64,000 nt of DNA, from the NCBI GenBank assembly GCA_900095095.1, contig FMBT01000325.1, forward strand, positions 124,001 through 188,000, given 5' to 3'. The notes beneath the pieces were generated by a model. The model searched no databases, was not told the origin of the DNA, and was given only the letters and a program-made list of their open reading frames with translations. The position numbers and the translations under genes are program-made. Origin of the DNA: Fragilariopsis cylindrus CCMP1102 (taxonomy: Eukaryota > Bacillariophyta > Bacillariophyceae > Bacillariales > Bacillariaceae). Shown here in pieces: positions 1-64,000 of the stretch. The stretch's first letter is position 1, and each line of letters opens with the position of its first letter.

Positions 1-1412
1 ATAGCAGCAGCACGCTTCTTTTGGATGTCGCTCGTTACTGCACCATCCTTGAGAAGCTTCAATACGACCTCTCGGATGGTACTGGTAATATCAATGACTG
101 TCATGCTCCACATCATTTCTATCATCGATGGAAGAGCATCTTCTTCTCCACCTTGAGTCTTTTTCGCAGCATCCTGCGCATTCTTCATCGCCCCGTACTT
201 CACGTCGAATGCCTTCTTGTTTGCTGACATTCCTTCCCCAATGGACCCGGTTACCTGAGTAACGACTAAGCCGTAAGTCATACCAACGGTGTTTAATAGT
301 TCTTCTCCGTATCGAACCTCTACGAGTCTTTTACCTTCCTCTCTCCACGAGGCCTCGCACCCTCGACATTACCATCAACGTATAGTTGTATCCTTTTCCG
401 CAAGGCCAGTGCCAATCGTAAGACACGACGACGCCCGAGCTCACGCAGTTGCTCATGAGTAACACTCGACGTTGAGGGATCCCCATCGGCACCAACAACC
501 AGTTGCTGCGTCACGAGTTGCAGTCGTCCTACGATGTCATTGAAGGAATCACTTCCAAACAAGAATGTAAAAATGAGCGATGGGTCCAAATTATCAGTAG
601 CTGCATCAGTTTTATCTAGAAGAGAGATTTTATATATTAAAAAAAGAAAATTGAGTCAGTAAATCATCGATATAGGGATCCAGATATATATATATATATA
701 TATATATTGGGGTTCGATTCGATCCGATCCGATCTCACAAATTAAGTAGTATATCATTTCTCTATATATGATGTAACACAAAATGAAACGTACCTGCACT
801 AAGTCCTTCCTCGCCTTCTCTATCATAAATAGCACGGAGTTTCTCGTCGCCCAAAACTTGGTACGCTTCACCAATTTCTTGGAATTTATCTTTAGCTTCT
901 TCTGTAGGATTTTTATCTGGATGCCACTTACGTGCCTGGATATAATATGCACGTTTAATTTTGGAATCCTTTGCATCAACTGCAACTCCCAATGCATCAT
1001 AATACTTTGTTTCCTTAACCTTTTTCGTAGATGCGTTAACATTATCATAATTGGGTTTGTCTGCAGCGGCCTCTGCGGCTGCCAACTGTAAAATATCATC
1101 ATCGTCGTCGGGGATTTCAGCGAGTGTCTTCTCCTCCTCCGTGAGGTTATCAATAACCCATTTACCTTGGGTAGCATCCCATCGTTTGCCTTGCACTCGA
1201 TTAACGGCCTGATCCGCGGCAGATGCTGTTACCGCACAACAACAAAGAAAGGGTAGACAGGCACAACCGACGAGACAAGCACAACATCCAAGAAGCAAGC
1301 CACATGGAGTTATCACAATATCTTCTTGGGCTTGGGCTTCACCCTGTGCTGGGGTGTTAACATTAGCGTCAGCGTTAGCGTTGGCGTTAGCGCTGGTATA
1401 GTTGTCCGCCAT
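1..1412 (-). CDS. DnaJ-domain co-chaperone with DnaJ-X region (3' end outside the window)
   Basis: J-domain protein that should stimulate an Hsp70 partner. The start at 1412 opens with an Ala/Asn-rich stretch, then a Cys-rich hydrophobic patch (residues about 36-60) that could anchor the protein in a membrane or be acylated. The J domain follows at about residues 136-205, with the HPD tripeptide seen in KWHPDKNP. Introns inferred by frame: 616-793 (GTACGT...TTCTAG) and 320-372 (GTAATG...GTAG). Joining these keeps one frame through a DnaJ-X-like segment ([11 protein letters not shown], then [10 protein letters not shown]) to the window edge at base 1. The 53-nt intron is short but removes an in-frame stop. 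J domain certain; DnaJ-X assignment likely. It is the first of three minus-strand genes. Confidence 0.85.
684..707. repeat. (AT)12 microsatellite in a DnaJ-gene intron
   Basis: Pure AT dinucleotide run inside the first intron (616-793) of the DnaJ gene, followed by a short run of GATCC units. Confidence 0.9.
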
Positions 1413-2377
1413 GATAGCAATTACGTGATGTGTGTGGTTATGAATTTCAAATTATGAATCTATTATTCAACGTACAATAATAATCGTAACTAAAAGAGAA
1501 CTCGTGAGCGCTGAATACCGTACAAAAACGAAGAGTGTGGATTGTGTATTTTTTCAAATGTGTGTATTAAAAGCTACTAAGCACGGTAACTTAGGGAGCT
1601 CCAGCGTACCATAAATTTTATATACTTCCTACTGTAACAAAAAAGAGTAAGAACTTAATTCAACGTCAAAAATTAACAAAAAAAGCGATGCTCTCCTAAG
1701 TATGTTTTTCCAACGTACAAATGTAACGTTTTTTTGGGTCTAAGTACCGTATATCACTATCACGAAATCAATTGTCCTAAATGTACTCACAATATCAACA
1801 TTACATCAAAGAAACAATGGTAAATCAGTTGTGAGCGCAACAATAATAGGAACGATAAAGTAGCGATGTTGACAAGGAGAGTGGAAACGAAGATTCTTGG
1901 TAGGCGAAATCCCCTCCTCGAATTCCAGATATGCTAGATATCGTCGCAGTAAAAAGAACAACATTACGCAAAGTCAAACGGGAACGCTTGTTACGGGGAA
2001 ATAGTAGCTAATTCTTACAGCAACAGAAGTAAACTGAAAACAGAGTGCCAATTTGGTATTGGAAATAAATGCTCGTTCAATTAATCATGGTGATTCAATT
2101 GAAATATTCCACATCTTTTGTGCGATACGATAGCTTCCTCTCTTTTTCTATATTCTTATGTTGATTGACAAATTGTTTGTGTGCGTATGCATGGATATAT
2201 ATATATATATATATCTATGCTTCTATTTCAAAGAGATTTTTGTTTTAAATTTATATTTATAACAGTTTCACTCTTCAGTGTCGTAATAGTTATCTCAATT
2301 CGTCTTGGTCTCGATCATTTTGTAAATACAATTTGATTCATTCATGACGGTAGTGAATATTTCCCACATTTTTCGCT
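1413..2377. other. Intergenic, AT-rich
   Basis: Upstream region of the DnaJ gene and downstream region of the WD40 gene. I see no credible coding region. It contains a second AT microsatellite at about 2195-2214 and several poly-A/T tracts. Confidence 0.7.
2195..2214. repeat. (AT)10 microsatellite
   Basis: Uninterrupted AT dinucleotide run in the spacer downstream of the WD40 gene. Confidence 0.9.
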
Positions 2378-4787
2378 TTAGATACCCCGCCAAACGAAAA
2401 GGTCGCCGTCAGTAGACCCTCCCAGTAATGCTGTCCCATTCGCGTTCATAGCAATACAAGAAAGTTCCGTTTCCATGCCATACCGATCGGTGAGGGATGC
2501 ATCCATTCGAAAGGACCAGGTTGGATCCTCACGCTGTTGTCGATGCGGCGAATAGTATTGATTGTCATCAAGCTTGTCGTATCATCGTGCGATGAACCAG
2601 AGCCAAAGAACGACATTGACGATGTGGTGGGAGGTTCATTCATGTCGTAAATGAAAATTCCAGTAGAAGCTCCAGCTGGTCTACAACCAGCATTGACGTC
2701 GTTGTTACCTGAAGATTGTTGATGTTGCTCCTATTCGAGCAGGTTGCTAAAAGATTGCGAGACGAAGCGACAGCGTGTATTGGTTGACATCCCAAAGAAG
2801 AATTGGTTTGGGAAGACCTTTCGTGTCATTTGGAAAGAACTTAAATTCAGTAGACAATGCTCGATACGAGTTGATTTTGTCCGCGATTGAGCCGTAACCA
2901 TCAATGATCCCCCGCGAGTACTACCATTATTGTTCGATCCACAGGATGGATCTCTAGTATTTGCCGATAAATTGGTAATGATATAGTCACTACCGACAGT
3001 AGAAGAATCTTTTCCTACAATGTTGTTGTCGTCAACAGCACACTTCCCGTCTGCAAAAGTCGCCCTAGAAAACGCCAATGCACCCTTCCCAGAAGTCAAT
3101 TGAGTATGAACCGTTGCTACGGGTTCTGCTACTTCGATATTGGAGTGTCGAAAGAAAGGAGACGGAGGGATGGCAATGATATCGACTGGTGTCGGCGACA
3201 TACTACCACTAGTATTAGTATTACTATACCGTGTATTTTTTTTCTTTACCATACGGATATCCCAAAGTTTGATACAAGAGGACATACCCGAATGTCCTAC
3301 GTATGGGAGATCACGATCAAAAAAATCTCCTGCAGGTGTTAAACCGAAATCACCACAATATATATGCGATGTTGCCATGCAAATATCTGTTACCATAGAA
3401 ACAGAAGTTATATGTTCCTCGCCTGTTCCCGGACGATCTCGGGTGCTACCATCGATTAAGACCGTAGTGGTTCCATTATTCGTCCGACCATCCAAGATCT
3501 GCATCCAAAAGGCATCATAATCGGAATCGACGTGAGCCACATGCAGAAGTGAATTCATTCCATTACTACCAGGATGAACCTCTAAAACGTCCCAACGTGC
3601 ATCGTGTGGAGGACACAAACCTGGTATGAATCGAACGGGAGAAGGAACGCGTTCCCGTCCGGCGTTGTAATCGATTTTGTGGAGTTCGGATATATTACCA
3701 TTAGTGCCATTATTATTGTTATTGTTGCTGTTGTTATTGGCGTGAATATCGTGAAGTGCATCATTGTTACTTGCGTGTCGAGTCAATTCATAGATTGAAA
3801 GACTTGGATTCCTCCGATCACGGTAATACTTTCGTTGGGGATGTTGTGTCCGATACGCCCGAAAAAACGACGACGATAGCGAGATCGGGGTAAGAACTCC
3901 GTTGTTGTTATTATTATTGTCATTTCCGTTACCACGCAATTAATTTTACGTTCTTCACCATACTCCAATCAAGCAGATATAGACTATCATTACCCATACC
4001 GAAAGCTTATAGTAGTAAAACAAAAGAGTAGATTTAAACACACAATCAGTATTTAAATTAAAAAAATTATTCAAGCAAGGGACATGCATGGTACACGAAT
4101 TTGGACAATTTTTCATTCTTACCAACCGTTGATCCACCGTTTAAAGCTTGGATGTGAATGTTCGAAAATTGCTGCTGACGTATATTAGCACCGAATTCAA
4201 ATTCGGTTGCAATTTCTCGTGCGTTGTTGTCGATAATGATCCTCTCCTTACTTTTGTCGAAGTTGGTATCCCAGCATCAGAAGTAGAACGGATATCGGCC
4301 AATCGTATCACATCCAACGCACCGCAGTTATCAACACCAATGACCTTGTCGTAGGAATCTAAAAATATACAACGATTGTAACAAGAAAAGGTGTGGATAC
4401 TTCAGGTTTTCGATGTATTATTTCGGGCAAAATAGTTCTTGTATTATTATTCGTCGTAGAATCAGAGTCAGAGTCAGACTTGTTGTCGCTATTATTCGTA
4501 AATGCACGCCGTCTTGCTAGATTTTCTCCCCAAGCTACATGATTTTGGCGTCGGTTTCGTTGTTGAGAAGAACGATGGCGAGATGACGTCGACAATGGAT
4601 TCGTCAGGAAATCGTTATCGTTATCGTTATCGTTATCATCGCCATCGCTGTCATGGTCAGTTCTTCTTCTCTGTCCCGGGTTTTGGAATGCCTCAATACC
4701 CAAACTTCCCACCTTTATAGCCTTCCGTTCCCTTCGTCGTTTACGGAACTTTTTCATTACTCTTTCACATCGTTCATCGTCGATCAT
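2378..4787 (-). pseudogene. WD40-repeat protein gene, frame broken
   Basis: Beta-propeller-type protein of unknown role, on the minus strand from ATG 4787 to a TAA at 2378-2380. WD-like blades end in CIKLWDIRM (about 3250), GIFIYDM (about 2650) and a terminal LGGSTDGDLFVWRG beside the stop. The N-terminal exon is basic then Asp/Asn-rich and nuclear in character. A good donor (GTTG|GTAAGA) lies near 4120. The gene does not read through. The frame jumps near 4265-4278 (LADIRSTSDA to WDTNFDKSKE). No clean acceptor restores the frame near 3940-3970. An in-frame TAG sits at 2731-2733 between blade strands. A last jump occurs near 2490-2515. Either a decaying gene or a stretch with base-calling errors. 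The resemblance to CDT2/DCAF propellers is only suggestive. Confidence 0.55.
4620..4645. repeat. (GTTATC)n tandem repeat
   Basis: Six-base units on the + strand; on the minus strand they encode the alternating Asp-Asn run of the WD40 gene's first exon. Confidence 0.8.
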
Positions 4788-5518
4788 TGTTCATATTTAA
4801 GTTGTAGAAATAAAAATATTATAAGACGAGGCGAGACACAGGAATTCGAGAATGGAAGAGACAAGCAAACCATGCAGATTCCAGTCGTGGATAATGCTAA
4901 TTTGAAATTCGAGTCAAAACTACATCAAATTTTCTGATTACCCTGTTTCAAGTTCCATTCCAAGTCTCAAGCTAAGCCTGCCACATACTATTGTTCAGCA
5001 CCAGGTCTTTTGCCAAGTGCTGCACCTAACTCTGCTTCCAAATTTTGATCCAAGAGGCTTATGAGTCCTGTTCCAAGTTTGAGACCCCAAAAGAAGAAAA
5101 ACTAAAGATGGCGCTACCAAAACATGATGTTGGTCATAAATGTATAAACTACATCATTGACTGTCTAAAATTTTGCATTATTTGATGATATGAATGTAGG
5201 CAATATACCAGGATTATAATGCATGTCTCTCCAATTTCACTTATAATTGTGTGAGTTGCTAGTTCTTCTTCGAAATGGATTTACCCTCACAAGGTTTCAT
5301 TATTTTTATTCCCATTCAGCTTTGATGTATCTTACTCTTTTGTCAGCAATTGTGGTCACATCATCAACAACAACTCCCTCCCAATTTAGTGATATTCGCT
5401 CCACGATGGATTATGCTCAAATAAGACAAGTCATGTATCATCTAGCTAGCTAGCTACGATACATCAACCAAACTAGTTCAAAAAAATAGATAGTACTTCG
5501 GTATCCATTTGGTTGTTT
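4788..5518. other. Intergenic, no gene recognised
   Basis: Spacer between the WD40 and SET genes. It holds only short open frames without recognisable protein features and a TAGC tandem near 5437-5456. Nothing else is supportable. Confidence 0.6.
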
Positions 5519-6236
5519 TTATTTCGAGATTCTTATGTTACGAAAATATTCTTCCACAAATCCATCAGAATACTTGAAAAGAAATCCTCGCCAATCGCGA
5601 TGTCTTTCTTGCATACCACCATCACCCTCGGAAGTTCTTCTACGTAAGCTATTTTCATTATAATGTTTGGTTCGTCTGCAATGCCTGTAAAATGATTAGC
5701 AAATCTCATTTCATTCCCCTCCCGTGTTGCATCTACACCGAGTGCATATTTCTTATTCCTATCTTCTAAGTACGTTGCGTATTCTGATCCATCATCACCT
5801 TCATAACTTCACCACAGTATTCCCCAATATATCAATTGTTCAAAAGGTTGTATAGCAAACAAACCACATTGACCGGACAGTGGATGTGTATCTTCCAATA
5901 TTCGTATTTCAACTCCATGAATGAATGGTCGTGCGGATCTTTTTTTATTTTCCTTCCCTGACTACTTCTTGGCCATGTGTTGGTAGATATATACTTATTT
6001 TTTTGAATATCTTCTGATGTTATTTTTTCATTTTTGCTGTAAGAAACAGGTACTGTCGATAGAAAAAAGCGAGAGTTTGCGTCATTTAATTCCTCTTGCT
6101 GTTTGTCGGGCGAAAGCATGGCCATCAGTGCCGATGATAGGATATATACGTTCGGATACAACATTGCATTCGTCTTTCGTCTTTCGTCTTTGTCTTCGTT
6201 GTTTTTGTCTTTCTCGAGAATAATACCATTATGCAA
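5519..6236 (-). pseudogene. SET-domain (lysine methyltransferase-like) gene, multiple frame breaks
   Basis: On the minus strand, frames placed end to end give a nearly complete SET domain. It starts GQCGLFAIQPF (about 5850), then GEYCGEV (about 5805-5822), then LGVDATREGNEMRFANH (about 5690-5730), the usual cofactor/lysine site with its NH pair, then VEELPRVMVVCKKDIAIGEDF and a tail to the TAA at 5519. SET proteins use S-adenosylmethionine to methylate lysines. Getting from ATG 6236 to the stop needs four frame changes: near 5941-5955 (A/T run), 5822-5826 (GGGG), 5805-5807 and 5577-5581. Three look like one-base losses and one like a gain. Relic gene or poor sequence; domain identity is strong, integrity is not. 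Confidence 0.65.
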
Positions 6237-6622
6237 TTATTAACGTTTTTTGTTTGTTCGATAATGTCGATACATATTGTATTTCAGATTGATGTGACGT
6301 AAAAAATAATGTACGGTGGTGCGTCGTGCAAAAAATCTGTGACGTACTGATGGCGTTAAATAATTTAATTAAGGACGAAATTTCAACGCAAAACTCAAAA
6401 GATATTTAAATTTTATATGCTAAAAGAATGATTTAAGATAAAAAATAATGTATAATAGAGTACACAGTGCAACTTTAACGACAACACTGCTGATGATATT
6501 TAATCGATATCATTTTAGGCTCAGTAGTACAGTTGTAGAAGTTGGCTAATGATGAGAAAGCAAGTTAATAATGAATGTAAAACAATATCGAAAATACCTA
6601 CCATTCATTCGATCCTGACCCG
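6237..6622. other. Divergent intergenic region
   Basis: Spacer between the SET gene (minus) and the PPR gene (plus), AT-rich. It should contain both promoters, but I recognise no specific site. Confidence 0.5.
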
Positions 6623-9442
6623 ATGATGATTCGCGCTTTTGGTAGTAAGAATGGTGTAATAGATATGATAAAATGCGTTCATGTGAAGAAGAAGAATCGA
6701 ACACTATCGACGGCCATTTTCCTGCGTAGGATAAGCAGTTACAATAATGCTGTCGTTGACGGTAGAAAATCCTGCTACAGTAAATGTATAGGATCACGTC
6801 ATTGCTATAGTAATTTAATTTACCCGAATCGATATGACCAACCTCAATCCCGATCTTCTCGATATAATAAACGATGCAACATATTATCTTTGTCTTTGTC
6901 TCTCGTACCTCAATCGTTACCAGATAGAAACCGGATTCTTACAATTCTACGAAGAGGCATTACAGGCACGACAAAGATTACTTTTGCTGCTGCTGACGAC
7001 AATGATGGTGCTATTGCTACAAAAAATCGTAGCGGGAATAATGGAACTACTACTGCTAATTCTCCTGCAACCCCATTTATAACTGCTACAAGACGACAGA
7101 CACAAAGTAAGTCTACCAGTAAGAATCGTGACAATGGATCGAAGATAAAACGAAAAACATTTAAAAATAACGACAGTGACATGTTATTAGAAGAAGAAAC
7201 TCAACACTTGATGAAGATTCTGGAAGAAGAATACGGTGGGGGTAACGATACCCATCATCGTCGTCATAAACAAAAACAGCAAATGGAAAATCAACAACAT
7301 CGAGATGGAGGTGGTGGACAAAAAGGAAGATCAATACTCGTTTCTGATCGATATTGTTATAAATTATTAGAACAATGGAAATTTCGTGTTCAACGAACGA
7401 AAAATCTTCGAGAAGCTCGTATGGCAAGGGATTTGTTCCTTCGAATACGTCAAAGTTGGACCGGAACACGACTGGAAGATACTCTTAACATTCTTTTTTA
7501 TGATCTAGTATTAGAAATATTGTCTCTAGCAGGGACGACGAATACTAGTACTAATAAAGGTGTCGATGTAGAAAGTGGTGTAGTCGAAGCAGATGAATTT
7601 CTCTGTACGAACATTCCACTCAAATTACTCACCGCAAAGAGTTTTCATATCGTCATGAACGCGTATGCTAAAAGTGGTAGTGAACTATCTGGTAGGAAAG
7701 TTCAAAAATTATACGATCGACTAGAATATATTTATTCTGTCAATATCAACAATCAACAGCAGAAACAAAAACAAAATGATCAACAACAAAAAGCAACGAG
7801 CATATTTAACAATGCCAATCTCCGCCCCAATCATCGAACATTGACGATACTGTTGGAGGCGTGGGCAAATAGCGACAGAAGCACGGAAGCCCCAGAACGA
7901 ATCATAGCCATCTTTCGAACAATTATGGAACGACATGGATATCATCAACCTCAAGAAAAGACAGAAGAAGTAGAGCCACAAAGACAACAATTGCATCAAA
8001 CGGCTTTGTTTGGGGCGGCGGATAACGCAGATTTGATCCTCTTTAATACACTTATGAGATCATTGGTGTCGACCTTCGGAAATCGTTGGGCGGCGGAAAC
8101 ATGCGAACAAATTTTAGAACTCCTCATCCAAACCGATTACGATGACGATACTTATCATTCACATTGTGAGAGTACTGCTCCTAACAATAACAACAATAGT
8201 AGTCGAAAAGGAGGGTGCCGCCGCCTACAAGCTGACACACAGACCTACAGCATTGTTTTGAATGCGTGGGCGAAATGCGAATCGATTGAGCGAGGAGAGA
8301 GAGACGCCGCCCAAAGAGCCCATGACGTACTCCATGGAATGATTCGCTTATATTCACATGGTTCTAACGTTAAACCAAACATAAAAAGTTTCACGTCTTG
8401 TATTGCTGCTTGGTCTCGGGCGGGACAACCCCAGCGAGCCGAAAATGTGTTGGACGAACTTTTACTTCTCAGTAGTAAGTCGTTGGATAATAACAAAGAT
8501 AGTAATAGCAGTGATCCCCAACTCCGTCCCGATGTGGCCGCATGGAATGCCGTTCTAATGGCTTGGTCACGGTCGGGACGAAACGCCTCAGTAGAAACAG
8601 AACGAATGCTAGAAAAGATGCGAGCGTTTGCCAAACCAAATATACGAAGCTATAATTCTCTACTGCATGCTTATTCACAAGAGAGAGATAAGATGATGGT
8701 AGCTCTAGAACTGTTGAAATGGCTAGAAGACGAATCTTCTATTTCTAACTCGTCCGAAACGTCCCTTGCTCCAGATATCGTGTCATACAATACGATTTTG
8801 AATGCTCTAGCTAGAGACCGTAGCCAATGGGCTGCAGAGAAGTCAACTCAATTGCTACAATCCGTGGAAGAAGCGTCGTCCAGACCTGTACCGGATGTTG
8901 TATCGTATACAAGTGTGATTCGCGCTTGGGGTAACTCCGGAATAACCTCTCCCTTGGATCATGTCGTAGAAATCTTCCAAAGCTTTCTTCTCGCCGATCG
9001 AAATCAAGTGAAGAATATCACTATAACCGATATCACTAGACCCAATAACAAAAATAAGAATCGCATACCGGACAGGGTAATTCTCACAACATATGTACAA
9101 GCACTCGGAAAAGAAAGAATGAAGATAATGGAAGGACTGGAGCAAATTGTCCAAGTTTTTGATGTAATAGATCTGTATAACGTTACCTTGTTTGATGACT
9201 CATTATTTCTATTGGCCATAGATTCAGCTATCCAAATAACAGGAGATACCGATATGTATAATACTAATCGGAATGACTCGATTGCAGCAATTTTTACAAA
9301 ATGCTGCTCGCACGGCATGGTTTCCAGACGATTGCTAGATAAGATTAGAAGAACGATCAGTCACGGCGACGTTGAAGCTATTATTGGTATGTCCCCTAGT
9401 GGAAATATGCCAAAAGATTGGACTCGTAATATTAAACGGTAG
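6623..9442 (+). CDS. Pentatricopeptide-repeat (PPR) protein, organellar RNA-binding
   Basis: Intact 939-codon frame. The N-terminal ~150 residues are basic, Ser/Asn-rich and poor in acids, as in an organellar presequence. From about residue 400 to 900 there are at least eight PPR helix pairs, recognisable from starts such as PNHRTLTILLEAWA, TQTYSIVLNAWAKC, PNIKSFTSCIAAWSR, PDVAAWNAVLMAWSR, PNIRSYNSLLHAYS, PDIVSYNTILNAL and PDVVSYTSVIRAW. PPR proteins bind single-stranded RNA one base per repeat, and act in maturation, editing or translation of mitochondrial or plastid transcripts. The target is unknown here. Gln/Asn-rich inserts interrupt the repeats. Start: the first of two adjacent ATGs at 6623. 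It converges with the M50 protease gene. Confidence 0.9.
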   Translation: MMIRAFGSKNGVIDMIKCVHVKKKNRTLSTAIFLRRISSYNNAVVDGRKSCYSKCIGSRHCYSNLIYPNRYDQPQSRSSRYNKRCNILSLSLSLVPQSLPDRNRILTILRRGITGTTKITFAAADDNDGAIATKNRSGNNGTTTANSPATPFITATRRQTQSKSTSKNRDNGSKIKRKTFKNNDSDMLLEEETQHLMKILEEEYGGGNDTHHRRHKQKQQMENQQHRDGGGGQKGRSILVSDRYCYKLLEQWKFRVQRTKNLREARMARDLFLRIRQSWTGTRLEDTLNILFYDLVLEILSLAGTTNTSTNKGVDVESGVVEADEFLCTNIPLKLLTAKSFHIVMNAYAKSGSELSGRKVQKLYDRLEYIYSVNINNQQQKQKQNDQQQKATSIFNNANLRPNHRTLTILLEAWANSDRSTEAPERIIAIFRTIMERHGYHQPQEKTEEVEPQRQQLHQTALFGAADNADLILFNTLMRSLVSTFGNRWAAETCEQILELLIQTDYDDDTYHSHCESTAPNNNNNSSRKGGCRRLQADTQTYSIVLNAWAKCESIERGERDAAQRAHDVLHGMIRLYSHGSNVKPNIKSFTSCIAAWSRAGQPQRAENVLDELLLLSSKSLDNNKDSNSSDPQLRPDVAAWNAVLMAWSRSGRNASVETERMLEKMRAFAKPNIRSYNSLLHAYSQERDKMMVALELLKWLEDESSISNSSETSLAPDIVSYNTILNALARDRSQWAAEKSTQLLQSVEEASSRPVPDVVSYTSVIRAWGNSGITSPLDHVVEIFQSFLLADRNQVKNITITDITRPNNKNKNRIPDRVILTTYVQALGKERMKIMEGLEQIVQVFDVIDLYNVTLFDDSLFLLAIDSAIQITGDTDMYNTNRNDSIAAIFTKCCSHGMVSRRLLDKIRRTISHGDVEAIIGMSPSGNMPKDWTRNIKR

Positions 9443-9855
9443 AATTCGACGGTCCTGACGAAAGATAGAAGTCGGTCAATCCTACGATACAGTTGAATAT
9501 TGAATAGAGATTTTATTATTATCCTTATCATTATTTATTCATTTCTTTGTTATTTTCTGCGCAGCACTCACTTTTCATTGACTGCAGGATAATAATTCTT
9601 TGCTCTAAAGGACTAGGTCTAATACATACTCATCCGCATAAATAGTCTACGCTATCATGAATCCATTTCTCTTTCTTCCTTTATTAGTTAGACCGTGGCA
9701 TTTTGTAACGATACAACCCTTGCCCTTTTTGCTTGATTCATTTATACTGCCTGGGTGTCATGTATCGATAGTACTACGATTTCTACTATGTCTACAGTTT
9801 TGTATCTTAACTATTTTAAAGAGACAGGATGATAAAAGTACAACAATACAGTGTA
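9443..9855. other. Convergent 3' spacer
   Basis: AT-rich shared 3' flank between the PPR gene and the M50 protease gene. No gene seen. Confidence 0.6.
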
Positions 9856-10821
9856 CTATCTCATATCAAATGTTTTTTCCAACTCCCTTTCCTGCATCAA
9901 CACCTCAGGTGTTTTCTTATAACGGCCATTGATGTCCATAGCAAGGGCAAGTCCACCAATCAAGCCCACATAGCCCAATCCAATTGCAGCCCTCTGCATT
10001 GGCGTTATTGCATAGAAATTAGGTGGTATCGCACCTGGATTGTAGAACCGTTGAAAAGTCTCATATCCTCCTGCCATCAAAATCAAGTAAAAGATAGGAT
10101 TATGTATGACTCCTGTGTATGCTAAACCTACGCCCATTCCAACTCCCGCTACATTCATGTAAGGACTTAAGGCACCTGCAATTCTACCTCCGTCCATACT
10201 ACCAAGGGGTAACAAATTGAATAAATTAATCATGAGCCCAAAGTCGGCCAAGGTAATGAGCAATTGCGAATCTATGGAATGTCCAGCAACAGCGACTACA
10301 CCGGCACCAATGCTACCAAGAACCGGTCCACCAAACGCAACTTTTGCATCCTCAAGGCAATTCCTAGGACGTTCCTTTGTGGCAATTACTGCACCCATAA
10401 ACGGAATGAACACCATCGGTGAAAAAGGAATGCCTAGCTTGTGCATAACAGCAGCATGTCCTATTTCGTGGACTAAAATTAAACCGACAACACCAGTTGC
10501 ATAGGGTAATCCAAAGAACATCGAATATGCTCCAACACTTAGAAGCATACTTCCTAGAGGAGCCAATTTCGTCAACTTCAAAGCAGCTAGTATGTATTTC
10601 GTTTTACCAAATAAAACAAGACCTCCCGTACCGACCATTCCGGCCATATTTCCCAAGCTGCGACCATTCTTTTTGTAAGGAGGAGGAGGAGGCGGAGGAC
10701 GGGGCATATTACTAGAGAAGCAAGCTAGAGAACCCGAGATAGGAGACTGCGATGGAATTTGGTGGGGATACCGAGGACGTCCGCTGCTGCTGCTGCTGCT
10801 GAAAAGTGGAGAGAGTGACAT
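9856..10821 (-). CDS. M50-family (site-2 protease-like) membrane metalloprotease
   Basis: Intact 321-residue protein. The zinc site HEIGH is at residues 118-122 inside a hydrophobic helix (VVGLILVHEIGHAAVMH), and the second half-site NLLPLGSMDGGR is at 202-213; together these define intramembrane S2P/M50 proteases. The N-terminal ~50 residues are Ser/Pro-rich with a run of seven prolines and could be part of a plastid or mitochondrial targeting sequence. About six membrane segments follow. The closest known relatives are bacterial and plastid S2P-like proteases of unknown substrate. An in-frame TAG seven codons upstream supports ATG 10821. An open frame 10725-10949 in another register overlaps the N-terminus and could be an upstream ORF. 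Confidence 0.85.
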   Translation of the reverse strand: MSLSPLFSSSSSSGRPRYPHQIPSQSPISGSLACFSSNMPRPPPPPPPYKKNGRSLGNMAGMVGTGGLVLFGKTKYILAALKLTKLAPLGSMLLSVGAYSMFFGLPYATGVVGLILVHEIGHAAVMHKLGIPFSPMVFIPFMGAVIATKERPRNCLEDAKVAFGGPVLGSIGAGVVAVAGHSIDSQLLITLADFGLMINLFNLLPLGSMDGGRIAGALSPYMNVAGVGMGVGLAYTGVIHNPIFYLILMAGGYETFQRFYNPGAIPPNFYAITPMQRAAIGLGYVGLIGGLALAMDINGRYKKTPEVLMQERELEKTFDMR

Positions 10822-10949
10822 TGCGATTGGAAAAAACTGCTACTGATTGTAGATGACGGACGGCGAAAAAATGTTACGGGAGAATAGGTGCAGTTGAAAC
10901 ACGATCCATTTTGCCTTGTATACGCCAAAATGCGGTTGTTCATTGCCAT

Positions 10950-11467
10950 AGTTAAAGAGTTCTCTATTATGACGTTTTCGTTGTCGATATCAGTAATACA
11001 GAATACAGCAGTTTATTATTATATGTTATGAAAATTAAACGTTTCAGTTTAATCTACTAACTTCTTTTAACTCTGGAAACGTGCGTAGTGATTTAGGGAT
11101 GTGATTGATTCGGGGGATAGTTATTAAAAGAGGAAATACAATTTTGTTTCTCACACTAAAAAGCAAACATTACCGTACCACAAGATTGTAATACTACTAT
11201 AACAGAAAGTTATTATATTGCAATGCAGCACAGCAATTGTAGTAATACAAAATGAAAGCTTGAAGTTATATCTAACATTTAGCTGGGTAAAAACTAGAAG
11301 TAAACGAATGCGTGAAATTTGAATTTACTATGGCTATGAAATGTGGCAAAATTGCAGAACTGAATAGGACCTAGGATCCTATATATGCACATCTCGAAGA
11401 TTTAGAATTCTGATGTGAAAGCCATCAGGAATATGATAACCCCCACAAAGTCCAAGCAGCCGGGTGG
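10950..11467. other. Intergenic
   Basis: AT-rich spacer between the M50 protease start and the RNase gene stop. No coding or structural feature recognised. Confidence 0.6.
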
Positions 11468-14007
11468 TTATATACGTGAACGAACTACCGCCATCTGACC
11501 ATTTGCTGGAATTACATCGCCGATTCGAATTTTGAATCTATCTCCAGCTTGGATGCCGACGGGAGAAGTATATCGCCATTCAAGTCCTAACTCGTAGATA
11601 TATATCGCATATTGCCGCTTATCTGGATTGACACAACCAAGCACGAGAGCTTCGAGGGTGAGTTCGGGATTAGCATCTTTGAGGCGACGAACATATTCCA
11701 ACATCCAAAACTTATTAGTATTTCGCATGACAAACTTAGCGGGTCCCAAAAGTTTAATTTTGTCATTATAATCAATGTCTTTGTCGATGTTTTCTAAAGA
11801 TAGCTCTACCTTCCCGTCATTGTTCGGCGAGCGTAATTCGCATCCAAGATCTTCCGAGGTGATTTCAGTCGGAATCTTCTCTCCATTTGCCAATAAGTCG
11901 ATTACTTTTTGTCGGCGTATGAACCGTTTCACGGCAGCATGGACTTGCAAGTCTTGGAGTCTACGAATAGGTGAACTCCATTGAACGTAACAGTCCAAGC
12001 CTAGTCCAGAATGAGAGCTAGCACCGGGTGTGACTTTAGCTGGAGAGAGAAATCTCCTCGAATACCAAGCGTGACAGTAGCCGTCTCCAATATTACACTC
12101 TAACAAATCCATCATGATATTTCTATCTCGACCTCGTGACCGGTAATCTGGGTCTGGTTGACCCCGAAAGGTAATTCCAAGGTATTTGTCTTCCCATCAT
12201 TATCAACATTCGTTTGCGTTTCACGTAGCGCCCATTTTCCGATCGCTTCTCCGGCTAGAATCATCATTTCTGTAACAAGTGTCGAAGCGGACGATACAGG
12301 CAATTCATCTGAAATAGAAGATCCCCCATCTCGTCCAATGACCGCGTCTGCAACGATGGCAGATTGGTTTTTACCTCCATTGTGGCTCACTTGAACGTCC
12401 ACTTTGATACCCACACCGTCTAGAGCATTCTGATCGGGAAAGGTAGAAACAGTATATTGTGGAATCTGAGTCGGAACAAAGGCTTCAGCAGAACCATTTT
12501 CCATTCGAAAGTTCCGACGGTCTTGGGCTGCGGTGTATAGTTGTCCCAGTTCCCATTCTTCGCTGTATCCCACTCCATCTTCGAGCATTTCGTCTGCGTC
12601 GTCATATGTTAACCGATATGAAACTCGGACCGTTGATGGAGTTAAGATGATACTCTCGTCTATGATTGACCCATCTTCACGTAACTCTACACCCAATGAC
12701 AAGGCGCATGCGTCTGTCTGAGCCTTGAGTGACATGACATCATGACTAACGCTTGATGGCATCATCGGAATCGATGCACCGGGTAAATAAATAGACGTCG
12801 CCCTTTTTCTAGCGATCTCAAACAGTTCCGAATTTACTGGTGCGAATTTTTCGGAATCAGCGATATGTATCCAATAACGATACCGTTTTGTATCATCGGC
12901 ACCGTTGTTGATAATTTCGACGCCAAGTGCATCGTCGATTTCTTTTGTCGACGCAGAATCAATCGTAAAGATTTTTTGCGATCGGAAGTCTTGTCGAATT
13001 CCTAAAAGCTGATCTGGATCGTCGTTATTCTCGTTATTATCAGCAGTAGTAGCAAATCGATTTGCTACCTCTTTTGCTACTTCTTCTTCACTGTTGGTGA
13101 ATCGCACGGGAAACCCGCTACGCAATAGTCCTAAATTTTCATGTTTTTCCCAAACACCGATACGGATCAGTAAGTTGTAGGCTCCCAGTGGGGTTTGTTT
13201 GTTTTTCAAGTTAGCCAGGAGTTCGAAACCTGCAGTCTTTTCTTCTGCATAAGCATCGGATATGACACGGTATTTCAATCGTAACGAATGAAGTGGCGTC
13301 CACTGTTGTCCTATCGTTTTGTTTTCGATCTCAATCCTATCTAGATCTTCGGCGTCCTCCTTCATGTGATTCACTGCTCGACCAACACCAAGCGGATTCA
13401 TCGTTAACCCGTATGTCATACCAAGGACTAAGATTGATTGCAGTGATGCTATGGCTTCCGCAACAACCTTTCGATACTGAACGAAATTTTCGTCATCGTC
13501 TTTTTCTAGAACCGTCCTTCCAATCTCCGTTTCAGCGGCGTGGAGGAACAACGATTCTAATTTCTCTTCTCCTTCTAGTTGACTACAAAGATCGACGAAC
13601 CTGCCTTTTGCCATGTCATATGCTATCTGATTTGCTGTTTCTATTTTCGCAGCATCTTGATAATCTACCCCACACTTAATTGAATCATCTGATGACAACA
13701 GCGGACGTATCAGTCCTGCCATTAGCTGTATGGGTTCATCGTCGTCGTCATCGTCATCGTCGGTGATATGTGAAATTAAAGAATCTATGTCGAGAGAGTC
13801 CTTGTCGTTCGTCTTCGCTTTGAGTAAAGACGACGAATAGATTCGATCATTACATAATATTAATGACTCATATTCATTCTGCTGTTGCTGAAAGTAAGAA
13901 GTTTTCAGTTGTGGTACAAAAGCAGTCGTTGTCGTAGACAATGACAAAATGGACAACATAAATAAAAACATGATAGAAAACGTTGTCCGAAAATGAAAAC
14001 TCAACAT
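11468..14007 (-). CDS. RNase II/R-family (RNB) exoribonuclease, organellar type, one frame break
   Basis: Exoribonuclease of the RNB family, about 846 residues after joining two frames. The N-terminus (ATG 14007) has a hydrophobic signal-like stretch ending TTTTAFVP, which fits plastid import in this lineage. The RNB active site is FTIDSASTKEIDDALG, with clustered Asp that bind two metals. It is followed by WIHIAD and by the RNA-contact segment GLGLDCYVQWSSPIRR near 11950-12010 and a C-terminal S1-like region. The first frame stops at 12112 and the second opens at 12115 in the +1 register, in the middle of the catalytic domain. No intron fits there, so one base appears to be missing around 12110-12122. 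Plastid or mitochondrial 3'-5' RNA processing is inferred. Confidence 0.8.
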
Positions 14008-14437
14008 GATGATGATCTATAAATTGAAACAGACTTCTCTATTAAATTGAGGTCCGTAGGAGATGATAGGATCGGCCGACAGCAACGGAGAAATAAACTG
14101 AATGCACCGACTTGTCTTTCTACTAAGTTAGTCTGCTATGATGATGTTGTGAACATTTAATTTGCATGAAATGTAAACTGCTTATTGTGAAACTGATGTC
14201 TTAAGAATCTTCTCGTCATCGATCATTAATGGTCTAGAAGATAACGGGACTGACTCGATTCTGAGTCCCACATTCTATCTTGTCCATTTTGACTTTCAAA
14301 AAAATTAAAAAAAAGTCGTTTTTTTAATTTTATTTAATGACAATTGATTACAGTAACTAGCTTTTAGACTCGTGTTCATATTGTATCCAGTAATTCTCAG
14401 ACTACAGTACATACTCTGTAACAAATCACTTTAAAAA
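14008..14437. promoter_or_regulatory. Divergent promoter region, RNase gene / BUB3
   Basis: 430-bp spacer between two divergent starts. TACAGTAC at 14403-14410 lies about 28 bp before the BUB3 ATG; the same octamer precedes several other genes here. A poly-A/poly-T block sits at 14299-14330. Confidence 0.4.
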
Positions 14438-15591
14438 ATGGCGACAACACAACCCCCTCCAGAGGCCAAATTGTTAGACAAATTTCCTGATGGAATATCG
14501 AAGCTTCGGTATCTACCATCGTCGTCATCGTCCAACGACAATGATAGTAAAAAGTTATTAGCCTCGACCAGTTGGGACGGCGCAATACGTATACACGACA
14601 CTGCCGCTACTAATTCACCATTGATGCTTACACATAACATGGAGTCAGGTCCACTGTTATCGTTAGCTATTCCGGTAGTAGGCTCATCATCGTCATCATC
14701 GGAGGCGAAAACGATCGTTACGGGTGGATTAGACGGTAGCATTAAATCATTTGATATCACCACATCTATGGTCCAATCGATCGGATCACACGGCAGTGGT
14801 AATACCAATGCGTGTTCGTGTCTGGCTACTATGAGTAACGACGACGACTCTTCCTCATCAAATTTAGTAGTTTCAAGTAGTTGGAATCGACAGCTGTGCG
14901 TTTGGGATCTTCGACAAAATAGTAACAGTAACAGTAACAATAACAATAACAACAATACCCCCGCTGCTGAAGCTGTTCTTCCTGGTAAAGCATTTGCTAT
15001 GGATGTAGACGTATCCCGAAATCGTATTATGGTCGCAACGTCGGGTCGACGCAATTGTTTTTTCGATTTGCGTATGCTGAAAGAAAAAAATAAATTCCAA
15101 CTCGATTCTGTCTTGGAACGCGAATCGTCATTAAAATTCCAGACAAGATGCGTCAAGTTTTTCCCCAACGGGTACGGGTTTTGTCTTGGGTCTATCGAAG
15201 GCAGAGTTGGCGTCGAATTTCTTGATGCACTTATCAACGATGCACCAATGAAGCTGACTAAATATGCATTTAAATGTCATCGGGACAGTAATGGATTAGT
15301 GTACCCTGTTAACGCAATCGATTTTCATCCTAAGCACCGACACACCTTCGCTACCGGTGGATGTGACGGACGGTCGTTTTATGGGATGGAAAGAACAAGA
15401 AAAAATTAACTTCAACACCCAAATTTCCAACCAGTATATCAGCATTGTGTTTTTCTCCAGATGGAACCGAACTAGCCATTGCCTCTAGTTACACCCACGA
15501 AGAGGGAGATCGAGAACAACATCCCCAAGATGAATTATATATTCGTCCTATCCTGGATAGTGAGGCTACTCCCAAAAAAGTAGAAAAATAA
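14438..15591 (+). CDS. BUB3: BUB3 spindle-checkpoint WD40 protein, one frame break
   Basis: BUB3 docks BUB1/BUBR1 to phosphorylated KNL1 at kinetochores. Seven-blade propeller features: STSWDGAIRIHD, TGGLDGSIKSFD, SSSWNRQLCVWDLR. The family hallmark runs from RESSLKFQTRCVKFFPNG through SIEGRVGVEF and YAFKCHRD to YPVNAIDFHP and FATGGCDG. The frame breaks at 15377-15381 in TCGTTTTATGGG. The other frame then carries LWDGKNKKKL, FPTSISALCFSPDG and a normal C-terminus to TAA 15589-15591. The span of 1154 bases is one short of a multiple of three, so exactly one base appears to be missing, most simply a T in the TTTT run. Acid- and Ser-rich loops enlarge blades 1-3. Identity is strong. Confidence 0.88.
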
Positions 15592-16146
15592 ATAGTGAAA
15601 TATTCGATGAAGGTGATTCTGTAATAGTTAGAAGAAGCGAATTGGTATATCCGACAGATCGATCATTACTTAGCTAGCCTGGGGGCATAAAGAATATCAT
15701 CACATTAAGATAACGTTTACTAGTACTGGAGTAGTGGTAGTAGTACTAATAATAAAAGTAGGACGAAGAAATTACCCACCATTTTTAGATGTTATGTGCT
15801 CTTGCTTATGCAGACTTTTATAGCAGTAGAAGTAAAAGTGGAACAATTCTTGGAAGCTACTGAAATGTAGTGTGGTAATACAAATAATATTGAATACTAC
15901 TATGGAATATTTTACTGCAATCACGATCATTCAAAATAGAGACTCGTGTTGAATCAATAATAATAATTAGTTTTACGATGCTAGTTGGTTATTCATCTCT
16001 ATTATTGGTTTGATGAGATGATATTATACATTTTTCTTTGTAAATGATTTTCACTAGTAGTACTCTCAGCTCCTAGCTTTAGTAATGGTTACGATTATGC
16101 ACAGTGCTATTGTATATGAGTATATGAGTATCTGAATATTTGATGG
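15592..16146. other. Convergent 3' spacer
   Basis: AT-rich region rich in ACTAGTA/TAGTAG words between BUB3 and the next minus-strand gene. No gene seen. Confidence 0.6.
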
Positions 16147-17444
16147 CTAAATTGTAGAGTCCACTAGACGATTGAATTTTCGACAGGTAGACTCCCAGAC
16201 TTCGTCCCATTTCATCATACTTAATCCTCGATCTAGGGTTTCCCTCCGTTGTCTCCTAATATGGAGCGAAGTTTGCCACGCTTCCTTGACTTCCTCAAAA
16301 GAAAAACCTCGTTCCTTGACTAAAATATTATGCCGTTGTTGTAACGTCAATTTGAGTTGCCGACGTTTCCGTCTAGGTGGTCTATCTTGTTCATACTTCT
16401 CTAGCGGTATGATTTTTCGTGCAAGGTGACGCGGTTCGGCAAGTTCCCCGTCCAACATGACAGGCGGTCCTGACGTCGCGGACGGATGATTCCCTAATGT
16501 CATTTTGAAACTACGTATATCGACATTTGTGAATTGTACGGAATTATTAGATCCTCGCCCAATATTACCGCAAAAGGTGGGGTTGTAATCTGATGAAGAA
16601 CGTATGAGGATGCGTTGTCCGTCAGGTTTCTTTTCGCCATTATTAATTTCTTTGTAGTAGTAGTAGTAGAAGATGCAGGGTATTGAGACGGTGAGCTGTA
16701 CCTTGGATGGCGCAAAACGGATATCGGATACCCGCCATTCGTGTTATTTCCGTCATTCACGATATCGTTGGCCGGTAGAGCACATTCTCCACACGGTGCG
16801 GCGCAGAGATGTTCGATGATATCATCTAAATTAGCTTGATATTTGTTAGGATGCGTGTCTTCTATTTCGTCATCAAGATGGGTGTAATCGGGTGATTCTG
16901 GATTCGCTTGATTCAAATGCTGATCCAAAACGTCTAGGTATTCCATCTCTTTTGCGTCGTCTTCGACATTAATAATGAAGACGTCATTTGTATTGACAGA
17001 ATTGGTATCGGAACACATGCTGTCATTTCGAAAGATACCACTATTTTGCTGGTCCTCTTGTCCTCCTCCCTGTCGATTTCTTCCTCTGTGAATAATATTG
17101 GCCCTTTGTTTTTCTACGACTCGTTTCATGAGATTCATTTCATTCGAACCCTCAAGAATTTCATCGGTAGAATCGAAGCTATCCGCGAGGCTTCGATCGG
17201 GTGAACCCGGAGCCCTAAGGTACTCGAATTGCGGAGACGGTCCGACAGTAGTAGATGATCCATTGTTGATATTATCGTTGTTTTTATAGCTTGCTGGGGA
17301 GACCACTATGCGGGGGGACTTATCGTTTGTGTCGATCGTATGGACAACTTCGATTTCCGCGATGTCAAAGGCCCCGCAACAAGTCATAGGTAATGATTGA
17401 TAGTCGTCTGGGCTAGCGATGTATGAGCTAGCGATGGGAGGCAT
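16147..17444 (-). CDS. Protein of unknown function, acidic N-terminus and basic C-terminus, one frame break
   Basis: Not recognised. ATG 17444 opens an acidic, Ser/Asn-rich, disordered region with a small Cys motif (HLCAAPCGECALP, about 16790). A conserved-looking C-terminal part follows: IIPLEKYEQDRP, a basic patch RRKRRQLK, then a predicted helical segment ending at TGA 16147. The two parts are in different frames. The coding frame changes near 16644-16656 beside AAAGAAATT (minus strand), after which the new frame reads EINNGEKKPDGQRILIRS into NPTFCGNIGRGSNN. No intron signal explains this; one base appears lost. The basic region suggests nucleic-acid or nuclear association, which is inference only. 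It converges with BUB3. Confidence 0.6.
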
Positions 17445-18054
17445 TACTCGGAATTATGTTTATTTTATTCTGGTTTGTCTCGAAAAAGACCTCAGCAAAC
17501 ACAAAAAATCTCGAAGGAAAGAACCACGAAAATTAATTGTTCTTTTGCGTTTGCAGACTGTGTCCTTTCAATTGTTTTCTACAGTTGGCAACAAATGTCG
17601 GATAGAGGTGTCGTTATCGTAGCAAGGGCAATTTGAATATGAAAGTGGAACTGTTCAAGTTCAAGAAGAGGAAACCCGTGTTGTCGACGTTGCACAATGT
17701 TAAATGTGTGTTTAGCACTTGCCATACAATGCATGTATTGTATACTTATCTAAGAAGGAAAACAGCCTGTAAATATATGTGCGTACCGAGTGCTGTTGGC
17801 GTGAGCTGAAAATCATACAACAATAGGGATTGTTTCGTAACCTCAAAAAATGAAAAAATGAAGCCAGTGCGCCATGAATCCAAGTCTTTTTTAGATGGTG
17901 CGAGTCAGTCGGTCCCGAACGGTCGACAACATTTCAGACGTGCGTTAATAAAAGATACAATGTTTTAGTGATGAAAATTAACTTGACACTTTGAACTTGC
18001 ATATTATGTTATTACTGTACTAATACAGGGTAACTACTGTACTTCCTCCATTCT

Positions 18055-18087
18055 ACAATAAAAGGGTTGATAATAATATATACACTT
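18055..18087 (+). repeat. Direct repeat copy 1 (partner 21347-21382)
   Basis: 33 nt beginning ACAATAAAAGGGTTGATAAT. The partner copy at 21347-21382 is identical except for a 3-nt insertion. This copy abuts the Na/Pi cotransporter fragment. Confidence 0.85.
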
Positions 18088-18236
18088 GAATCTTCTTCCA
18101 TCACCACTTCTATCTTGTTGGTGTCGGTGCCCTCCGTCTTGAACAAATGCTTCCTTTGACTCTTGGAGCCAATATTGGTACCACCGTCACTGGTCCTCTT
18201 GCTGCCCTTCTTGGTAACGCCAATGGTACCGTATGC
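18086..18236 (+). pseudogene. Fragment of an SLC34-type Na/phosphate cotransporter
   Basis: About 50 codons match the conserved core of type II Na+/phosphate cotransporters: SSSITTSIL, then after a one-base shift LVGVGALRLEQMLPLTL and GANIGTTVTGPLAALL. The SSS and GANIGTT signatures belong to the QSS-repeat ion-binding region. Nothing before or after continues the protein: upstream is the direct repeat and downstream a G/C-run cluster. It is therefore a gene fragment, probably left by duplication or rearrangement, not a functional transporter. Confidence 0.7.
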
Positions 18237-18239
18237 TGG

Positions 18240-18335
18240 TTTTGGGGGGGCAAGAGAGGAAAACTCCCCCCCCGTGGGGGAAATTATCCGACATTTTCCC
18301 CTCCACAAGGGAAGTTTCCGCTTCCCCCCAATTGG
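18240..18335. repeat. GC-rich inverted-repeat cluster
   Basis: About 95 bp with a G7 run facing a C7-8 run, a GTGGGGGAAA / TTTCCCCTCCAC imperfect stem and a GGGAAG-TTTCCG-CTTCCC hairpin, in otherwise AT-rich spacer directly after the cotransporter fragment. Confidence 0.65.
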
Positions 18336-19100
18336 CTCATTGTAGTCGCGCGCAAGCATCAGAAGATAATAATAATATTTTCCATATAAAATTTATTTGT
18401 CACTCTCTCAGGTACTTGATTGTTAAGTCTTTTTCATTTTCTATTATGCATTTCTTTACAAAATTCGAATTATACACCACAAAAAGAGAACAACAAAATG
18501 TCTCAAAATCGACTTCACCGAAAAAGATTCAGAAATTCATCTCCAAAAAAAAGTATTATCTGTGATGGAGTAGAGTCTATCCATACTTCTTTACGTTTCT
18601 TGGAAACGACTGGCGCGCTTGCTAGGCGGCACACCACTTTCGTATGGTTCTGTTCCGCTCTCCTGTTAGGCGGTGATCGAGATCGTGTCAGGCGTGTGTC
18701 GGGGCGTCTGAGCCATCGCACCTGCAAATTAGTGGCAACAGATAAGCGAGAGGATCGTCCCCTGATGATTCCTGGAACTTCAATGTGAAACGGATCCAAG
18801 ACCCCTTTTTATGCCGCGATACGTTTGGAACGTGCCGTATTGTATCGTCTGCGACGCGGAGCTCTACTAGCTAGAGTAGCTCCTGTACAAAGCGAATACT
18901 GCTGCAAATACAGTACCTGTGTAGTCTAAGAATAGACAAGAAAGAGCTGAATGGGAAGCTTGTCGCCTGCTTACCACTGTTCGACTGCGTGCCGACCGTG
19001 CTTCGACTTTTCGTACATCTTACTACACTACAATTACTATTACTATGAACAGGCCGTACAGTACAATACAACTTCGTCATAAAATTCAAATTATCGAAAA

Positions 19101-20650
19101 ATGAGGGTCCTTCTTGTTACCAACTTCTGTTATCTCTTGCTGCCGTACCTAACTCAGGCGGGCTCCTTTACCGATGATCTTGGAAATGAATTCAACTTTG
19201 ATGGAGGAGAGAAAGTCGTGGCTTATTCAATGATTGCGATTGCATTGAATCACCTCGGTAAGTACTCGTACTCGTACTCGTACTGTACTATGCAGTGCAA
19301 ACTGTTGATTGTGCTGTACTCATCGTTCTCGCAAGCTGTAAACGAAGCAGCCGGATTCCGATGTATTTCCTAGGAACAAAATTGAAACTGAACACACATG
19401 CCGCACAGCAAGTAATAACTCACCGATGTGTACGTTACCTGCGCCTCTGTACGATAGGCATGGACGCCGAACAACTTGTAGGAACGTTCGGTCAACGCCT
19501 CACATCCGGGTCAGATGCCTTTGACAGAGGCACTGAGTTTGAGTCGGAGATCTTTGCGGCCGATCCTAGTTCAGAGGAGAAACTATTCCTTGCGTCGATA
19601 GCGGATTTATCTCCAAGTTGCACTGGATACTGCAAAGAGTTCAACATTGATACGTTCGACTCGTTGGATGCAGATGTAGTGATTGGTTTCGGCAAATCCC
19701 ACCAGTTCCGGGATGCTACTACGGAGGATGTTGTTGGAAATTTGACAGCACGAAACGTACCCATTGTATTCATTGACTATTCGCTACAGGGGCAAACCTG
19801 TCTTCCAGGCGAAGAAGGGACGTGTGTTGGAAAAAGTATGATCGAGATCATTCGTCAATTTGAAGAACTTGCTGTGGCCTTGGGGGTCACCCAGCCCGAG
19901 TCGTTGAAAGAAGACAAACTCGCTATGTGCAAAGCGGCGGTGGATTTTTCTGCCGCTGCGAAGACTGCGTCCGTTAAAGGTGTCCGTATGCTTCCTGCCT
20001 ATATCAATGCGGGTCTGAATCAAACTTCATACACCGCGAATCCTTCCAATGACATGGTCCTCCGAATGTTCGAAGAACTTGGAGCTCCTATTCTTCACAA
20101 CCACAAGTGCTCCAATTGTGAAGGAGACTTTTTCTGGGAATACCTTCCCAACGCGAAATATTTCAAGAGCTGCCCAGAAGGAGAGACCAGTGCTGCAAAC
20201 TGCAACGAATCCCCGCTCTACCCGGTGGATCTCTGGCTTTATGACCACCGTATCTCATCCGATATTATATCTGACAATTTTGAGACGAACTTTCCAGACA
20301 AAGCCATTCAACAAAATCAGTACGCGCCGTGGGCTATTGGCTATGAAGGTCTTGCGGTGTCTTATAAGACAGCTGCGAATATCCTGAAGAGCGTGACAGC
20401 TCCCTTGGCCAATGCGGAGCGCATTCATCCAGCTACGGATTGCACGGTTATTGACGTGAGTTCTGTGAGCCACAAGACGGTCGGATTGAGTCCGGGTGAG
20501 TATGCTTGTTACAATGATGATTTTTATGTGACAGGCTACAAGGATTGTGCAAGTCTAGAGTCTGCTGGGAGTGCAGCTACTAAAAATGCTCCACAGGTAG
20601 CAGCCGTCGCGAGCCTGGTGACTGTGTTTTCACTTGCCTTTTGGATGTAG
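19101..20650 (+). CDS. TroA/periplasmic-binding-like surface protein, possible iron-siderophore receptor (FBP1-like)
   Basis: Two exons, 19101-19257 and 19458-20650. The 200-nt intron (GTAAGT...TAG) splits codon GGC and gives 449 residues. Signal peptide about residues 1-20 (MRVLLVTNFCYLLLPYLTQA). The body resembles class III substrate-binding proteins: SMIAIALNHLGMDAEQLVGTFG at the start, DADVVIGF, NVPIVFIDYS, and a late IGYEGLAVSYKTAANIL helix. Paired cysteines (HKCSNCEGDF) fit a secreted fold. A hydrophobic C-terminus (AAVASLVTVFSLAFWM) suggests a GPI anchor or membrane tail. In diatoms such proteins (FBP1) bind ferric hydroxamates under iron limitation; the ligand here is inferred. Codons are less AT-biased than those of its neighbours. 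Confidence 0.65.
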
Positions 20651-21000
20651 ACACAACATACTGAATACGTAAACATACACAGTACTGCATAATTGTTAGC
20701 GTAGGAAAAATAGTTTCCTATTATATTATATATTTGATGCGACCAGCCTGTGCTTTCGTATGGATTTTCTATCTAGACTCAGTACCTCGCTGATCTTGAC
20801 TTTGCGCCAGACTCTGTTGAATAGTTCTGAACCTGTCTGGTTAGTACCTGACTATTTTGGACTTTTTACTTCTGTTGAGGTCACTTAGACAGTCCAAGTA
20901 GTCTTTCTTTTCTGTGTTGTTCTGTGGTTTGCTTTTTATAGTTTGTTTGACAATCTCTAATGCCTAAGATTATGAGACAGACCTTTTGGTCTTTCTCATT

Positions 21001-21023
21001 GATGGATCTCTCCAAGATCCATC
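21001..21023. repeat. Perfect hairpin, 9-bp arms
   Basis: Arms GATGGATCT and AGATCCATC separated by CTCCA, about 350 bp past the siderophore-binding-like gene. Confidence 0.75.
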
Positions 21024-21132
21024 GAGGGATTTACTTCTGGGAACCTCTTCTAATTTGTATTCGAGAACCCGTCCTCTTGCTCAACCTCAGCTTCATCCAA
21101 ATTGCTCGACCTTTTGATTGATAGCACTTTCA

Positions 21133-21342
21133 ACCGTTCCTCCATAGTATTATCATCCAGCCCCACGCCACGCGAGGTTTGATGCTGTGGATCTTCTTCT
21201 TTTCTTCACGAGTATTCGGCAAATGGTTATAGAATCTGTGCTGACGTTTATTCTGACCAATGGCTTGGGTAAAGATTTTCAAGGTGAAGTCTTTGTATTC
21301 GACCTGAGTAGCTTTTGCGTACGAGGCTATTCTTAGGAATTT
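21133..21342 (-). pseudogene. Open coding-like relic, origin unknown
   Basis: Seventy codons between two stops on the minus strand with balanced, protein-like composition (YKDFTLKIFTQAIGQNKRQ, NTREEKKKIHSIKPRV). No start codon in good context and no extension on either side. It ends four bases before the direct repeat. Possibly a mobile-element or gene remnant; I cannot name a family. Confidence 0.3.
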
Positions 21343-21346
21343 TCAC

Positions 21347-21382
21347 ACAATAAAAGGGTTGATAATAATATTATATACACTT
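21347..21382 (+). repeat. Direct repeat copy 2 (partner 18055-18087)
   Basis: 36 nt, same as copy 1 apart from a TAT insertion. Not followed here by cotransporter sequence. Confidence 0.85.
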
Positions 21383-22245
21383 TAAAAAGATATGAAAATA
21401 TGAACTAGGTGAAGAACACTATTGAGTTAGGATCCTTGACATCTAGGCAAAGGCTTCAGACCAGAATAAGAATCAGAACATCATACTGTACTAACTGCTA
21501 CCACCTCTCTTATGATGATGAATGAACCACACCAAAGCCAGCAATATATCTATGATATTGAAACTGAGATTTGAATTGGAGCAGTAGTACCATTTCCTGC
21601 CAAAGGTAGAGAAAAATTATAAAGAAAAACCATGTGACAAAGAAACAACCATCAATGCGTGACACAGTAGCCAAAACAAATCACAAGCTGGGAGGAATAT
21701 CTCCTGAGTTTGAGGATGATGAAGCAGCACAAAATATAGGCCAATAACAAACAAAGTTAGAGTTGTTATCCCAAAGACTCATTGCATGGTGCAAAGTTGG
21801 TGATGGAGAGCAAAAAAGTTTGTAGAAGAATTGTGTACACAAGAATCAATACTACAACGAGGTCAGGAAAGCAGAAAAAAGTATGACAAATACTGCAAAG
21901 TATTTATTGCGTCAAAGTAGAGGAATCTTAGATAACACCAAGGGCACCAAAACCACCATTGACAATTGATATCATCACCAGAATATTGTGAGAGAAAAGG
22001 AAATAAATAATAATCTAAGATTTATTGGTCTCAGTAGAACCTTGTTGTCTTTACTAATATCAAGCTCTTTCTCACGTTGCTATTTACATATCAAAATTAG
22101 AAGGGGTTTAGTATCTATTAGTGTAGATCCGTGGCATATCATTATAGTAACTGCTAATGAACGTCTACATATCTAACTGTTTCACTAAATTAATTATATA
22201 CACAACATACTATTACTAACTCTTGTACATTACCGTATTACAACG

Positions 22246-22298
22246 GAAATATAATGCAGACAACTACTCCGACCACAGAGTTGTCTGTTTTATATTTC
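22246..22298. repeat. Long hairpin, two 20-nt arms (18/20 paired)
   Basis: Arm 1 at 22246-22265 and arm 2 at 22279-22298, with a 13-nt loop. The arms pair over 20 positions with two mismatches. It lies 290 bp upstream of the SAC3 start. Candidates: a short MITE-like element, an ncRNA or miRNA-like precursor, or a regulatory structure. Confidence 0.75.
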
Positions 22299-22586
22299 AG
22301 AAATTAGGAGGAGATGGTTTTCCCGACTTTTTTCGTATCAATTTTTTCATTGGTCCTTAATTATTTCATTGTCTCCCCAAGTATCAGTTACTAGCACGCT
22401 ACTGATGTAGCTACTCGCTTCGTAGATACATGCAGCAGTCCTACAATTTGTACTGTGTATACTCCTGTTGTTTATATTGTAGTGAATGATCCTATTGTCA
22501 CTACTACTGTATTACTTGCTACGTGTTCTACAGTACACATCAGCAGCACAAATATTTCTATCCTCACGACGATTTAATGGTCAGCC

Positions 22587-25500
22587 ATGTCAGGATTTGG
22601 AGGTAATACCAACAACTTCGGATTTGGAACTCCTCTTGCGAACAACAACAACAACAACAGCGCCAGTAACAGTAGCAGCAATAACAACAACAATAACAAT
22701 CCGTTCGGCGGTGGTGGTGGTTTTGGAGGTTCCTCAGGAACAACGAACGCAACTCCTTTATTCGGCAGCAGTAGCGGCGGTGGTGTCGGTAGTGGCGGCG
22801 ATGCTACAACATCTTTTGCGGCCGCTGCTCCCTTTGGGGGATCAAATATAGGAGGAGGAGGAGGAGGAATGAGCTTTGGTTCGTCACCTAATGTTTTGCC
22901 GACGGATGGCGGCAGTAGCTTCGGAGGAGGATTTGGTGGATCTCAGAATCAAAACAATAATAATAATCAATATCAACAACATCGACAACAGCATCAACAG
23001 CAACATCAAAATTCATCGTCATTCGGAGGAGCACCCTTTCAATCGCAACAATCATCATCGTCTACCAACCAGCAATCTCTGACATTTGGATCATCTTCGA
23101 ATGTTGTAGTAGGCAACAACACACCGGGTAATATCGAGAGGAATACTGGCTTTGGGAGAGGCAACAGCACTCCTCCGACTGCTGGATTCAACAACAACAA
23201 CAGCAACAACAACAGCGCACCTGGTAATAGCGAGAGGAGTAGTGGCTTTGGAAGCGACTTGTCTTCAAAAGGTAAGAGTAACAGCATAAGCAATCCTTTT
23301 GGAGGAGGAGGAGGAGGCTTTGGAGGAGGAGGAGGCTTTGGGTCGTCGACGAACTCTCCCTTTGGTGGGGGTGGTAGGTCCGCAACAATGCCACCTACCA
23401 TTCCAGACAACAACAGCAACAACAACAACGTTGTATATAATAGGACGAACGATAACAATATGGGAGATGACAATGATAATAACAACAACCCTGCTACTAC
23501 GTATGTAAGACCACGAACGAATAGTAATAGCGCACAGGCTCAAATGGAAGAAAAGAAAAGAATACTCACCGCTAAGATCGAAGAAAAGAAAAGGCGACTG
23601 GCGGAACGACAACAACGAAAAAGGCGAGAAGAAGAAGAATCGGGACGACGATCGAAGTCACCAACAATGCAATCGGCTACACCGACACCACCAATGCGAC
23701 AAACGAATCAACAACAACAACAACAACGACCACCAATGCGAACGAATCAACCGAATCAACAACAAACGCTGGCTGAACGAAATGCATTGAGATTCGCGTC
23801 AACACCTTCCGTCACTGTTCGTGCTCGTAGCCCCACTACAACCACGACGACCAGCATCAGCACTAGCACATCTACGGGGCGTGAAGATCTGCACCAAGCT
23901 GTCAACCTCGTCGGAATTTGTATGACTATGTGTCCCACTGACGAACTACAAACACGACGTAACGAAAACGACATCCAGGCGATGGAGATTGCGATGCCAG
24001 GACGGTTGCATCCATCCAATTGGACGCAACAGGATACAGCCGTGAAACGTTTTCGTCGATCTGCAGCGGATTTTAAACTTGATGTTCCAGAATGGGTACG
24101 TCCACCAGAAGTTTTAGAACAAACCATGGGATATTTAGAAGAATGGATAATGGAACGAGACCGACAAGGTCCGGATCCTCGTTTTCCACAACCAGACCTT
24201 CCTCCTCCACCCCTAGACGTGTATCAGTTTATTTGGGATAGAACACGGATGATTCGAAAAGATTTTATCCTGCAGAATTATGTTGGAACCGGTGGTCGTT
24301 GCGACGCAAGGGCGGTTAGATGTCACGAACGTATTGCCCGATGGCACGCCATGTGTGAACACCAGTTGAGTCACATTCCTGATTTTGTGAAGATGCAAAG
24401 TCAACAGAATGTGCAAGAATTAGGACAGACTATGAAGTCATTGAATGGATTTTACGACGATGCTTTGAATCGTTCGACGATAGAAGTCCCCGATGAGCAG
24501 ACGGGAATTGAGACGTATGTTTCAGATCAGAATATAACTAGAAACGAAACGGTTCAAGGTCGGGATCCGGTGGACTACAACGGGTCTTCACTGAACAACG
24601 CATGCGACAACCCGATGATTACTCAGCGACTTATTGGCAAGAATAGCAACAAAACTATTGGTCGTGGGACAGCTGAACCGGAAATGAGAGCTATTTATAT
24701 TCTACTCACTATGGGAAATGAAGGTGGGATGGAAGTACTTAAATATGCAGCAAAACTTTTTCAGGAACGACCAGCTGTTTATCATTCTCCCCCAGTCCAA
24801 CTAGCGATATCAATTTTCAAGGCGAAGAAAGATAACAATTATGTCAGGTTTTTCTCCATCATGAGATCATCCTCTACTCCCTATTTGTTCTGCTGTATCA
24901 TGTTCAAGATGGTAGAGGAAATGAGGAAATATGCTTTTCGGGTCATGTACAAAGCTTACGGAGGACGTACCGTGAATGGCGAAGCGAAGTACGACCACTA
25001 CCCACTCAAACGACTTGTTCAATTACTCAACTTCGAAGACATGGACGAAGCTAGAAAAGCATGTATTCACTATAATATCACGGTAAAAGAGTACGAGCAC
25101 GAGAGCGGTGAAATTTCTGAAATTATTTACTGGAAAGGATCAAAATACAGGGAGGCGAAACATCCCGAGAAGGGTCACACCCTGCCTTTACCGCCTCGAA
25201 AAATGATGCGTACCATCGAAATTAAACTGAATGGAACAACTCGTTTGGGAGTTTGTCGAGGAGAAGCCAGCGGGACAGGCGCCGCATTGTCTGGTTCTGG
25301 TCCTGCTTCTGTTGCACGTAGTACCTTAAATCCAAACTCCACTTCATTTGTACCAATAAATAGCGATACGAGAGCATTATCGATGACACCAACGACCGAT
25401 ATAGACAACGAAATGGACTCCAAAGCAATGGAGTTGTTGATGAAGCAGAAATTGGAAAAAATCAAACTTGAAAAGCAGCAAAAAGAGCGTACAGAGGAAG

Positions 25501-27739
25501 AACGTCGAGCTCAAGAGGAACGTCAACGACAAGAAAATAAGCAAAAAGATGAAGAAAGACGGAAGAAAGAGATCGAAAAAAGGAATCAAGCCGAAATAGA
25601 AATGCGTCGCTGTGAAAAGGAGCAGAAGGAAGAACAGGCACGTCAAAAACGTCTGGAGGAAGAAGAAGAGCGCGCGATAGAACAAAGGGAGGAAGAAAAA
25701 GTTCGAAAGATCGCCGAGGAGAAGGCTCACAAGGAAGCAGCAGAAGCGAGAAAGCGCAAGGAACTTGAACAGCAAAGAAAACGTGAGGAGAAGGAACAAC
25801 AAAGGCGTGAATTGGAACGACGACTTGCAGAGGAAAAGCGAAGAAAAGAACTCGAGGAGATGGAAAAAAGGCGTAAAGAGGAGGAGGAACGCAGACTCGA
25901 AGCCTTGAGGCTCGAGCTTGAAGCCAGACGCCGAAAAGAAGCCGAAGAGAAACGTAAAGCTGATGAATGGCAGGATAAGATCAATACCGCCACTAAAGTC
26001 TTAGTGTGGCATCGTTTAAGACGTGCCCTTTCAAGACCTTTAGAAATCGCAGTTGGATCCCGCGTAAGTCTTCAAGCAATCGATCCACTTTACAAGACTG
26101 GCTCCTTTCATTTGATGGATACTCTTCGGATGGCGATGGAAGAGAATCCTACAAAGATCCAAGTACCATTATATACACGACCAACAATCAAAATGTCGTC
26201 GAAGAGGTGCTACAGAAAGAAGCATCGAAACTTGCTATAGCAGATATGGCTCTTCGAGAGATCGAATCTTTATCAACAACGCCTTTTGGATCACGAAAAT
26301 CGACTCTTCTATTTAAAATCGCTGTGATCTGCCCAGAAACAATGGACGTTACAGATCAAAGTTTTGCAAATATACTCTATCACTGGATTGACACTCGTGT
26401 GAAGCTAGGAAAAATCGAAACCGCAAAGAGTAATGATAATTCCTCTATGGACCACGAAGTGCGTGCGGTAGCAGTTAGAGGTTCCAGCTACGAAGTTTGT
26501 TCGACGTGTGATATTGCATTATTTGTAATCCCCCCTAAATGGACCGATCCGATACAGAATACAGCGATGTTAGGGCAAGTTACTTCCTCTATTCTACACG
26601 AAGATATACCACGCGTGGCTCTAGTACTTAGCGACAACGATGAAGATAATCGGATCAGTACGATCAACAACGCGATTGCAAAAGGGCTGGGAGGTAACAT
26701 GGTAACTCTCCCACTTATCCACCCTTCGCAGCTCTCGGTAGAAGGTCTAGATAGTGCTCTATCATCAGCATTTAAGAGGGTCGTGAAGATATTTGTTCAC
26801 GAAGCTTGCGTGAGCGTAATTCGCATATCAGCGATGCAGCTGGCAACAAAAACAATCCTGAAGGTTTTGTGGGAATGTGTTCCCTCAGTCTCTGGTGGCC
26901 TAGATGTCGACGAAGATGTTATAATTGAGTGTTCCAGACTTGCTCTCCGGTTCATGATGCAAGAGCTTGCTAAACGGGCTACGCATAACAAAGCCGAATG
27001 GTCCATGTGGCCACCACCGGAATTCGCTCGCAAGGACGATCTTGTCAAATCCTACTTTACCAAAATTGATGGTCTACCTCTTGATTGGATTAAATACCTG
27101 AGTGAAGATTTTCTCGAAAAGACCTACGAACCTTTGCTGACAATATTTCAAGGTCACTTCCGCGACGTATACCAACGGATTGTGGTCGACGCTCCGATCA
27201 CGGTTCAAGACGACTGTGCTACGGAATGCGCCCAAGGTCAATACCGGAGATGCCTCGAAAAGTCTTTGTTGTGGATGCAATCCGCATCCAGTGATAGACA
27301 TCTATACCTTCCCGAGGGTATGATAGAGCTAGTGGTGAATGTCGTCGTGTCGAAAGTACGAGCAAATCCAGTGCTATCACAAACTTCCAATCGTGAACTG
27401 GATGTTCCTCTTTTGGCTGCGGAAGACCTTACCGATGGCGATTTAAGATTTGCTACTGCTACTGCTACGAATGGTCCATCTTCTACCTCATCAAATAACA
27501 AGAGGTCGAGGACGAAAACACAATCTGAAAAGGACGATGACATTAGGTTTGCCGAATGTACGGAACGAGAATCCAAAAAATATCGTCGACAACCGTCGAC
27601 GACGACGGCAACGAATGAAAGCGATTCATTTACAAAGAAACTTGAACGGCTTTTGCGGGGTGATAAGACGACGATAGACGACGTCATTGTGGGAGATACC
27701 ACTTTATCTCGAATTCTTCGTAATGTTCCCGAACTATAA
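22587..27739 (+). CDS. SAC3: SAC3/GANP-domain mRNA export factor with FG-repeat N-terminus, one frame break
   Basis: Very large protein, about 1,717 residues after joining two frames. Order: Gly/Asn/Phe-rich nucleoporin-like FG repeats (1-310: FGFG, FGGG, FGSS); a basic coil (AKIEEKKRRLAERQQ); the SAC3/GANP domain (about 440-860: GICMTMCPTDELQTR, IWDRTRMIRKDFILQNY, CHERIARWHAMCEHQL); a long Glu/Arg/Lys coiled coil (about 960-1130); and a C-terminal domain. SAC3/GANP scaffolds TREX-2 at the nuclear basket and couples transcription to mRNA export. The first frame stops at 26240, but the real continuation (YKDPSTIIYTT, KEASKLAIADMALREI) is in the -1 register, open from before 26006 to TAA 27739. 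One base appears to be missing around 26100-26180. Human GANP likewise joins FG repeats to SAC3. Confidence 0.85.
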
Positions 27740-27925
27740 TACGAACTCTCGCATTGCTTGCTGCTATTATTTTTAATTTCAAAAAATTTGATAGAAATCA
27801 TCCTTATTATAATTTATTAACTATGATAATAATCATAGAACTGGACCCCCTATTGCATATTAGTAGTGGTATGGTAGTAGTAGTAGTAGAAGTATTATTT
27901 GTTTATTTCTATAGTTACATTTCAT
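27740..27925. other. Short convergent 3' spacer
   Basis: Only about 185 bp separate the SAC3 stop from the stop of the convergent gene, so the 3' UTRs probably overlap or abut. Confidence 0.6.
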
Positions 27926-28621
27926 TTACCTTCTCGGTTTTTCCTTCAATACTTGGAACGATGCGAGAAGTGCATCACAACGCTCCATTAAAATTACGAT
28001 AGATTTCGAACATACTTTCTTTCGTTTTTTGATTTTTTGAGTTAAATGCGATGTAGAAGATGACGACAACACGATTCCATCGACACGAGCTGCAATTTTA
28101 TCAAGGCTGTAACTCAAGTCCGCTAAAGTTCGTTCTATAGAACATATAGTAAGACTGCTGTTGTTATTAGAGGGATGTTCCATCCATTTTTGATTCCAGA
28201 TTCCAGATAACTTACTTACTGATGATGTGGTTGGTTGGTCGTCGTCGTTGTCGTCGGTCGTCGATGATTTTGTCGATGATGATAATGATGTTGCAATATT
28301 GAGTGATTCTTCTAAACCACACAATCGATCATTGATTAAAAATGCATTTAAATTGTATTCAGCTTCCTCCAATATAGTAACATATTCTCTTAATTTTGGT
28401 TCATATGGATCACCCTCCCATACATATCGGACGGTCCCTTCCCAACCATAATCCTGAACGGAACGATGGAACTCGTATGCTGCGTAGGAAACTGCAACAC
28501 TAACAAGAGCAAGAGCAAACGCCGTTGTCGTATTATTATTATTACTGCCGATGTACGACGACGAAGATGGATGTTTCTGGCTCTTTAAGCGATACCAATC
28601 CGGTATCCTACTACTACTCAT
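27926..28621 (-). CDS. Small membrane-anchored protein of unknown function
   Basis: Intact 231-residue frame; family not recognised. Residues about 32-50 (TTAFALALVSVAVSYAAYEF) form one membrane segment after a short Ser-rich N-terminus. Next comes a charged motif, YGWEGTVRYVWEGDPYEPKLREY, abbreviated here as GWEGTVRYVWEGDPYEP, that looks conserved. A Ser/Thr/Asp-rich linker and a basic C-terminal helix (QKIKKRKKVCSK) follow. An acidic helix EEAEYNLNAFLIND precedes the linker. The layout suggests a single-pass organelle membrane protein with a soluble C-terminal part. It converges with SAC3. Confidence 0.65.
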   Translation of the reverse strand: MSSSRIPDWYRLKSQKHPSSSSYIGSNNNNTTTAFALALVSVAVSYAAYEFHRSVQDYGWEGTVRYVWEGDPYEPKLREYVTILEEAEYNLNAFLINDRLCGLEESLNIATSLSSSTKSSTTDDNDDDQPTTSSVSKLSGIWNQKWMEHPSNNNSSLTICSIERTLADLSYSLDKIAARVDGIVLSSSSTSHLTQKIKKRKKVCSKSIVILMERCDALLASFQVLKEKPRR

Positions 28622-28948
28622 ATTGGTAGCACTACGAATAGAAGAATATTGTAACCCTCGCTCAAGTTAAGTTATTCAGATCCTGATAATGATGAGATGT
28701 TCTATTTTGTGTCTATTGTTGTGATGCATTTTTATGAAAGCTAGCATGAAAGCTAAAATAAAAAAATAAGTTACTACTGAAGTATGTTCCCTGTGAAAGG
28801 AAAGCACGTCTGACGACCGTCTTTCCAGTTCTTGATACGTTTCCTTTTACGGGACTGAATATTTTTCAATCCTGAATTATTAACAACTGAAAATTCTTAG
28901 CGTCTGTCCGTGATTAAGTCTTGATACGTTTCCTTTTTTCCTGTCGTC
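28622..28948. promoter_or_regulatory. Divergent region with an 18-nt direct repeat
   Basis: CTTGATACGTTTCCTTTT occurs at 28831-28848 and 28920-28937, 89 bp apart, between the divergent membrane-protein and SSB genes. Candidate paired regulatory site. Confidence 0.45.
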
Positions 28949-30255
28949 TTGTGTTTGTTGTCGATCTTGTTTTCTGTGGAAACGCACAACATACTGTACA
29001 CAAAGAGATTTAGCAATCTCGTGAATGTGAATCGAATCAATGACGGCAACGATGACGATAATCATGATGGTGAGGCGACCATTATCATCGGATTATTCTC
29101 CTATCATCAACGACGGGTTTCGGTAGTACGAGTACCACAATAGTAGTAGTAGATCGATCATCTTTCGAAATGATGTCGTTAATGTTAATGCGCTATCCTC
29201 CTCTGCAAACGATGATGAAGACGAAATAAACGATTTGATAAGACGATGAAGACGAATACAGGCACAAATACAAAACCAGACACAGTCACTAACACAAACA
29301 CAAACAAAGACACGAACACCGACGACTCTAAGAGCGTTACTCCCGATATCCAAAACGATGATGATGATACCCCGATTTTATGTCCGTTCATGACGTTGAT
29401 TGGGCTGAAATGGATCCACTCAATGACATCCAATTTAACGAGTACGAGTCAATGTATTTACAAGGCAAAGCAGCAGCAGAATCGAATGAAAAATTCAACA
29501 CGAGAAGTTAGAAAATCCAATTGTGATTCAAGTCATGAAAGTGTGATGACAGAATGGTTAGATTCTGTTCCACACTGAATCATATATCTGTCGTGGGACG
29601 GGTAGGTAGTCCACCGGATGCGAGGTATTTTGATAATCCAATCGATGGTGGTAAACCGAACGTGTCGTTAAGATGTCACTGGCATTACCACGATACTATT
29701 CTGCATGGGAAAGAGAACATACGGAATCGAATATGGACAGGAAGAAACAGAATGGTACAACCTTGAAATTTGGGGTGCACTTGCCGAATTTGCAGTGAAA
29801 AATATCGAAAAGGGTGCCGAATTGGCGTAGTTGGTGCCATCGACACTGATTATTACCCAAATAAAGATACGGGTTGTTAAGTACCAATCCGAAATTGCTA
29901 GTGCAAGACATAGACATATTAGAAAGCAAAATGGAAGCGGACGCGAGACGCAACAAAAACAATAATAGTAATTAGGTAACAACAACAACAACAATAGTTA
30001 CAGTGGTGGGGTGGTTACGGCGGCGGTGGCGGCGGCGGAAATTCCAATCCAAATCGTAATTATAACAATAATAGTAATAATAACAATTACGGTAACGGTA
30101 ATGGTAATGGTGGACAACAGCAGAGACAGCAGGAACGGGGACCGTCCTTTTATACAGCCGACAACGACAACGATGACGACGATGACGATGACGACGATAT
30201 GTACGATCCTTCGCGAGGAGGTGGATCAGCGGGTGGATTCTTCGATCCGATGTGA
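28949..30255 (+). pseudogene. Single-stranded-DNA-binding protein (bacterial/organellar SSB type), many frame breaks
   Basis: The OB-fold of organellar SSB is readable across frames: LNHISVVGRVGSPPDARYFD (29572 on), ETEWYNLEIWGALAEFAVKN (about 29750), GVVGAIDTDYYPNKDTG (about 29830), LVQDIDILESKMEADAR (about 29905). A Gly-rich tract and a run of Asp follow, then a C-terminal GGFFDPM before TGA 30253-30255. This layout (OB fold, Gly-rich linker, acidic tail) mirrors bacterial SSB, whose acidic tip recruits partner enzymes. Reading it needs about eight frame changes, mostly one-base losses beside G runs (for example GGGTTG and GTGGGGTGG). The 5' end is uncertain: an acidic N-terminal region extends upstream to about 29000. 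Probable mitochondrial or plastid replication protein, either decayed or badly sequenced. Confidence 0.6.
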
Positions 30256-30898
30256 AGCATTTATAGTACTGCATCGCATAGTATATAGACTTGTATCTTG
30301 TTACAATCATATTGCATTGTTATATATTGTCCAATACTTATGCTACTGAGTATGGCAACTTGCTTTTGTGGTACTATTATTTTTGGAACACACGTTCTCA
30401 CATACTACGCACACGAAGATTTATCTCCAAGTAAAATGAGTCCAGTAACTCTACAATACTGGAATAATTTCGTTCATTTTTATTCGTATCGCTTGTTTTT
30501 GGTAAACTAATAAGTATAGGTACTGTAGTGCAATGTCTACGCTGGCTGCAAAATGTCGCACATGTCAGCCCGTGTCATTATTTATCATACATGTATTTAT
30601 TTTTCCAAAGACGAGATGACTTGTTTATGTATTCACTATAAGATTCTTATTTTATAATTTATTATCGTTCCTATTAATAATTTACAACGATCTTATTATT
30701 TTACATGAAATTAGACCAATACAATTTTCTTTTTGAACTTGTTACAGACTCTTTATTCTATCTTACACTGACAGAATCAGAAATCCGTAATTACTTGACT
30801 GACAACAATACTGCACAATTTATACACGGTTTTTCCACGCAAAGAAGGATAGAATAACAAAATAAATTCACTTCATTTTATTCATTCTTCACAAAAGA
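30256..30898. other. Convergent 3' spacer
   Basis: AT-rich; nothing recognised. Confidence 0.6.
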
Positions 30899-33409
30899 TT
30901 AAGTAAACTCAATGCATTTTCTGTTCCAGACTTCATAGACTCCGTTACACTCTCCACTCAGAACAAATGTATTCAATCCGCCATTATTGGGAGCTTGTGA
31001 ACGGATACCACCTCTAATGGATTTATCGGGCTGGACAGCGATTACAAAACTACGATCAGATAAGCGTTCTTGCCGGGTATCGATTCGTGATGATACCTTC
31101 GTGTTTAAGATGAATGTGGAAGATTGAACCGATAAACTGCCCTTTCCGACAAAAATAGCATTACCCGAGTGAAATGCATTATTTGCAATAAATTTAGAAT
31201 CGATAACGTTCAACTTGAACCCATTGCTATGAATGGCACCCCCACGGGACGCTATATTTCCCGTAAACGTACTATTCACTACATTCACAACACCACTTCT
31301 ACTATCGACAGTGATAGCGCCTCCAAGATAACTTTTCCTAATCGACACCTGGTTCCTTGAAAATTCCATGTCGCAAAATGACGTCTGGGTCACAGAAGAG
31401 AAAGTTGATACGATAATAGCAGAGGAATCTTGCGAATCTACAAATTTCATGTTCTTGAGTCGAATGTTCGACATAGCACCACCAACTTCTAGAAAGGGCC
31501 CGATTCCGAAAAATGAACATTCATTGATACAACGAATGTCGGTACTAGTGACAACCTTGACAGGCTCTGACTCGTTCTTACGAATATTGAACCCACCACA
31601 AAATGTTACATAACTCCTACCTGATTCAACAGCAGTTTTGAAGCCATCGAATGATTCAACTTCAACGCATTTTTCTTCGTTGGGGATGGGTCTAAATACA
31701 CAAAGACCAGGAGCCGTGGGTGGTTGGGTTGCTATGACATAAGGGGCGGCTGTTATAGCAGGGGTTGGTTCCACTGTGGGTTTCACGGTTGGTTCATCAG
31801 GGGTTGATTTTGTTGTTGGTTTCATTGTTGTTGGCTGGGAAACGGGAGTTGATTTTATTGTGGGTTTCACGGTTGGTTCAATAGGACTGGATGTGGTATT
31901 TTGCCGAGACATGACAACATCTTCTACTGGCCTTATAGTAAGCTCTATTAAAGGTGAACTTGTTCTTGCTGTGATAGTTTTTGGGCTGATAGAAGGCGCA
32001 CTCGTTGGTTTATTCGTAGGACTACTAGTTGGCTTATTCGTAGGTTTATTCGCAGGACTACTAGTAACAACTCGACGGATGGTTGGAGCAACGGGAGTTG
32101 ATTTTATTGTGGGTTTCACGGTTGGTTCAATAGGACTAGATGTGTATTTGCCTAGATATGACATATCTCTTACTGGCCTCCAGTAAGCTTTACTACAGGT
32201 GTTTTTGTTCTTGCTGTGATAGTTTTTGGGCTGATAGAAGGCGCACTCGTTGGTTTATTCGTAGGACTACTAGTTGGCTTATTCGTAGGTTTATTCGTAG
32301 GACTACTAGTAACAACTCGACGGAGGGTTGGAGCGGGGGTTGGAGGCGCTTTTTCAAATTCAATACACGCTCCTTCTTTCGAATTAAAAACACCTCGACA
32401 ATCGCCATCATTGACGGAATTATCGAATCCATCCCGGAATAGATCTCCAGTCCTATCACGCGTTACAGTATCAAATGTCACCCACCAACAGAAGGGAATG
32501 AGAAAGATAAAGGAATGAGTTGATTTATTTGTTTAACAGATGGAAGGATTCTGACGATAATTGCATACTGCAGATATAATATATATATTCGTTAGATATA
32601 TAGCCTATCAAAATTACTTACCTGGATTGAAAACGATATCATGGCTCTCTCTACCATTATTGCCCCGAAAAGAGCTGTTCTTGATCATGAGGTTACCTCC
32701 TGATGCGGAAAAAATAGCTGGCCCGTATCCAATTGATTTGTTTTTTATAAAGAGCGAAGATAGGACATTGAGCTGATCAGCTCTTGAATAGATAGAGGCT
32801 CCGTACGTCTTCGAATAGTTTTCCTGAAAGAAACAGAATCAACGTTTACGGTTCCCGCGGACCGATCCAACATCAAAGCACCACCTCGCGTATCCTTAGT
32901 TCGAACATTCTCCATGAAACTGGTATGACAAAAGGTATGTGTAGCACTCTCTGAATTTTCTATCTCACCAGTAATGTAAACAGCGTGATTATTCGAGCCA
33001 CGAAAGCTCAAACCTTGCCACAACGTATCTTCGGCCGAATTAATCACTAGTGGTTTCCCAAACCAACAATCGTACAAAAATCATTGGGGGCTGCCCTTAT
33101 ACAACGAACTCGAACACCAGAATTCACTAGGATGGTAGCCACAGACGAAACTTTCCGAAGGAAGAAGGGACAAAGATTAATCTCCGATCCGGATGGAGCG
33201 TTTTCAATCAATTGTTTTAAAGCACCATACGACCCGACGGTCTGACATTCTTCAAGTGGATCAATCTCAAGATAATCTGGACACATGTCCTCTTTCTGGA
33301 AAGTTGGTTGTGCATTCAAATATGATTGAGCCGATATAAGAACACAAAAGCTTAGGAGATGCGATAATACATCATGTTGATCAGCATGACTTCTATAATA
33401 GTCAAGCAA
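30899..33409 (-). CDS. Secreted beta-helix surface protein with Thr/Pro-rich linker, frame broken
   Basis: ATG 33409 begins a signal peptide (LLSFCVLISAQSYLNA). Two parallel-beta-helix regions are separated by a long Thr/Pro/Lys linker. The first has GGALMLDRSAGTVNVDSVSF and GGNLMIKNSSFRGNNG; the second, C-terminal one has GGAITVDSRSGVVNVVNSTF, GGAIHSNGFKLNVIDSKF and GNAIFVGKGSLSVQSSTF. Each half ends with a similar Cys tail (GDCRGVF...CIEFE and GECNGVYEV...CIEFT), so the protein arose by internal duplication. The linker consists of NKPTSSPTNKPTSAPS-type units, typical of diatom wall or adhesion proteins. Frame breaks: about 33050-33075 (GGGAAA), 32821-32830 and 32160-32185. A donor GTAAGT lies near 32623, with its acceptor unclear. 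Extracellular or cell-wall location inferred. Confidence 0.65.
31844..32335. repeat. Tandem duplication, two units of about 245 bp
   Basis: Two near-identical blocks, starting at about 31844 and 32093, encode the Thr/Pro linker of the beta-helix protein. A core of over 100 bases differs at only a few sites, which indicates recent duplication. Spacing between matched points is 245-249 bp because of small indels. A third, partial unit lies at about 31760-31843. Confidence 0.85.
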
Positions 33410-34349
33410 ATAAAGAATGGATCGTAAACTAAAGTCTATCTTGAGTTTGTAGAATGATATTTTATCAGAAGTAGTATTTCATTCGCGATTCATTGATTTC
33501 TATTCTTCCATGTATGTGCGTCGCTATTATCTTGACAATGGAATGAAGTATGAAGTATGTACTTGTATGTGACTACTACAGTACAATAACGTTAACATAC
33601 AAACCGACGATGATTCTTCTAATACTCAAAATGTGAGCGGAAATCCAATCGCCAAATAAATCATCTGTGACTGAGCGTTACCACCTGAAACGTACTGTAT
33701 AATAACGGTATTCATTTTTATTGTCATGGTGTGTCAGTATCATATGTACCTATACGATCTATATGTCGTACGATCATATCTTGTTTCCTAAGTGGATACA
33801 TGAATTTTTTATTTTTTGTTACGTCGTGATTATTTTTAGATCTAACATTACACCACGTAAAAGATCATGATCAAACATCATTAAAAAAGAAACAAAGAAG
33901 AAGAAGTTGTACAATATATACGGCATGAACATGCATAGGCAGGGTACTCCACCGGGAATTGTAGTATATAAACCTCCCACGTTGGCAAGTACAAGACGAA
34001 AGGCAGCTTATTCTGCTGTAGTTCTGCCACAAAAGTTCATTCCACCATTGTTGTGTTCGCCGTTTCGATAGGCAGGTACTTTCTTTCAAACACAGCGTTG
34101 TGTGGAGATAGATCTGATTTCATAAGTTTTTTGTTTCCTCTAGAGAAGCCATCAACAATACTATAATCTGAAAAAAATACCTACAGTATCTCACATCGAA
34201 AAATACGGCAATCAAAAACGAATTATCTTGTCGAAGATTAACTTGGTAATTTTACTTTCTACATTGATACCGCTTCTTTTTTTATAGCTTGTTCCTTTTG
34301 TTGTTGTTATTGTTGTGGGTTTTGCACCGCAACAAATATCTTATATATC
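33410..34349. promoter_or_regulatory. Divergent spacer
   Basis: 940 bp between divergent genes. TACAGTAC at 33577-33584, about 170 bp before the beta-helix start. No gene seen. Confidence 0.4.
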
Positions 34350-35423
34350 ATGCCCCCGGCTCAAAACAACGATGCAAAACCTGCATCGCAACACAATCAT
34401 ACTAATGGGAATGATAAAAGGAACAATAGCGGTAACGGTTTCAGTAATAACGGCCCCAATAACAATAATCATTACGCACAGCCAATAATACAATCTCACA
34501 CACGGCGATCGGGACAACAGCAGACAGGGGCAACTCTTCCAATGGGGCCCCCGTCAGGTGCAACCGCAATAGGTGCTACTGCTGGTTCTTCTTCAAGTCG
34601 TCCCTATAATAATAATCGTCAACAACAACAACAACAACAATCACAAACAGGTAACAACGCACCACCGCCAGCGTCACAACCAACACCTCTCTTTGAACGT
34701 TTGGTGACGGAAGAAGTTCAGGAATTGAAAGCCTACGCACGCATTATCGAAACTCAAAATAAAAAACTGGTTGTACTAGAACGTACCCATGGAGATCTAG
34801 AAAGTAGATTAGAATTGGAATCCAGAGGAAGAACACAGTTAGAGTCAACATTAGAACGCCGGGAAAGGGATTGGGCAATGAAATATCTCGAACTGGAAAA
34901 AGATAGAGACCAATGGAAGACTAATGTTTCTCAGGAACAAACAAAGAATGCAAGACTGATCGACCAGGTTGTACGGAAAGATCAAGATATACATCGAATG
35001 CTCCAACGAAAGGTTAGTCATAATCATTACCAACATCATTATCAAAATCAACATCATAAACAGTTGAAGTGCAATATCTTTAATTACGCTTGTATCTTAT
35101 TTTTGTTTGTTTTCATTCTCATTCTCATTCTTGTTTCTTTTATCTTATGTATATAAATCATTACTATATTTCGTATTGGAAACAATTGTCGCATTCAGTA
35201 CGACAACCAAAGGGAATCCGGGACGGGACATTCGATACGAAACGTACGGCATAGCGAAAGACAAGTGACACCTCCACGAACAACTCAACATCAAGATCCA
35301 CCTCAAAGATATGGGTTAGACTTGAACAAGAGCCCACACGAGATCCTTGCAACCACGGGCTCTATGGAAACAGTAAGAATACGGAACGTCAAGAATCTAT
35401 TAGCAGACTTCTTTGCCTTCTAG
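34350..35423 (+). CDS. Coiled-coil protein with Asn/Gln-rich N-terminus, unknown function
   Basis: Two exons, 34350-35012 and 35199-35423. The 186-nt intron (GTTAGT...TTCAG) is phase 0 and gives 295 residues. Residues 1-110 are Asn/Gln/Pro-rich and disordered with a Gln run. Residues about 115-221 form a coiled coil beginning PLFERLVTEEVQELKAYARI, with heptads through ELESRGRTQLESTLERRERDW. The second exon is basic and polar, then ends with a hydrophobic-tipped helix (VRIRNVKNLLADFFAF). Without splicing the frame runs on only into intron-like sequence, so the spliced form is preferred. It diverges from the beta-helix gene and converges on NF-YC. Scaffold-like role is possible but not shown. 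Confidence 0.65.
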
Positions 35424-35995
35424 AATTGTTACTGTACGTACCTACTTGAAGTACCGACCCATAGACGAGACGAAACTCCGGGAAATAATAATAATAATAG
35501 TAATGTAAATATCTAATCTTTATCCTTCCGGTAATATAGTCTGCTATGGCCACATACAAACGCACGAAGGCGCAGCACCTCGAAGACTCGAAGAGGCACC
35601 GCATATCTATGTTTTAATCTAGTAATTGGTTTAGTGTGAGGTATCCTGCTATCGATGTCTGTCGAGCTTTCGATGGCAAGGACTAACTGTCTACAAAGAG
35701 CACGTAGCACATAACCTACAGATAATCATCATGTGCAGGGGAAAGCGGTTTCCAACATCTGTGTTTTCTCTAAATGACGAACAATCTAACGAATATGTAA
35801 CATTATATACACGGGAAAACAATTCTATTATATTATATTTTTACTTTTCTCTCTCTCTCGAGTGTCCCGCAAGATTTAGTATCCCCTAAATTGTATTATT
35901 ATCCTTTATATTTTGTAGCGCTTTTTTAAAAAATCTTCTTCTTCGAATTCGAAGCGTGTAGGTAGCAGGTGTTGTTGTGTGCAGTATCCGCAACG
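35424..35995. other. Convergent 3' spacer
   Basis: Several short open frames without features; includes a CT-rich tract near 35850. No gene supported. Confidence 0.55.
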
Positions 35996-37263
35996 CTATG
36001 ACTCTGGCTGGTTGACCGCCGGCCAATTATGCGGTACATGTAACGATGACGTAGCCTCTGACTGAGCTGCTGGTTGTGGTATTGTCGTCGTCGTAAAATT
36101 AGTATCCAAAGTGGATCCTGTACCTACCGTTTGCATCGTTCCCGGTGCTCCTCCTGCAGGTTGTCCTGTTGACAGTGAAATACCAAGCTGAGCTCCATCT
36201 ATTGGTGGCATGGTGGCAAAGGTTTGTTGCAAATGTTGTGGTTGTTGTAGTACTTGTTGATGCAGATTATGTGGACCTGGTTGTGATTGCATTCCGGGTG
36301 CTTGTTGTTGCGGTTGTTGTTGCGAAGGATCTTGATGAAATTGATTAGTTTGTTGCGGCTGTTGAGCTTGATTCTGCACCGTTCCCATCATTTGCATTAT
36401 CTGTGTATTATCTATCACACCGATACCGGCTTGTGTTGATGTCGGTTGCGATACAGCTGTTGGATGACCAACAGGCACACCACCAACGACCTGTTGCATC
36501 CCAACAGATGGTGGTGCCATTACTGTCGCTGAAGCTGGAAGATGTGACGGTTGTGAGTGTTGTACTCTCTGCGTCGTCGTTGCTGTAGCTGTTACTCTCG
36601 GCACTATATCTATCAGAAAGTCGTAGACTTCGCTTTCCCCAACTGATGCATGTAGGTCTTGTTTCTGCAAGGTCCTCCGTCGATTTCGTTCCGTATGCCT
36701 CCAGGCTCGGAAGGAAAGATCCTTGATCATAAGTTCGCACGCCTTACTCATCAATACGGGTGCCTCTCCTGAAATCATGAACTTTGTAGACTTTTCGTTT
36801 GCAGCACTTGCTGCCGCCGCCGCGGCTGGACCCTCCTCCGCTGCCAGTCTCTCTTGCCTTTCCCTTTCTAATTCCTGAAGTATCACATCTTCACTTTTCA
36901 TTATCTTTTTGATCTTTGCGAGTGGCAGCTTTTGGCTTCTCCAATTTTCTGTGGCTATTATTATTTGTCAACACCAGCATAGTACCAGTTGTATCATATC
37001 ATATCATTCATGATCATGAAACGTAAACGCAAAATAATGTTAGAGTCGTGGATCTGCCAATGTGTGATTGCGAGTTACGAGTGTACCGTACGGTGTGTGT
37101 ATATATCATTGGAGAAAGGAGTTGAGGTTGACTAAAAACTAAACTATAACTTGCTATTGTACTTACCAGAATCAATCCCATGTATCCCCTGAGCCGACGT
37201 AAGCCACATTTCTTCTAGACCCTCATCCCTATCTTGCCCACCAAGGACCGGTATGGAAGCCAT
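35996..37263 (-). CDS. NF-YC: NF-YC / HAP5 histone-fold transcription factor subunit with loop insertion
   Basis: Exon 1 is 37167-37263 and exon 2 is 35996-36954. The 212-nt intron (GTAAGT...ATAG) splits codon GCC; 351 residues. NF-YC pairs with NF-YB through a histone fold, and NF-YA then binds CCAAT boxes. The signature KLPLAKIKKIMKSEDV is followed by an unusual insertion of about 35 residues (ELERERQERLAAEEG plus an Ala run). The canonical fold then resumes: FMISGEAPVLMSKACELMI, FRAWRHTERNRRRTLQKQD, VYDFLIDIVPR. The rest is Gln/Pro/Met-rich, as in NF-YC activation domains. A short ordinary exon 1 encodes the N-terminus (ATG 37263). Frame intact throughout. Family assignment is very firm. 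Confidence 0.92.
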
Positions 37264-38700
37264 GGAAGTTATATGTAATCGGAATTATTCAAACAATTAA
37301 TAAGCAAGGCCATCCAAACACGCACTAAATTTTTTTCCTAGGAATCTTTGTTGTTGTTTGTGACTGTCGTCCTATTCTACTAAAGAAACGAATTGTTTTC
37401 CTCCTACTGCTAGCTAGTAGTTCAAGTTCAGGCCCTACTTTTTTGTACAACAACTACTAATACTTCTAGATTTCAGTGAACGAGATATTCTTCCTTCCAA
37501 TTCCAATCGAGAACAAATACATTAACCCATCAAGTGAATTGTGGTGCGATTTGGATGGATCAGACTCTACAAGTGTATGTGAAGATACAATTGTATTGTC
37601 TCGGAAACCGCGAAGATATAGCTTCCTTAGTTAGCCCCAGATAGACTTAACTTGACGAACTGATGTATTTTATTATAACGGAAACAAGTGCTGATAGTAT
37701 CCTTGCTATTTTTAATACCTATCCGAATCCGATGAAAGCACGTGAAGCAAGTTAAGGTTTTTGAAGTCTGATATCTCGTAAGATTTTGGGCAGCAAGCAA
37801 GTTGAAAGTATCCACATGCGATTGGGCAATAATTTTCGAATTTGCATTGCTGTGACGTCGTACAGTCGTCGTGATAAATGTGCGAAACGTACATACCCCG
37901 CGATGATCGCACGCATGCGCGTAAAAATACTACAAACCTGGTTGAAGAAAATCTTGCTTAAATTATCATGGCGATGACCAGACCCAGATGTCATATTTTC
38001 TAAAAGATATCATTGGTTGAATTACATTCGTGTCTGACGTGTAGTAAACCCTAATTTTCTTGTGGTGCATGTGGGAATGTTGGAGATTACGGTACTTCAA
38101 TTTTTTTGAATGACATGCCGATAATTAATTGTTATTGCTTATGATTACTGTAGTTCTACTCGTACTTTACTACCGGTATAGAGTAATAAGCAAATGTTAA
38201 CTATTTATTATAGTACTGTACATACATATTATATAGAGAATGAACTAATATTCCTTATAGTGTCGTCACCGTCATTACTTTCATCGCAAATAGGGTACTT
38301 TAGTCCGCATATGCCAGGAAAAATATCATAGGACTACTGTACTTAAAAAAAAATTCGCGTTTAACTTTACTACCACAAAATGTTTATGGGCAACTGACTT
38401 AAAATATAATCCTATGTCAGTTAGTTCAGACAACAAAGTACAGTGTATGCGTGTATCAATAGATTTTTGAAGGCTGTTCCTCCCATATTTATAGGATAAA
38501 TGTCATTTATCTAACACTAACGGTGCGATTGCCTTTGAAGTGTTGTTTCGAAACTGGGAGCAGCGAGCATCTCATCTTGTTGCTTTGAATATTTAGTAAC
38601 ATACAAAGCGGATGAGAGCATACGACCGGTTGTGCTTCGAATATTAAAAACAACAGTAGTAGACCATAGCTGAAACCAGAAAGTCATTCCATTGCTGTTG
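37264..38700. other. Long intergenic region
   Basis: 1.4 kb AT-rich spacer. Overlapping short open frames at 37627-37994 on both strands have no recognisable features. Many ACTGTA/TACAGT words. No gene supported. Confidence 0.5.
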
Positions 38701-40128
38701 TCAGTCTGGCATTCGACTCATGGTTTCTCGAATAGCTTCAATATCGTACGGGTCTTCATCGTAAAGATCAAAACACGACCGACACATGACATAACCACGA
38801 GAACTACAACTCGTACATTTTACTGTGCGGCCTCCAGTGGCAACGTATGTGCCGACACCGTCGCAATTAGGACATGCGACGCGCCGAGTACCCTGACAAG
38901 CACTGCATGATTTTTTGTCCGACACACTCGTCCCAGCCTTTGATTCTTCTTCTTCGTCATCTTCTTCTTTGTTGTCGGAAAGTGCATTCCAAAAACCCCT
39001 TGCTAAGTTCCCATTTGCTGGTCCACCCAAGAAGTAAACCGGTATGATCCATAATGGGAAGAATCCTGTCTCTCCTAAATCTGTATAATGGTATCCACCA
39101 TTCAATATACCATTGTTTGTTGCAGTGATCAATCCTGCTTCGATTAGTGGCCCACCCAAGCAGGTTGCAAGACTAACGATCAGACCCGGCATACTTCCGT
39201 CCAAGACTAGAAACCCAATTGCAGCAAAAACTGACATCAAATTGAGAATACCAGTTCGATCCAACAAACTATTTTGTACCAAAATTCCACTTAACCAATA
39301 TTGAAATGTGAAAAATGATATCCCAGCGAAAATTTTGGGAGGAGATGGCAGCCGTTGTTGTTCTTGCTCGACGACGTCGCCTTCATCTGAAGAAGACTCT
39401 TTCAACAGCACAGCGTCCAAAAGAATGTACAACCACCCGATAAGAAATCCCGCCAGTCCAAATAATTCTGGAACCCACCAAGCGGTAGTAAGGCCGGGAT
39501 AGGCTTCACTTCCCCATAAAACGAATTGAATTGGTTCGTTGTATTTTAAAACACCAAAAGCACTGTGGTATGAATCTAAGAACGGTCCCAATCCAGCACC
39601 ACAAATTGACATGAGCAAAGAAAATACAATAGATCGCTTCGGATCTTTCGTGATCATTTGAATCACGATATTATTTTTCGTATTCGGGTCGTCATCCGAA
39701 GAAGAGGATCGACGTGATTTGCCCGCAAGCTTAGTAGTAGCACGTATATGGCTTCGTAATTTTTTGAGTGTAGGCGACGTAGCTACCGTCGCTCCTTTAT
39801 TAATATCATCATTATTGTATTTACGATGATACTGAGTGGTCCGCTGTGCGACGAATCCTGTAACAAAGTAATTGGAACCATTGGTATTGAATTTATCATT
39901 TTTGATGATGATTGTCGTCGCTAAGTAGTAGTGGCATGATGTCACAACCAAAACAACAAGTACTATAATTTTTTTACCATACGCTGAAGGCTTACCGGAA
40001 CAACAAGCGGCTCTCATGATGGTTTGCGCCTCGGGTTGATCTTGTTGTGTACTAGTAGTACTGAACGGTAGCACAAGAACGACGAGTCGAGTTGGAAGTG
40101 TACGTCGTGTGATGCGACAAAAGGCCAA
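38701..40128 (-). CDS. INSIG-like membrane protein with C-terminal DnaJ-type zinc finger
   Basis: Intact 475-residue frame. N-terminus with a hydrophobic segment (KIIVLVVLVVTSCHYYLATT) that could be a targeting signal. Residues about 170-390 hold roughly six membrane helices resembling the INSIG family: SICGAGLGPFLDSYHSAFGVL, abbreviated GPFLDSYHSAFGV, then TAWWVPELFGLAGFLIGW. Animal INSIG retains SCAP/SREBP and controls sterol synthesis; algal relatives are uncharacterised. An acidic linker leads to a Cys-rich C-terminus (CSACQGTRRVACPNCDG, then CTSCSSRGYVMCRSC), four CxxC pairs like DnaJ or BSD2-type zinc fingers. That pairing is unusual. TACAGTAT lies 32 bp upstream of ATG 40128. Both parts inferred by eye; the zinc finger is firmer than INSIG. 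Confidence 0.65.
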   Translation of the reverse strand: MAFCRITRRTLPTRLVVLVLPFSTTSTQQDQPEAQTIMRAACCSGKPSAYGKKIIVLVVLVVTSCHYYLATTIIIKNDKFNTNGSNYFVTGFVAQRTTQYHRKYNNDDINKGATVATSPTLKKLRSHIRATTKLAGKSRRSSSSDDDPNTKNNIVIQMITKDPKRSIVFSLLMSICGAGLGPFLDSYHSAFGVLKYNEPIQFVLWGSEAYPGLTTAWWVPELFGLAGFLIGWLYILLDAVLLKESSSDEGDVVEQEQQRLPSPPKIFAGISFFTFQYWLSGILVQNSLLDRTGILNLMSVFAAIGFLVLDGSMPGLIVSLATCLGGPLIEAGLITATNNGILNGGYHYTDLGETGFFPLWIIPVYFLGGPANGNLARGFWNALSDNKEEDDEEEESKAGTSVSDKKSCSACQGTRRVACPNCDGVGTYVATGGRTVKCTSCSSRGYVMCRSCFDLYDEDPYDIEAIRETMSRMPD

Positions 40129-40858
40129 AACACAAATCGAAGGCTTAAATTTACGTAACTACAGTATACCAATTAAACACGTCATCCCTCTAAAAGTTCT
40201 CTCACCCAAGACTTGATTGAAAAAGTCCAATGTTTTACAAATGAAAAAGTAGTAAATCGCGCGTAATCGTACCACTGCGCGAAATTGAATGATAACAAAT
40301 ATGCCTCGAGGACTAGAATGTTTAAATTTAGCTTTATCATTTTATTCTAACTGTGTCGCATCGTGATCGAAATTTTATGATCCTAAGTGATTCGCGGAAG
40401 TTTACTTAAGGTATAGGCCCAATAAATATACAACTTACTTTAATATAATTTTATTCTTTATGAAGTTTTTCCTATTGACTTCTTATGATAATAAAAAAGG
40501 TTTTAACGCGTTTTGAAATTTTATGAATGACAGTGTTTATTTTCTAGGCCCAAGATCATCGCTTTGAAGTTTTGAGGGGAAATTATTATTGTTGTCAACA
40601 ATGATATATATTGATTTGACAGAGCATTCTAGTCACCGTATTTTTACCGTGCTGCTACCTTGTATCGATTGTCGAAAGAAAGAGAGTAGAGAAAAATAAA
40701 TATCAATGCACATTACCGCACGTGAACTCCTATTAAAAAGCATTGATTATCTATTTTTCAATTGAAAAAATCATACAAGAGTGTGGTAGACGTAGATTAT
40801 ATTTGTATTACAGTAGACGTAGACGCACCAACTTGTACTGTAGACGACGATCAATCAG
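40129..40858. promoter_or_regulatory. Divergent spacer
   Basis: 730 bp between the divergent INSIG-like and plastid-membrane genes. TACAGTAT at 40160-40167. Otherwise AT-rich. Confidence 0.4.
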
Positions 40859-41988
40859 ATGAGATTAGAAATAGCTGTTATAACGATCCTGGTCGGGAGT
40901 GCCCAAGATGTATCGTCCTTTGCCCATACAAATATATGCAAAAGAGCAACGCCGGGTACTAGTATTAATATAGGTTCGCCGTTGGCAAGACAACATGATT
41001 ATCTCCCTCTGAAGCATCTAAACTATGCGAGCAATGCAACTGATTATACGATGGTAGAGGATGTCAAACTTCCATATAAAATGCCTTCCCTTGAATCAAT
41101 TCAGCAAAGTATCGCTGGTTCATCCTACGAAATGAACACAGGAATAAACACAATAAAAGTCACGAAAAAATCATATAACATAAAGGAACTTGGTCTGCAG
41201 GTCGCTGCTAATGTTGTCCCAAGACCTACATTAGATGATGTGAAGGGGAATCGCGGTCCACTATCACGCTTGGGTTTCGTTTCGGCATCATTTTTTGGTG
41301 CATACAGTGCTATGTTTGTGTATCTACTAAATCACGTCTTGACGCAGATGAGTACCTCACTGTACTCCAATGTTGGTATAAATACATTAGCATTATTTTC
41401 GGCTGCCTTCTTTTGGGACAACTTTATTCTATCAACGGGATCTTTCTTTTTAGAAGCATAACGCGTCCAAATAATAAATTCAAGTTCAAAGTATTAGAGG
41501 CTTTATCATATCCTCGATTTATAGCTCATGCACTATTAACTCCATTCTTACTCAAGTCAAGTGCTGAACTCGGAAAAATGGCAGGTATACCGTTCTTTAA
41601 TCGCCCGGTTGCACAGGTAGGTGCAATGGTAATCGCGTCAACGATTGCAGTCCTGAGTACGATTAACGTTGTTAAGGGGGGAATCACGATCGACACTAAT
41701 CCTAGGAAATGCATTAAGGGCGAGATGACGTTTTTCAAACACGGGGAGAACTCTTTTTTCCATGTTCTACCTTCACTACTCGTAACATTTGTGAATCTAT
41801 TTATAGGTCTCTCAGTTAAAAGTGCGGGTAAAACCGCGATGGGAAATTGGATGCTTATTGGATCCGGTGCAATCCTATCTCTTTTCGTTCCTCTTTTTGG
41901 TTCCGGTGTCACCAAGATCAGTGGTAACTTTAGTGAGGTCATACTGATTTTATCATACGTCCAAGCCTCGGTGGCAGCGGCACTGTGA
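40859..41988 (+). CDS. Plastid-targeted multi-pass membrane protein, unknown function, one frame break
   Basis: About 376 residues after joining two frames. ATG 40859 opens a signal peptide ending VSSFAH, with Phe just after the cleavage point as in diatom plastid presequences. Helices include FVSASFFGAYSAMFVYLLNHV and INTLALFSAAFFWDNFILSTG. After the break come VLEALSYPRFIAHALLTPFL, VAQVGAMVIASTIAVL, FHVLPSLLVTFVNLFIGL and NWMLIGSGAILSLFVPLFG, six to seven membrane spans in all. The first frame ends at 41461 and the second (-1 register) is open from before 41413 to 41988. The apparent missing base is near 41445-41453 in TTTCTTTTTAG. Family not recognised; conserved residues such as WDN and FxHG may matter. 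Confidence 0.7.
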
Positions 41989-42910
41989 GTCCCTCTTAAA
42001 AAAGGTACGAAGAACAAACATTCGTACCAACCAGTAACTACCACGTCCTTAACAAGACTTTGTACGTAATATTCATAGGCCTATATTCTTGGTTCGTGGT
42101 AGCTCTTCCTAATATCCATATTGTATTTTAAATAGTATAAAATAATTAGATAAAATACATTACATTTTACATTACATAATTCTATAAGTAAGCATCTCTA
42201 CTGAAAGATAAAGTGTCCATAAATAAGTTAGTGCAAGCTCTATTCTACTAGCTAGTACTAGAAGTAGGATGGAGCAGAAAATTCAATCAGGATGTACGTA
42301 ACAAATAATGTTCCTATAAATTACAGTATTAGATCAAACACAAGTAGGCATGTGTCTGTTTAGAAACTAACTCTATCAGATCTAGATTCAAATCCATTAA
42401 ACTTTGTTGATCTAACCAATTAGTAATAATTGGAATAACATTGATGGGTATTGCTGGTAAATCCCAACCATTTTGCTGCTGATATTGTCTATCTTTTATA
42501 ACTTTCTCTACTCACAAGCGCCATACAGTAGGTATACTTTAAAGGAGGGGGTTGGCACTCATTTAGTTAGGACTACTACTAGTAGTAGTATTATCACCAA
42601 CACGCTGTTGTTGGTATGTGGTGGTCAGAGATAGATAAAGGCATAATGGCAATGATTGTAGGAGGTAGAAGAACATAAAGGACTTACTGTACTAGCTACT
42701 ATTCTAGAAAACCTGGATGGGATATTTACACTCGCTGCTTTTGATTGTTCCTCCTATGTTGATGATGTAAACAATGTGATGCATGATGTCATGATTAATG
42801 ATTTTGAAAGATTTTCACTCGATACGAGCGCTGGAACATCCTCCTATCGAATGACGAATCAAACAGTCCCGTGACATTACAAAACAGATTTTATAATTAT
42901 AATAAAGTCT
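41989..42910. other. Intergenic
   Basis: 920 bp AT-rich spacer; TACTGTAC-type words near 42687; no gene seen. Confidence 0.55.
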
Positions 42911-44920
42911 ATGAAAATTGACGATAACAGGACAACGACGATGATGATGATGACGACGTCGTCGAAACAAGCAGAACAACCTGTGCATGTGTCTCACGAT
43001 GGCGACCCTGATCATGTGTACGATGTTGTTATTGTTGGTGCAGGTATTGCAGGACTAGCAACAGCAGTTGGATTGTATGGACGTGGTATAACAAATATAT
43101 TAGTATTAGAAAAAGCTACGTCCTTTCAAAAGGTTGGTGCATCTATAGCAATATTTCAGAATGGATTAAATGCATTAGAATATATATTAAAATTTCATCG
43201 TCAGGCATATCAAAAGATTCGTGATTCTTTAATACCAATTGAAAAAATAATTATCAAAGATGGTATAACTGGACAAATATTAAAAGAAAAATCATTATTA
43301 GCATTGAATACGACGACGAATAAAGATAATCGCAATGAAAATGAAAATGAAAGTTTAAATACGAATACGAATACGAGTGCGAATGATGGTAACGATAATG
43401 GCAACAATGAAAATTCAAATACAAATACAAATTCAAGTGCGAAAACGAATGTGAATTATATGGTTTGGTATTTATTACAGCAATATTTGAGGGAAGGATT
43501 GCCATCACATATTGTAAAATTAAATCATAAAGTACATTCATTTGAAATTAATACTACTCCAAGTAATAATAATAATAATAACCACAACGTTACGATCCAC
43601 ATACAACAGCAACAGAAACAACAACAACAATCTCAATCGAATAATGACTATGATAATAACAATGATAAGGATATTAATTCTACTACAGTCACAACAATGC
43701 TACCAATCCGATCTAAGGTATTGATTGGATGTGATGGAATTAATTCTATGATTCGTAATCATTTATTCTTCAACAGTAATAATAATGCTCATACTCATAC
43801 TGATATTGATAATGTGGTACCACCGGTACGAAAGATATATCATGGTAAGGTTTCATATCGTTGTGTTTTCTCTGTAGAATCATTATTATTACGGAAAGAA
43901 GAAAACTGTAATTATATTGACGATGATGATAAAATTAAGACTACCACAAGTAATAAAAGTAACAACGAAAGTAACAACGAATATTGTATAAAAATTCCAC
44001 CTGAAGGTACTAATACATCATATCAAAATAATGAAAAAGGTAAATTATTTAGTTTTCGAAGAACAGCACCAGGAATTATTACTGTTACATCCATGGCACC
44101 TATAAAAGATCCAACTATTGATTATAGTGTTAGTAATAGTAGTAGCAGTAGTAGTAGTAGTAGTAGTAGTATGGGTACTACTGCATCATCATCATCATCA
44201 TCATCGAAGAAACAACTTCGTCAACAACGTTTTAAAGAAGTTTTCAATAATTTTACAGCACCAGAAATACAAACAATATTAAATCTAAATAATAATAATA
44301 ATGATAAGGATGGTGGTAGTACTACTGATAATTATAATTATGATGTACATATTGATCCAATACATGATATTGATGTACTAAATTGTTGGTCCAAAGGACC
44401 AGTTATATGCATCGGTGATTCTGTACATGCTATGTCACCATCATTAGGACAGGGTGCGAATCAATCATTAGAGGATGTTTGTGTATTAATTTCGAATTTA
44501 GCTCCAGTATTAATTTTACTATCCAAATCAAAATCCAAATCAAAACATCAACATCAACATCAACGTGATGATGATGATGATGATTTATTACTAATACAAA
44601 ATACATTAACAAAAGTATGGAAATCACGTATTGATCGTGTAAAAAGAATTCATTCAGCAAGTCGGAGACGTTCATTTGTTAATAATCATACTAGCAGTAA
44701 TAGTACAACATCAACAACAACAGCAACCGAAACGTCTACGTCAGCGTCAACGTCGAAAAATTGTAACGAAGATCACTGTAACAATAAACATAATAAACTG
44801 ATAGATATATCATCGAATGAATTAAATGATTTGTTACTGGAAATAAATAATTGGTATCCACCTACCGTGGATATAGATGCAGATGCAGATGCAGATGAAT
44901 ATGTAGATGTTGTGGAGTAG
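42911..44920 (+). CDS. FAD-dependent monooxygenase (aromatic hydroxylase / epoxidase-like)
   Basis: Intact 669-residue flavoprotein of the PHBH-type monooxygenase family. The FAD-binding dinucleotide motif is at about residues 38-52 (VVIVGAGIAGLATAVGL). LVLEKATSFQKVGASI and FQNGLNAL follow, then a DG motif VLIGCDGINSMIR (about 270) and the second FAD motif VICIGDSVHAMSPSLGQGANQSLEDV (about 500, GD and substrate side). Such enzymes use NAD(P)H and O2 to hydroxylate or epoxidise; candidates include salicylate-hydroxylase-like or zeaxanthin-epoxidase-like activity, and the substrate cannot be read from sequence. Long Asn-, Ser- and Asp-rich inserts expand it well beyond the usual ~400 residues. 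Very AT-rich third positions. Converges on pirin. Confidence 0.85.
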   Translation: MKIDDNRTTTMMMMTTSSKQAEQPVHVSHDGDPDHVYDVVIVGAGIAGLATAVGLYGRGITNILVLEKATSFQKVGASIAIFQNGLNALEYILKFHRQAYQKIRDSLIPIEKIIIKDGITGQILKEKSLLALNTTTNKDNRNENENESLNTNTNTSANDGNDNGNNENSNTNTNSSAKTNVNYMVWYLLQQYLREGLPSHIVKLNHKVHSFEINTTPSNNNNNNHNVTIHIQQQQKQQQQSQSNNDYDNNNDKDINSTTVTTMLPIRSKVLIGCDGINSMIRNHLFFNSNNNAHTHTDIDNVVPPVRKIYHGKVSYRCVFSVESLLLRKEENCNYIDDDDKIKTTTSNKSNNESNNEYCIKIPPEGTNTSYQNNEKGKLFSFRRTAPGIITVTSMAPIKDPTIDYSVSNSSSSSSSSSSSMGTTASSSSSSSKKQLRQQRFKEVFNNFTAPEIQTILNLNNNNNDKDGGSTTDNYNYDVHIDPIHDIDVLNCWSKGPVICIGDSVHAMSPSLGQGANQSLEDVCVLISNLAPVLILLSKSKSKSKHQHQHQRDDDDDDLLLIQNTLTKVWKSRIDRVKRIHSASRRRSFVNNHTSSNSTTSTTTATETSTSASTSKNCNEDHCNNKHNKLIDISSNELNDLLLEINNWYPPTVDIDADADADEYVDVVE

Positions 44921-45218
44921 AGTAAAGTAGAGTAGAGAATAGCTCTGTACCACCTGTAATGCATCTTACATAATTATAATTATAATTAATAATTGATGGA
45001 TAAATATCTAGCCACAATGCATGTTGTGACAAGACTACAACGTTCACTACTCTTATATTTGGCACCTCGATCAACTCGAACTAATGTAACTGCATTTGAA
45101 ATCAGCAAACATAATAATAATAATAATAATATGTATATTAAAAAGTATTTACTAAAAATTTAAAAAGTCTTGATGAATCAAGAGCAGCGAAAGAATATGA
45201 TTCCTCCGCTACTACTAA
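44921..45218. other. Convergent 3' spacer
   Basis: Short, very AT-rich, with an AAT tandem at about 45113-45132. Confidence 0.6.
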
Positions 45219-46322
45219 CTATGAGGTCATTGCTTCCTTCTTTTCTTCACTAGGGCTTGTTGCATCACAACCCTTCGACGCCGATTTCGACGGCGTCATC
45301 GTCCAACCGTCCGGCCTCGACGCCCATTTCTTGTAATCCCAGTTGACATGTTTGCGCGGGAAGTTTCCCGTCCTCAATTCCATCATGGTCTCGTTGATCT
45401 CGTCCTGGGTGTTCATGACGATGGGTCCACGCCAGGCGATGGGTTCCTTGAGTTTCTTCCCGGCGAAGAGCATGACTCCCGCGGTTTGACCGGGAGCGGT
45501 GGTCATTGATATCCTTCGGTGGGTGGCATCGTCGGCGTCCAGCAAGACAATCGCTCCGTCTTTGGGTCCTCCCTTGCTGTTGCTTCCACCAGAACTGTTG
45601 TTGGCCTCGGAAAGGGCTCCCTCGTACACATATAAAAGCGCCGTGTCCATATCGCTGCTTATTTCGAATTCGACCACATCGTTTTCTTGCAGTTCGAAAT
45701 CAATCATCTGCACCGGTTGTTTGGTCCGAAAGGGCCCAACGACGGTGTTTCCAAAGGCTTCTCCGGCCAGGATTCTCGCCATGCTGCGTTTCTTGTCGCT
45801 GTTGCCATTGTTGCTGCTGCCACCACCAATGTCGAAGACGACCGGCATGTCTTCGTTGGACACAGTCCCGTAATCCGGATCGTCCATCTTGTGCTGCGAG
45901 GGAACGTTGATCCAGATCTGAAATCCCTGCATGACTTCTCCGTCTTCGTTGGCCCCGCCCTCGGCGTGCTCGACCCCCGATCCCACCGACATCCACTGCA
46001 TTCCCGGGCCGGAAAAGGTCTCCCGGTTTCCGAGGCTGTCTCCGTGCCGGCCCAGGCCCTTTCGAACGTAGGAGGCAATATCCATGCCCCTATGGGGATG
46101 CCAGCCGATTGGAAAGTCGTCCTCGTGGGTTGCCTTGGTTTCGGCCATGTTGAAATAGTCGCACATTAAAAAGGGATCGGATTCTTCCGAGGGAATCCCC
46201 GATGGAAAGGCCTGTTGGACGGAACGGTGATCGCCAAAGGGATGGGTGGTCCCGTGCTTGGCGATCTTCTTGATGGCCATGAAGCCGGTGGCTCCTTTTT
46301 TCAAATTCATGCTGGTTGTCAT
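45219..46322 (-). CDS. Pirin-family cupin protein, GC-rich gene
   Basis: Intact 367-residue pirin. The metal-binding cupin motif is FPIGWHPHRGMDIASYV (HxH pair), followed by QWMSVGSGVEHAEG (His and Glu of the second half). This fits the iron-binding site of human pirin (a nuclear NF-kB cofactor) and of bacterial quercetinases. A second cupin barrel follows. It is about 70 residues longer than typical pirins owing to a Gly/Asn/Ser linker and a C-terminal tail. Its third positions are plainly richer in G and C than those of any neighbour, and runs of GC-rich codons are obvious. That suggests a different history, perhaps transfer, or strong codon selection. ATG 46322 is the only good start. Confidence 0.88.
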   Translation of the reverse strand: MTTSMNLKKGATGFMAIKKIAKHGTTHPFGDHRSVQQAFPSGIPSEESDPFLMCDYFNMAETKATHEDDFPIGWHPHRGMDIASYVRKGLGRHGDSLGNRETFSGPGMQWMSVGSGVEHAEGGANEDGEVMQGFQIWINVPSQHKMDDPDYGTVSNEDMPVVFDIGGGSSNNGNSDKKRSMARILAGEAFGNTVVGPFRTKQPVQMIDFELQENDVVEFEISSDMDTALLYVYEGALSEANNSSGGSNSKGGPKDGAIVLLDADDATHRRISMTTAPGQTAGVMLFAGKKLKEPIAWRGPIVMNTQDEINETMMELRTGNFPRKHVNWDYKKWASRPDGWTMTPSKSASKGCDATSPSEEKKEAMTS

Positions 46323-47395
46323 ATGGTAGTGCTGTAATCGAATATACAGCTGCAGTAGTTTTCTTTCATTCTCGTTCTCAAGTAAAGGTTTCAGGTTTTG
46401 TGAATTTGGTAGGTCGAATAGAAGTTGTTTTTATTCTTCTCTTTTCGAATTATACTTTATGAGAGCTACCATCATAAAAATACGGAGTAATTTTCATCGA
46501 ATCAAAAATCCCTCACCGTATTTAAATCACCGGGAGCACAAAAGGAGGTGATCCGGTGAGTTACTGTCTCTTTTTGGGTTCAAAACGGCGAGTTACGGCG
46601 AGATAATCATATTATCTACGAGTGTTACTGTAGTTCCTTTTGTAAAAAATGGAACAAAAATATCTTTTTAATCGAATGAATCGAATGAATCAAGGTCATG
46701 TGTCTTTTCTACAGTATTTGATATTTTTAGCGGGCAGGGGTAATAAATTTTATGACCCAAGATTTTTAGTATATATTTTACCACGGACTATGCACACAGC
46801 CATATCTGAGCAGCGCCCAATTAATTTATTACTTTACAACATCGCCATCATCATACCTGGTACTTGTAATAAGAACGCCCGAGTAGAATTACAACACCAC
46901 ATCAAACGATATATTTATATTGTGTAGACGTAGTCTACCTTCAAGCAATACTTGATATCTTAACTATTACACATAAAGCCTTTAGGTACTATTGCAATCG
47001 GCTTGGGCCTGCTAATATATTGTACTTTTCTCCCTGATTTTGAGATCCATTCTGATTAATTTGTCAGCAGTAGCCATAAATATATAAATTGAATGAATCG
47101 AACCGGAACGATCGATTTTTGCCATCTTCCATCCTCGTCGTAACATCAGAATAATACATTAATAAAAGGGAGAAAAAAATCCTTTTTCTTGCGATCTAAT
47201 ATTGTCTTTGAAAGAAAACGAAAGTTGTTTTCATTCGAACGAATATCTATATTATAATCAATCATCGATCCAACACATCCCTTCTCACGGTCAATATTTT
47301 CACGAGCTATAATTATCACGTCAAGTATTGAATATTCACATAAAATAAATCGTTAATAAAACACAACAAAAATAAACAGACGGAAAACAATTATA
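46323..47395. promoter_or_regulatory. Divergent spacer
   Basis: 1.07 kb between divergent pirin and kinase genes. An open frame 46649-46927 has no recognisable features. A 14-nt chance match to the complement of a 16S rRNA tail occurs near 46541. No specific element recognised. Confidence 0.4.
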
Positions 47396-48888
47396 ATGTC
47401 GTCGTCTTCGGAGGAGAAAGAGAAGGAGAGGGAGGAAGATTCTATTGATACCCCAGTCCCCAGTTCAAAGAGCGGGAAACGCTTCGAGGAATTATATCGA
47501 TTGAAAGGAGTGGTGAGTTTTTTTTTTTCCCCCTCTGTTCTTAAGTTTTTTTTTTTTGAGTGAGCATCGAACAATGAATATGATGAGTGACAAATAAATA
47601 ATAAAACCGAAACTGATTGTCGGGGTTGATACGTAAATTTGTTGAATTTGTCGCACGGCAAAATCGATCCCATATCAGTTTTGAGAAAAAGAAAAGAAAA
47701 ATGGGGTGGGGAAAGGAAAACAAAATACATTGTCTTTCATTTTTTTCATTCGTCAGAGCATGTCTATTTTCTCTCTCACTCACCATTGTCATTTTTGTTT
47801 TTGTTGGTCTTGCGTTATAATGTAGCTTGGAACGGGAGCCTTTTCTACCGTTCGTATGGGTTACCATCGATCGAATAGAGAAAAGACGTACGCTGTCAAA
47901 TGCGTGAATCGGAAAAAATTAACGGAAGAAGATGAGGCTGCTCTCTTGGACGAGGTTTCAATCTTGAAAGAAATGAAACACTATCACATCATCCGACTGT
48001 TTGATTTTTTTAAAGAATCATCAACGTATTATCTAGTCATGGAAGAGATGACCGGAGGTGAATTATTTGATCGGATTGTTGCTAAAGCATACTATAATGA
48101 AAAGGAAGCAAGAGATACATGCAAAATTTTACTCGAGGCTGTTGGGTATATGCATAGCAATAACGTCGCACATAGAGATTTGAAACCTGAAAATTTATTG
48201 CTTGTTAGTATAAGCGACGATTCCGAGGTCAAAATCGCTGATTTTGGATTCGCGAAGAAGGTATACGAGGAAAGCAGTCTCGTCACACAGTGTGGAACGG
48301 TAAGTGTGGATGGAAGTTGTTATAAGTATTTGTTCATTTTACGGTCTGTCAAAATTTTATTCGATATTACTGTATATCATCCCTCCTCACTTTAATAAAA
48401 ATTGCGTTTGTAAAATGCGTTTGTGAAAATAAATAAATTAATAGCCGGGATATGTCGCACCAGAAATATTGGAAGGACTTAAGTACGATCAACGAGCTGA
48501 TATGTGGTCGGTCGGTGTTATCCTATATATCCTGTTGGGTGGTTACCCGCCATTCATCGAAAATACTCAACGAGAGCTCTTTCGAAAAATTAAGAAGGGT
48601 GATTATGAATTCCATGAGGAATATTGGGGAACAGTGTCGACGGAGGCAAGGACTTTGATCAAATCCCTCTTAACGGTCGATCCAAAAGAAAGGTTAACCG
48701 CTCAACAGGCACTCGAAAATCCATGGATTCATGGTGATGCCGATTCCCTAGCAAAGAAGGGTCTAGATAAAAATTTAGCATCTCTAAAGAAGTTCAACGC
48801 GAAGAGAAAATTCAAAGCTGCTGTGTCGACTGTGGTGGCTGTAAATAAACTAAATTCTTTAGGGGCAGCCTTCAAAATATGGGCGTGA
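47396..48888 (+). CDS. Calcium/calmodulin-dependent protein kinase (CaMKI-like)
   Basis: Three exons: 47396-47512, 47826-48299 and 48445-48888, all phase 0 (GTGAGT...TAG, GTAAGT...TAG); 344 residues. Kinase landmarks in order: Gly loop LGTGAFSTVRMG, catalytic Lys YAVKCVN, HRDLKPENLLL, IADFGFAKK, and GT|PGYVAPEIL across the second junction, with WSVGVILYILLGGYPPF and a C-lobe ending LENPWIHG. The tail KKFNAKRKFKAAVSTVVAV is basic-amphipathic, as in the autoinhibitory and calmodulin-binding segment of CaMKI. It phosphorylates Ser/Thr in response to calcium. No EF-hands are present, so it is not a CDPK. The first intron carries long T runs. Frame intact. Confidence 0.9.
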
Positions 48889-49435
48889 AAGAATCATGAT
48901 AAAACGATGGAGATTGATCAAAAGAGAAGAAAAATTATTGTCTATACGACAACAAACCAACGACGGTTTTCCCATATTATTCTTGCAGAGGCGTTGTATG
49001 TAAAAAAATAGTCCAGCTTTTTGTGAATTACAAATGAACTATCATCATGGTCAAAAAAAATTTGCTATTTCTTTTCGTCAAACTAGATTTAGCATTTTAG
49101 TATGGATGCATTATTTTCGTTTCGTTATTTCGCACTAGCTAGTCTAAGACCACCCAACAAGAACATTTTATATATTTTTCCTTCGAATACATCAATACCG
49201 TATTGAATACACGCAAACTACTATACCTGAGAAGACAATTTACCTTGAGCAACATAGTAGCAGTTGCACGCTTATTGAGAAAAGCAAGCAACCTATTGTT
49301 TGGGGGTTAAGCTACGTGAATGTAGGAACGATATAATTTTGTTTTGGAAAAAAAAAAATCAGCGAACTTTTTTTCTATTTAATACAGACTCTATTTTTTA
49401 AATAGTTAGTTTAATTATTAGCAATAGCACTTAGT
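48889..49435. other. Convergent 3' spacer
   Basis: 547 bp AT-rich; nothing recognised. Confidence 0.6.
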
Positions 49436-50403
49436 TTATTTAGCAATATCAGCCTTGGAAATGTAAGATAGTTTTGGATAACTTGTGGTTAGGTACGAGT
49501 TTCCCTGTTTCTGTAGCAGAGCTTGATTAGGACCTTTTCCACCTGGAGCACCCTCTCCGTAACCAGAGTACAATTGGTCTACTATATCCATACCCTCTAT
49601 AACGACACCAAAAGGTGAGAAACCCTGTTTGTCTAAAAAGCCATTTCCCTTTTCTCCAGTATTCACAAAGATTTGCGTTGTTCTTGTGTTCGGACCCGCA
49701 GTAGCAAAAACAACTGTTCCCCGACTGTTGGTTACTTTCACGGGGTCGTCAGGGATGCTCGATGATCTCCATTTGGTCATAACACTTGGATCACCATTTA
49801 TACCGAATTGAGAAATAAATCCTGGAAGCACGCGAAAGAAGCGGCAGTCATTGTAAAAACCGTTCGTTACAAGCTCCTTTTAAAGAAAAAAGAAAAACAA
49901 ATAAAGTTGACTATGATTAGCATAAATGGCTCATTATTTTGTATAACGAATACACACACATATATATTAAGAAACCAAAAATAAGATCAATATTAATGTG
50001 AACTTACTTCGAATCTTGCCACACCACGGGGCGCCCATTCAGGCTTCATTTGAATCTTAATAGTTCCGCTTTTATCTGAATCTACACCGATGTTGTTAAC
50101 TTTGATTTCAATGATATTCCCCGATGGACTTGTGTCTGTTTCTTCGGCAAATGCAGGAAGAGGTTTGCTTCCACCTACTGCTACAAGAGCTGATGCTCCA
50201 AGGAATTTTTTCACAGTTGAAAAGAAACCTCTTCGTTCTTGGTCATTGTTCTGTTGTTCCTGTAGTGATGTGTTTATTCTCATCGTCCCTTGTGATAGTG
50301 ATGTACGGCTATTAGTGGGAGTACTGAATGCGTGGATCCTGTGTGTTGTCACAAGAGCCATAGTCATCAAGGCAAACATTTTGGTAATCATAGTCAACAT
50401 CAT
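49436..50403 (-). CDS. Thylakoid-lumen cyclophilin-type peptidyl-prolyl isomerase
   Basis: Exon 1 is 50008-50403 and exon 2 is 49436-49876. The 131-nt intron is phase 0 (GTAAGT...AAAAG); 278 residues. Targeting is bipartite. An ER signal ends IHAFSTP (Phe at the plastid cleavage site). A twin-arginine lumenal signal RRGFFSTVKKF, a hydrophobic segment and the cleavage site AFA|EE follow. The cyclophilin fold follows: FYNDCRFFRVLPGFISQFG, GTVVFATAGPNTRTTQIFVN, FSPFGVVIEGMDIVDQLY. It would assist folding of lumenal proteins by cis-trans proline isomerisation; the FFR replaces the usual FHR, so catalysis may differ. A 60-residue spacer between signal and fold is normal for lumen cyclophilins. Confidence 0.88.
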
Positions 50404-51134
50404 TTTTCTTATTCTTTTTTTAGTTTAAAATACGGCTGTAAATGAGGGATAATACAAAAGATATTATGGGCGTAGGAAGGCAAATACAAATTGAATAACT
50501 TTTAGTGGAAGCAGTTTGTGTAATGGAAGGTATCTATTCTTCTGTGTATGGCGATGAGTTGTTATAATGATAAAGAAGAATGACGTTCGGCTCGTTGTTC
50601 AAGAGTTGAAAATATATTATGATGAAATAAATTATTATGAGTCAGAACAGCGTAACTGGTAGTCTTACTAGCGTAAATAATCATTCTTGGGAACGGAAAA
50701 TCTCGTTTTAAATTTGATGGCACAAACGATTGTTCGCTCAAGCGATCGTCAAACGATCGTCAAAAGACACACATCAATCACATGCAAGAATTCAGGACGC
50801 CTCACATCAATCACATGCAAATAACAAGAAGAAATCGGCACGCATCACATACGGGTTCTTATTGATTCTTTTTTTAAGTCATACTGCTGGAACTTGTTCG
50901 TACTGTAAAAAGAAGGCTCTCGAAGACTGACTTAGCTCTATATGATTAAACTCAGTCGTTGATAAAATAACATACTTTTTAAACGGCGTCTGTTCATCGA
51001 AATGCTTTGATGTTTTGTGTTTTGATTGATGATGGCTCGATGTTCGATCTCTCTAATGCTTAGCACATTTGTTAACATGTTCAATATTCAATGTATGTGT
51101 AGGTAGGCAGGACGCCCATACAGTCACAGCAACG
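50404..51134. promoter_or_regulatory. Divergent spacer with short direct repeats
   Basis: 730 bp. CACATCAATCACATGCAA occurs twice (about 50768 and 50802), next to a doubled ACGATCGTCAA word (about 50744-50762). An open frame 50730-50930 contains these repeats but shows no protein features. Confidence 0.5.
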
Positions 51135-52517
51135 ATGATGAAAGCTAAATCATGTTTAGGTAGTTGTACAAGTAACAGCAACATTATCCTCCTTTTTCTC
51201 GTTGCAGGTATTGTTATTCTTAGTCTTGATCAATGGAAAACAAAAAATGAATCTTCTTCCTTTCTGGCGGTAGGCGTATTAGTCGCAGCATTTGCAGCGG
51301 GTGGAGGTGGAGGTGGATTTGGTGGAGGTGGTAAAGCAGCAGGTGGTGGATTTAGTTCCACTGGTAAGACTAAGAATAAAAGTACCAGTGACAAAAAGGC
51401 AAACAAAAATACGAGGAAAAAACGATCTGGTCTCGCCGAAATGACGACAACGGCAACGACAACGACAACGACAACAACTCAATCAAATACAAAAGGCGAA
51501 CAACAGCAATTAGACAAATGGGGACTGCCGCCCACCACATTGGAGGATATATTTCCACCATTACCAGGAGATACCAAACTGGATCCCATTGATTCATCCA
51601 AGGATCACTATACACTTTCAGAAATTAAGGATAATTTGAAAGATCATGTCGATCTTGGGGATCTTACTCGTTACTTTGACGATATGGGAATCGCAAAGAT
51701 ACCCAATGGCGATGGTACTATCATGCGTCTACGACTACTGCATCAATCTCCACCTGTTCTGTCGTTAGATCACTTCTTAACCGAAGACGAATGTCGAGAC
51801 ATTAGATCAGTAGCAACAACAGCAGACGCAGCAGATGATGACGAAGCGTCGTCATCCACGATAGCACATCGGGTCGATTCGGCTACATTCCAGGGCGCTT
51901 TGAGTACACGTACGTCGACCTCTTGGTTTTGCCGTTACGATAAATTGCCGACTCTATTGACGAAGGCTCATCATCTACTTGGTGTACCATTGGAAACGAT
52001 GGAAGAACCACAGATAGTACGATACAAAGGCGGAGAGGAATTTTCGTGGCATTACGATGAGGTTCCATCGTCACAATTAACGAATGGTGGTCAACGACTT
52101 GGGACCCTTCTCGTATATCTAACAGAAGTTTCGCCGTCAAAAGGAGGTGGTACGACTTTTAGAGATTTGAAAGAATCGTCATCATCATCGTCACCACTCG
52201 TTATGCAACCTCAAATGGGTAGTGCGTTATTATTTTTTCCATCTTTTAGAGATGGAAAACCTGATGATCGTACATTGCATATGAGTGAAGTGTTGATAGG
52301 CGATGATCGCGAAGACAAGAACAACAACAATAATAATAATAATAATAATAGTGACGACGACGATGATTATAAATGGATCGTTCAAATGTGGACCCATCAA
52401 CGTAACTACCAAGCTACGCTCCCAGTGGGCAACTCAAATGAAGCCGCTCGTGATATAGTGGAGGAAATCGGCACTAAAATGGGATATACCGATGTCAATT
52501 ATATTGCACGGAGATAG
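51135..52517 (+). CDS. Prolyl 4-hydroxylase-like 2-oxoglutarate/Fe(II) dioxygenase, membrane-anchored
   Basis: Intact; ATG 51135 is preferred (460 residues), with an in-frame ATG at 51069 as an alternative. N-terminal membrane segment (IILLFLVAGIVILSL), then a Gly-rich stretch and a Lys/Thr-rich linker. The C-terminal dioxygenase domain has the iron triad: FSWHYDEVP (HxD), DDRTLHMSEVL (distal His), and the 2-oxoglutarate Lys in YKWIVQMWTHQ. Family members hydroxylate proline in secretory proteins (collagen, plant cell-wall glycoproteins), which suits a type II membrane protein of ER or Golgi. An Asn/Asp-rich insert sits between the distal His and the Lys. It diverges from the cyclophilin gene. 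Confidence 0.85.
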   Translation: MMKAKSCLGSCTSNSNIILLFLVAGIVILSLDQWKTKNESSSFLAVGVLVAAFAAGGGGGGFGGGGKAAGGGFSSTGKTKNKSTSDKKANKNTRKKRSGLAEMTTTATTTTTTTTQSNTKGEQQQLDKWGLPPTTLEDIFPPLPGDTKLDPIDSSKDHYTLSEIKDNLKDHVDLGDLTRYFDDMGIAKIPNGDGTIMRLRLLHQSPPVLSLDHFLTEDECRDIRSVATTADAADDDEASSSTIAHRVDSATFQGALSTRTSTSWFCRYDKLPTLLTKAHHLLGVPLETMEEPQIVRYKGGEEFSWHYDEVPSSQLTNGGQRLGTLLVYLTEVSPSKGGGTTFRDLKESSSSSSPLVMQPQMGSALLFFPSFRDGKPDDRTLHMSEVLIGDDREDKNNNNNNNNNNSDDDDDYKWIVQMWTHQRNYQATLPVGNSNEAARDIVEEIGTKMGYTDVNYIARR

Positions 52518-52882
52518 TTGTTTACTCTGGTTTGATCAACTGGTACATACTGATGCTGATATAAATTGATATTACACCTTCAACAGAGATGATGACGACG
52601 ACGATGCGATTTACTGCACAGATACACACATGATTACGCAGATAGACACAAAAACACATCTTTTGTGTTGCAAAATTGCTTTAAAATTACAAGAGTTGAC
52701 GTTGACGATTATTCTTTAATGTGTCCGCTGACACGAAGGATGGAAAGAGCACAGTATTAAGGACAGTGATCTTCCAACTAACTTGTAACATGATGTAAAT
52801 TCACTATTGATGAACAAACAAAGCGATTATTGCTAGTTTCGATGGATATACACAAATCTCTCAACGACTATTTATATTATTA
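52518..52882. other. Convergent 3' spacer
   Basis: 365 bp, no gene seen. Confidence 0.6.
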
Positions 52883-54112
52883 TTATTTAGTACTTATAGA
52901 CAACCTTTCCGATAGCTCCTCTGTAACACGAATTGCCGCTCCTACGGCACCTTCCATAACACCTGGTGAATGAAGGTCTGTTTCGGTCCCAGCGAATAGC
53001 AATGTACCGTCCCATTCGGATTTGGCAAGAGCCTTTTTTGGTTGGGGGTGGGGAGAAATTTCCGTTGGGTCTGTTTCATTGCTGATATATCGTTCTTGCG
53101 GCCACCTCTTTACATAAAATTCATCAAAGGAACGGATAAACTTTCTAATTTCGGATGTTTCGAGAATTGAATCCGATGATAACGATTGACACATCTGTTC
53201 TGCGCAGTCTTTCGCCAACATTGCGTCGTTGTTTGTTTGATTGCTTAAAGAGGCTAGTGTAAAAAAGGTAAGGATGGATGTTTTCCCCGTATCATCAGAA
53301 GATGGTGAGGAAAATGGTGACCCATCGTAAACTTGAAAAGCTGGACTTCGAAATCTCGGAGATATTAGTCCTCCTCGTAGGATGAGAGGCCAAAATTGAG
53401 GAGATGCTCCTCGATACACTAATGCGACTTTGGTAACGCCCGCCATCCAGGTTTGTGAGTTTGACATTGCATCTGATTTTACATTTGATAACTTAGGATG
53501 GAATGAAACATTGCAGGAGAGAATCTTTGGTGGAACCGCAAATATGACATGATTCGCTCGTACGATCTCACCAGAGTCCAATTCCACAGAGATACTATGA
53601 TCGATATTCCTCCGTACAGCAATGACTGGACAATCCACTTGTATACTACTACAGCTTTTATCGCTATCGACTATAGATTTTGTAAGTAATTCTTGGTAGA
53701 TTTTATTTACGAATTCAACAGCTCCACCAACAATTCTTGTAGTCGCTGATGAATCGTAATCATCACCGGGTTGAAGAAAAGTTTTAATTCCCAACGTTGA
53801 AGAATTCACTAAGGATTCCATGATAGTTGGTTGGTGCGGAGGCCAGATCCAAGCACCATCTAAATCGATTTTTCTTCCAGCGTCATCATTCTGCAACCTA
53901 CCACCTAATATAGATGTCGCCTCGAAAAGTTTCCATCGTAATTTTCGTTTATTATTTTTAATATTACTATTATCATCTGTCGTTACTATGTACTTATTAT
54001 TCAAATTTCGAGCCACAACTAGTCCGGAGAGGCCTCCACCCACGATTATAAAATCCAGCGTGCGACTGTCGTCGTTGCCGCTACTGTTATTGTTATTGTT
54101 TGTCGTCGGCAT
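52883..54112 (-). CDS. Flavin-containing amine oxidase family protein
   Basis: Intact, 409 residues from ATG 54112. The longer frame from ATG 54199 would add 29 residues ending ITSRTYN and cannot be excluded. FAD-binding start LDFIIVGGGLSGLVVARNL, then GGRLQND (substrate/flavin loop). A middle domain has IVRANHVIFAVPPKIL (typical of MAO/PAO), and the terminal FAD contact is LLFAGTETDLHSPGVMEGAV. Such enzymes oxidise amines or polyamines to aldehydes with release of peroxide, and related ones desaturate other substrates; the substrate is not evident. Asn/Ser-rich N-terminus, no signal peptide seen. It diverges from the 54.4 kb membrane protein with a 300-bp spacer containing TACAGTAT at 54315-54322. 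Confidence 0.85.
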   Translation of the reverse strand: MPTTNNNNNSSGNDDSRTLDFIIVGGGLSGLVVARNLNNKYIVTTDDNSNIKNNKRKLRWKLFEATSILGGRLQNDDAGRKIDLDGAWIWPPHQPTIMESLVNSSTLGIKTFLQPGDDYDSSATTRIVGGAVEFVNKIYQELLTKSIVDSDKSCSSIQVDCPVIAVRRNIDHSISVELDSGEIVRANHVIFAVPPKILSCNVSFHPKLSNVKSDAMSNSQTWMAGVTKVALVYRGASPQFWPLILRGGLISPRFRSPAFQVYDGSPFSSPSSDDTGKTSILTFFTLASLSNQTNNDAMLAKDCAEQMCQSLSSDSILETSEIRKFIRSFDEFYVKRWPQERYISNETDPTEISPHPQPKKALAKSEWDGTLLFAGTETDLHSPGVMEGAVGAAIRVTEELSERLSISTK

Positions 54113-54410
54113 GTTGTAAGTTCTACTTGTGATGTTTCGATTTTGAGATTGTACTGTATTAGTATTATATGTGTCATGATTGAGACAGTAGAAAAACAAT
54201 AATGGGCTGTTGAAGTTGTCGCACGACTGAAAAGGATTGTCGCGCCAAAAATACTCAAATATTATAAGTGTATCTTAATTTTTTATGATACACACAACAA
54301 ACTCATCATATCCATACAGTATCGAATTTCTATCTACTACTGAAGTAGTATCTTATTACTTCGATCATTATTATTATTTCTTGACAGGCGAGGGGAGGAC
54401 GACGAATTAG

Positions 54411-55082
54411 ATGAATTATAGTATTTGTATCGTGTTTCTTTTGCTGTTTCCGCTTGCGTCGGTGCACTCGTTTTCGACTCTACCGAGAGTAGGAACCAAT
54501 GAGCGTCGTCGTTCTTGTTTTAGTCACATTTGCAACGAGAAGAAGCGCACCGTTTTCGGTCCACCAAGGGGTGATTGGATGGCAATGCCAAATCTTTGGA
54601 CAATAGAATACTTTAGAATGAATAACAACAGCAACAACGAAAACAACAAAGATGATCATTCGAATCGGCTTATTCTGCTTTGCCGTCGTCTACAGTTGAT
54701 TATACGGGGATACGGTCCAGCGTTTCTGTTGGGATATGTATTCATTGACTGTTTGTATTCTGGTTACGCCGTATGGAGGTATAGGCAAATTAGATATGTA
54801 TCCATTCTCGGCTTCATTATGGGCTTACGACCAGTACAACAACAAATAATACAACCAGTAATCATAAAAATAGCGACGAAATCAGTAACGGTCGTGAGCC
54901 TAACATATCTCAAACTTCACGCACTGAAGATTGTCTTAGCGATGTTACAAATACCGTTGTGGAATATACTAATGGAAAGAGCAAATCGTCAGTGGTTGTG
55001 GTCGAAGCGACGGTTTGTTGTCGTGGTTGGATCAGCGGTAACAGTGGCGCTGACGCTATTTGGAAGTGTCATGTTACGATAG
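54411..55082 (+). CDS. Plastid-targeted small membrane protein, unknown function
   Basis: Intact 223-residue frame. Signal peptide MNYSICIVFLLLFPLASVHS followed by FS, the Phe-after-cleavage pattern of diatom plastid presequences. Next are a basic transit stretch, an Asn-rich low-complexity insert, then three or four hydrophobic helices (GPAFLLGYVFIDCLYSGYAV, LTYLKLHALKIVLAML, FVVVVGSAVTVALTLFG). A repeated-looking basic-aromatic motif (RYRQIRY, QWLWSKRR) lies between them. Family not recognised. It converges closely with the ROK kinase gene. Confidence 0.7.
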   Translation: MNYSICIVFLLLFPLASVHSFSTLPRVGTNERRRSCFSHICNEKKRTVFGPPRGDWMAMPNLWTIEYFRMNNNSNNENNKDDHSNRLILLCRRLQLIIRGYGPAFLLGYVFIDCLYSGYAVWRYRQIRYVSILGFIMGLRPVQQQIIQPVIIKIATKSVTVVSLTYLKLHALKIVLAMLQIPLWNILMERANRQWLWSKRRFVVVVGSAVTVALTLFGSVMLR

Positions 55083-55265
55083 AGGAATATAATTTATGTT
55101 GATCTTCCCCGTCACGTACTACTATAATATGTAGGTAGATTAATATCAAATGATACACTTTTTCTACAATAAATTATATTGGTCGTACTTCTGTACCTGA
55201 ATTAATAATAGCACACCTTTTTTTTGGATTAATTAATCATTATTTTTAGCCAAAATGATATCTGT
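55083..55265. other. Short convergent 3' spacer
   Basis: About 180 bp, AT-rich; 3' UTRs probably abut. Confidence 0.6.
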
Positions 55266-56542
55266 TCATCGACGATGGGAAGAGGACTTCCCAGACCGAG
55301 CATATAAAATAAAGCCAGCGTATGCCAAAGATAGTCCTAATAGAACCCCATGCCCTATACCGGTGTTGTATGCTGTTCGTTTTTGTACTTTTATCACTTC
55401 TTGATCAGCAACATCTCTTTCTTTATCATCCTCGCCGCCGTTTTTGTCTTCTTGTTGTTGTTCAGTTATTGCTTGTTGTGCTAATACTATGGCTCCCATA
55501 AGACCAACATCAGAACCGTATTGACTTAACGTAATCCATTCTGACATGTCTTCACCAGACAGTTCACCTAAATAACCATTCAACAAAATCTTAGTACGAC
55601 GTCGAACTTTTTCAATTAATCCATTACGTTTCATAATACCACCACCTAATACAATTTTTTCAACGGACGTCACCAACACCAATGTAGCACATAAGTTAGC
55701 TAACGCGTTCGATGCATGATCCCAAACAGGATCATCGTCTTGTACGTCTTTTAACCAATCTCTATTCGACGATACTGTTTGTTTCGTGATTTGTTCTATC
55801 CGTTCGGTAAGTGCCACCGACGACGTCATACTTTCGACAGTATGTTTCCCTTGAAAAGGACTTTTGCTATCGGTACCCCACGAATAGCCTGTAAATGTAT
55901 CACCGTCCAGGGGTTGTATAGGAACATGACCAGCTTCGGGATGCATTCTTCCATGTACGGGTTTGCCATGAATAACTAAACCAACACCGACACCAGTACC
56001 AACTGTCACATAAGCCAATGAAGAAATTTTTTCTTCCTCATCTTACTATTATTACATGGTCGTTTTTCCTTTTCTTTTTCTGATATATATTCTGCTACAG
56101 CAGGTGCATTCACGTCTGTATCAATTTTTACTAGCAATCTATTATTATTATTGCTGTTTCCTTGACAGGCCTCCACTAATGGTGACAACACATCAATATC
56201 TCTCCAAGACTTTTTAGGTGTCGTTGATAATATTTTTCCATAAGTATTGGTTACGTTAGGATCAACACCAAAAGGTCCAAACATTGCTATGCCTAATGAT
56301 TGATATCCATTACCATTATTATTATTATGTTTTCGAAAAAATGAAACGCATTCCTCTAAAGTACGTTTCGGATCATCATGACTACTATCGATTTCTTGGC
56401 GATATAAAATTCGTGGTACTGCTGGTACAGTGGTCTTATTGTTATTGGATGATACAATCTCAATCTCTGCAACGGCTACAACGAATGACGTTCCTCCTCC
56501 TTCTACTGCAGCAATCAAAATTGGTTCTGCTGGATCGAACAT
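55266..56542 (-). CDS. ROK-family sugar kinase (fructokinase-like), tail-anchored, one frame break
   Basis: About 425 residues after joining two frames. The ATP phosphate-binding motif is near the start (IAAVEGGGTSFVVAVAEI), the catalytic-Asp motif LVKIDTDVNAPAVAEY matches fructokinase-type ROK enzymes (DTDVN), and YVTVGTGVGVGLVIHGKPVHG and HPEAGHVPIQP follow. The zinc-binding Cys loop that normally follows (CPYHGxC-like) is replaced by SPFQGKHTVESM, so zinc binding is probably lost. The C-terminus adds an acidic Gln/Asp/Glu linker and a hydrophobic helix (GHGVLLGLSLAYAGFILYA) with a basic tip, as in tail-anchored membrane proteins. Frame 1 ends at 56006; frame 2 is +1 from an AAAAAA/TTTTTT run at 56026-56032, a one-base loss. 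Family identity good. Confidence 0.78.
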
Positions 56543-56879
56543 GATCTGACTATTATTGTTGTATATCGTACAAAGTATTAGATGCTAGTTGTGTACGATA
56601 TCTTCTTTCCCTGATCTATTGTTTCTGGTTTGATTTGTTGTGTTGGTTTAACAACGAGACATTCGACGCCGTTGGAAAAAATCGAAAAACTTTAAGGAAC
56701 TAATGTTTCTTTCGCGCGAACGCCGCGCGACATCAACAAATTTATTTTGATTATTTCAAAATAAAAATGCGAAAATCTAGCTTGGATAAATATAAAAGCT
56801 TCTCGACTTCGAACAGCTCTGAACTGAATACATCCCAACATCCCATAATAATAACAATCATAATAATAATCCTGTTGAC
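56543..56879. promoter_or_regulatory. Divergent spacer
   Basis: 337 bp between divergent starts; a GCGCGAACGCCGCGCGA GC-rich word at about 56714 stands out. Nothing more specific. Confidence 0.4.
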
Positions 56880-59800
56880 ATGCATGACCTGTTCATGCAT
56901 GGGGAAAACATCAAAATGAACGACAACGATGAAAACGATAATGACTACGATGGCGATGGCGATGACAACGACAACAAAAATGATGAAATCTTCCATAGAT
57001 CCGTCCGATCTATCCTAGATCAGCTAGTCAAACATTTCCGACAAAATATTCATTCTGATTTAGAAGAAAATTCGCCAACAATGATTGTTCCGTCGAATAA
57101 AAACAACGACGACGACAATAACGATAGTAGAGTATACGAAAGCAACGGTAGTATAAATGATGGTGATAATAATGAACTACCACGAGAATTATCACCAATT
57201 ATACGATATTGGTTGGATCAATTATGGTCTATTGCCGTTCAACAACAACAACAACAACAACAACAAGTTGGGACCACCGATACTACTACTACTACTAATA
57301 ACAAGGACAATGACAATACCGCCATCGAAGTGGAAGTTATAATGGTAGTTTCAGAATGGATTAAAGGATACGAAACATCCATTCGATCTATTATTTTTGA
57401 TACCAACGGTACCAACCACCATCGCACTGCTACTGCTAATACAATACTTGTACCTCCGTTTAATCCCGGTTGCATTTCTGTATTAAAAAATTACGAATTG
57501 GTACTCTCAGAGATATTGTTAAGATTACTGGATCTGGTAGCTGCTCGCGATGACGACGACAACAACAATAATGATAGAAACGATGACAACAACGATAACA
57601 GTAATAATAATAATAATAATAATAGTAATAATATTACGAAAAGTGGAACTATCGTAATTAAATCATCGACATCATCATTAATAGCGACATCCTCATCATC
57701 ATCGTCATCACCGGCAGCATCATCATCGTTGAAACGAAGTCTTTCGAGGACTATCAACATTATTTCTTCCGACGTTACAATTCTGACTGCCGCCAAAAAC
57801 AACGAGGACAACGAAGACGACAATAAAAATAAAAATAAAAATCTTCGAAGGAACGTAGCACTTCCAATGCTTTTGAAAATTCTCAGTGATACACTCACAA
57901 CATTCGATCAAGTATGTGTAGTACTCGACAATAACAAAAATATTAATAGTGATGAAAACACTAGTATTAATAATGATAATAATGGGGTAAACAATTGTTT
58001 ACTCGAATACTACGATTGTTTCAGACGGTGTGCTGTCACGTTACTTGCCTTTGACGATGGCAGCAGCAACAACAACAACAAAAACGAAAAAGATGGAAAT
58101 TCAGCAACTTCATCATTGAATGTACTGTCTCCACATCACTTATCGCCGTCGTTGTCATTGCCAATATCGACGTCGGCGTCGTTGATGACACCCTCCTCGT
58201 CGGTTAACGTTCACAAAAATGATAATTTAGACATCGTACAGCGAATGATCAAACGTTTACAAGATTGTAGAGGAGACTCATCATCAAAGAGCGATGATGA
58301 TGATGATGATGATGGTGATGGTGATGATGATTTATGTCCAAGTTATTCTTATTTGGATGATAATTATTGGGATTCGTATTCGAAGAGTTACCTTTCGACA
58401 CAGGGTTGGATCGATCCAAATAATACAAAATATGTATCACAGTTGGTAGACGACATTTGGAATAAAATGCTATCCCTCTTATTGTTGAACCGACGACAAG
58501 TCGAAGAAGTCCGACAATCGAAACTGTTACAACGTAAATCTGTACTCAAGATTTTGGGTGGTGCTAGTCCATTGCTTCGGGACGTTCGGGCACATTTTTT
58601 TGGTCGAGATATGCACGGAGTGGAAGAGCTTTTAACGCCAACAACAAGAAGAAACGGTATCGGCGTCATCAGTAGTGATACGAATGGGACGACGGGTAGT
58701 AAATACGACGACAAAGAAACATACTAGTCGCAGTAATTCTAATGATGACCCACCGTATCAAATGATACCATCTAGAATCGCAGTTGCTGTGAATGCTTTG
58801 AGACTTTTACTAACACCAGATATGACACTTTGGAACAAAACGATTATCAGGATGACGTTGTTGATGTGTCGTCGTATGGTTATCGGATAATACGAGAAAA
58901 GATATTAGAAGATGTATTTCCTATTTGCGCCAGTTTGGTAGATTCGACCAACACTACATACAGTACTTTGGGAGCTGCTGGGTTTTTGTTGGTGACAGAT
59001 GTACTACTGCAATCACAATCAAGGACACAACAATACACGACGTCGTTGATGATGATAGGAGAAAAATCTTGAAGTGCAACAATAATGACGGCAACAACAA
59101 CAACAACAACAACGACAATGCTTTGTTAAATTTTATGGAAAACACACTATCCGTTTTGGAACGGGCCTTCCAATCGAGTGAAGGTCATGGTCCCGTAGTA
59201 GTTACAATTGGCCGAGCGCAAAGCAAACTATTTGAAATCATGTTGCGACGAAAAGAAAAAAATGAAGACTGTCATTACGATGACCACGTACGTCGTCGAA
59301 GAAGAACCGTGACTGGACATTGGCTTACTCGTCTTGAAAAATCATCGTATCGTCCAACGAGTGAAGAGCAATGCTTGGAACTTTTGTTGGGAGGTATACT
59401 TCCATTATTGTCGCAACATGCTATAGATAGAAATAATGAGGCCGATGCGATTGAGGTGGGTCGGATGGGACTTGCTGCGTTGTTACCATTAACTACAATG
59501 ACAACAACTGATGGTATGGGAGAGCTTTGGGGAGACGAAACCACTAGGAAGACTCAAATGGCATCAATGGTAGCCTTGATTAATTTAATGTTCGCGGCTC
59601 ATCTCATCATGCCGTGTCACGGAGGCAAGATCATGAGTAATTTGCTAGCGGCTGCCGCTACCGCCACACCAATAACTAACGGCAACAAAAACGACGGTTG
59701 GTCTGAAGAAAAGAGTCCAAAGACACCAACAGCGGCGTCAATACGGAGTATGGCTGTACTGACCGCTGCTATCGCCTTGAATATTTGTGGACCCAAGTTT

Positions 59801-59920
59801 GCGGGTGAGCTTGTACAGTCTATCGAAAAAGATCATGAACAATATCAACAAAATATACTGACCGTTGTTTCTGAAGTATGCAAACTAGCCGGGGACTTGA
59901 CAGTACGTGAACAAATCTAG
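56880..59920 (+). CDS. Large helical-repeat protein, possibly TTI2-like, frame broken
   Basis: About 1,000 residues across four frames. The N-terminal half is dominated by Asp/Asn and Ser runs around short conserved islands (ELSPIIRYWLDQLWSIAVQ, NPGCISVLKNYELVLSEILL). The second half is helical: KYVSQLVDDIWNKMLSLLLL, REKILEDVFPICASLVDS, YSTLGAAGFLLVTDVLL, FMENTLSVLERAF, ECLELLLGGILPLLSQHAI (order as listed). This resembles HEAT-type scaffolds; the FPICASLVD and late-repeat arrangement recalls TTI2 of the TELO2-TTI1-TTI2 complex, which matures PIKK kinases, but this is weak. Breaks: near 58710-58730 (a gain or two losses), about 58830 (loss) and about 59060 (loss). ATG 56880 follows the divergent spacer with ROK. 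Confidence 0.5.
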
Positions 59921-60855
59921 CTCATAGTAGTCCTACTGAGAATTAGTATAAGAATAGAGCTACTTTACTTGTAGAAAAATGGCTATGACAAATAAAATAC
60001 GATAAATAGGGATCAACAACATGAATTTCTAGTGAAACATATGTTTGTACTCTATTTGCTATTTCGCATTCAACAGTAATGAATGTATTTATGATTTTTC
60101 TCCCCGAGTGTGTCAAAAAATAAAAATCTAAATGACGTAATACAAAGTCCAGAATATCTACCGTACTTGTTCTTTGAATTAAGATACATAATATATTGAT
60201 GCCTTATTCTGTGTTTAAATGAGTGAATATAAAATAGATAATGCATGTGATATGATTATTTGTAGAAAAGAATAAGATATTTACTTCCAGGATGGATCGT
60301 GGAGTCACCAAGGAGTCGTCAAACTCGTTGTAACAGTGTTTTAGCTAGACGTGCTTCCATCATCGGTAAGCTTTTATTACTATTTCATTTTTTACTAGTC
60401 CTAATGAATTTGACCATGGTGGCTCAATTTTAGACCACTTCCAATGAATGAATATAGACAAAATCACACTCATTCGAAGAAGCATCTCAACTACTACTAC
60501 TGCGCTCCTTTTCTGGTTCAAAGTCCTCTTCTATAAGCCAAAATATCATTTTTTACTAAACTGGGACTGTTTTTTAGCGTGCTTTAGCGTGTGTTAATTT
60601 CTATCGTGCATTTTTTCCTGCCAAAAGATGCGTCTTTAGACTGCATTCGCGCATTAAATATTATGCTGCTTATCCCCGTGGACACTCTCCGTTGCCCGGA
60701 GGAAGTACTTCTCACTCATTATTACTCATTACCTTGTTTAATGAAAGAACACATCATCATCCTTTCGCTTGCTAAACAAACTGGTCATACTTGTACTATT
60801 TATCATATAGCTAATAATATTATCGTTACTTCGTGAAGAGCTTGGCGAGAATAGC
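59921..60855. other. Intergenic
   Basis: 935 bp AT-rich spacer. A small open frame 60591-60836 shows no features. A doubled GCGTGCTTTAGCGTG-type word lies near 60578. No gene supported. Confidence 0.5.
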
Positions 60856-61498
60856 ATGTCTACTATAATCCATCCGGTACCAGCGTCCCGTCAAGAATCG
60901 CTGCAATTGACGAAACTGACAGCAGCAAAAAGATAGCAACAAACAACAGCATGATGACGATAACGATAACGATAATAACGATAACGATAACAAGAAAAGC
61001 ATCGACGATGACAAAACAAATAGCGGGAGCAAAAACGTTGCTGAAAGATTGAGGGATAGTAGCAGTAGTAGCAGCAACGACCAGGGTACAAAACAACCAC
61101 GTGTTCATCAACAAAGACGTTCTATAGCTACATCGGGTTCACTTTTTGTGGCAGGATTTGCTCATCAGATCAATAAAACTCATATAGAAAAACTGTTCTC
61201 TAAATTTGGTAGACCAAAAAGGATTTCAGACTTTATGACAGGTCAAAAGTCAGACGCGAAATTTTGCTTCGTAGAATTGGATTCAACAGAAAATGCTCAA
61301 AAGGCAATAGACTCATTACATATGCGAATGCTACTAAATAAACGTTTAGTTGTTCAACCAGCAACGAATAAAGATGATTCATCGTCCTCGACGAGGTCCG
61401 TTGCTGTTCAAATGAGTCCTGCAAAGGAACGAATCCTTATAGATCAAAAAATTGCTGCACTTAAAAAGAAAATCAAAGAGTCACAATCCGATGATTGA
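60856..61498 (+). CDS. RRM RNA-binding protein, RBM18-like, one frame break
   Basis: About 214 residues from ATG 60856. N-terminal 85 residues are polar with an Asp-Asn run. A single RNA-recognition motif follows, RNP2 SLFVAGF and RNP1 KFCFVELD (about 61245-61270), with helix KTHIEKLFSKFGRPKRI and NAQKAIDSLHMRMLLNKRLVV. The C-terminal tail ILIDQKIAALKKKIKE matches the short helical tail of RBM18 proteins, a little-studied spliceosome-linked family. The first 23 codons run in a different frame from the rest; the change sits in an A5 run near 60924-60930, where one extra A (or two missing bases) would explain it. The RRM part alone reads from about 60940. Binding to RNA is well supported; the RBM18 name is tentative. 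Confidence 0.75.
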
Positions 61499-62042
61499 TT
61501 CGTCGATATATATTATGTGTACACACACGCACATCTATGTTCGACAGATGATATGGGCTGGACATCTTAAATGGACATGAGAAAATTAAATACCATCACA
61601 GTAATAGAAATAGCTATCATAACAAAACTGAATTGATTCATTCGTCGACTTAATCATTGATACTATAGTTTAATTGTCAAAGCAGTCTAGATACTACAGT
61701 GTTCTAGAGTATTTTATAATGTACCAATACATTCTCTTTTTCTTTTATTCGACTGGCTGAAACCATCGAAACTTAATTTACACAACACGCATGCTCTCAT
61801 CAACTAATGATATTATCATGCAAGTGTATTGGATAAAACGGAGGGAGCCCCTTGCATCGTTCTTGTATTATTTTATTGATATTTTTATATTTATGCAAGA
61901 TACTGGAATGAATGAAATTGAATTAATAATAATAGGCGAATTGTGAGCGTGAAATTTAATTTAGAGCGAGACAAAATTGATATTATTGTGACACTTCAGA
62001 TAGAATGAACTTTTATATCACAAAAAGGACAAAACTACTTAC
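61499..62042. other. Convergent 3' spacer including probable last cullin exon
   Basis: AT-rich. The cullin reading frame stops at a donor (AAC|GTAAGT, 62037-62042), so a tiny final exon should lie here; I could not place it with confidence. Confidence 0.5.
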
Positions 62043-64000
62043 GTTATATACTTGAGTGTTGTCGGCGCTTCGTTCGAGGTATTCCCGTTCAATCAAAGCC
62101 TCGATACGTTTTTTCACAAGACGAGGGTTGGGACTGAAAAAGTTCAATTGAGCAAGAACTTCTGACAAAAGTTGTTGATGCTGAAGAGTTTTACGTGCTT
62201 TCATGATCCGAACAATGGCAGCCTCAATCGCAATCGTTCGATCCTCCTCAACGCGCTTCGTATTCAATTGTCCATCCAACGAGGCCATCGGGATACGAAT
62301 TTTACGCATATTGCTAGAGAATTTCTCGTTGGCGGTGAAAGAATCCGTAGTGTTGATCTTGTTACTGGCAGGTGTCTTTTTGATCACTTTATACTTTCCA
62401 CAAGAAAGAGAATGCATCAAAGGCTTCAGAATATTTTCTTCCACATTAAGCTTTGTTGCCAATTCTGTGAACGTCATAGTTGCACCACCATTCATAGCAT
62501 CCAACGCCACCGCCTGAAGTGTAGCGACCTGAAGGTCGTACGACTTCTTTCCAAAAATCCCACGAACCGATGCATTCCCTTGAGAAAATACCCAACCCAA
62601 TTTTCTCTTTTGATGCTTTTGATCGTGCCAATCCTTGAAGATGTCCATACATTTGGACATTTGTGGTGTAAGAGCAATTGCGGGACTCTTATAAGTAGGC
62701 CAGAATCCCGTCGTTAATACTTGTACACTAAAATCAAGTTTCGTATCAACAGTCGCAGTTGATTTCCGAATTCTGATCGTTGTCCAGCACCAACAGCGAG
62801 ATCATTAAGCATACCTTCCATCTTGGATGTAAATTGCGTTCCACACTGCATCTTGAGTTTGGCAATCATCGATTTTTCCGCATCATTACTCGTGGATCGT
62901 TGACTGAGTAGTCGCTTTGCGAGTTGATTACGGTAGATTTCAGCGAACATATCCTTGTCCGTCAAGTACGAAAAGAGTTGAACGATTTTTTCTAAATTGG
63001 CATCAACTTCCTTTTCACTAAGTTTTTCACCACCACTTTTGAGGATTCTGTCGCAGAACGTCGACATCAATTCTGCGTTTGTGAACTGACCGACATTTTT
63101 GTTGACGATCTCGACGAATGCATCCTTCAATCCCTTTTGAAAGAGCGAGTTCCCACCAAAGTCTCCTTTACAACACCTAGGTATTTTTCATGAAGTGCCA
63201 TAATCGACTTAACGAATTTTGGATCGTCATTCTTGTCCTTCTCTCCACTGTCCAGACGGGCTTTGCGACGATTGATTATATCTTCACCCATCGATGTGAT
63301 AAAGTTCTGTAATATATTAGCCATAGGATTAAGGCCGTTCTCGAGTCTACCAAATAGACGGTACATACGTTGAAGATCTTCCGACTTGTCGTTCTGCAAT
63401 AGGGCCCGGCATCCAGATCCTTCCTTTTCTAGCAGAACCATTTCGACACGTTCTAAAATTTCTTCCTCGACTACCTTCAAAATCTTGGCTTCCGAGGACG
63501 TATGGAGGTAATCCTCGACACGCTTCCGCTCTGCGTCTAATGCATCTTCAGCCTTGATAAGATAATCTGGAGTAGAATCGTTGATCCAATCTTCACGCTT
63601 TTTGGCATAGTATTCTCGCGTAGAAGTAAGTAGTGGTTCTTCTAGATCGGTATTGTATGCATCGAGGGTACCCATTCCCATACTCTCGTAAAGTTCAACA
63701 ACACTCTTCACTAAACTTTTATCGATGATCTTTCCTTCACGTTCTTCGTTGATAAGTCCATGTATTGCCGAGGTCGTATCGCCCTTTATTTCGTCGTAGA
63801 CATTAGTTCGAAAACATCGTAATCCCGCTTCACTTAAAGTAGGTAAACTATGATGTTTGACGTAGTACCGATCGAGGTAGGTAAAGAACTTCTTTAACCA
63901 TTTATTCATAATTTGATGATTTTGCCAACGGTGTTTGAGTTCCGATATAGAATTGTTCCACCCTGACTTGTTTTATCACGTAATGCGGGAAGAACGTTGG
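62043..64000 (-). CDS. CUL1: Cullin, CUL1 type (5' end outside the window), frame broken
   Basis: Scaffold of a cullin-RING ubiquitin ligase. From the right edge: ELKHRWQNHQIMNKWLKKFF (cullin repeat) and FLDRYYV-like YLDRYYVKHH. The cullin-homology domain follows: LKDAFVEIVNKNVGQFTNAEL, FSYLTDKDMFAEIYRNQLAKRLL, KMQCGTQFTSKMEGMLND, TTGFWP. The C-terminus is the winged-helix neddylation domain IVRIMKARKTLQHQQLLSEV (acceptor Lys) and LIEREYLERSADNTQVYN. HQQLLSEV is closest to CUL1. Frame breaks (one-base losses) near 63975, 63161-63174 and 62741-62752. CUL1 partners are SKP1/F-box proteins. The final residues (usually YLA) require an exon past the donor at 62042. Family certain; CUL1 subtype likely. 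Confidence 0.85.

Follow-up and report, generated by a model that had tools for sequence, protein, structure and literature searches.

Split reading frames in a Fragilariopsis cylindrus contig are very probably residual consensus errors of a long-read assembly

Why do genes in a single stretch of the Fragilariopsis cylindrus genome so often change reading frame part-way along their coding sequence? The stretch, called here the window, comprises 64,000 bases (positions 124001-188000 of contig C97) of an assembly that was made from PacBio RS II P6C4 reads with FALCON 0.3.0 followed by Quiver (PMC5634323). That assembly was described as 745 primary contigs (59.7 Mb) and 288 alternate contigs (9.1 Mb) (PMC5634323); the assembly searched in the present work holds 67,884,144 bases in 818 contigs. 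A sequence-only reading of the window had listed 13 places at which a gene is split between frames, and had proposed uncorrected long-read indels as the simplest explanation, with pseudogenisation or programmed -1 frameshifting as alternatives. We conclude that the breaks are almost certainly residual consensus errors of the FALCON and Quiver assembly of PacBio reads, because where parts of the stretch were assembled twice, the second copy mostly lacks them or is broken elsewhere.

Frame breaks in the window

Three-frame reading shows that at each of the 13 listed places (13/13) the coding sequence passes directly into another frame, and the breaks are real features of the assembled sequence (Table 1). 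Homology points the same way for the cullin, ROK-family, and BUB3-like genes (below), for the downstream SET domain, and, in its C96 copy, for the SSB-family gene. Shifts were also called with a frame-aware Markov model. Of 73 open frames that span at least 250 codons, taken from the window and from other loci, 64 served for training; the nine omitted rows came from redundant loci. This model recovered 126 of 128 simulated indels and made a single false call across 61.7 kb of unbroken frames, mostly its own training frames. At the same setting it called 17 shifts in the window, 15 of them losses and two gains. Nearly all shifts have one sense, in agreement with the earlier reading. One of the gains, at 38705, falls on its gene's own stop codon, and a loss at 63945, which the model calls at the same place in a second copy of the sequence (contig C428, below), may mark an exon edge. 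Dense damage is undercounted by the model: by eye, there are about seven shifts in the WD40-like gene, about four in the SET-domain gene, and 14 in the gene for a single-stranded DNA-binding (SSB) family protein. In the three-frame view, several of the listed genes hold multiple breaks and not one. The counts for the WD40-like and SET-domain genes were made by eye from one copy, and stand outside the 26 assigned indels described below. A break missing from the earlier list is included in Table 1. ARAGORN and Rfam, the latter at the gathering threshold, returned nothing in the window.

Table 1 Second copies and frame-broken genes in the window. SNP and indel-piece totals are upper counts.
Feature	Position in window	Strand	Breaks and supporting observations
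Stretch assembled again as C96 (14,106 bases)	27704..41765	+	17 SNPs, 56 indel pieces
Stretch assembled again as C428 (20,180 bases; runs past the window)	56433..64000	+	60255-60705 replaced
Extra frame break, not in the earlier list	345..368, near 357	-	Model call and direct shift in three-frame view
WD40-like gene	2400..4790	-	About 6 losses and one opposite-sense shift, by eye; model calls at 2580 and 4365
SET-domain gene	5550..6236	-	About 3 losses and one opposite-sense shift, by eye
RNB (RNase II-type) gene	11468..14016	-	One break near 12169; PF00773 on both pieces; three-frame view and model
BUB3/RAE1-like gene	14435..15588	+	One break near 15384; solved-structure matches on either side
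Gene without Pfam match	16147..17453	-	One break near 16655; three-frame view and model
SAC3/GANP gene	22578..27739	+	One break near 26152; SAC3_GANP PF03399 upstream of break; three-frame view and model
SSB-family gene	29060..30255	+	12 losses private to C97, 1 private to C96, 2 shared (near 29373 and 29873)
Beta-helix-like repeat gene(s)	30899..33479	-	Losses at 32835, 33049 and 33358 not in C96; further break near 32243
Membrane-protein-like gene	40844..41988	+	Break near 41450 common to C96; two more losses in C96 (41145, 41266)
ROK-family gene	55266..56584	-	One break near 56043; three-frame view and model
Asn-rich gene	56823..59920	+	Broken at 58638, 58828 and 59018; single 1,036-codon frame in C428
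RRM gene	60850..61498	+	Losses at 60865 and 60926 not in C428; RRM_1 PF00076
Cullin gene	62013..63972	-	Losses at 62753 and 63163 not in C428; C428 has its own loss at 63132

Second copies in the same assembly

Four pieces covering the whole window were searched against the contigs of the assembly, and parts of it recur in two contigs, C96 and C428. For C428, 20,000 of the 20,180 bases were compared, corresponding to window positions 56433-60254 and 60706 onward. Over 33.2 kb, the two copies differ from the window contig by 35 SNPs versus 95 indel pieces, both of which are upper counts because a single difference may be reported by BLAST as several pieces, and indels outnumber SNPs. The 95 indel pieces consist of 69 one-base differences, 14 two-base differences, 9 multiples of three, and 3 others. 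The sequence-only reading had placed many of the breaks in or beside homopolymers, which the comparison does not support: 32 of the 69 one-base differences lie in runs of at least two (0.46; expected 0.45), 14 in runs of at least three (expected 0.17), and 4 in runs of at least four (0.06; expected 0.07). With the indels not concentrated in homopolymers, a homopolymer-type error of the nanopore kind was rejected. The differences are instead clustered along the sequence, with a variance-to-mean ratio of 6.4 over 33 one-kb bins. They are dense at 27.8-34.7 and 60.7-67.2 kb and absent from 35126 to 40149, and within this difference-free interval both copies keep two long genes open.

At a coding indel where the frame stays open in just one of the two copies, the damaged copy can be identified. 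All 26 of the coding indels that are assignable in this way are losses; the window contig carries 22 of them, and C96 or C428 the other 4. The losses in the window contig fall in the SSB-family gene (12), the beta-helix-like gene (3), the gene at 58.6-59.0 kb (3, one of them of two bases), the RRM gene (2), and the cullin gene (2), while those in the other copies fall in the SSB-family gene (1), the 41 kb gene (2), and the cullin gene (1). The count leaves out differences that are multiples of three or form groups summing to them (28233-28256, 29295-29296, 29977, 30171, 34636, 57687, and 60974), as well as 32162 and 34010, for which the broken copy is not assignable, 30262-30270, which lie past the stop, and 64163-75919, beyond the window. 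Of the 29 coding breaks that were assigned, 26 are private and three are shared. In the cullin gene, the two breaks of the window and the single one of C428 lie at three different places. The SSB profile PF00436 matches the C96 copy of its gene. At the sites where two copies can be compared, the breaks are thus mostly private to one of them, which disfavours both pseudogenisation and programmed -1 frameshifting.

The beta-helix-like gene, which has PT-rich repeats, also contains a 245-base tandem duplication (31841-32334) with halves that are 91% alike. Judged by the C96 matches to both halves, the duplication is present in C96 as well.

Null alleles, frameshifting and consensus error

The alternative that survives best, although we consider it highly improbable, is that the breaks are real null alleles, the product of pseudogene decay in one of the diverged haplotypes of a diploid. 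It may be inferred from PMC5634323 that C96 and C428 belong to the alternate haplotype contigs. The copies differ by some SNPs and repeat-length changes, and the block at 60255-60705 is swapped in C428 for about 840 unrelated bases; the SNPs and the replaced block show that true haplotype difference is present too. One-base differences are also mildly depleted in coding sequence, with 33 in 20.8 kb of coding compared with 36 in 12.4 kb of noncoding sequence (p 0.013), and real alleles are probably mixed into the differences between the copies. Selection on real alleles would, however, be expected to deplete coding one-base differences far more. Null alleles are also difficult to reconcile with the excess of indel pieces over SNPs, and with the assignable coding indels all being losses, where pseudogenes would show substitutions and indels of both senses. 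The SSB-family gene would have to carry 12 one-base losses with few substitutions. Moreover, the damage is found in both copies and affects housekeeping genes such as those for cullin and SAC3. Pseudogenes are very unlikely at the assigned sites.

On the window side, the replaced block includes a dispersed repeat of about 200 bases (60360-60571) that has some 40 other matches in the assembly at 77-90% identity.

The three breaks shared by C97 and C96 lie near 29373, in a short one-base run, 29873, and 41450. The two contigs may share reads at these positions, or the error may be systematic. It is highly improbable that these breaks in the SSB-family gene (29373 and 29873) and the membrane-protein-like gene (41450) are genuine in the living cell, with ribosomal frameshifting or a process at the RNA level bridging them.

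Programmed -1 frameshifting in many genes is less probable again, to the point of being negligible. It would account for shifts that are nearly all of one sense, and a loose X XXY YY hexamer lies near 3 of 20 losses private to C97 against a background of 0.07, too few sites to tell. A fixed programmed shift should be present in every copy, but the other copy lacks the shift at the 26 assigned sites, which such a mechanism therefore cannot explain. As many as 14 shifts would be required in a single gene, and no common motif is seen by eye at the 20 sites. Among the listed papers on frameshifting in diatoms or F. cylindrus (8, and 10 of 13), none reports, by title and abstract opening, programmed frameshifting in the nuclear genes of diatoms. 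Introns mistaken for frame breaks have a similarly minimal probability and were rejected as the cause of the listed breaks by three-frame reading and homology: true introns do occur, such as a canonical GT-AG intron of 145 bases (48300-48444) in a protein kinase gene and a probable one near 4122-4003, where the WD40-like gene seems to carry a real intron, but at the listed breaks coding continues without a gap, and wherever two copies could be compared the indel can be seen directly. The pieces of the cullin gene match PF00888 at adjacent or overlapping positions (72-335, 327-464, and 470-620), as do those of the ROK-family gene with PF00480 (21-121 and 119-293), and only a short gap separates the matches of the BUB3-like pieces to chain 3mmy (up to residue 297, then 305-353).

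Residual consensus error accommodates these observations best, and the preference of the sequence-only reading for uncorrected long-read indels is borne out: just such indels are seen in the second copies within the assembly, and the PacBio RS II, FALCON, and Quiver source fits. In this process, the consensus would have dropped single bases, mainly in poorly corrected patches and at places not tied to homopolymers, and every single-base loss within an exon would move the frame by one. Thin or split read support may have left the patches uncorrected. The three shared breaks, the coding depletion, the true haplotype differences, and a loss bias that is weaker in scattered loci than in the window (below) count against this explanation. 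Passages of two reports on indel errors in long-read assemblies likewise describe one-base indels in the consensus that split genes (PMC12007338, PMC8306402). These passages stress homopolymers or bacterial genomes, whereas the present case is a diatom genome in which homopolymers are not enriched.

Genes without a second copy and the rest of the assembly

No second copy was found in the assembly for the WD40-like, SET-domain, RNB, BUB3-like, 16.65 kb, and ROK-family genes or for the break in the SAC3/GANP gene, an absence that is firm only for 2300-6300, 11400-17500, and 25900-27703. Queries with 2300-6300 (6 of 6 candidates scored) and 11400-17500 (16 of 16) returned just C97 itself and short repeats. 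The query with 25900-30300 returned C97, plus C96 from 27704 on, and that with 42000-56600 returned C428 from 56433 on, with 39 of 76 candidates scored. A query with 31001-50000 left out C96 despite their overlap, and long queries can therefore miss copies; in some long searches no more than 39 candidates were scored. For the genes without a second copy, about half of the list, the verdict consequently rests on analogy, by which their breaks would have the same cause. Within the SET-domain gene, the SET domain itself (PF00856) lies in the downstream part, at 5550-5805.

The break rate in the window is not special, with similar rates elsewhere in the assembly and no breaks in some samples. Expressed as the number of shifts that the model calls per kb of coding sequence, with exon edges set aside, the rate is 0.38 in the window (14 losses, 2 gains), 0.53 in C97 upstream of it (5 losses, 3 gains), and 0.49 downstream (6 losses). 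Thirty scattered 3-kb loci, which came in through repeats and are not a random sample, have a rate of 0.40 (11 losses, 7 gains), with a weaker loss bias than in the window. The model called no shifts in 13.2 coding kb from 10-kb samples of C265 and C91, and none in 15.2 coding kb from loci of C60, C415, and C80. Judged from match tables, chaperonin matches on C347, C655, and C451 look frame-broken, with most others open or containing intron-sized gaps, and HSP70 matches on C693 and C70 look frame-broken as well.

A fosmid check of the same assembly covered 13 fosmids with 420,988 aligned bases, and found 1,185 SNPs and 622 indels (PMC5634323, Table 3). Indels per fosmid are very uneven, from 0 to 135 or 0 to 4.6 per kb, and in this respect are patchy like the differences in the window. 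Part of the fosmid differences will be haplotype difference; the table separates neither errors from haplotype differences nor losses from gains, and split reading frames are not a subject of the paper (PMC5634323). Gene models, pseudogene counts, and frameshift claims that draw on this assembly will contain patches of error. Comparing overlapping contigs of one assembly and asking which copy keeps the frame provides a cheap test that needs no reads.

The ice-binding family PF11999 has 53 matches in the assembly, several of them in tandem on one contig, which fit a polar diatom.
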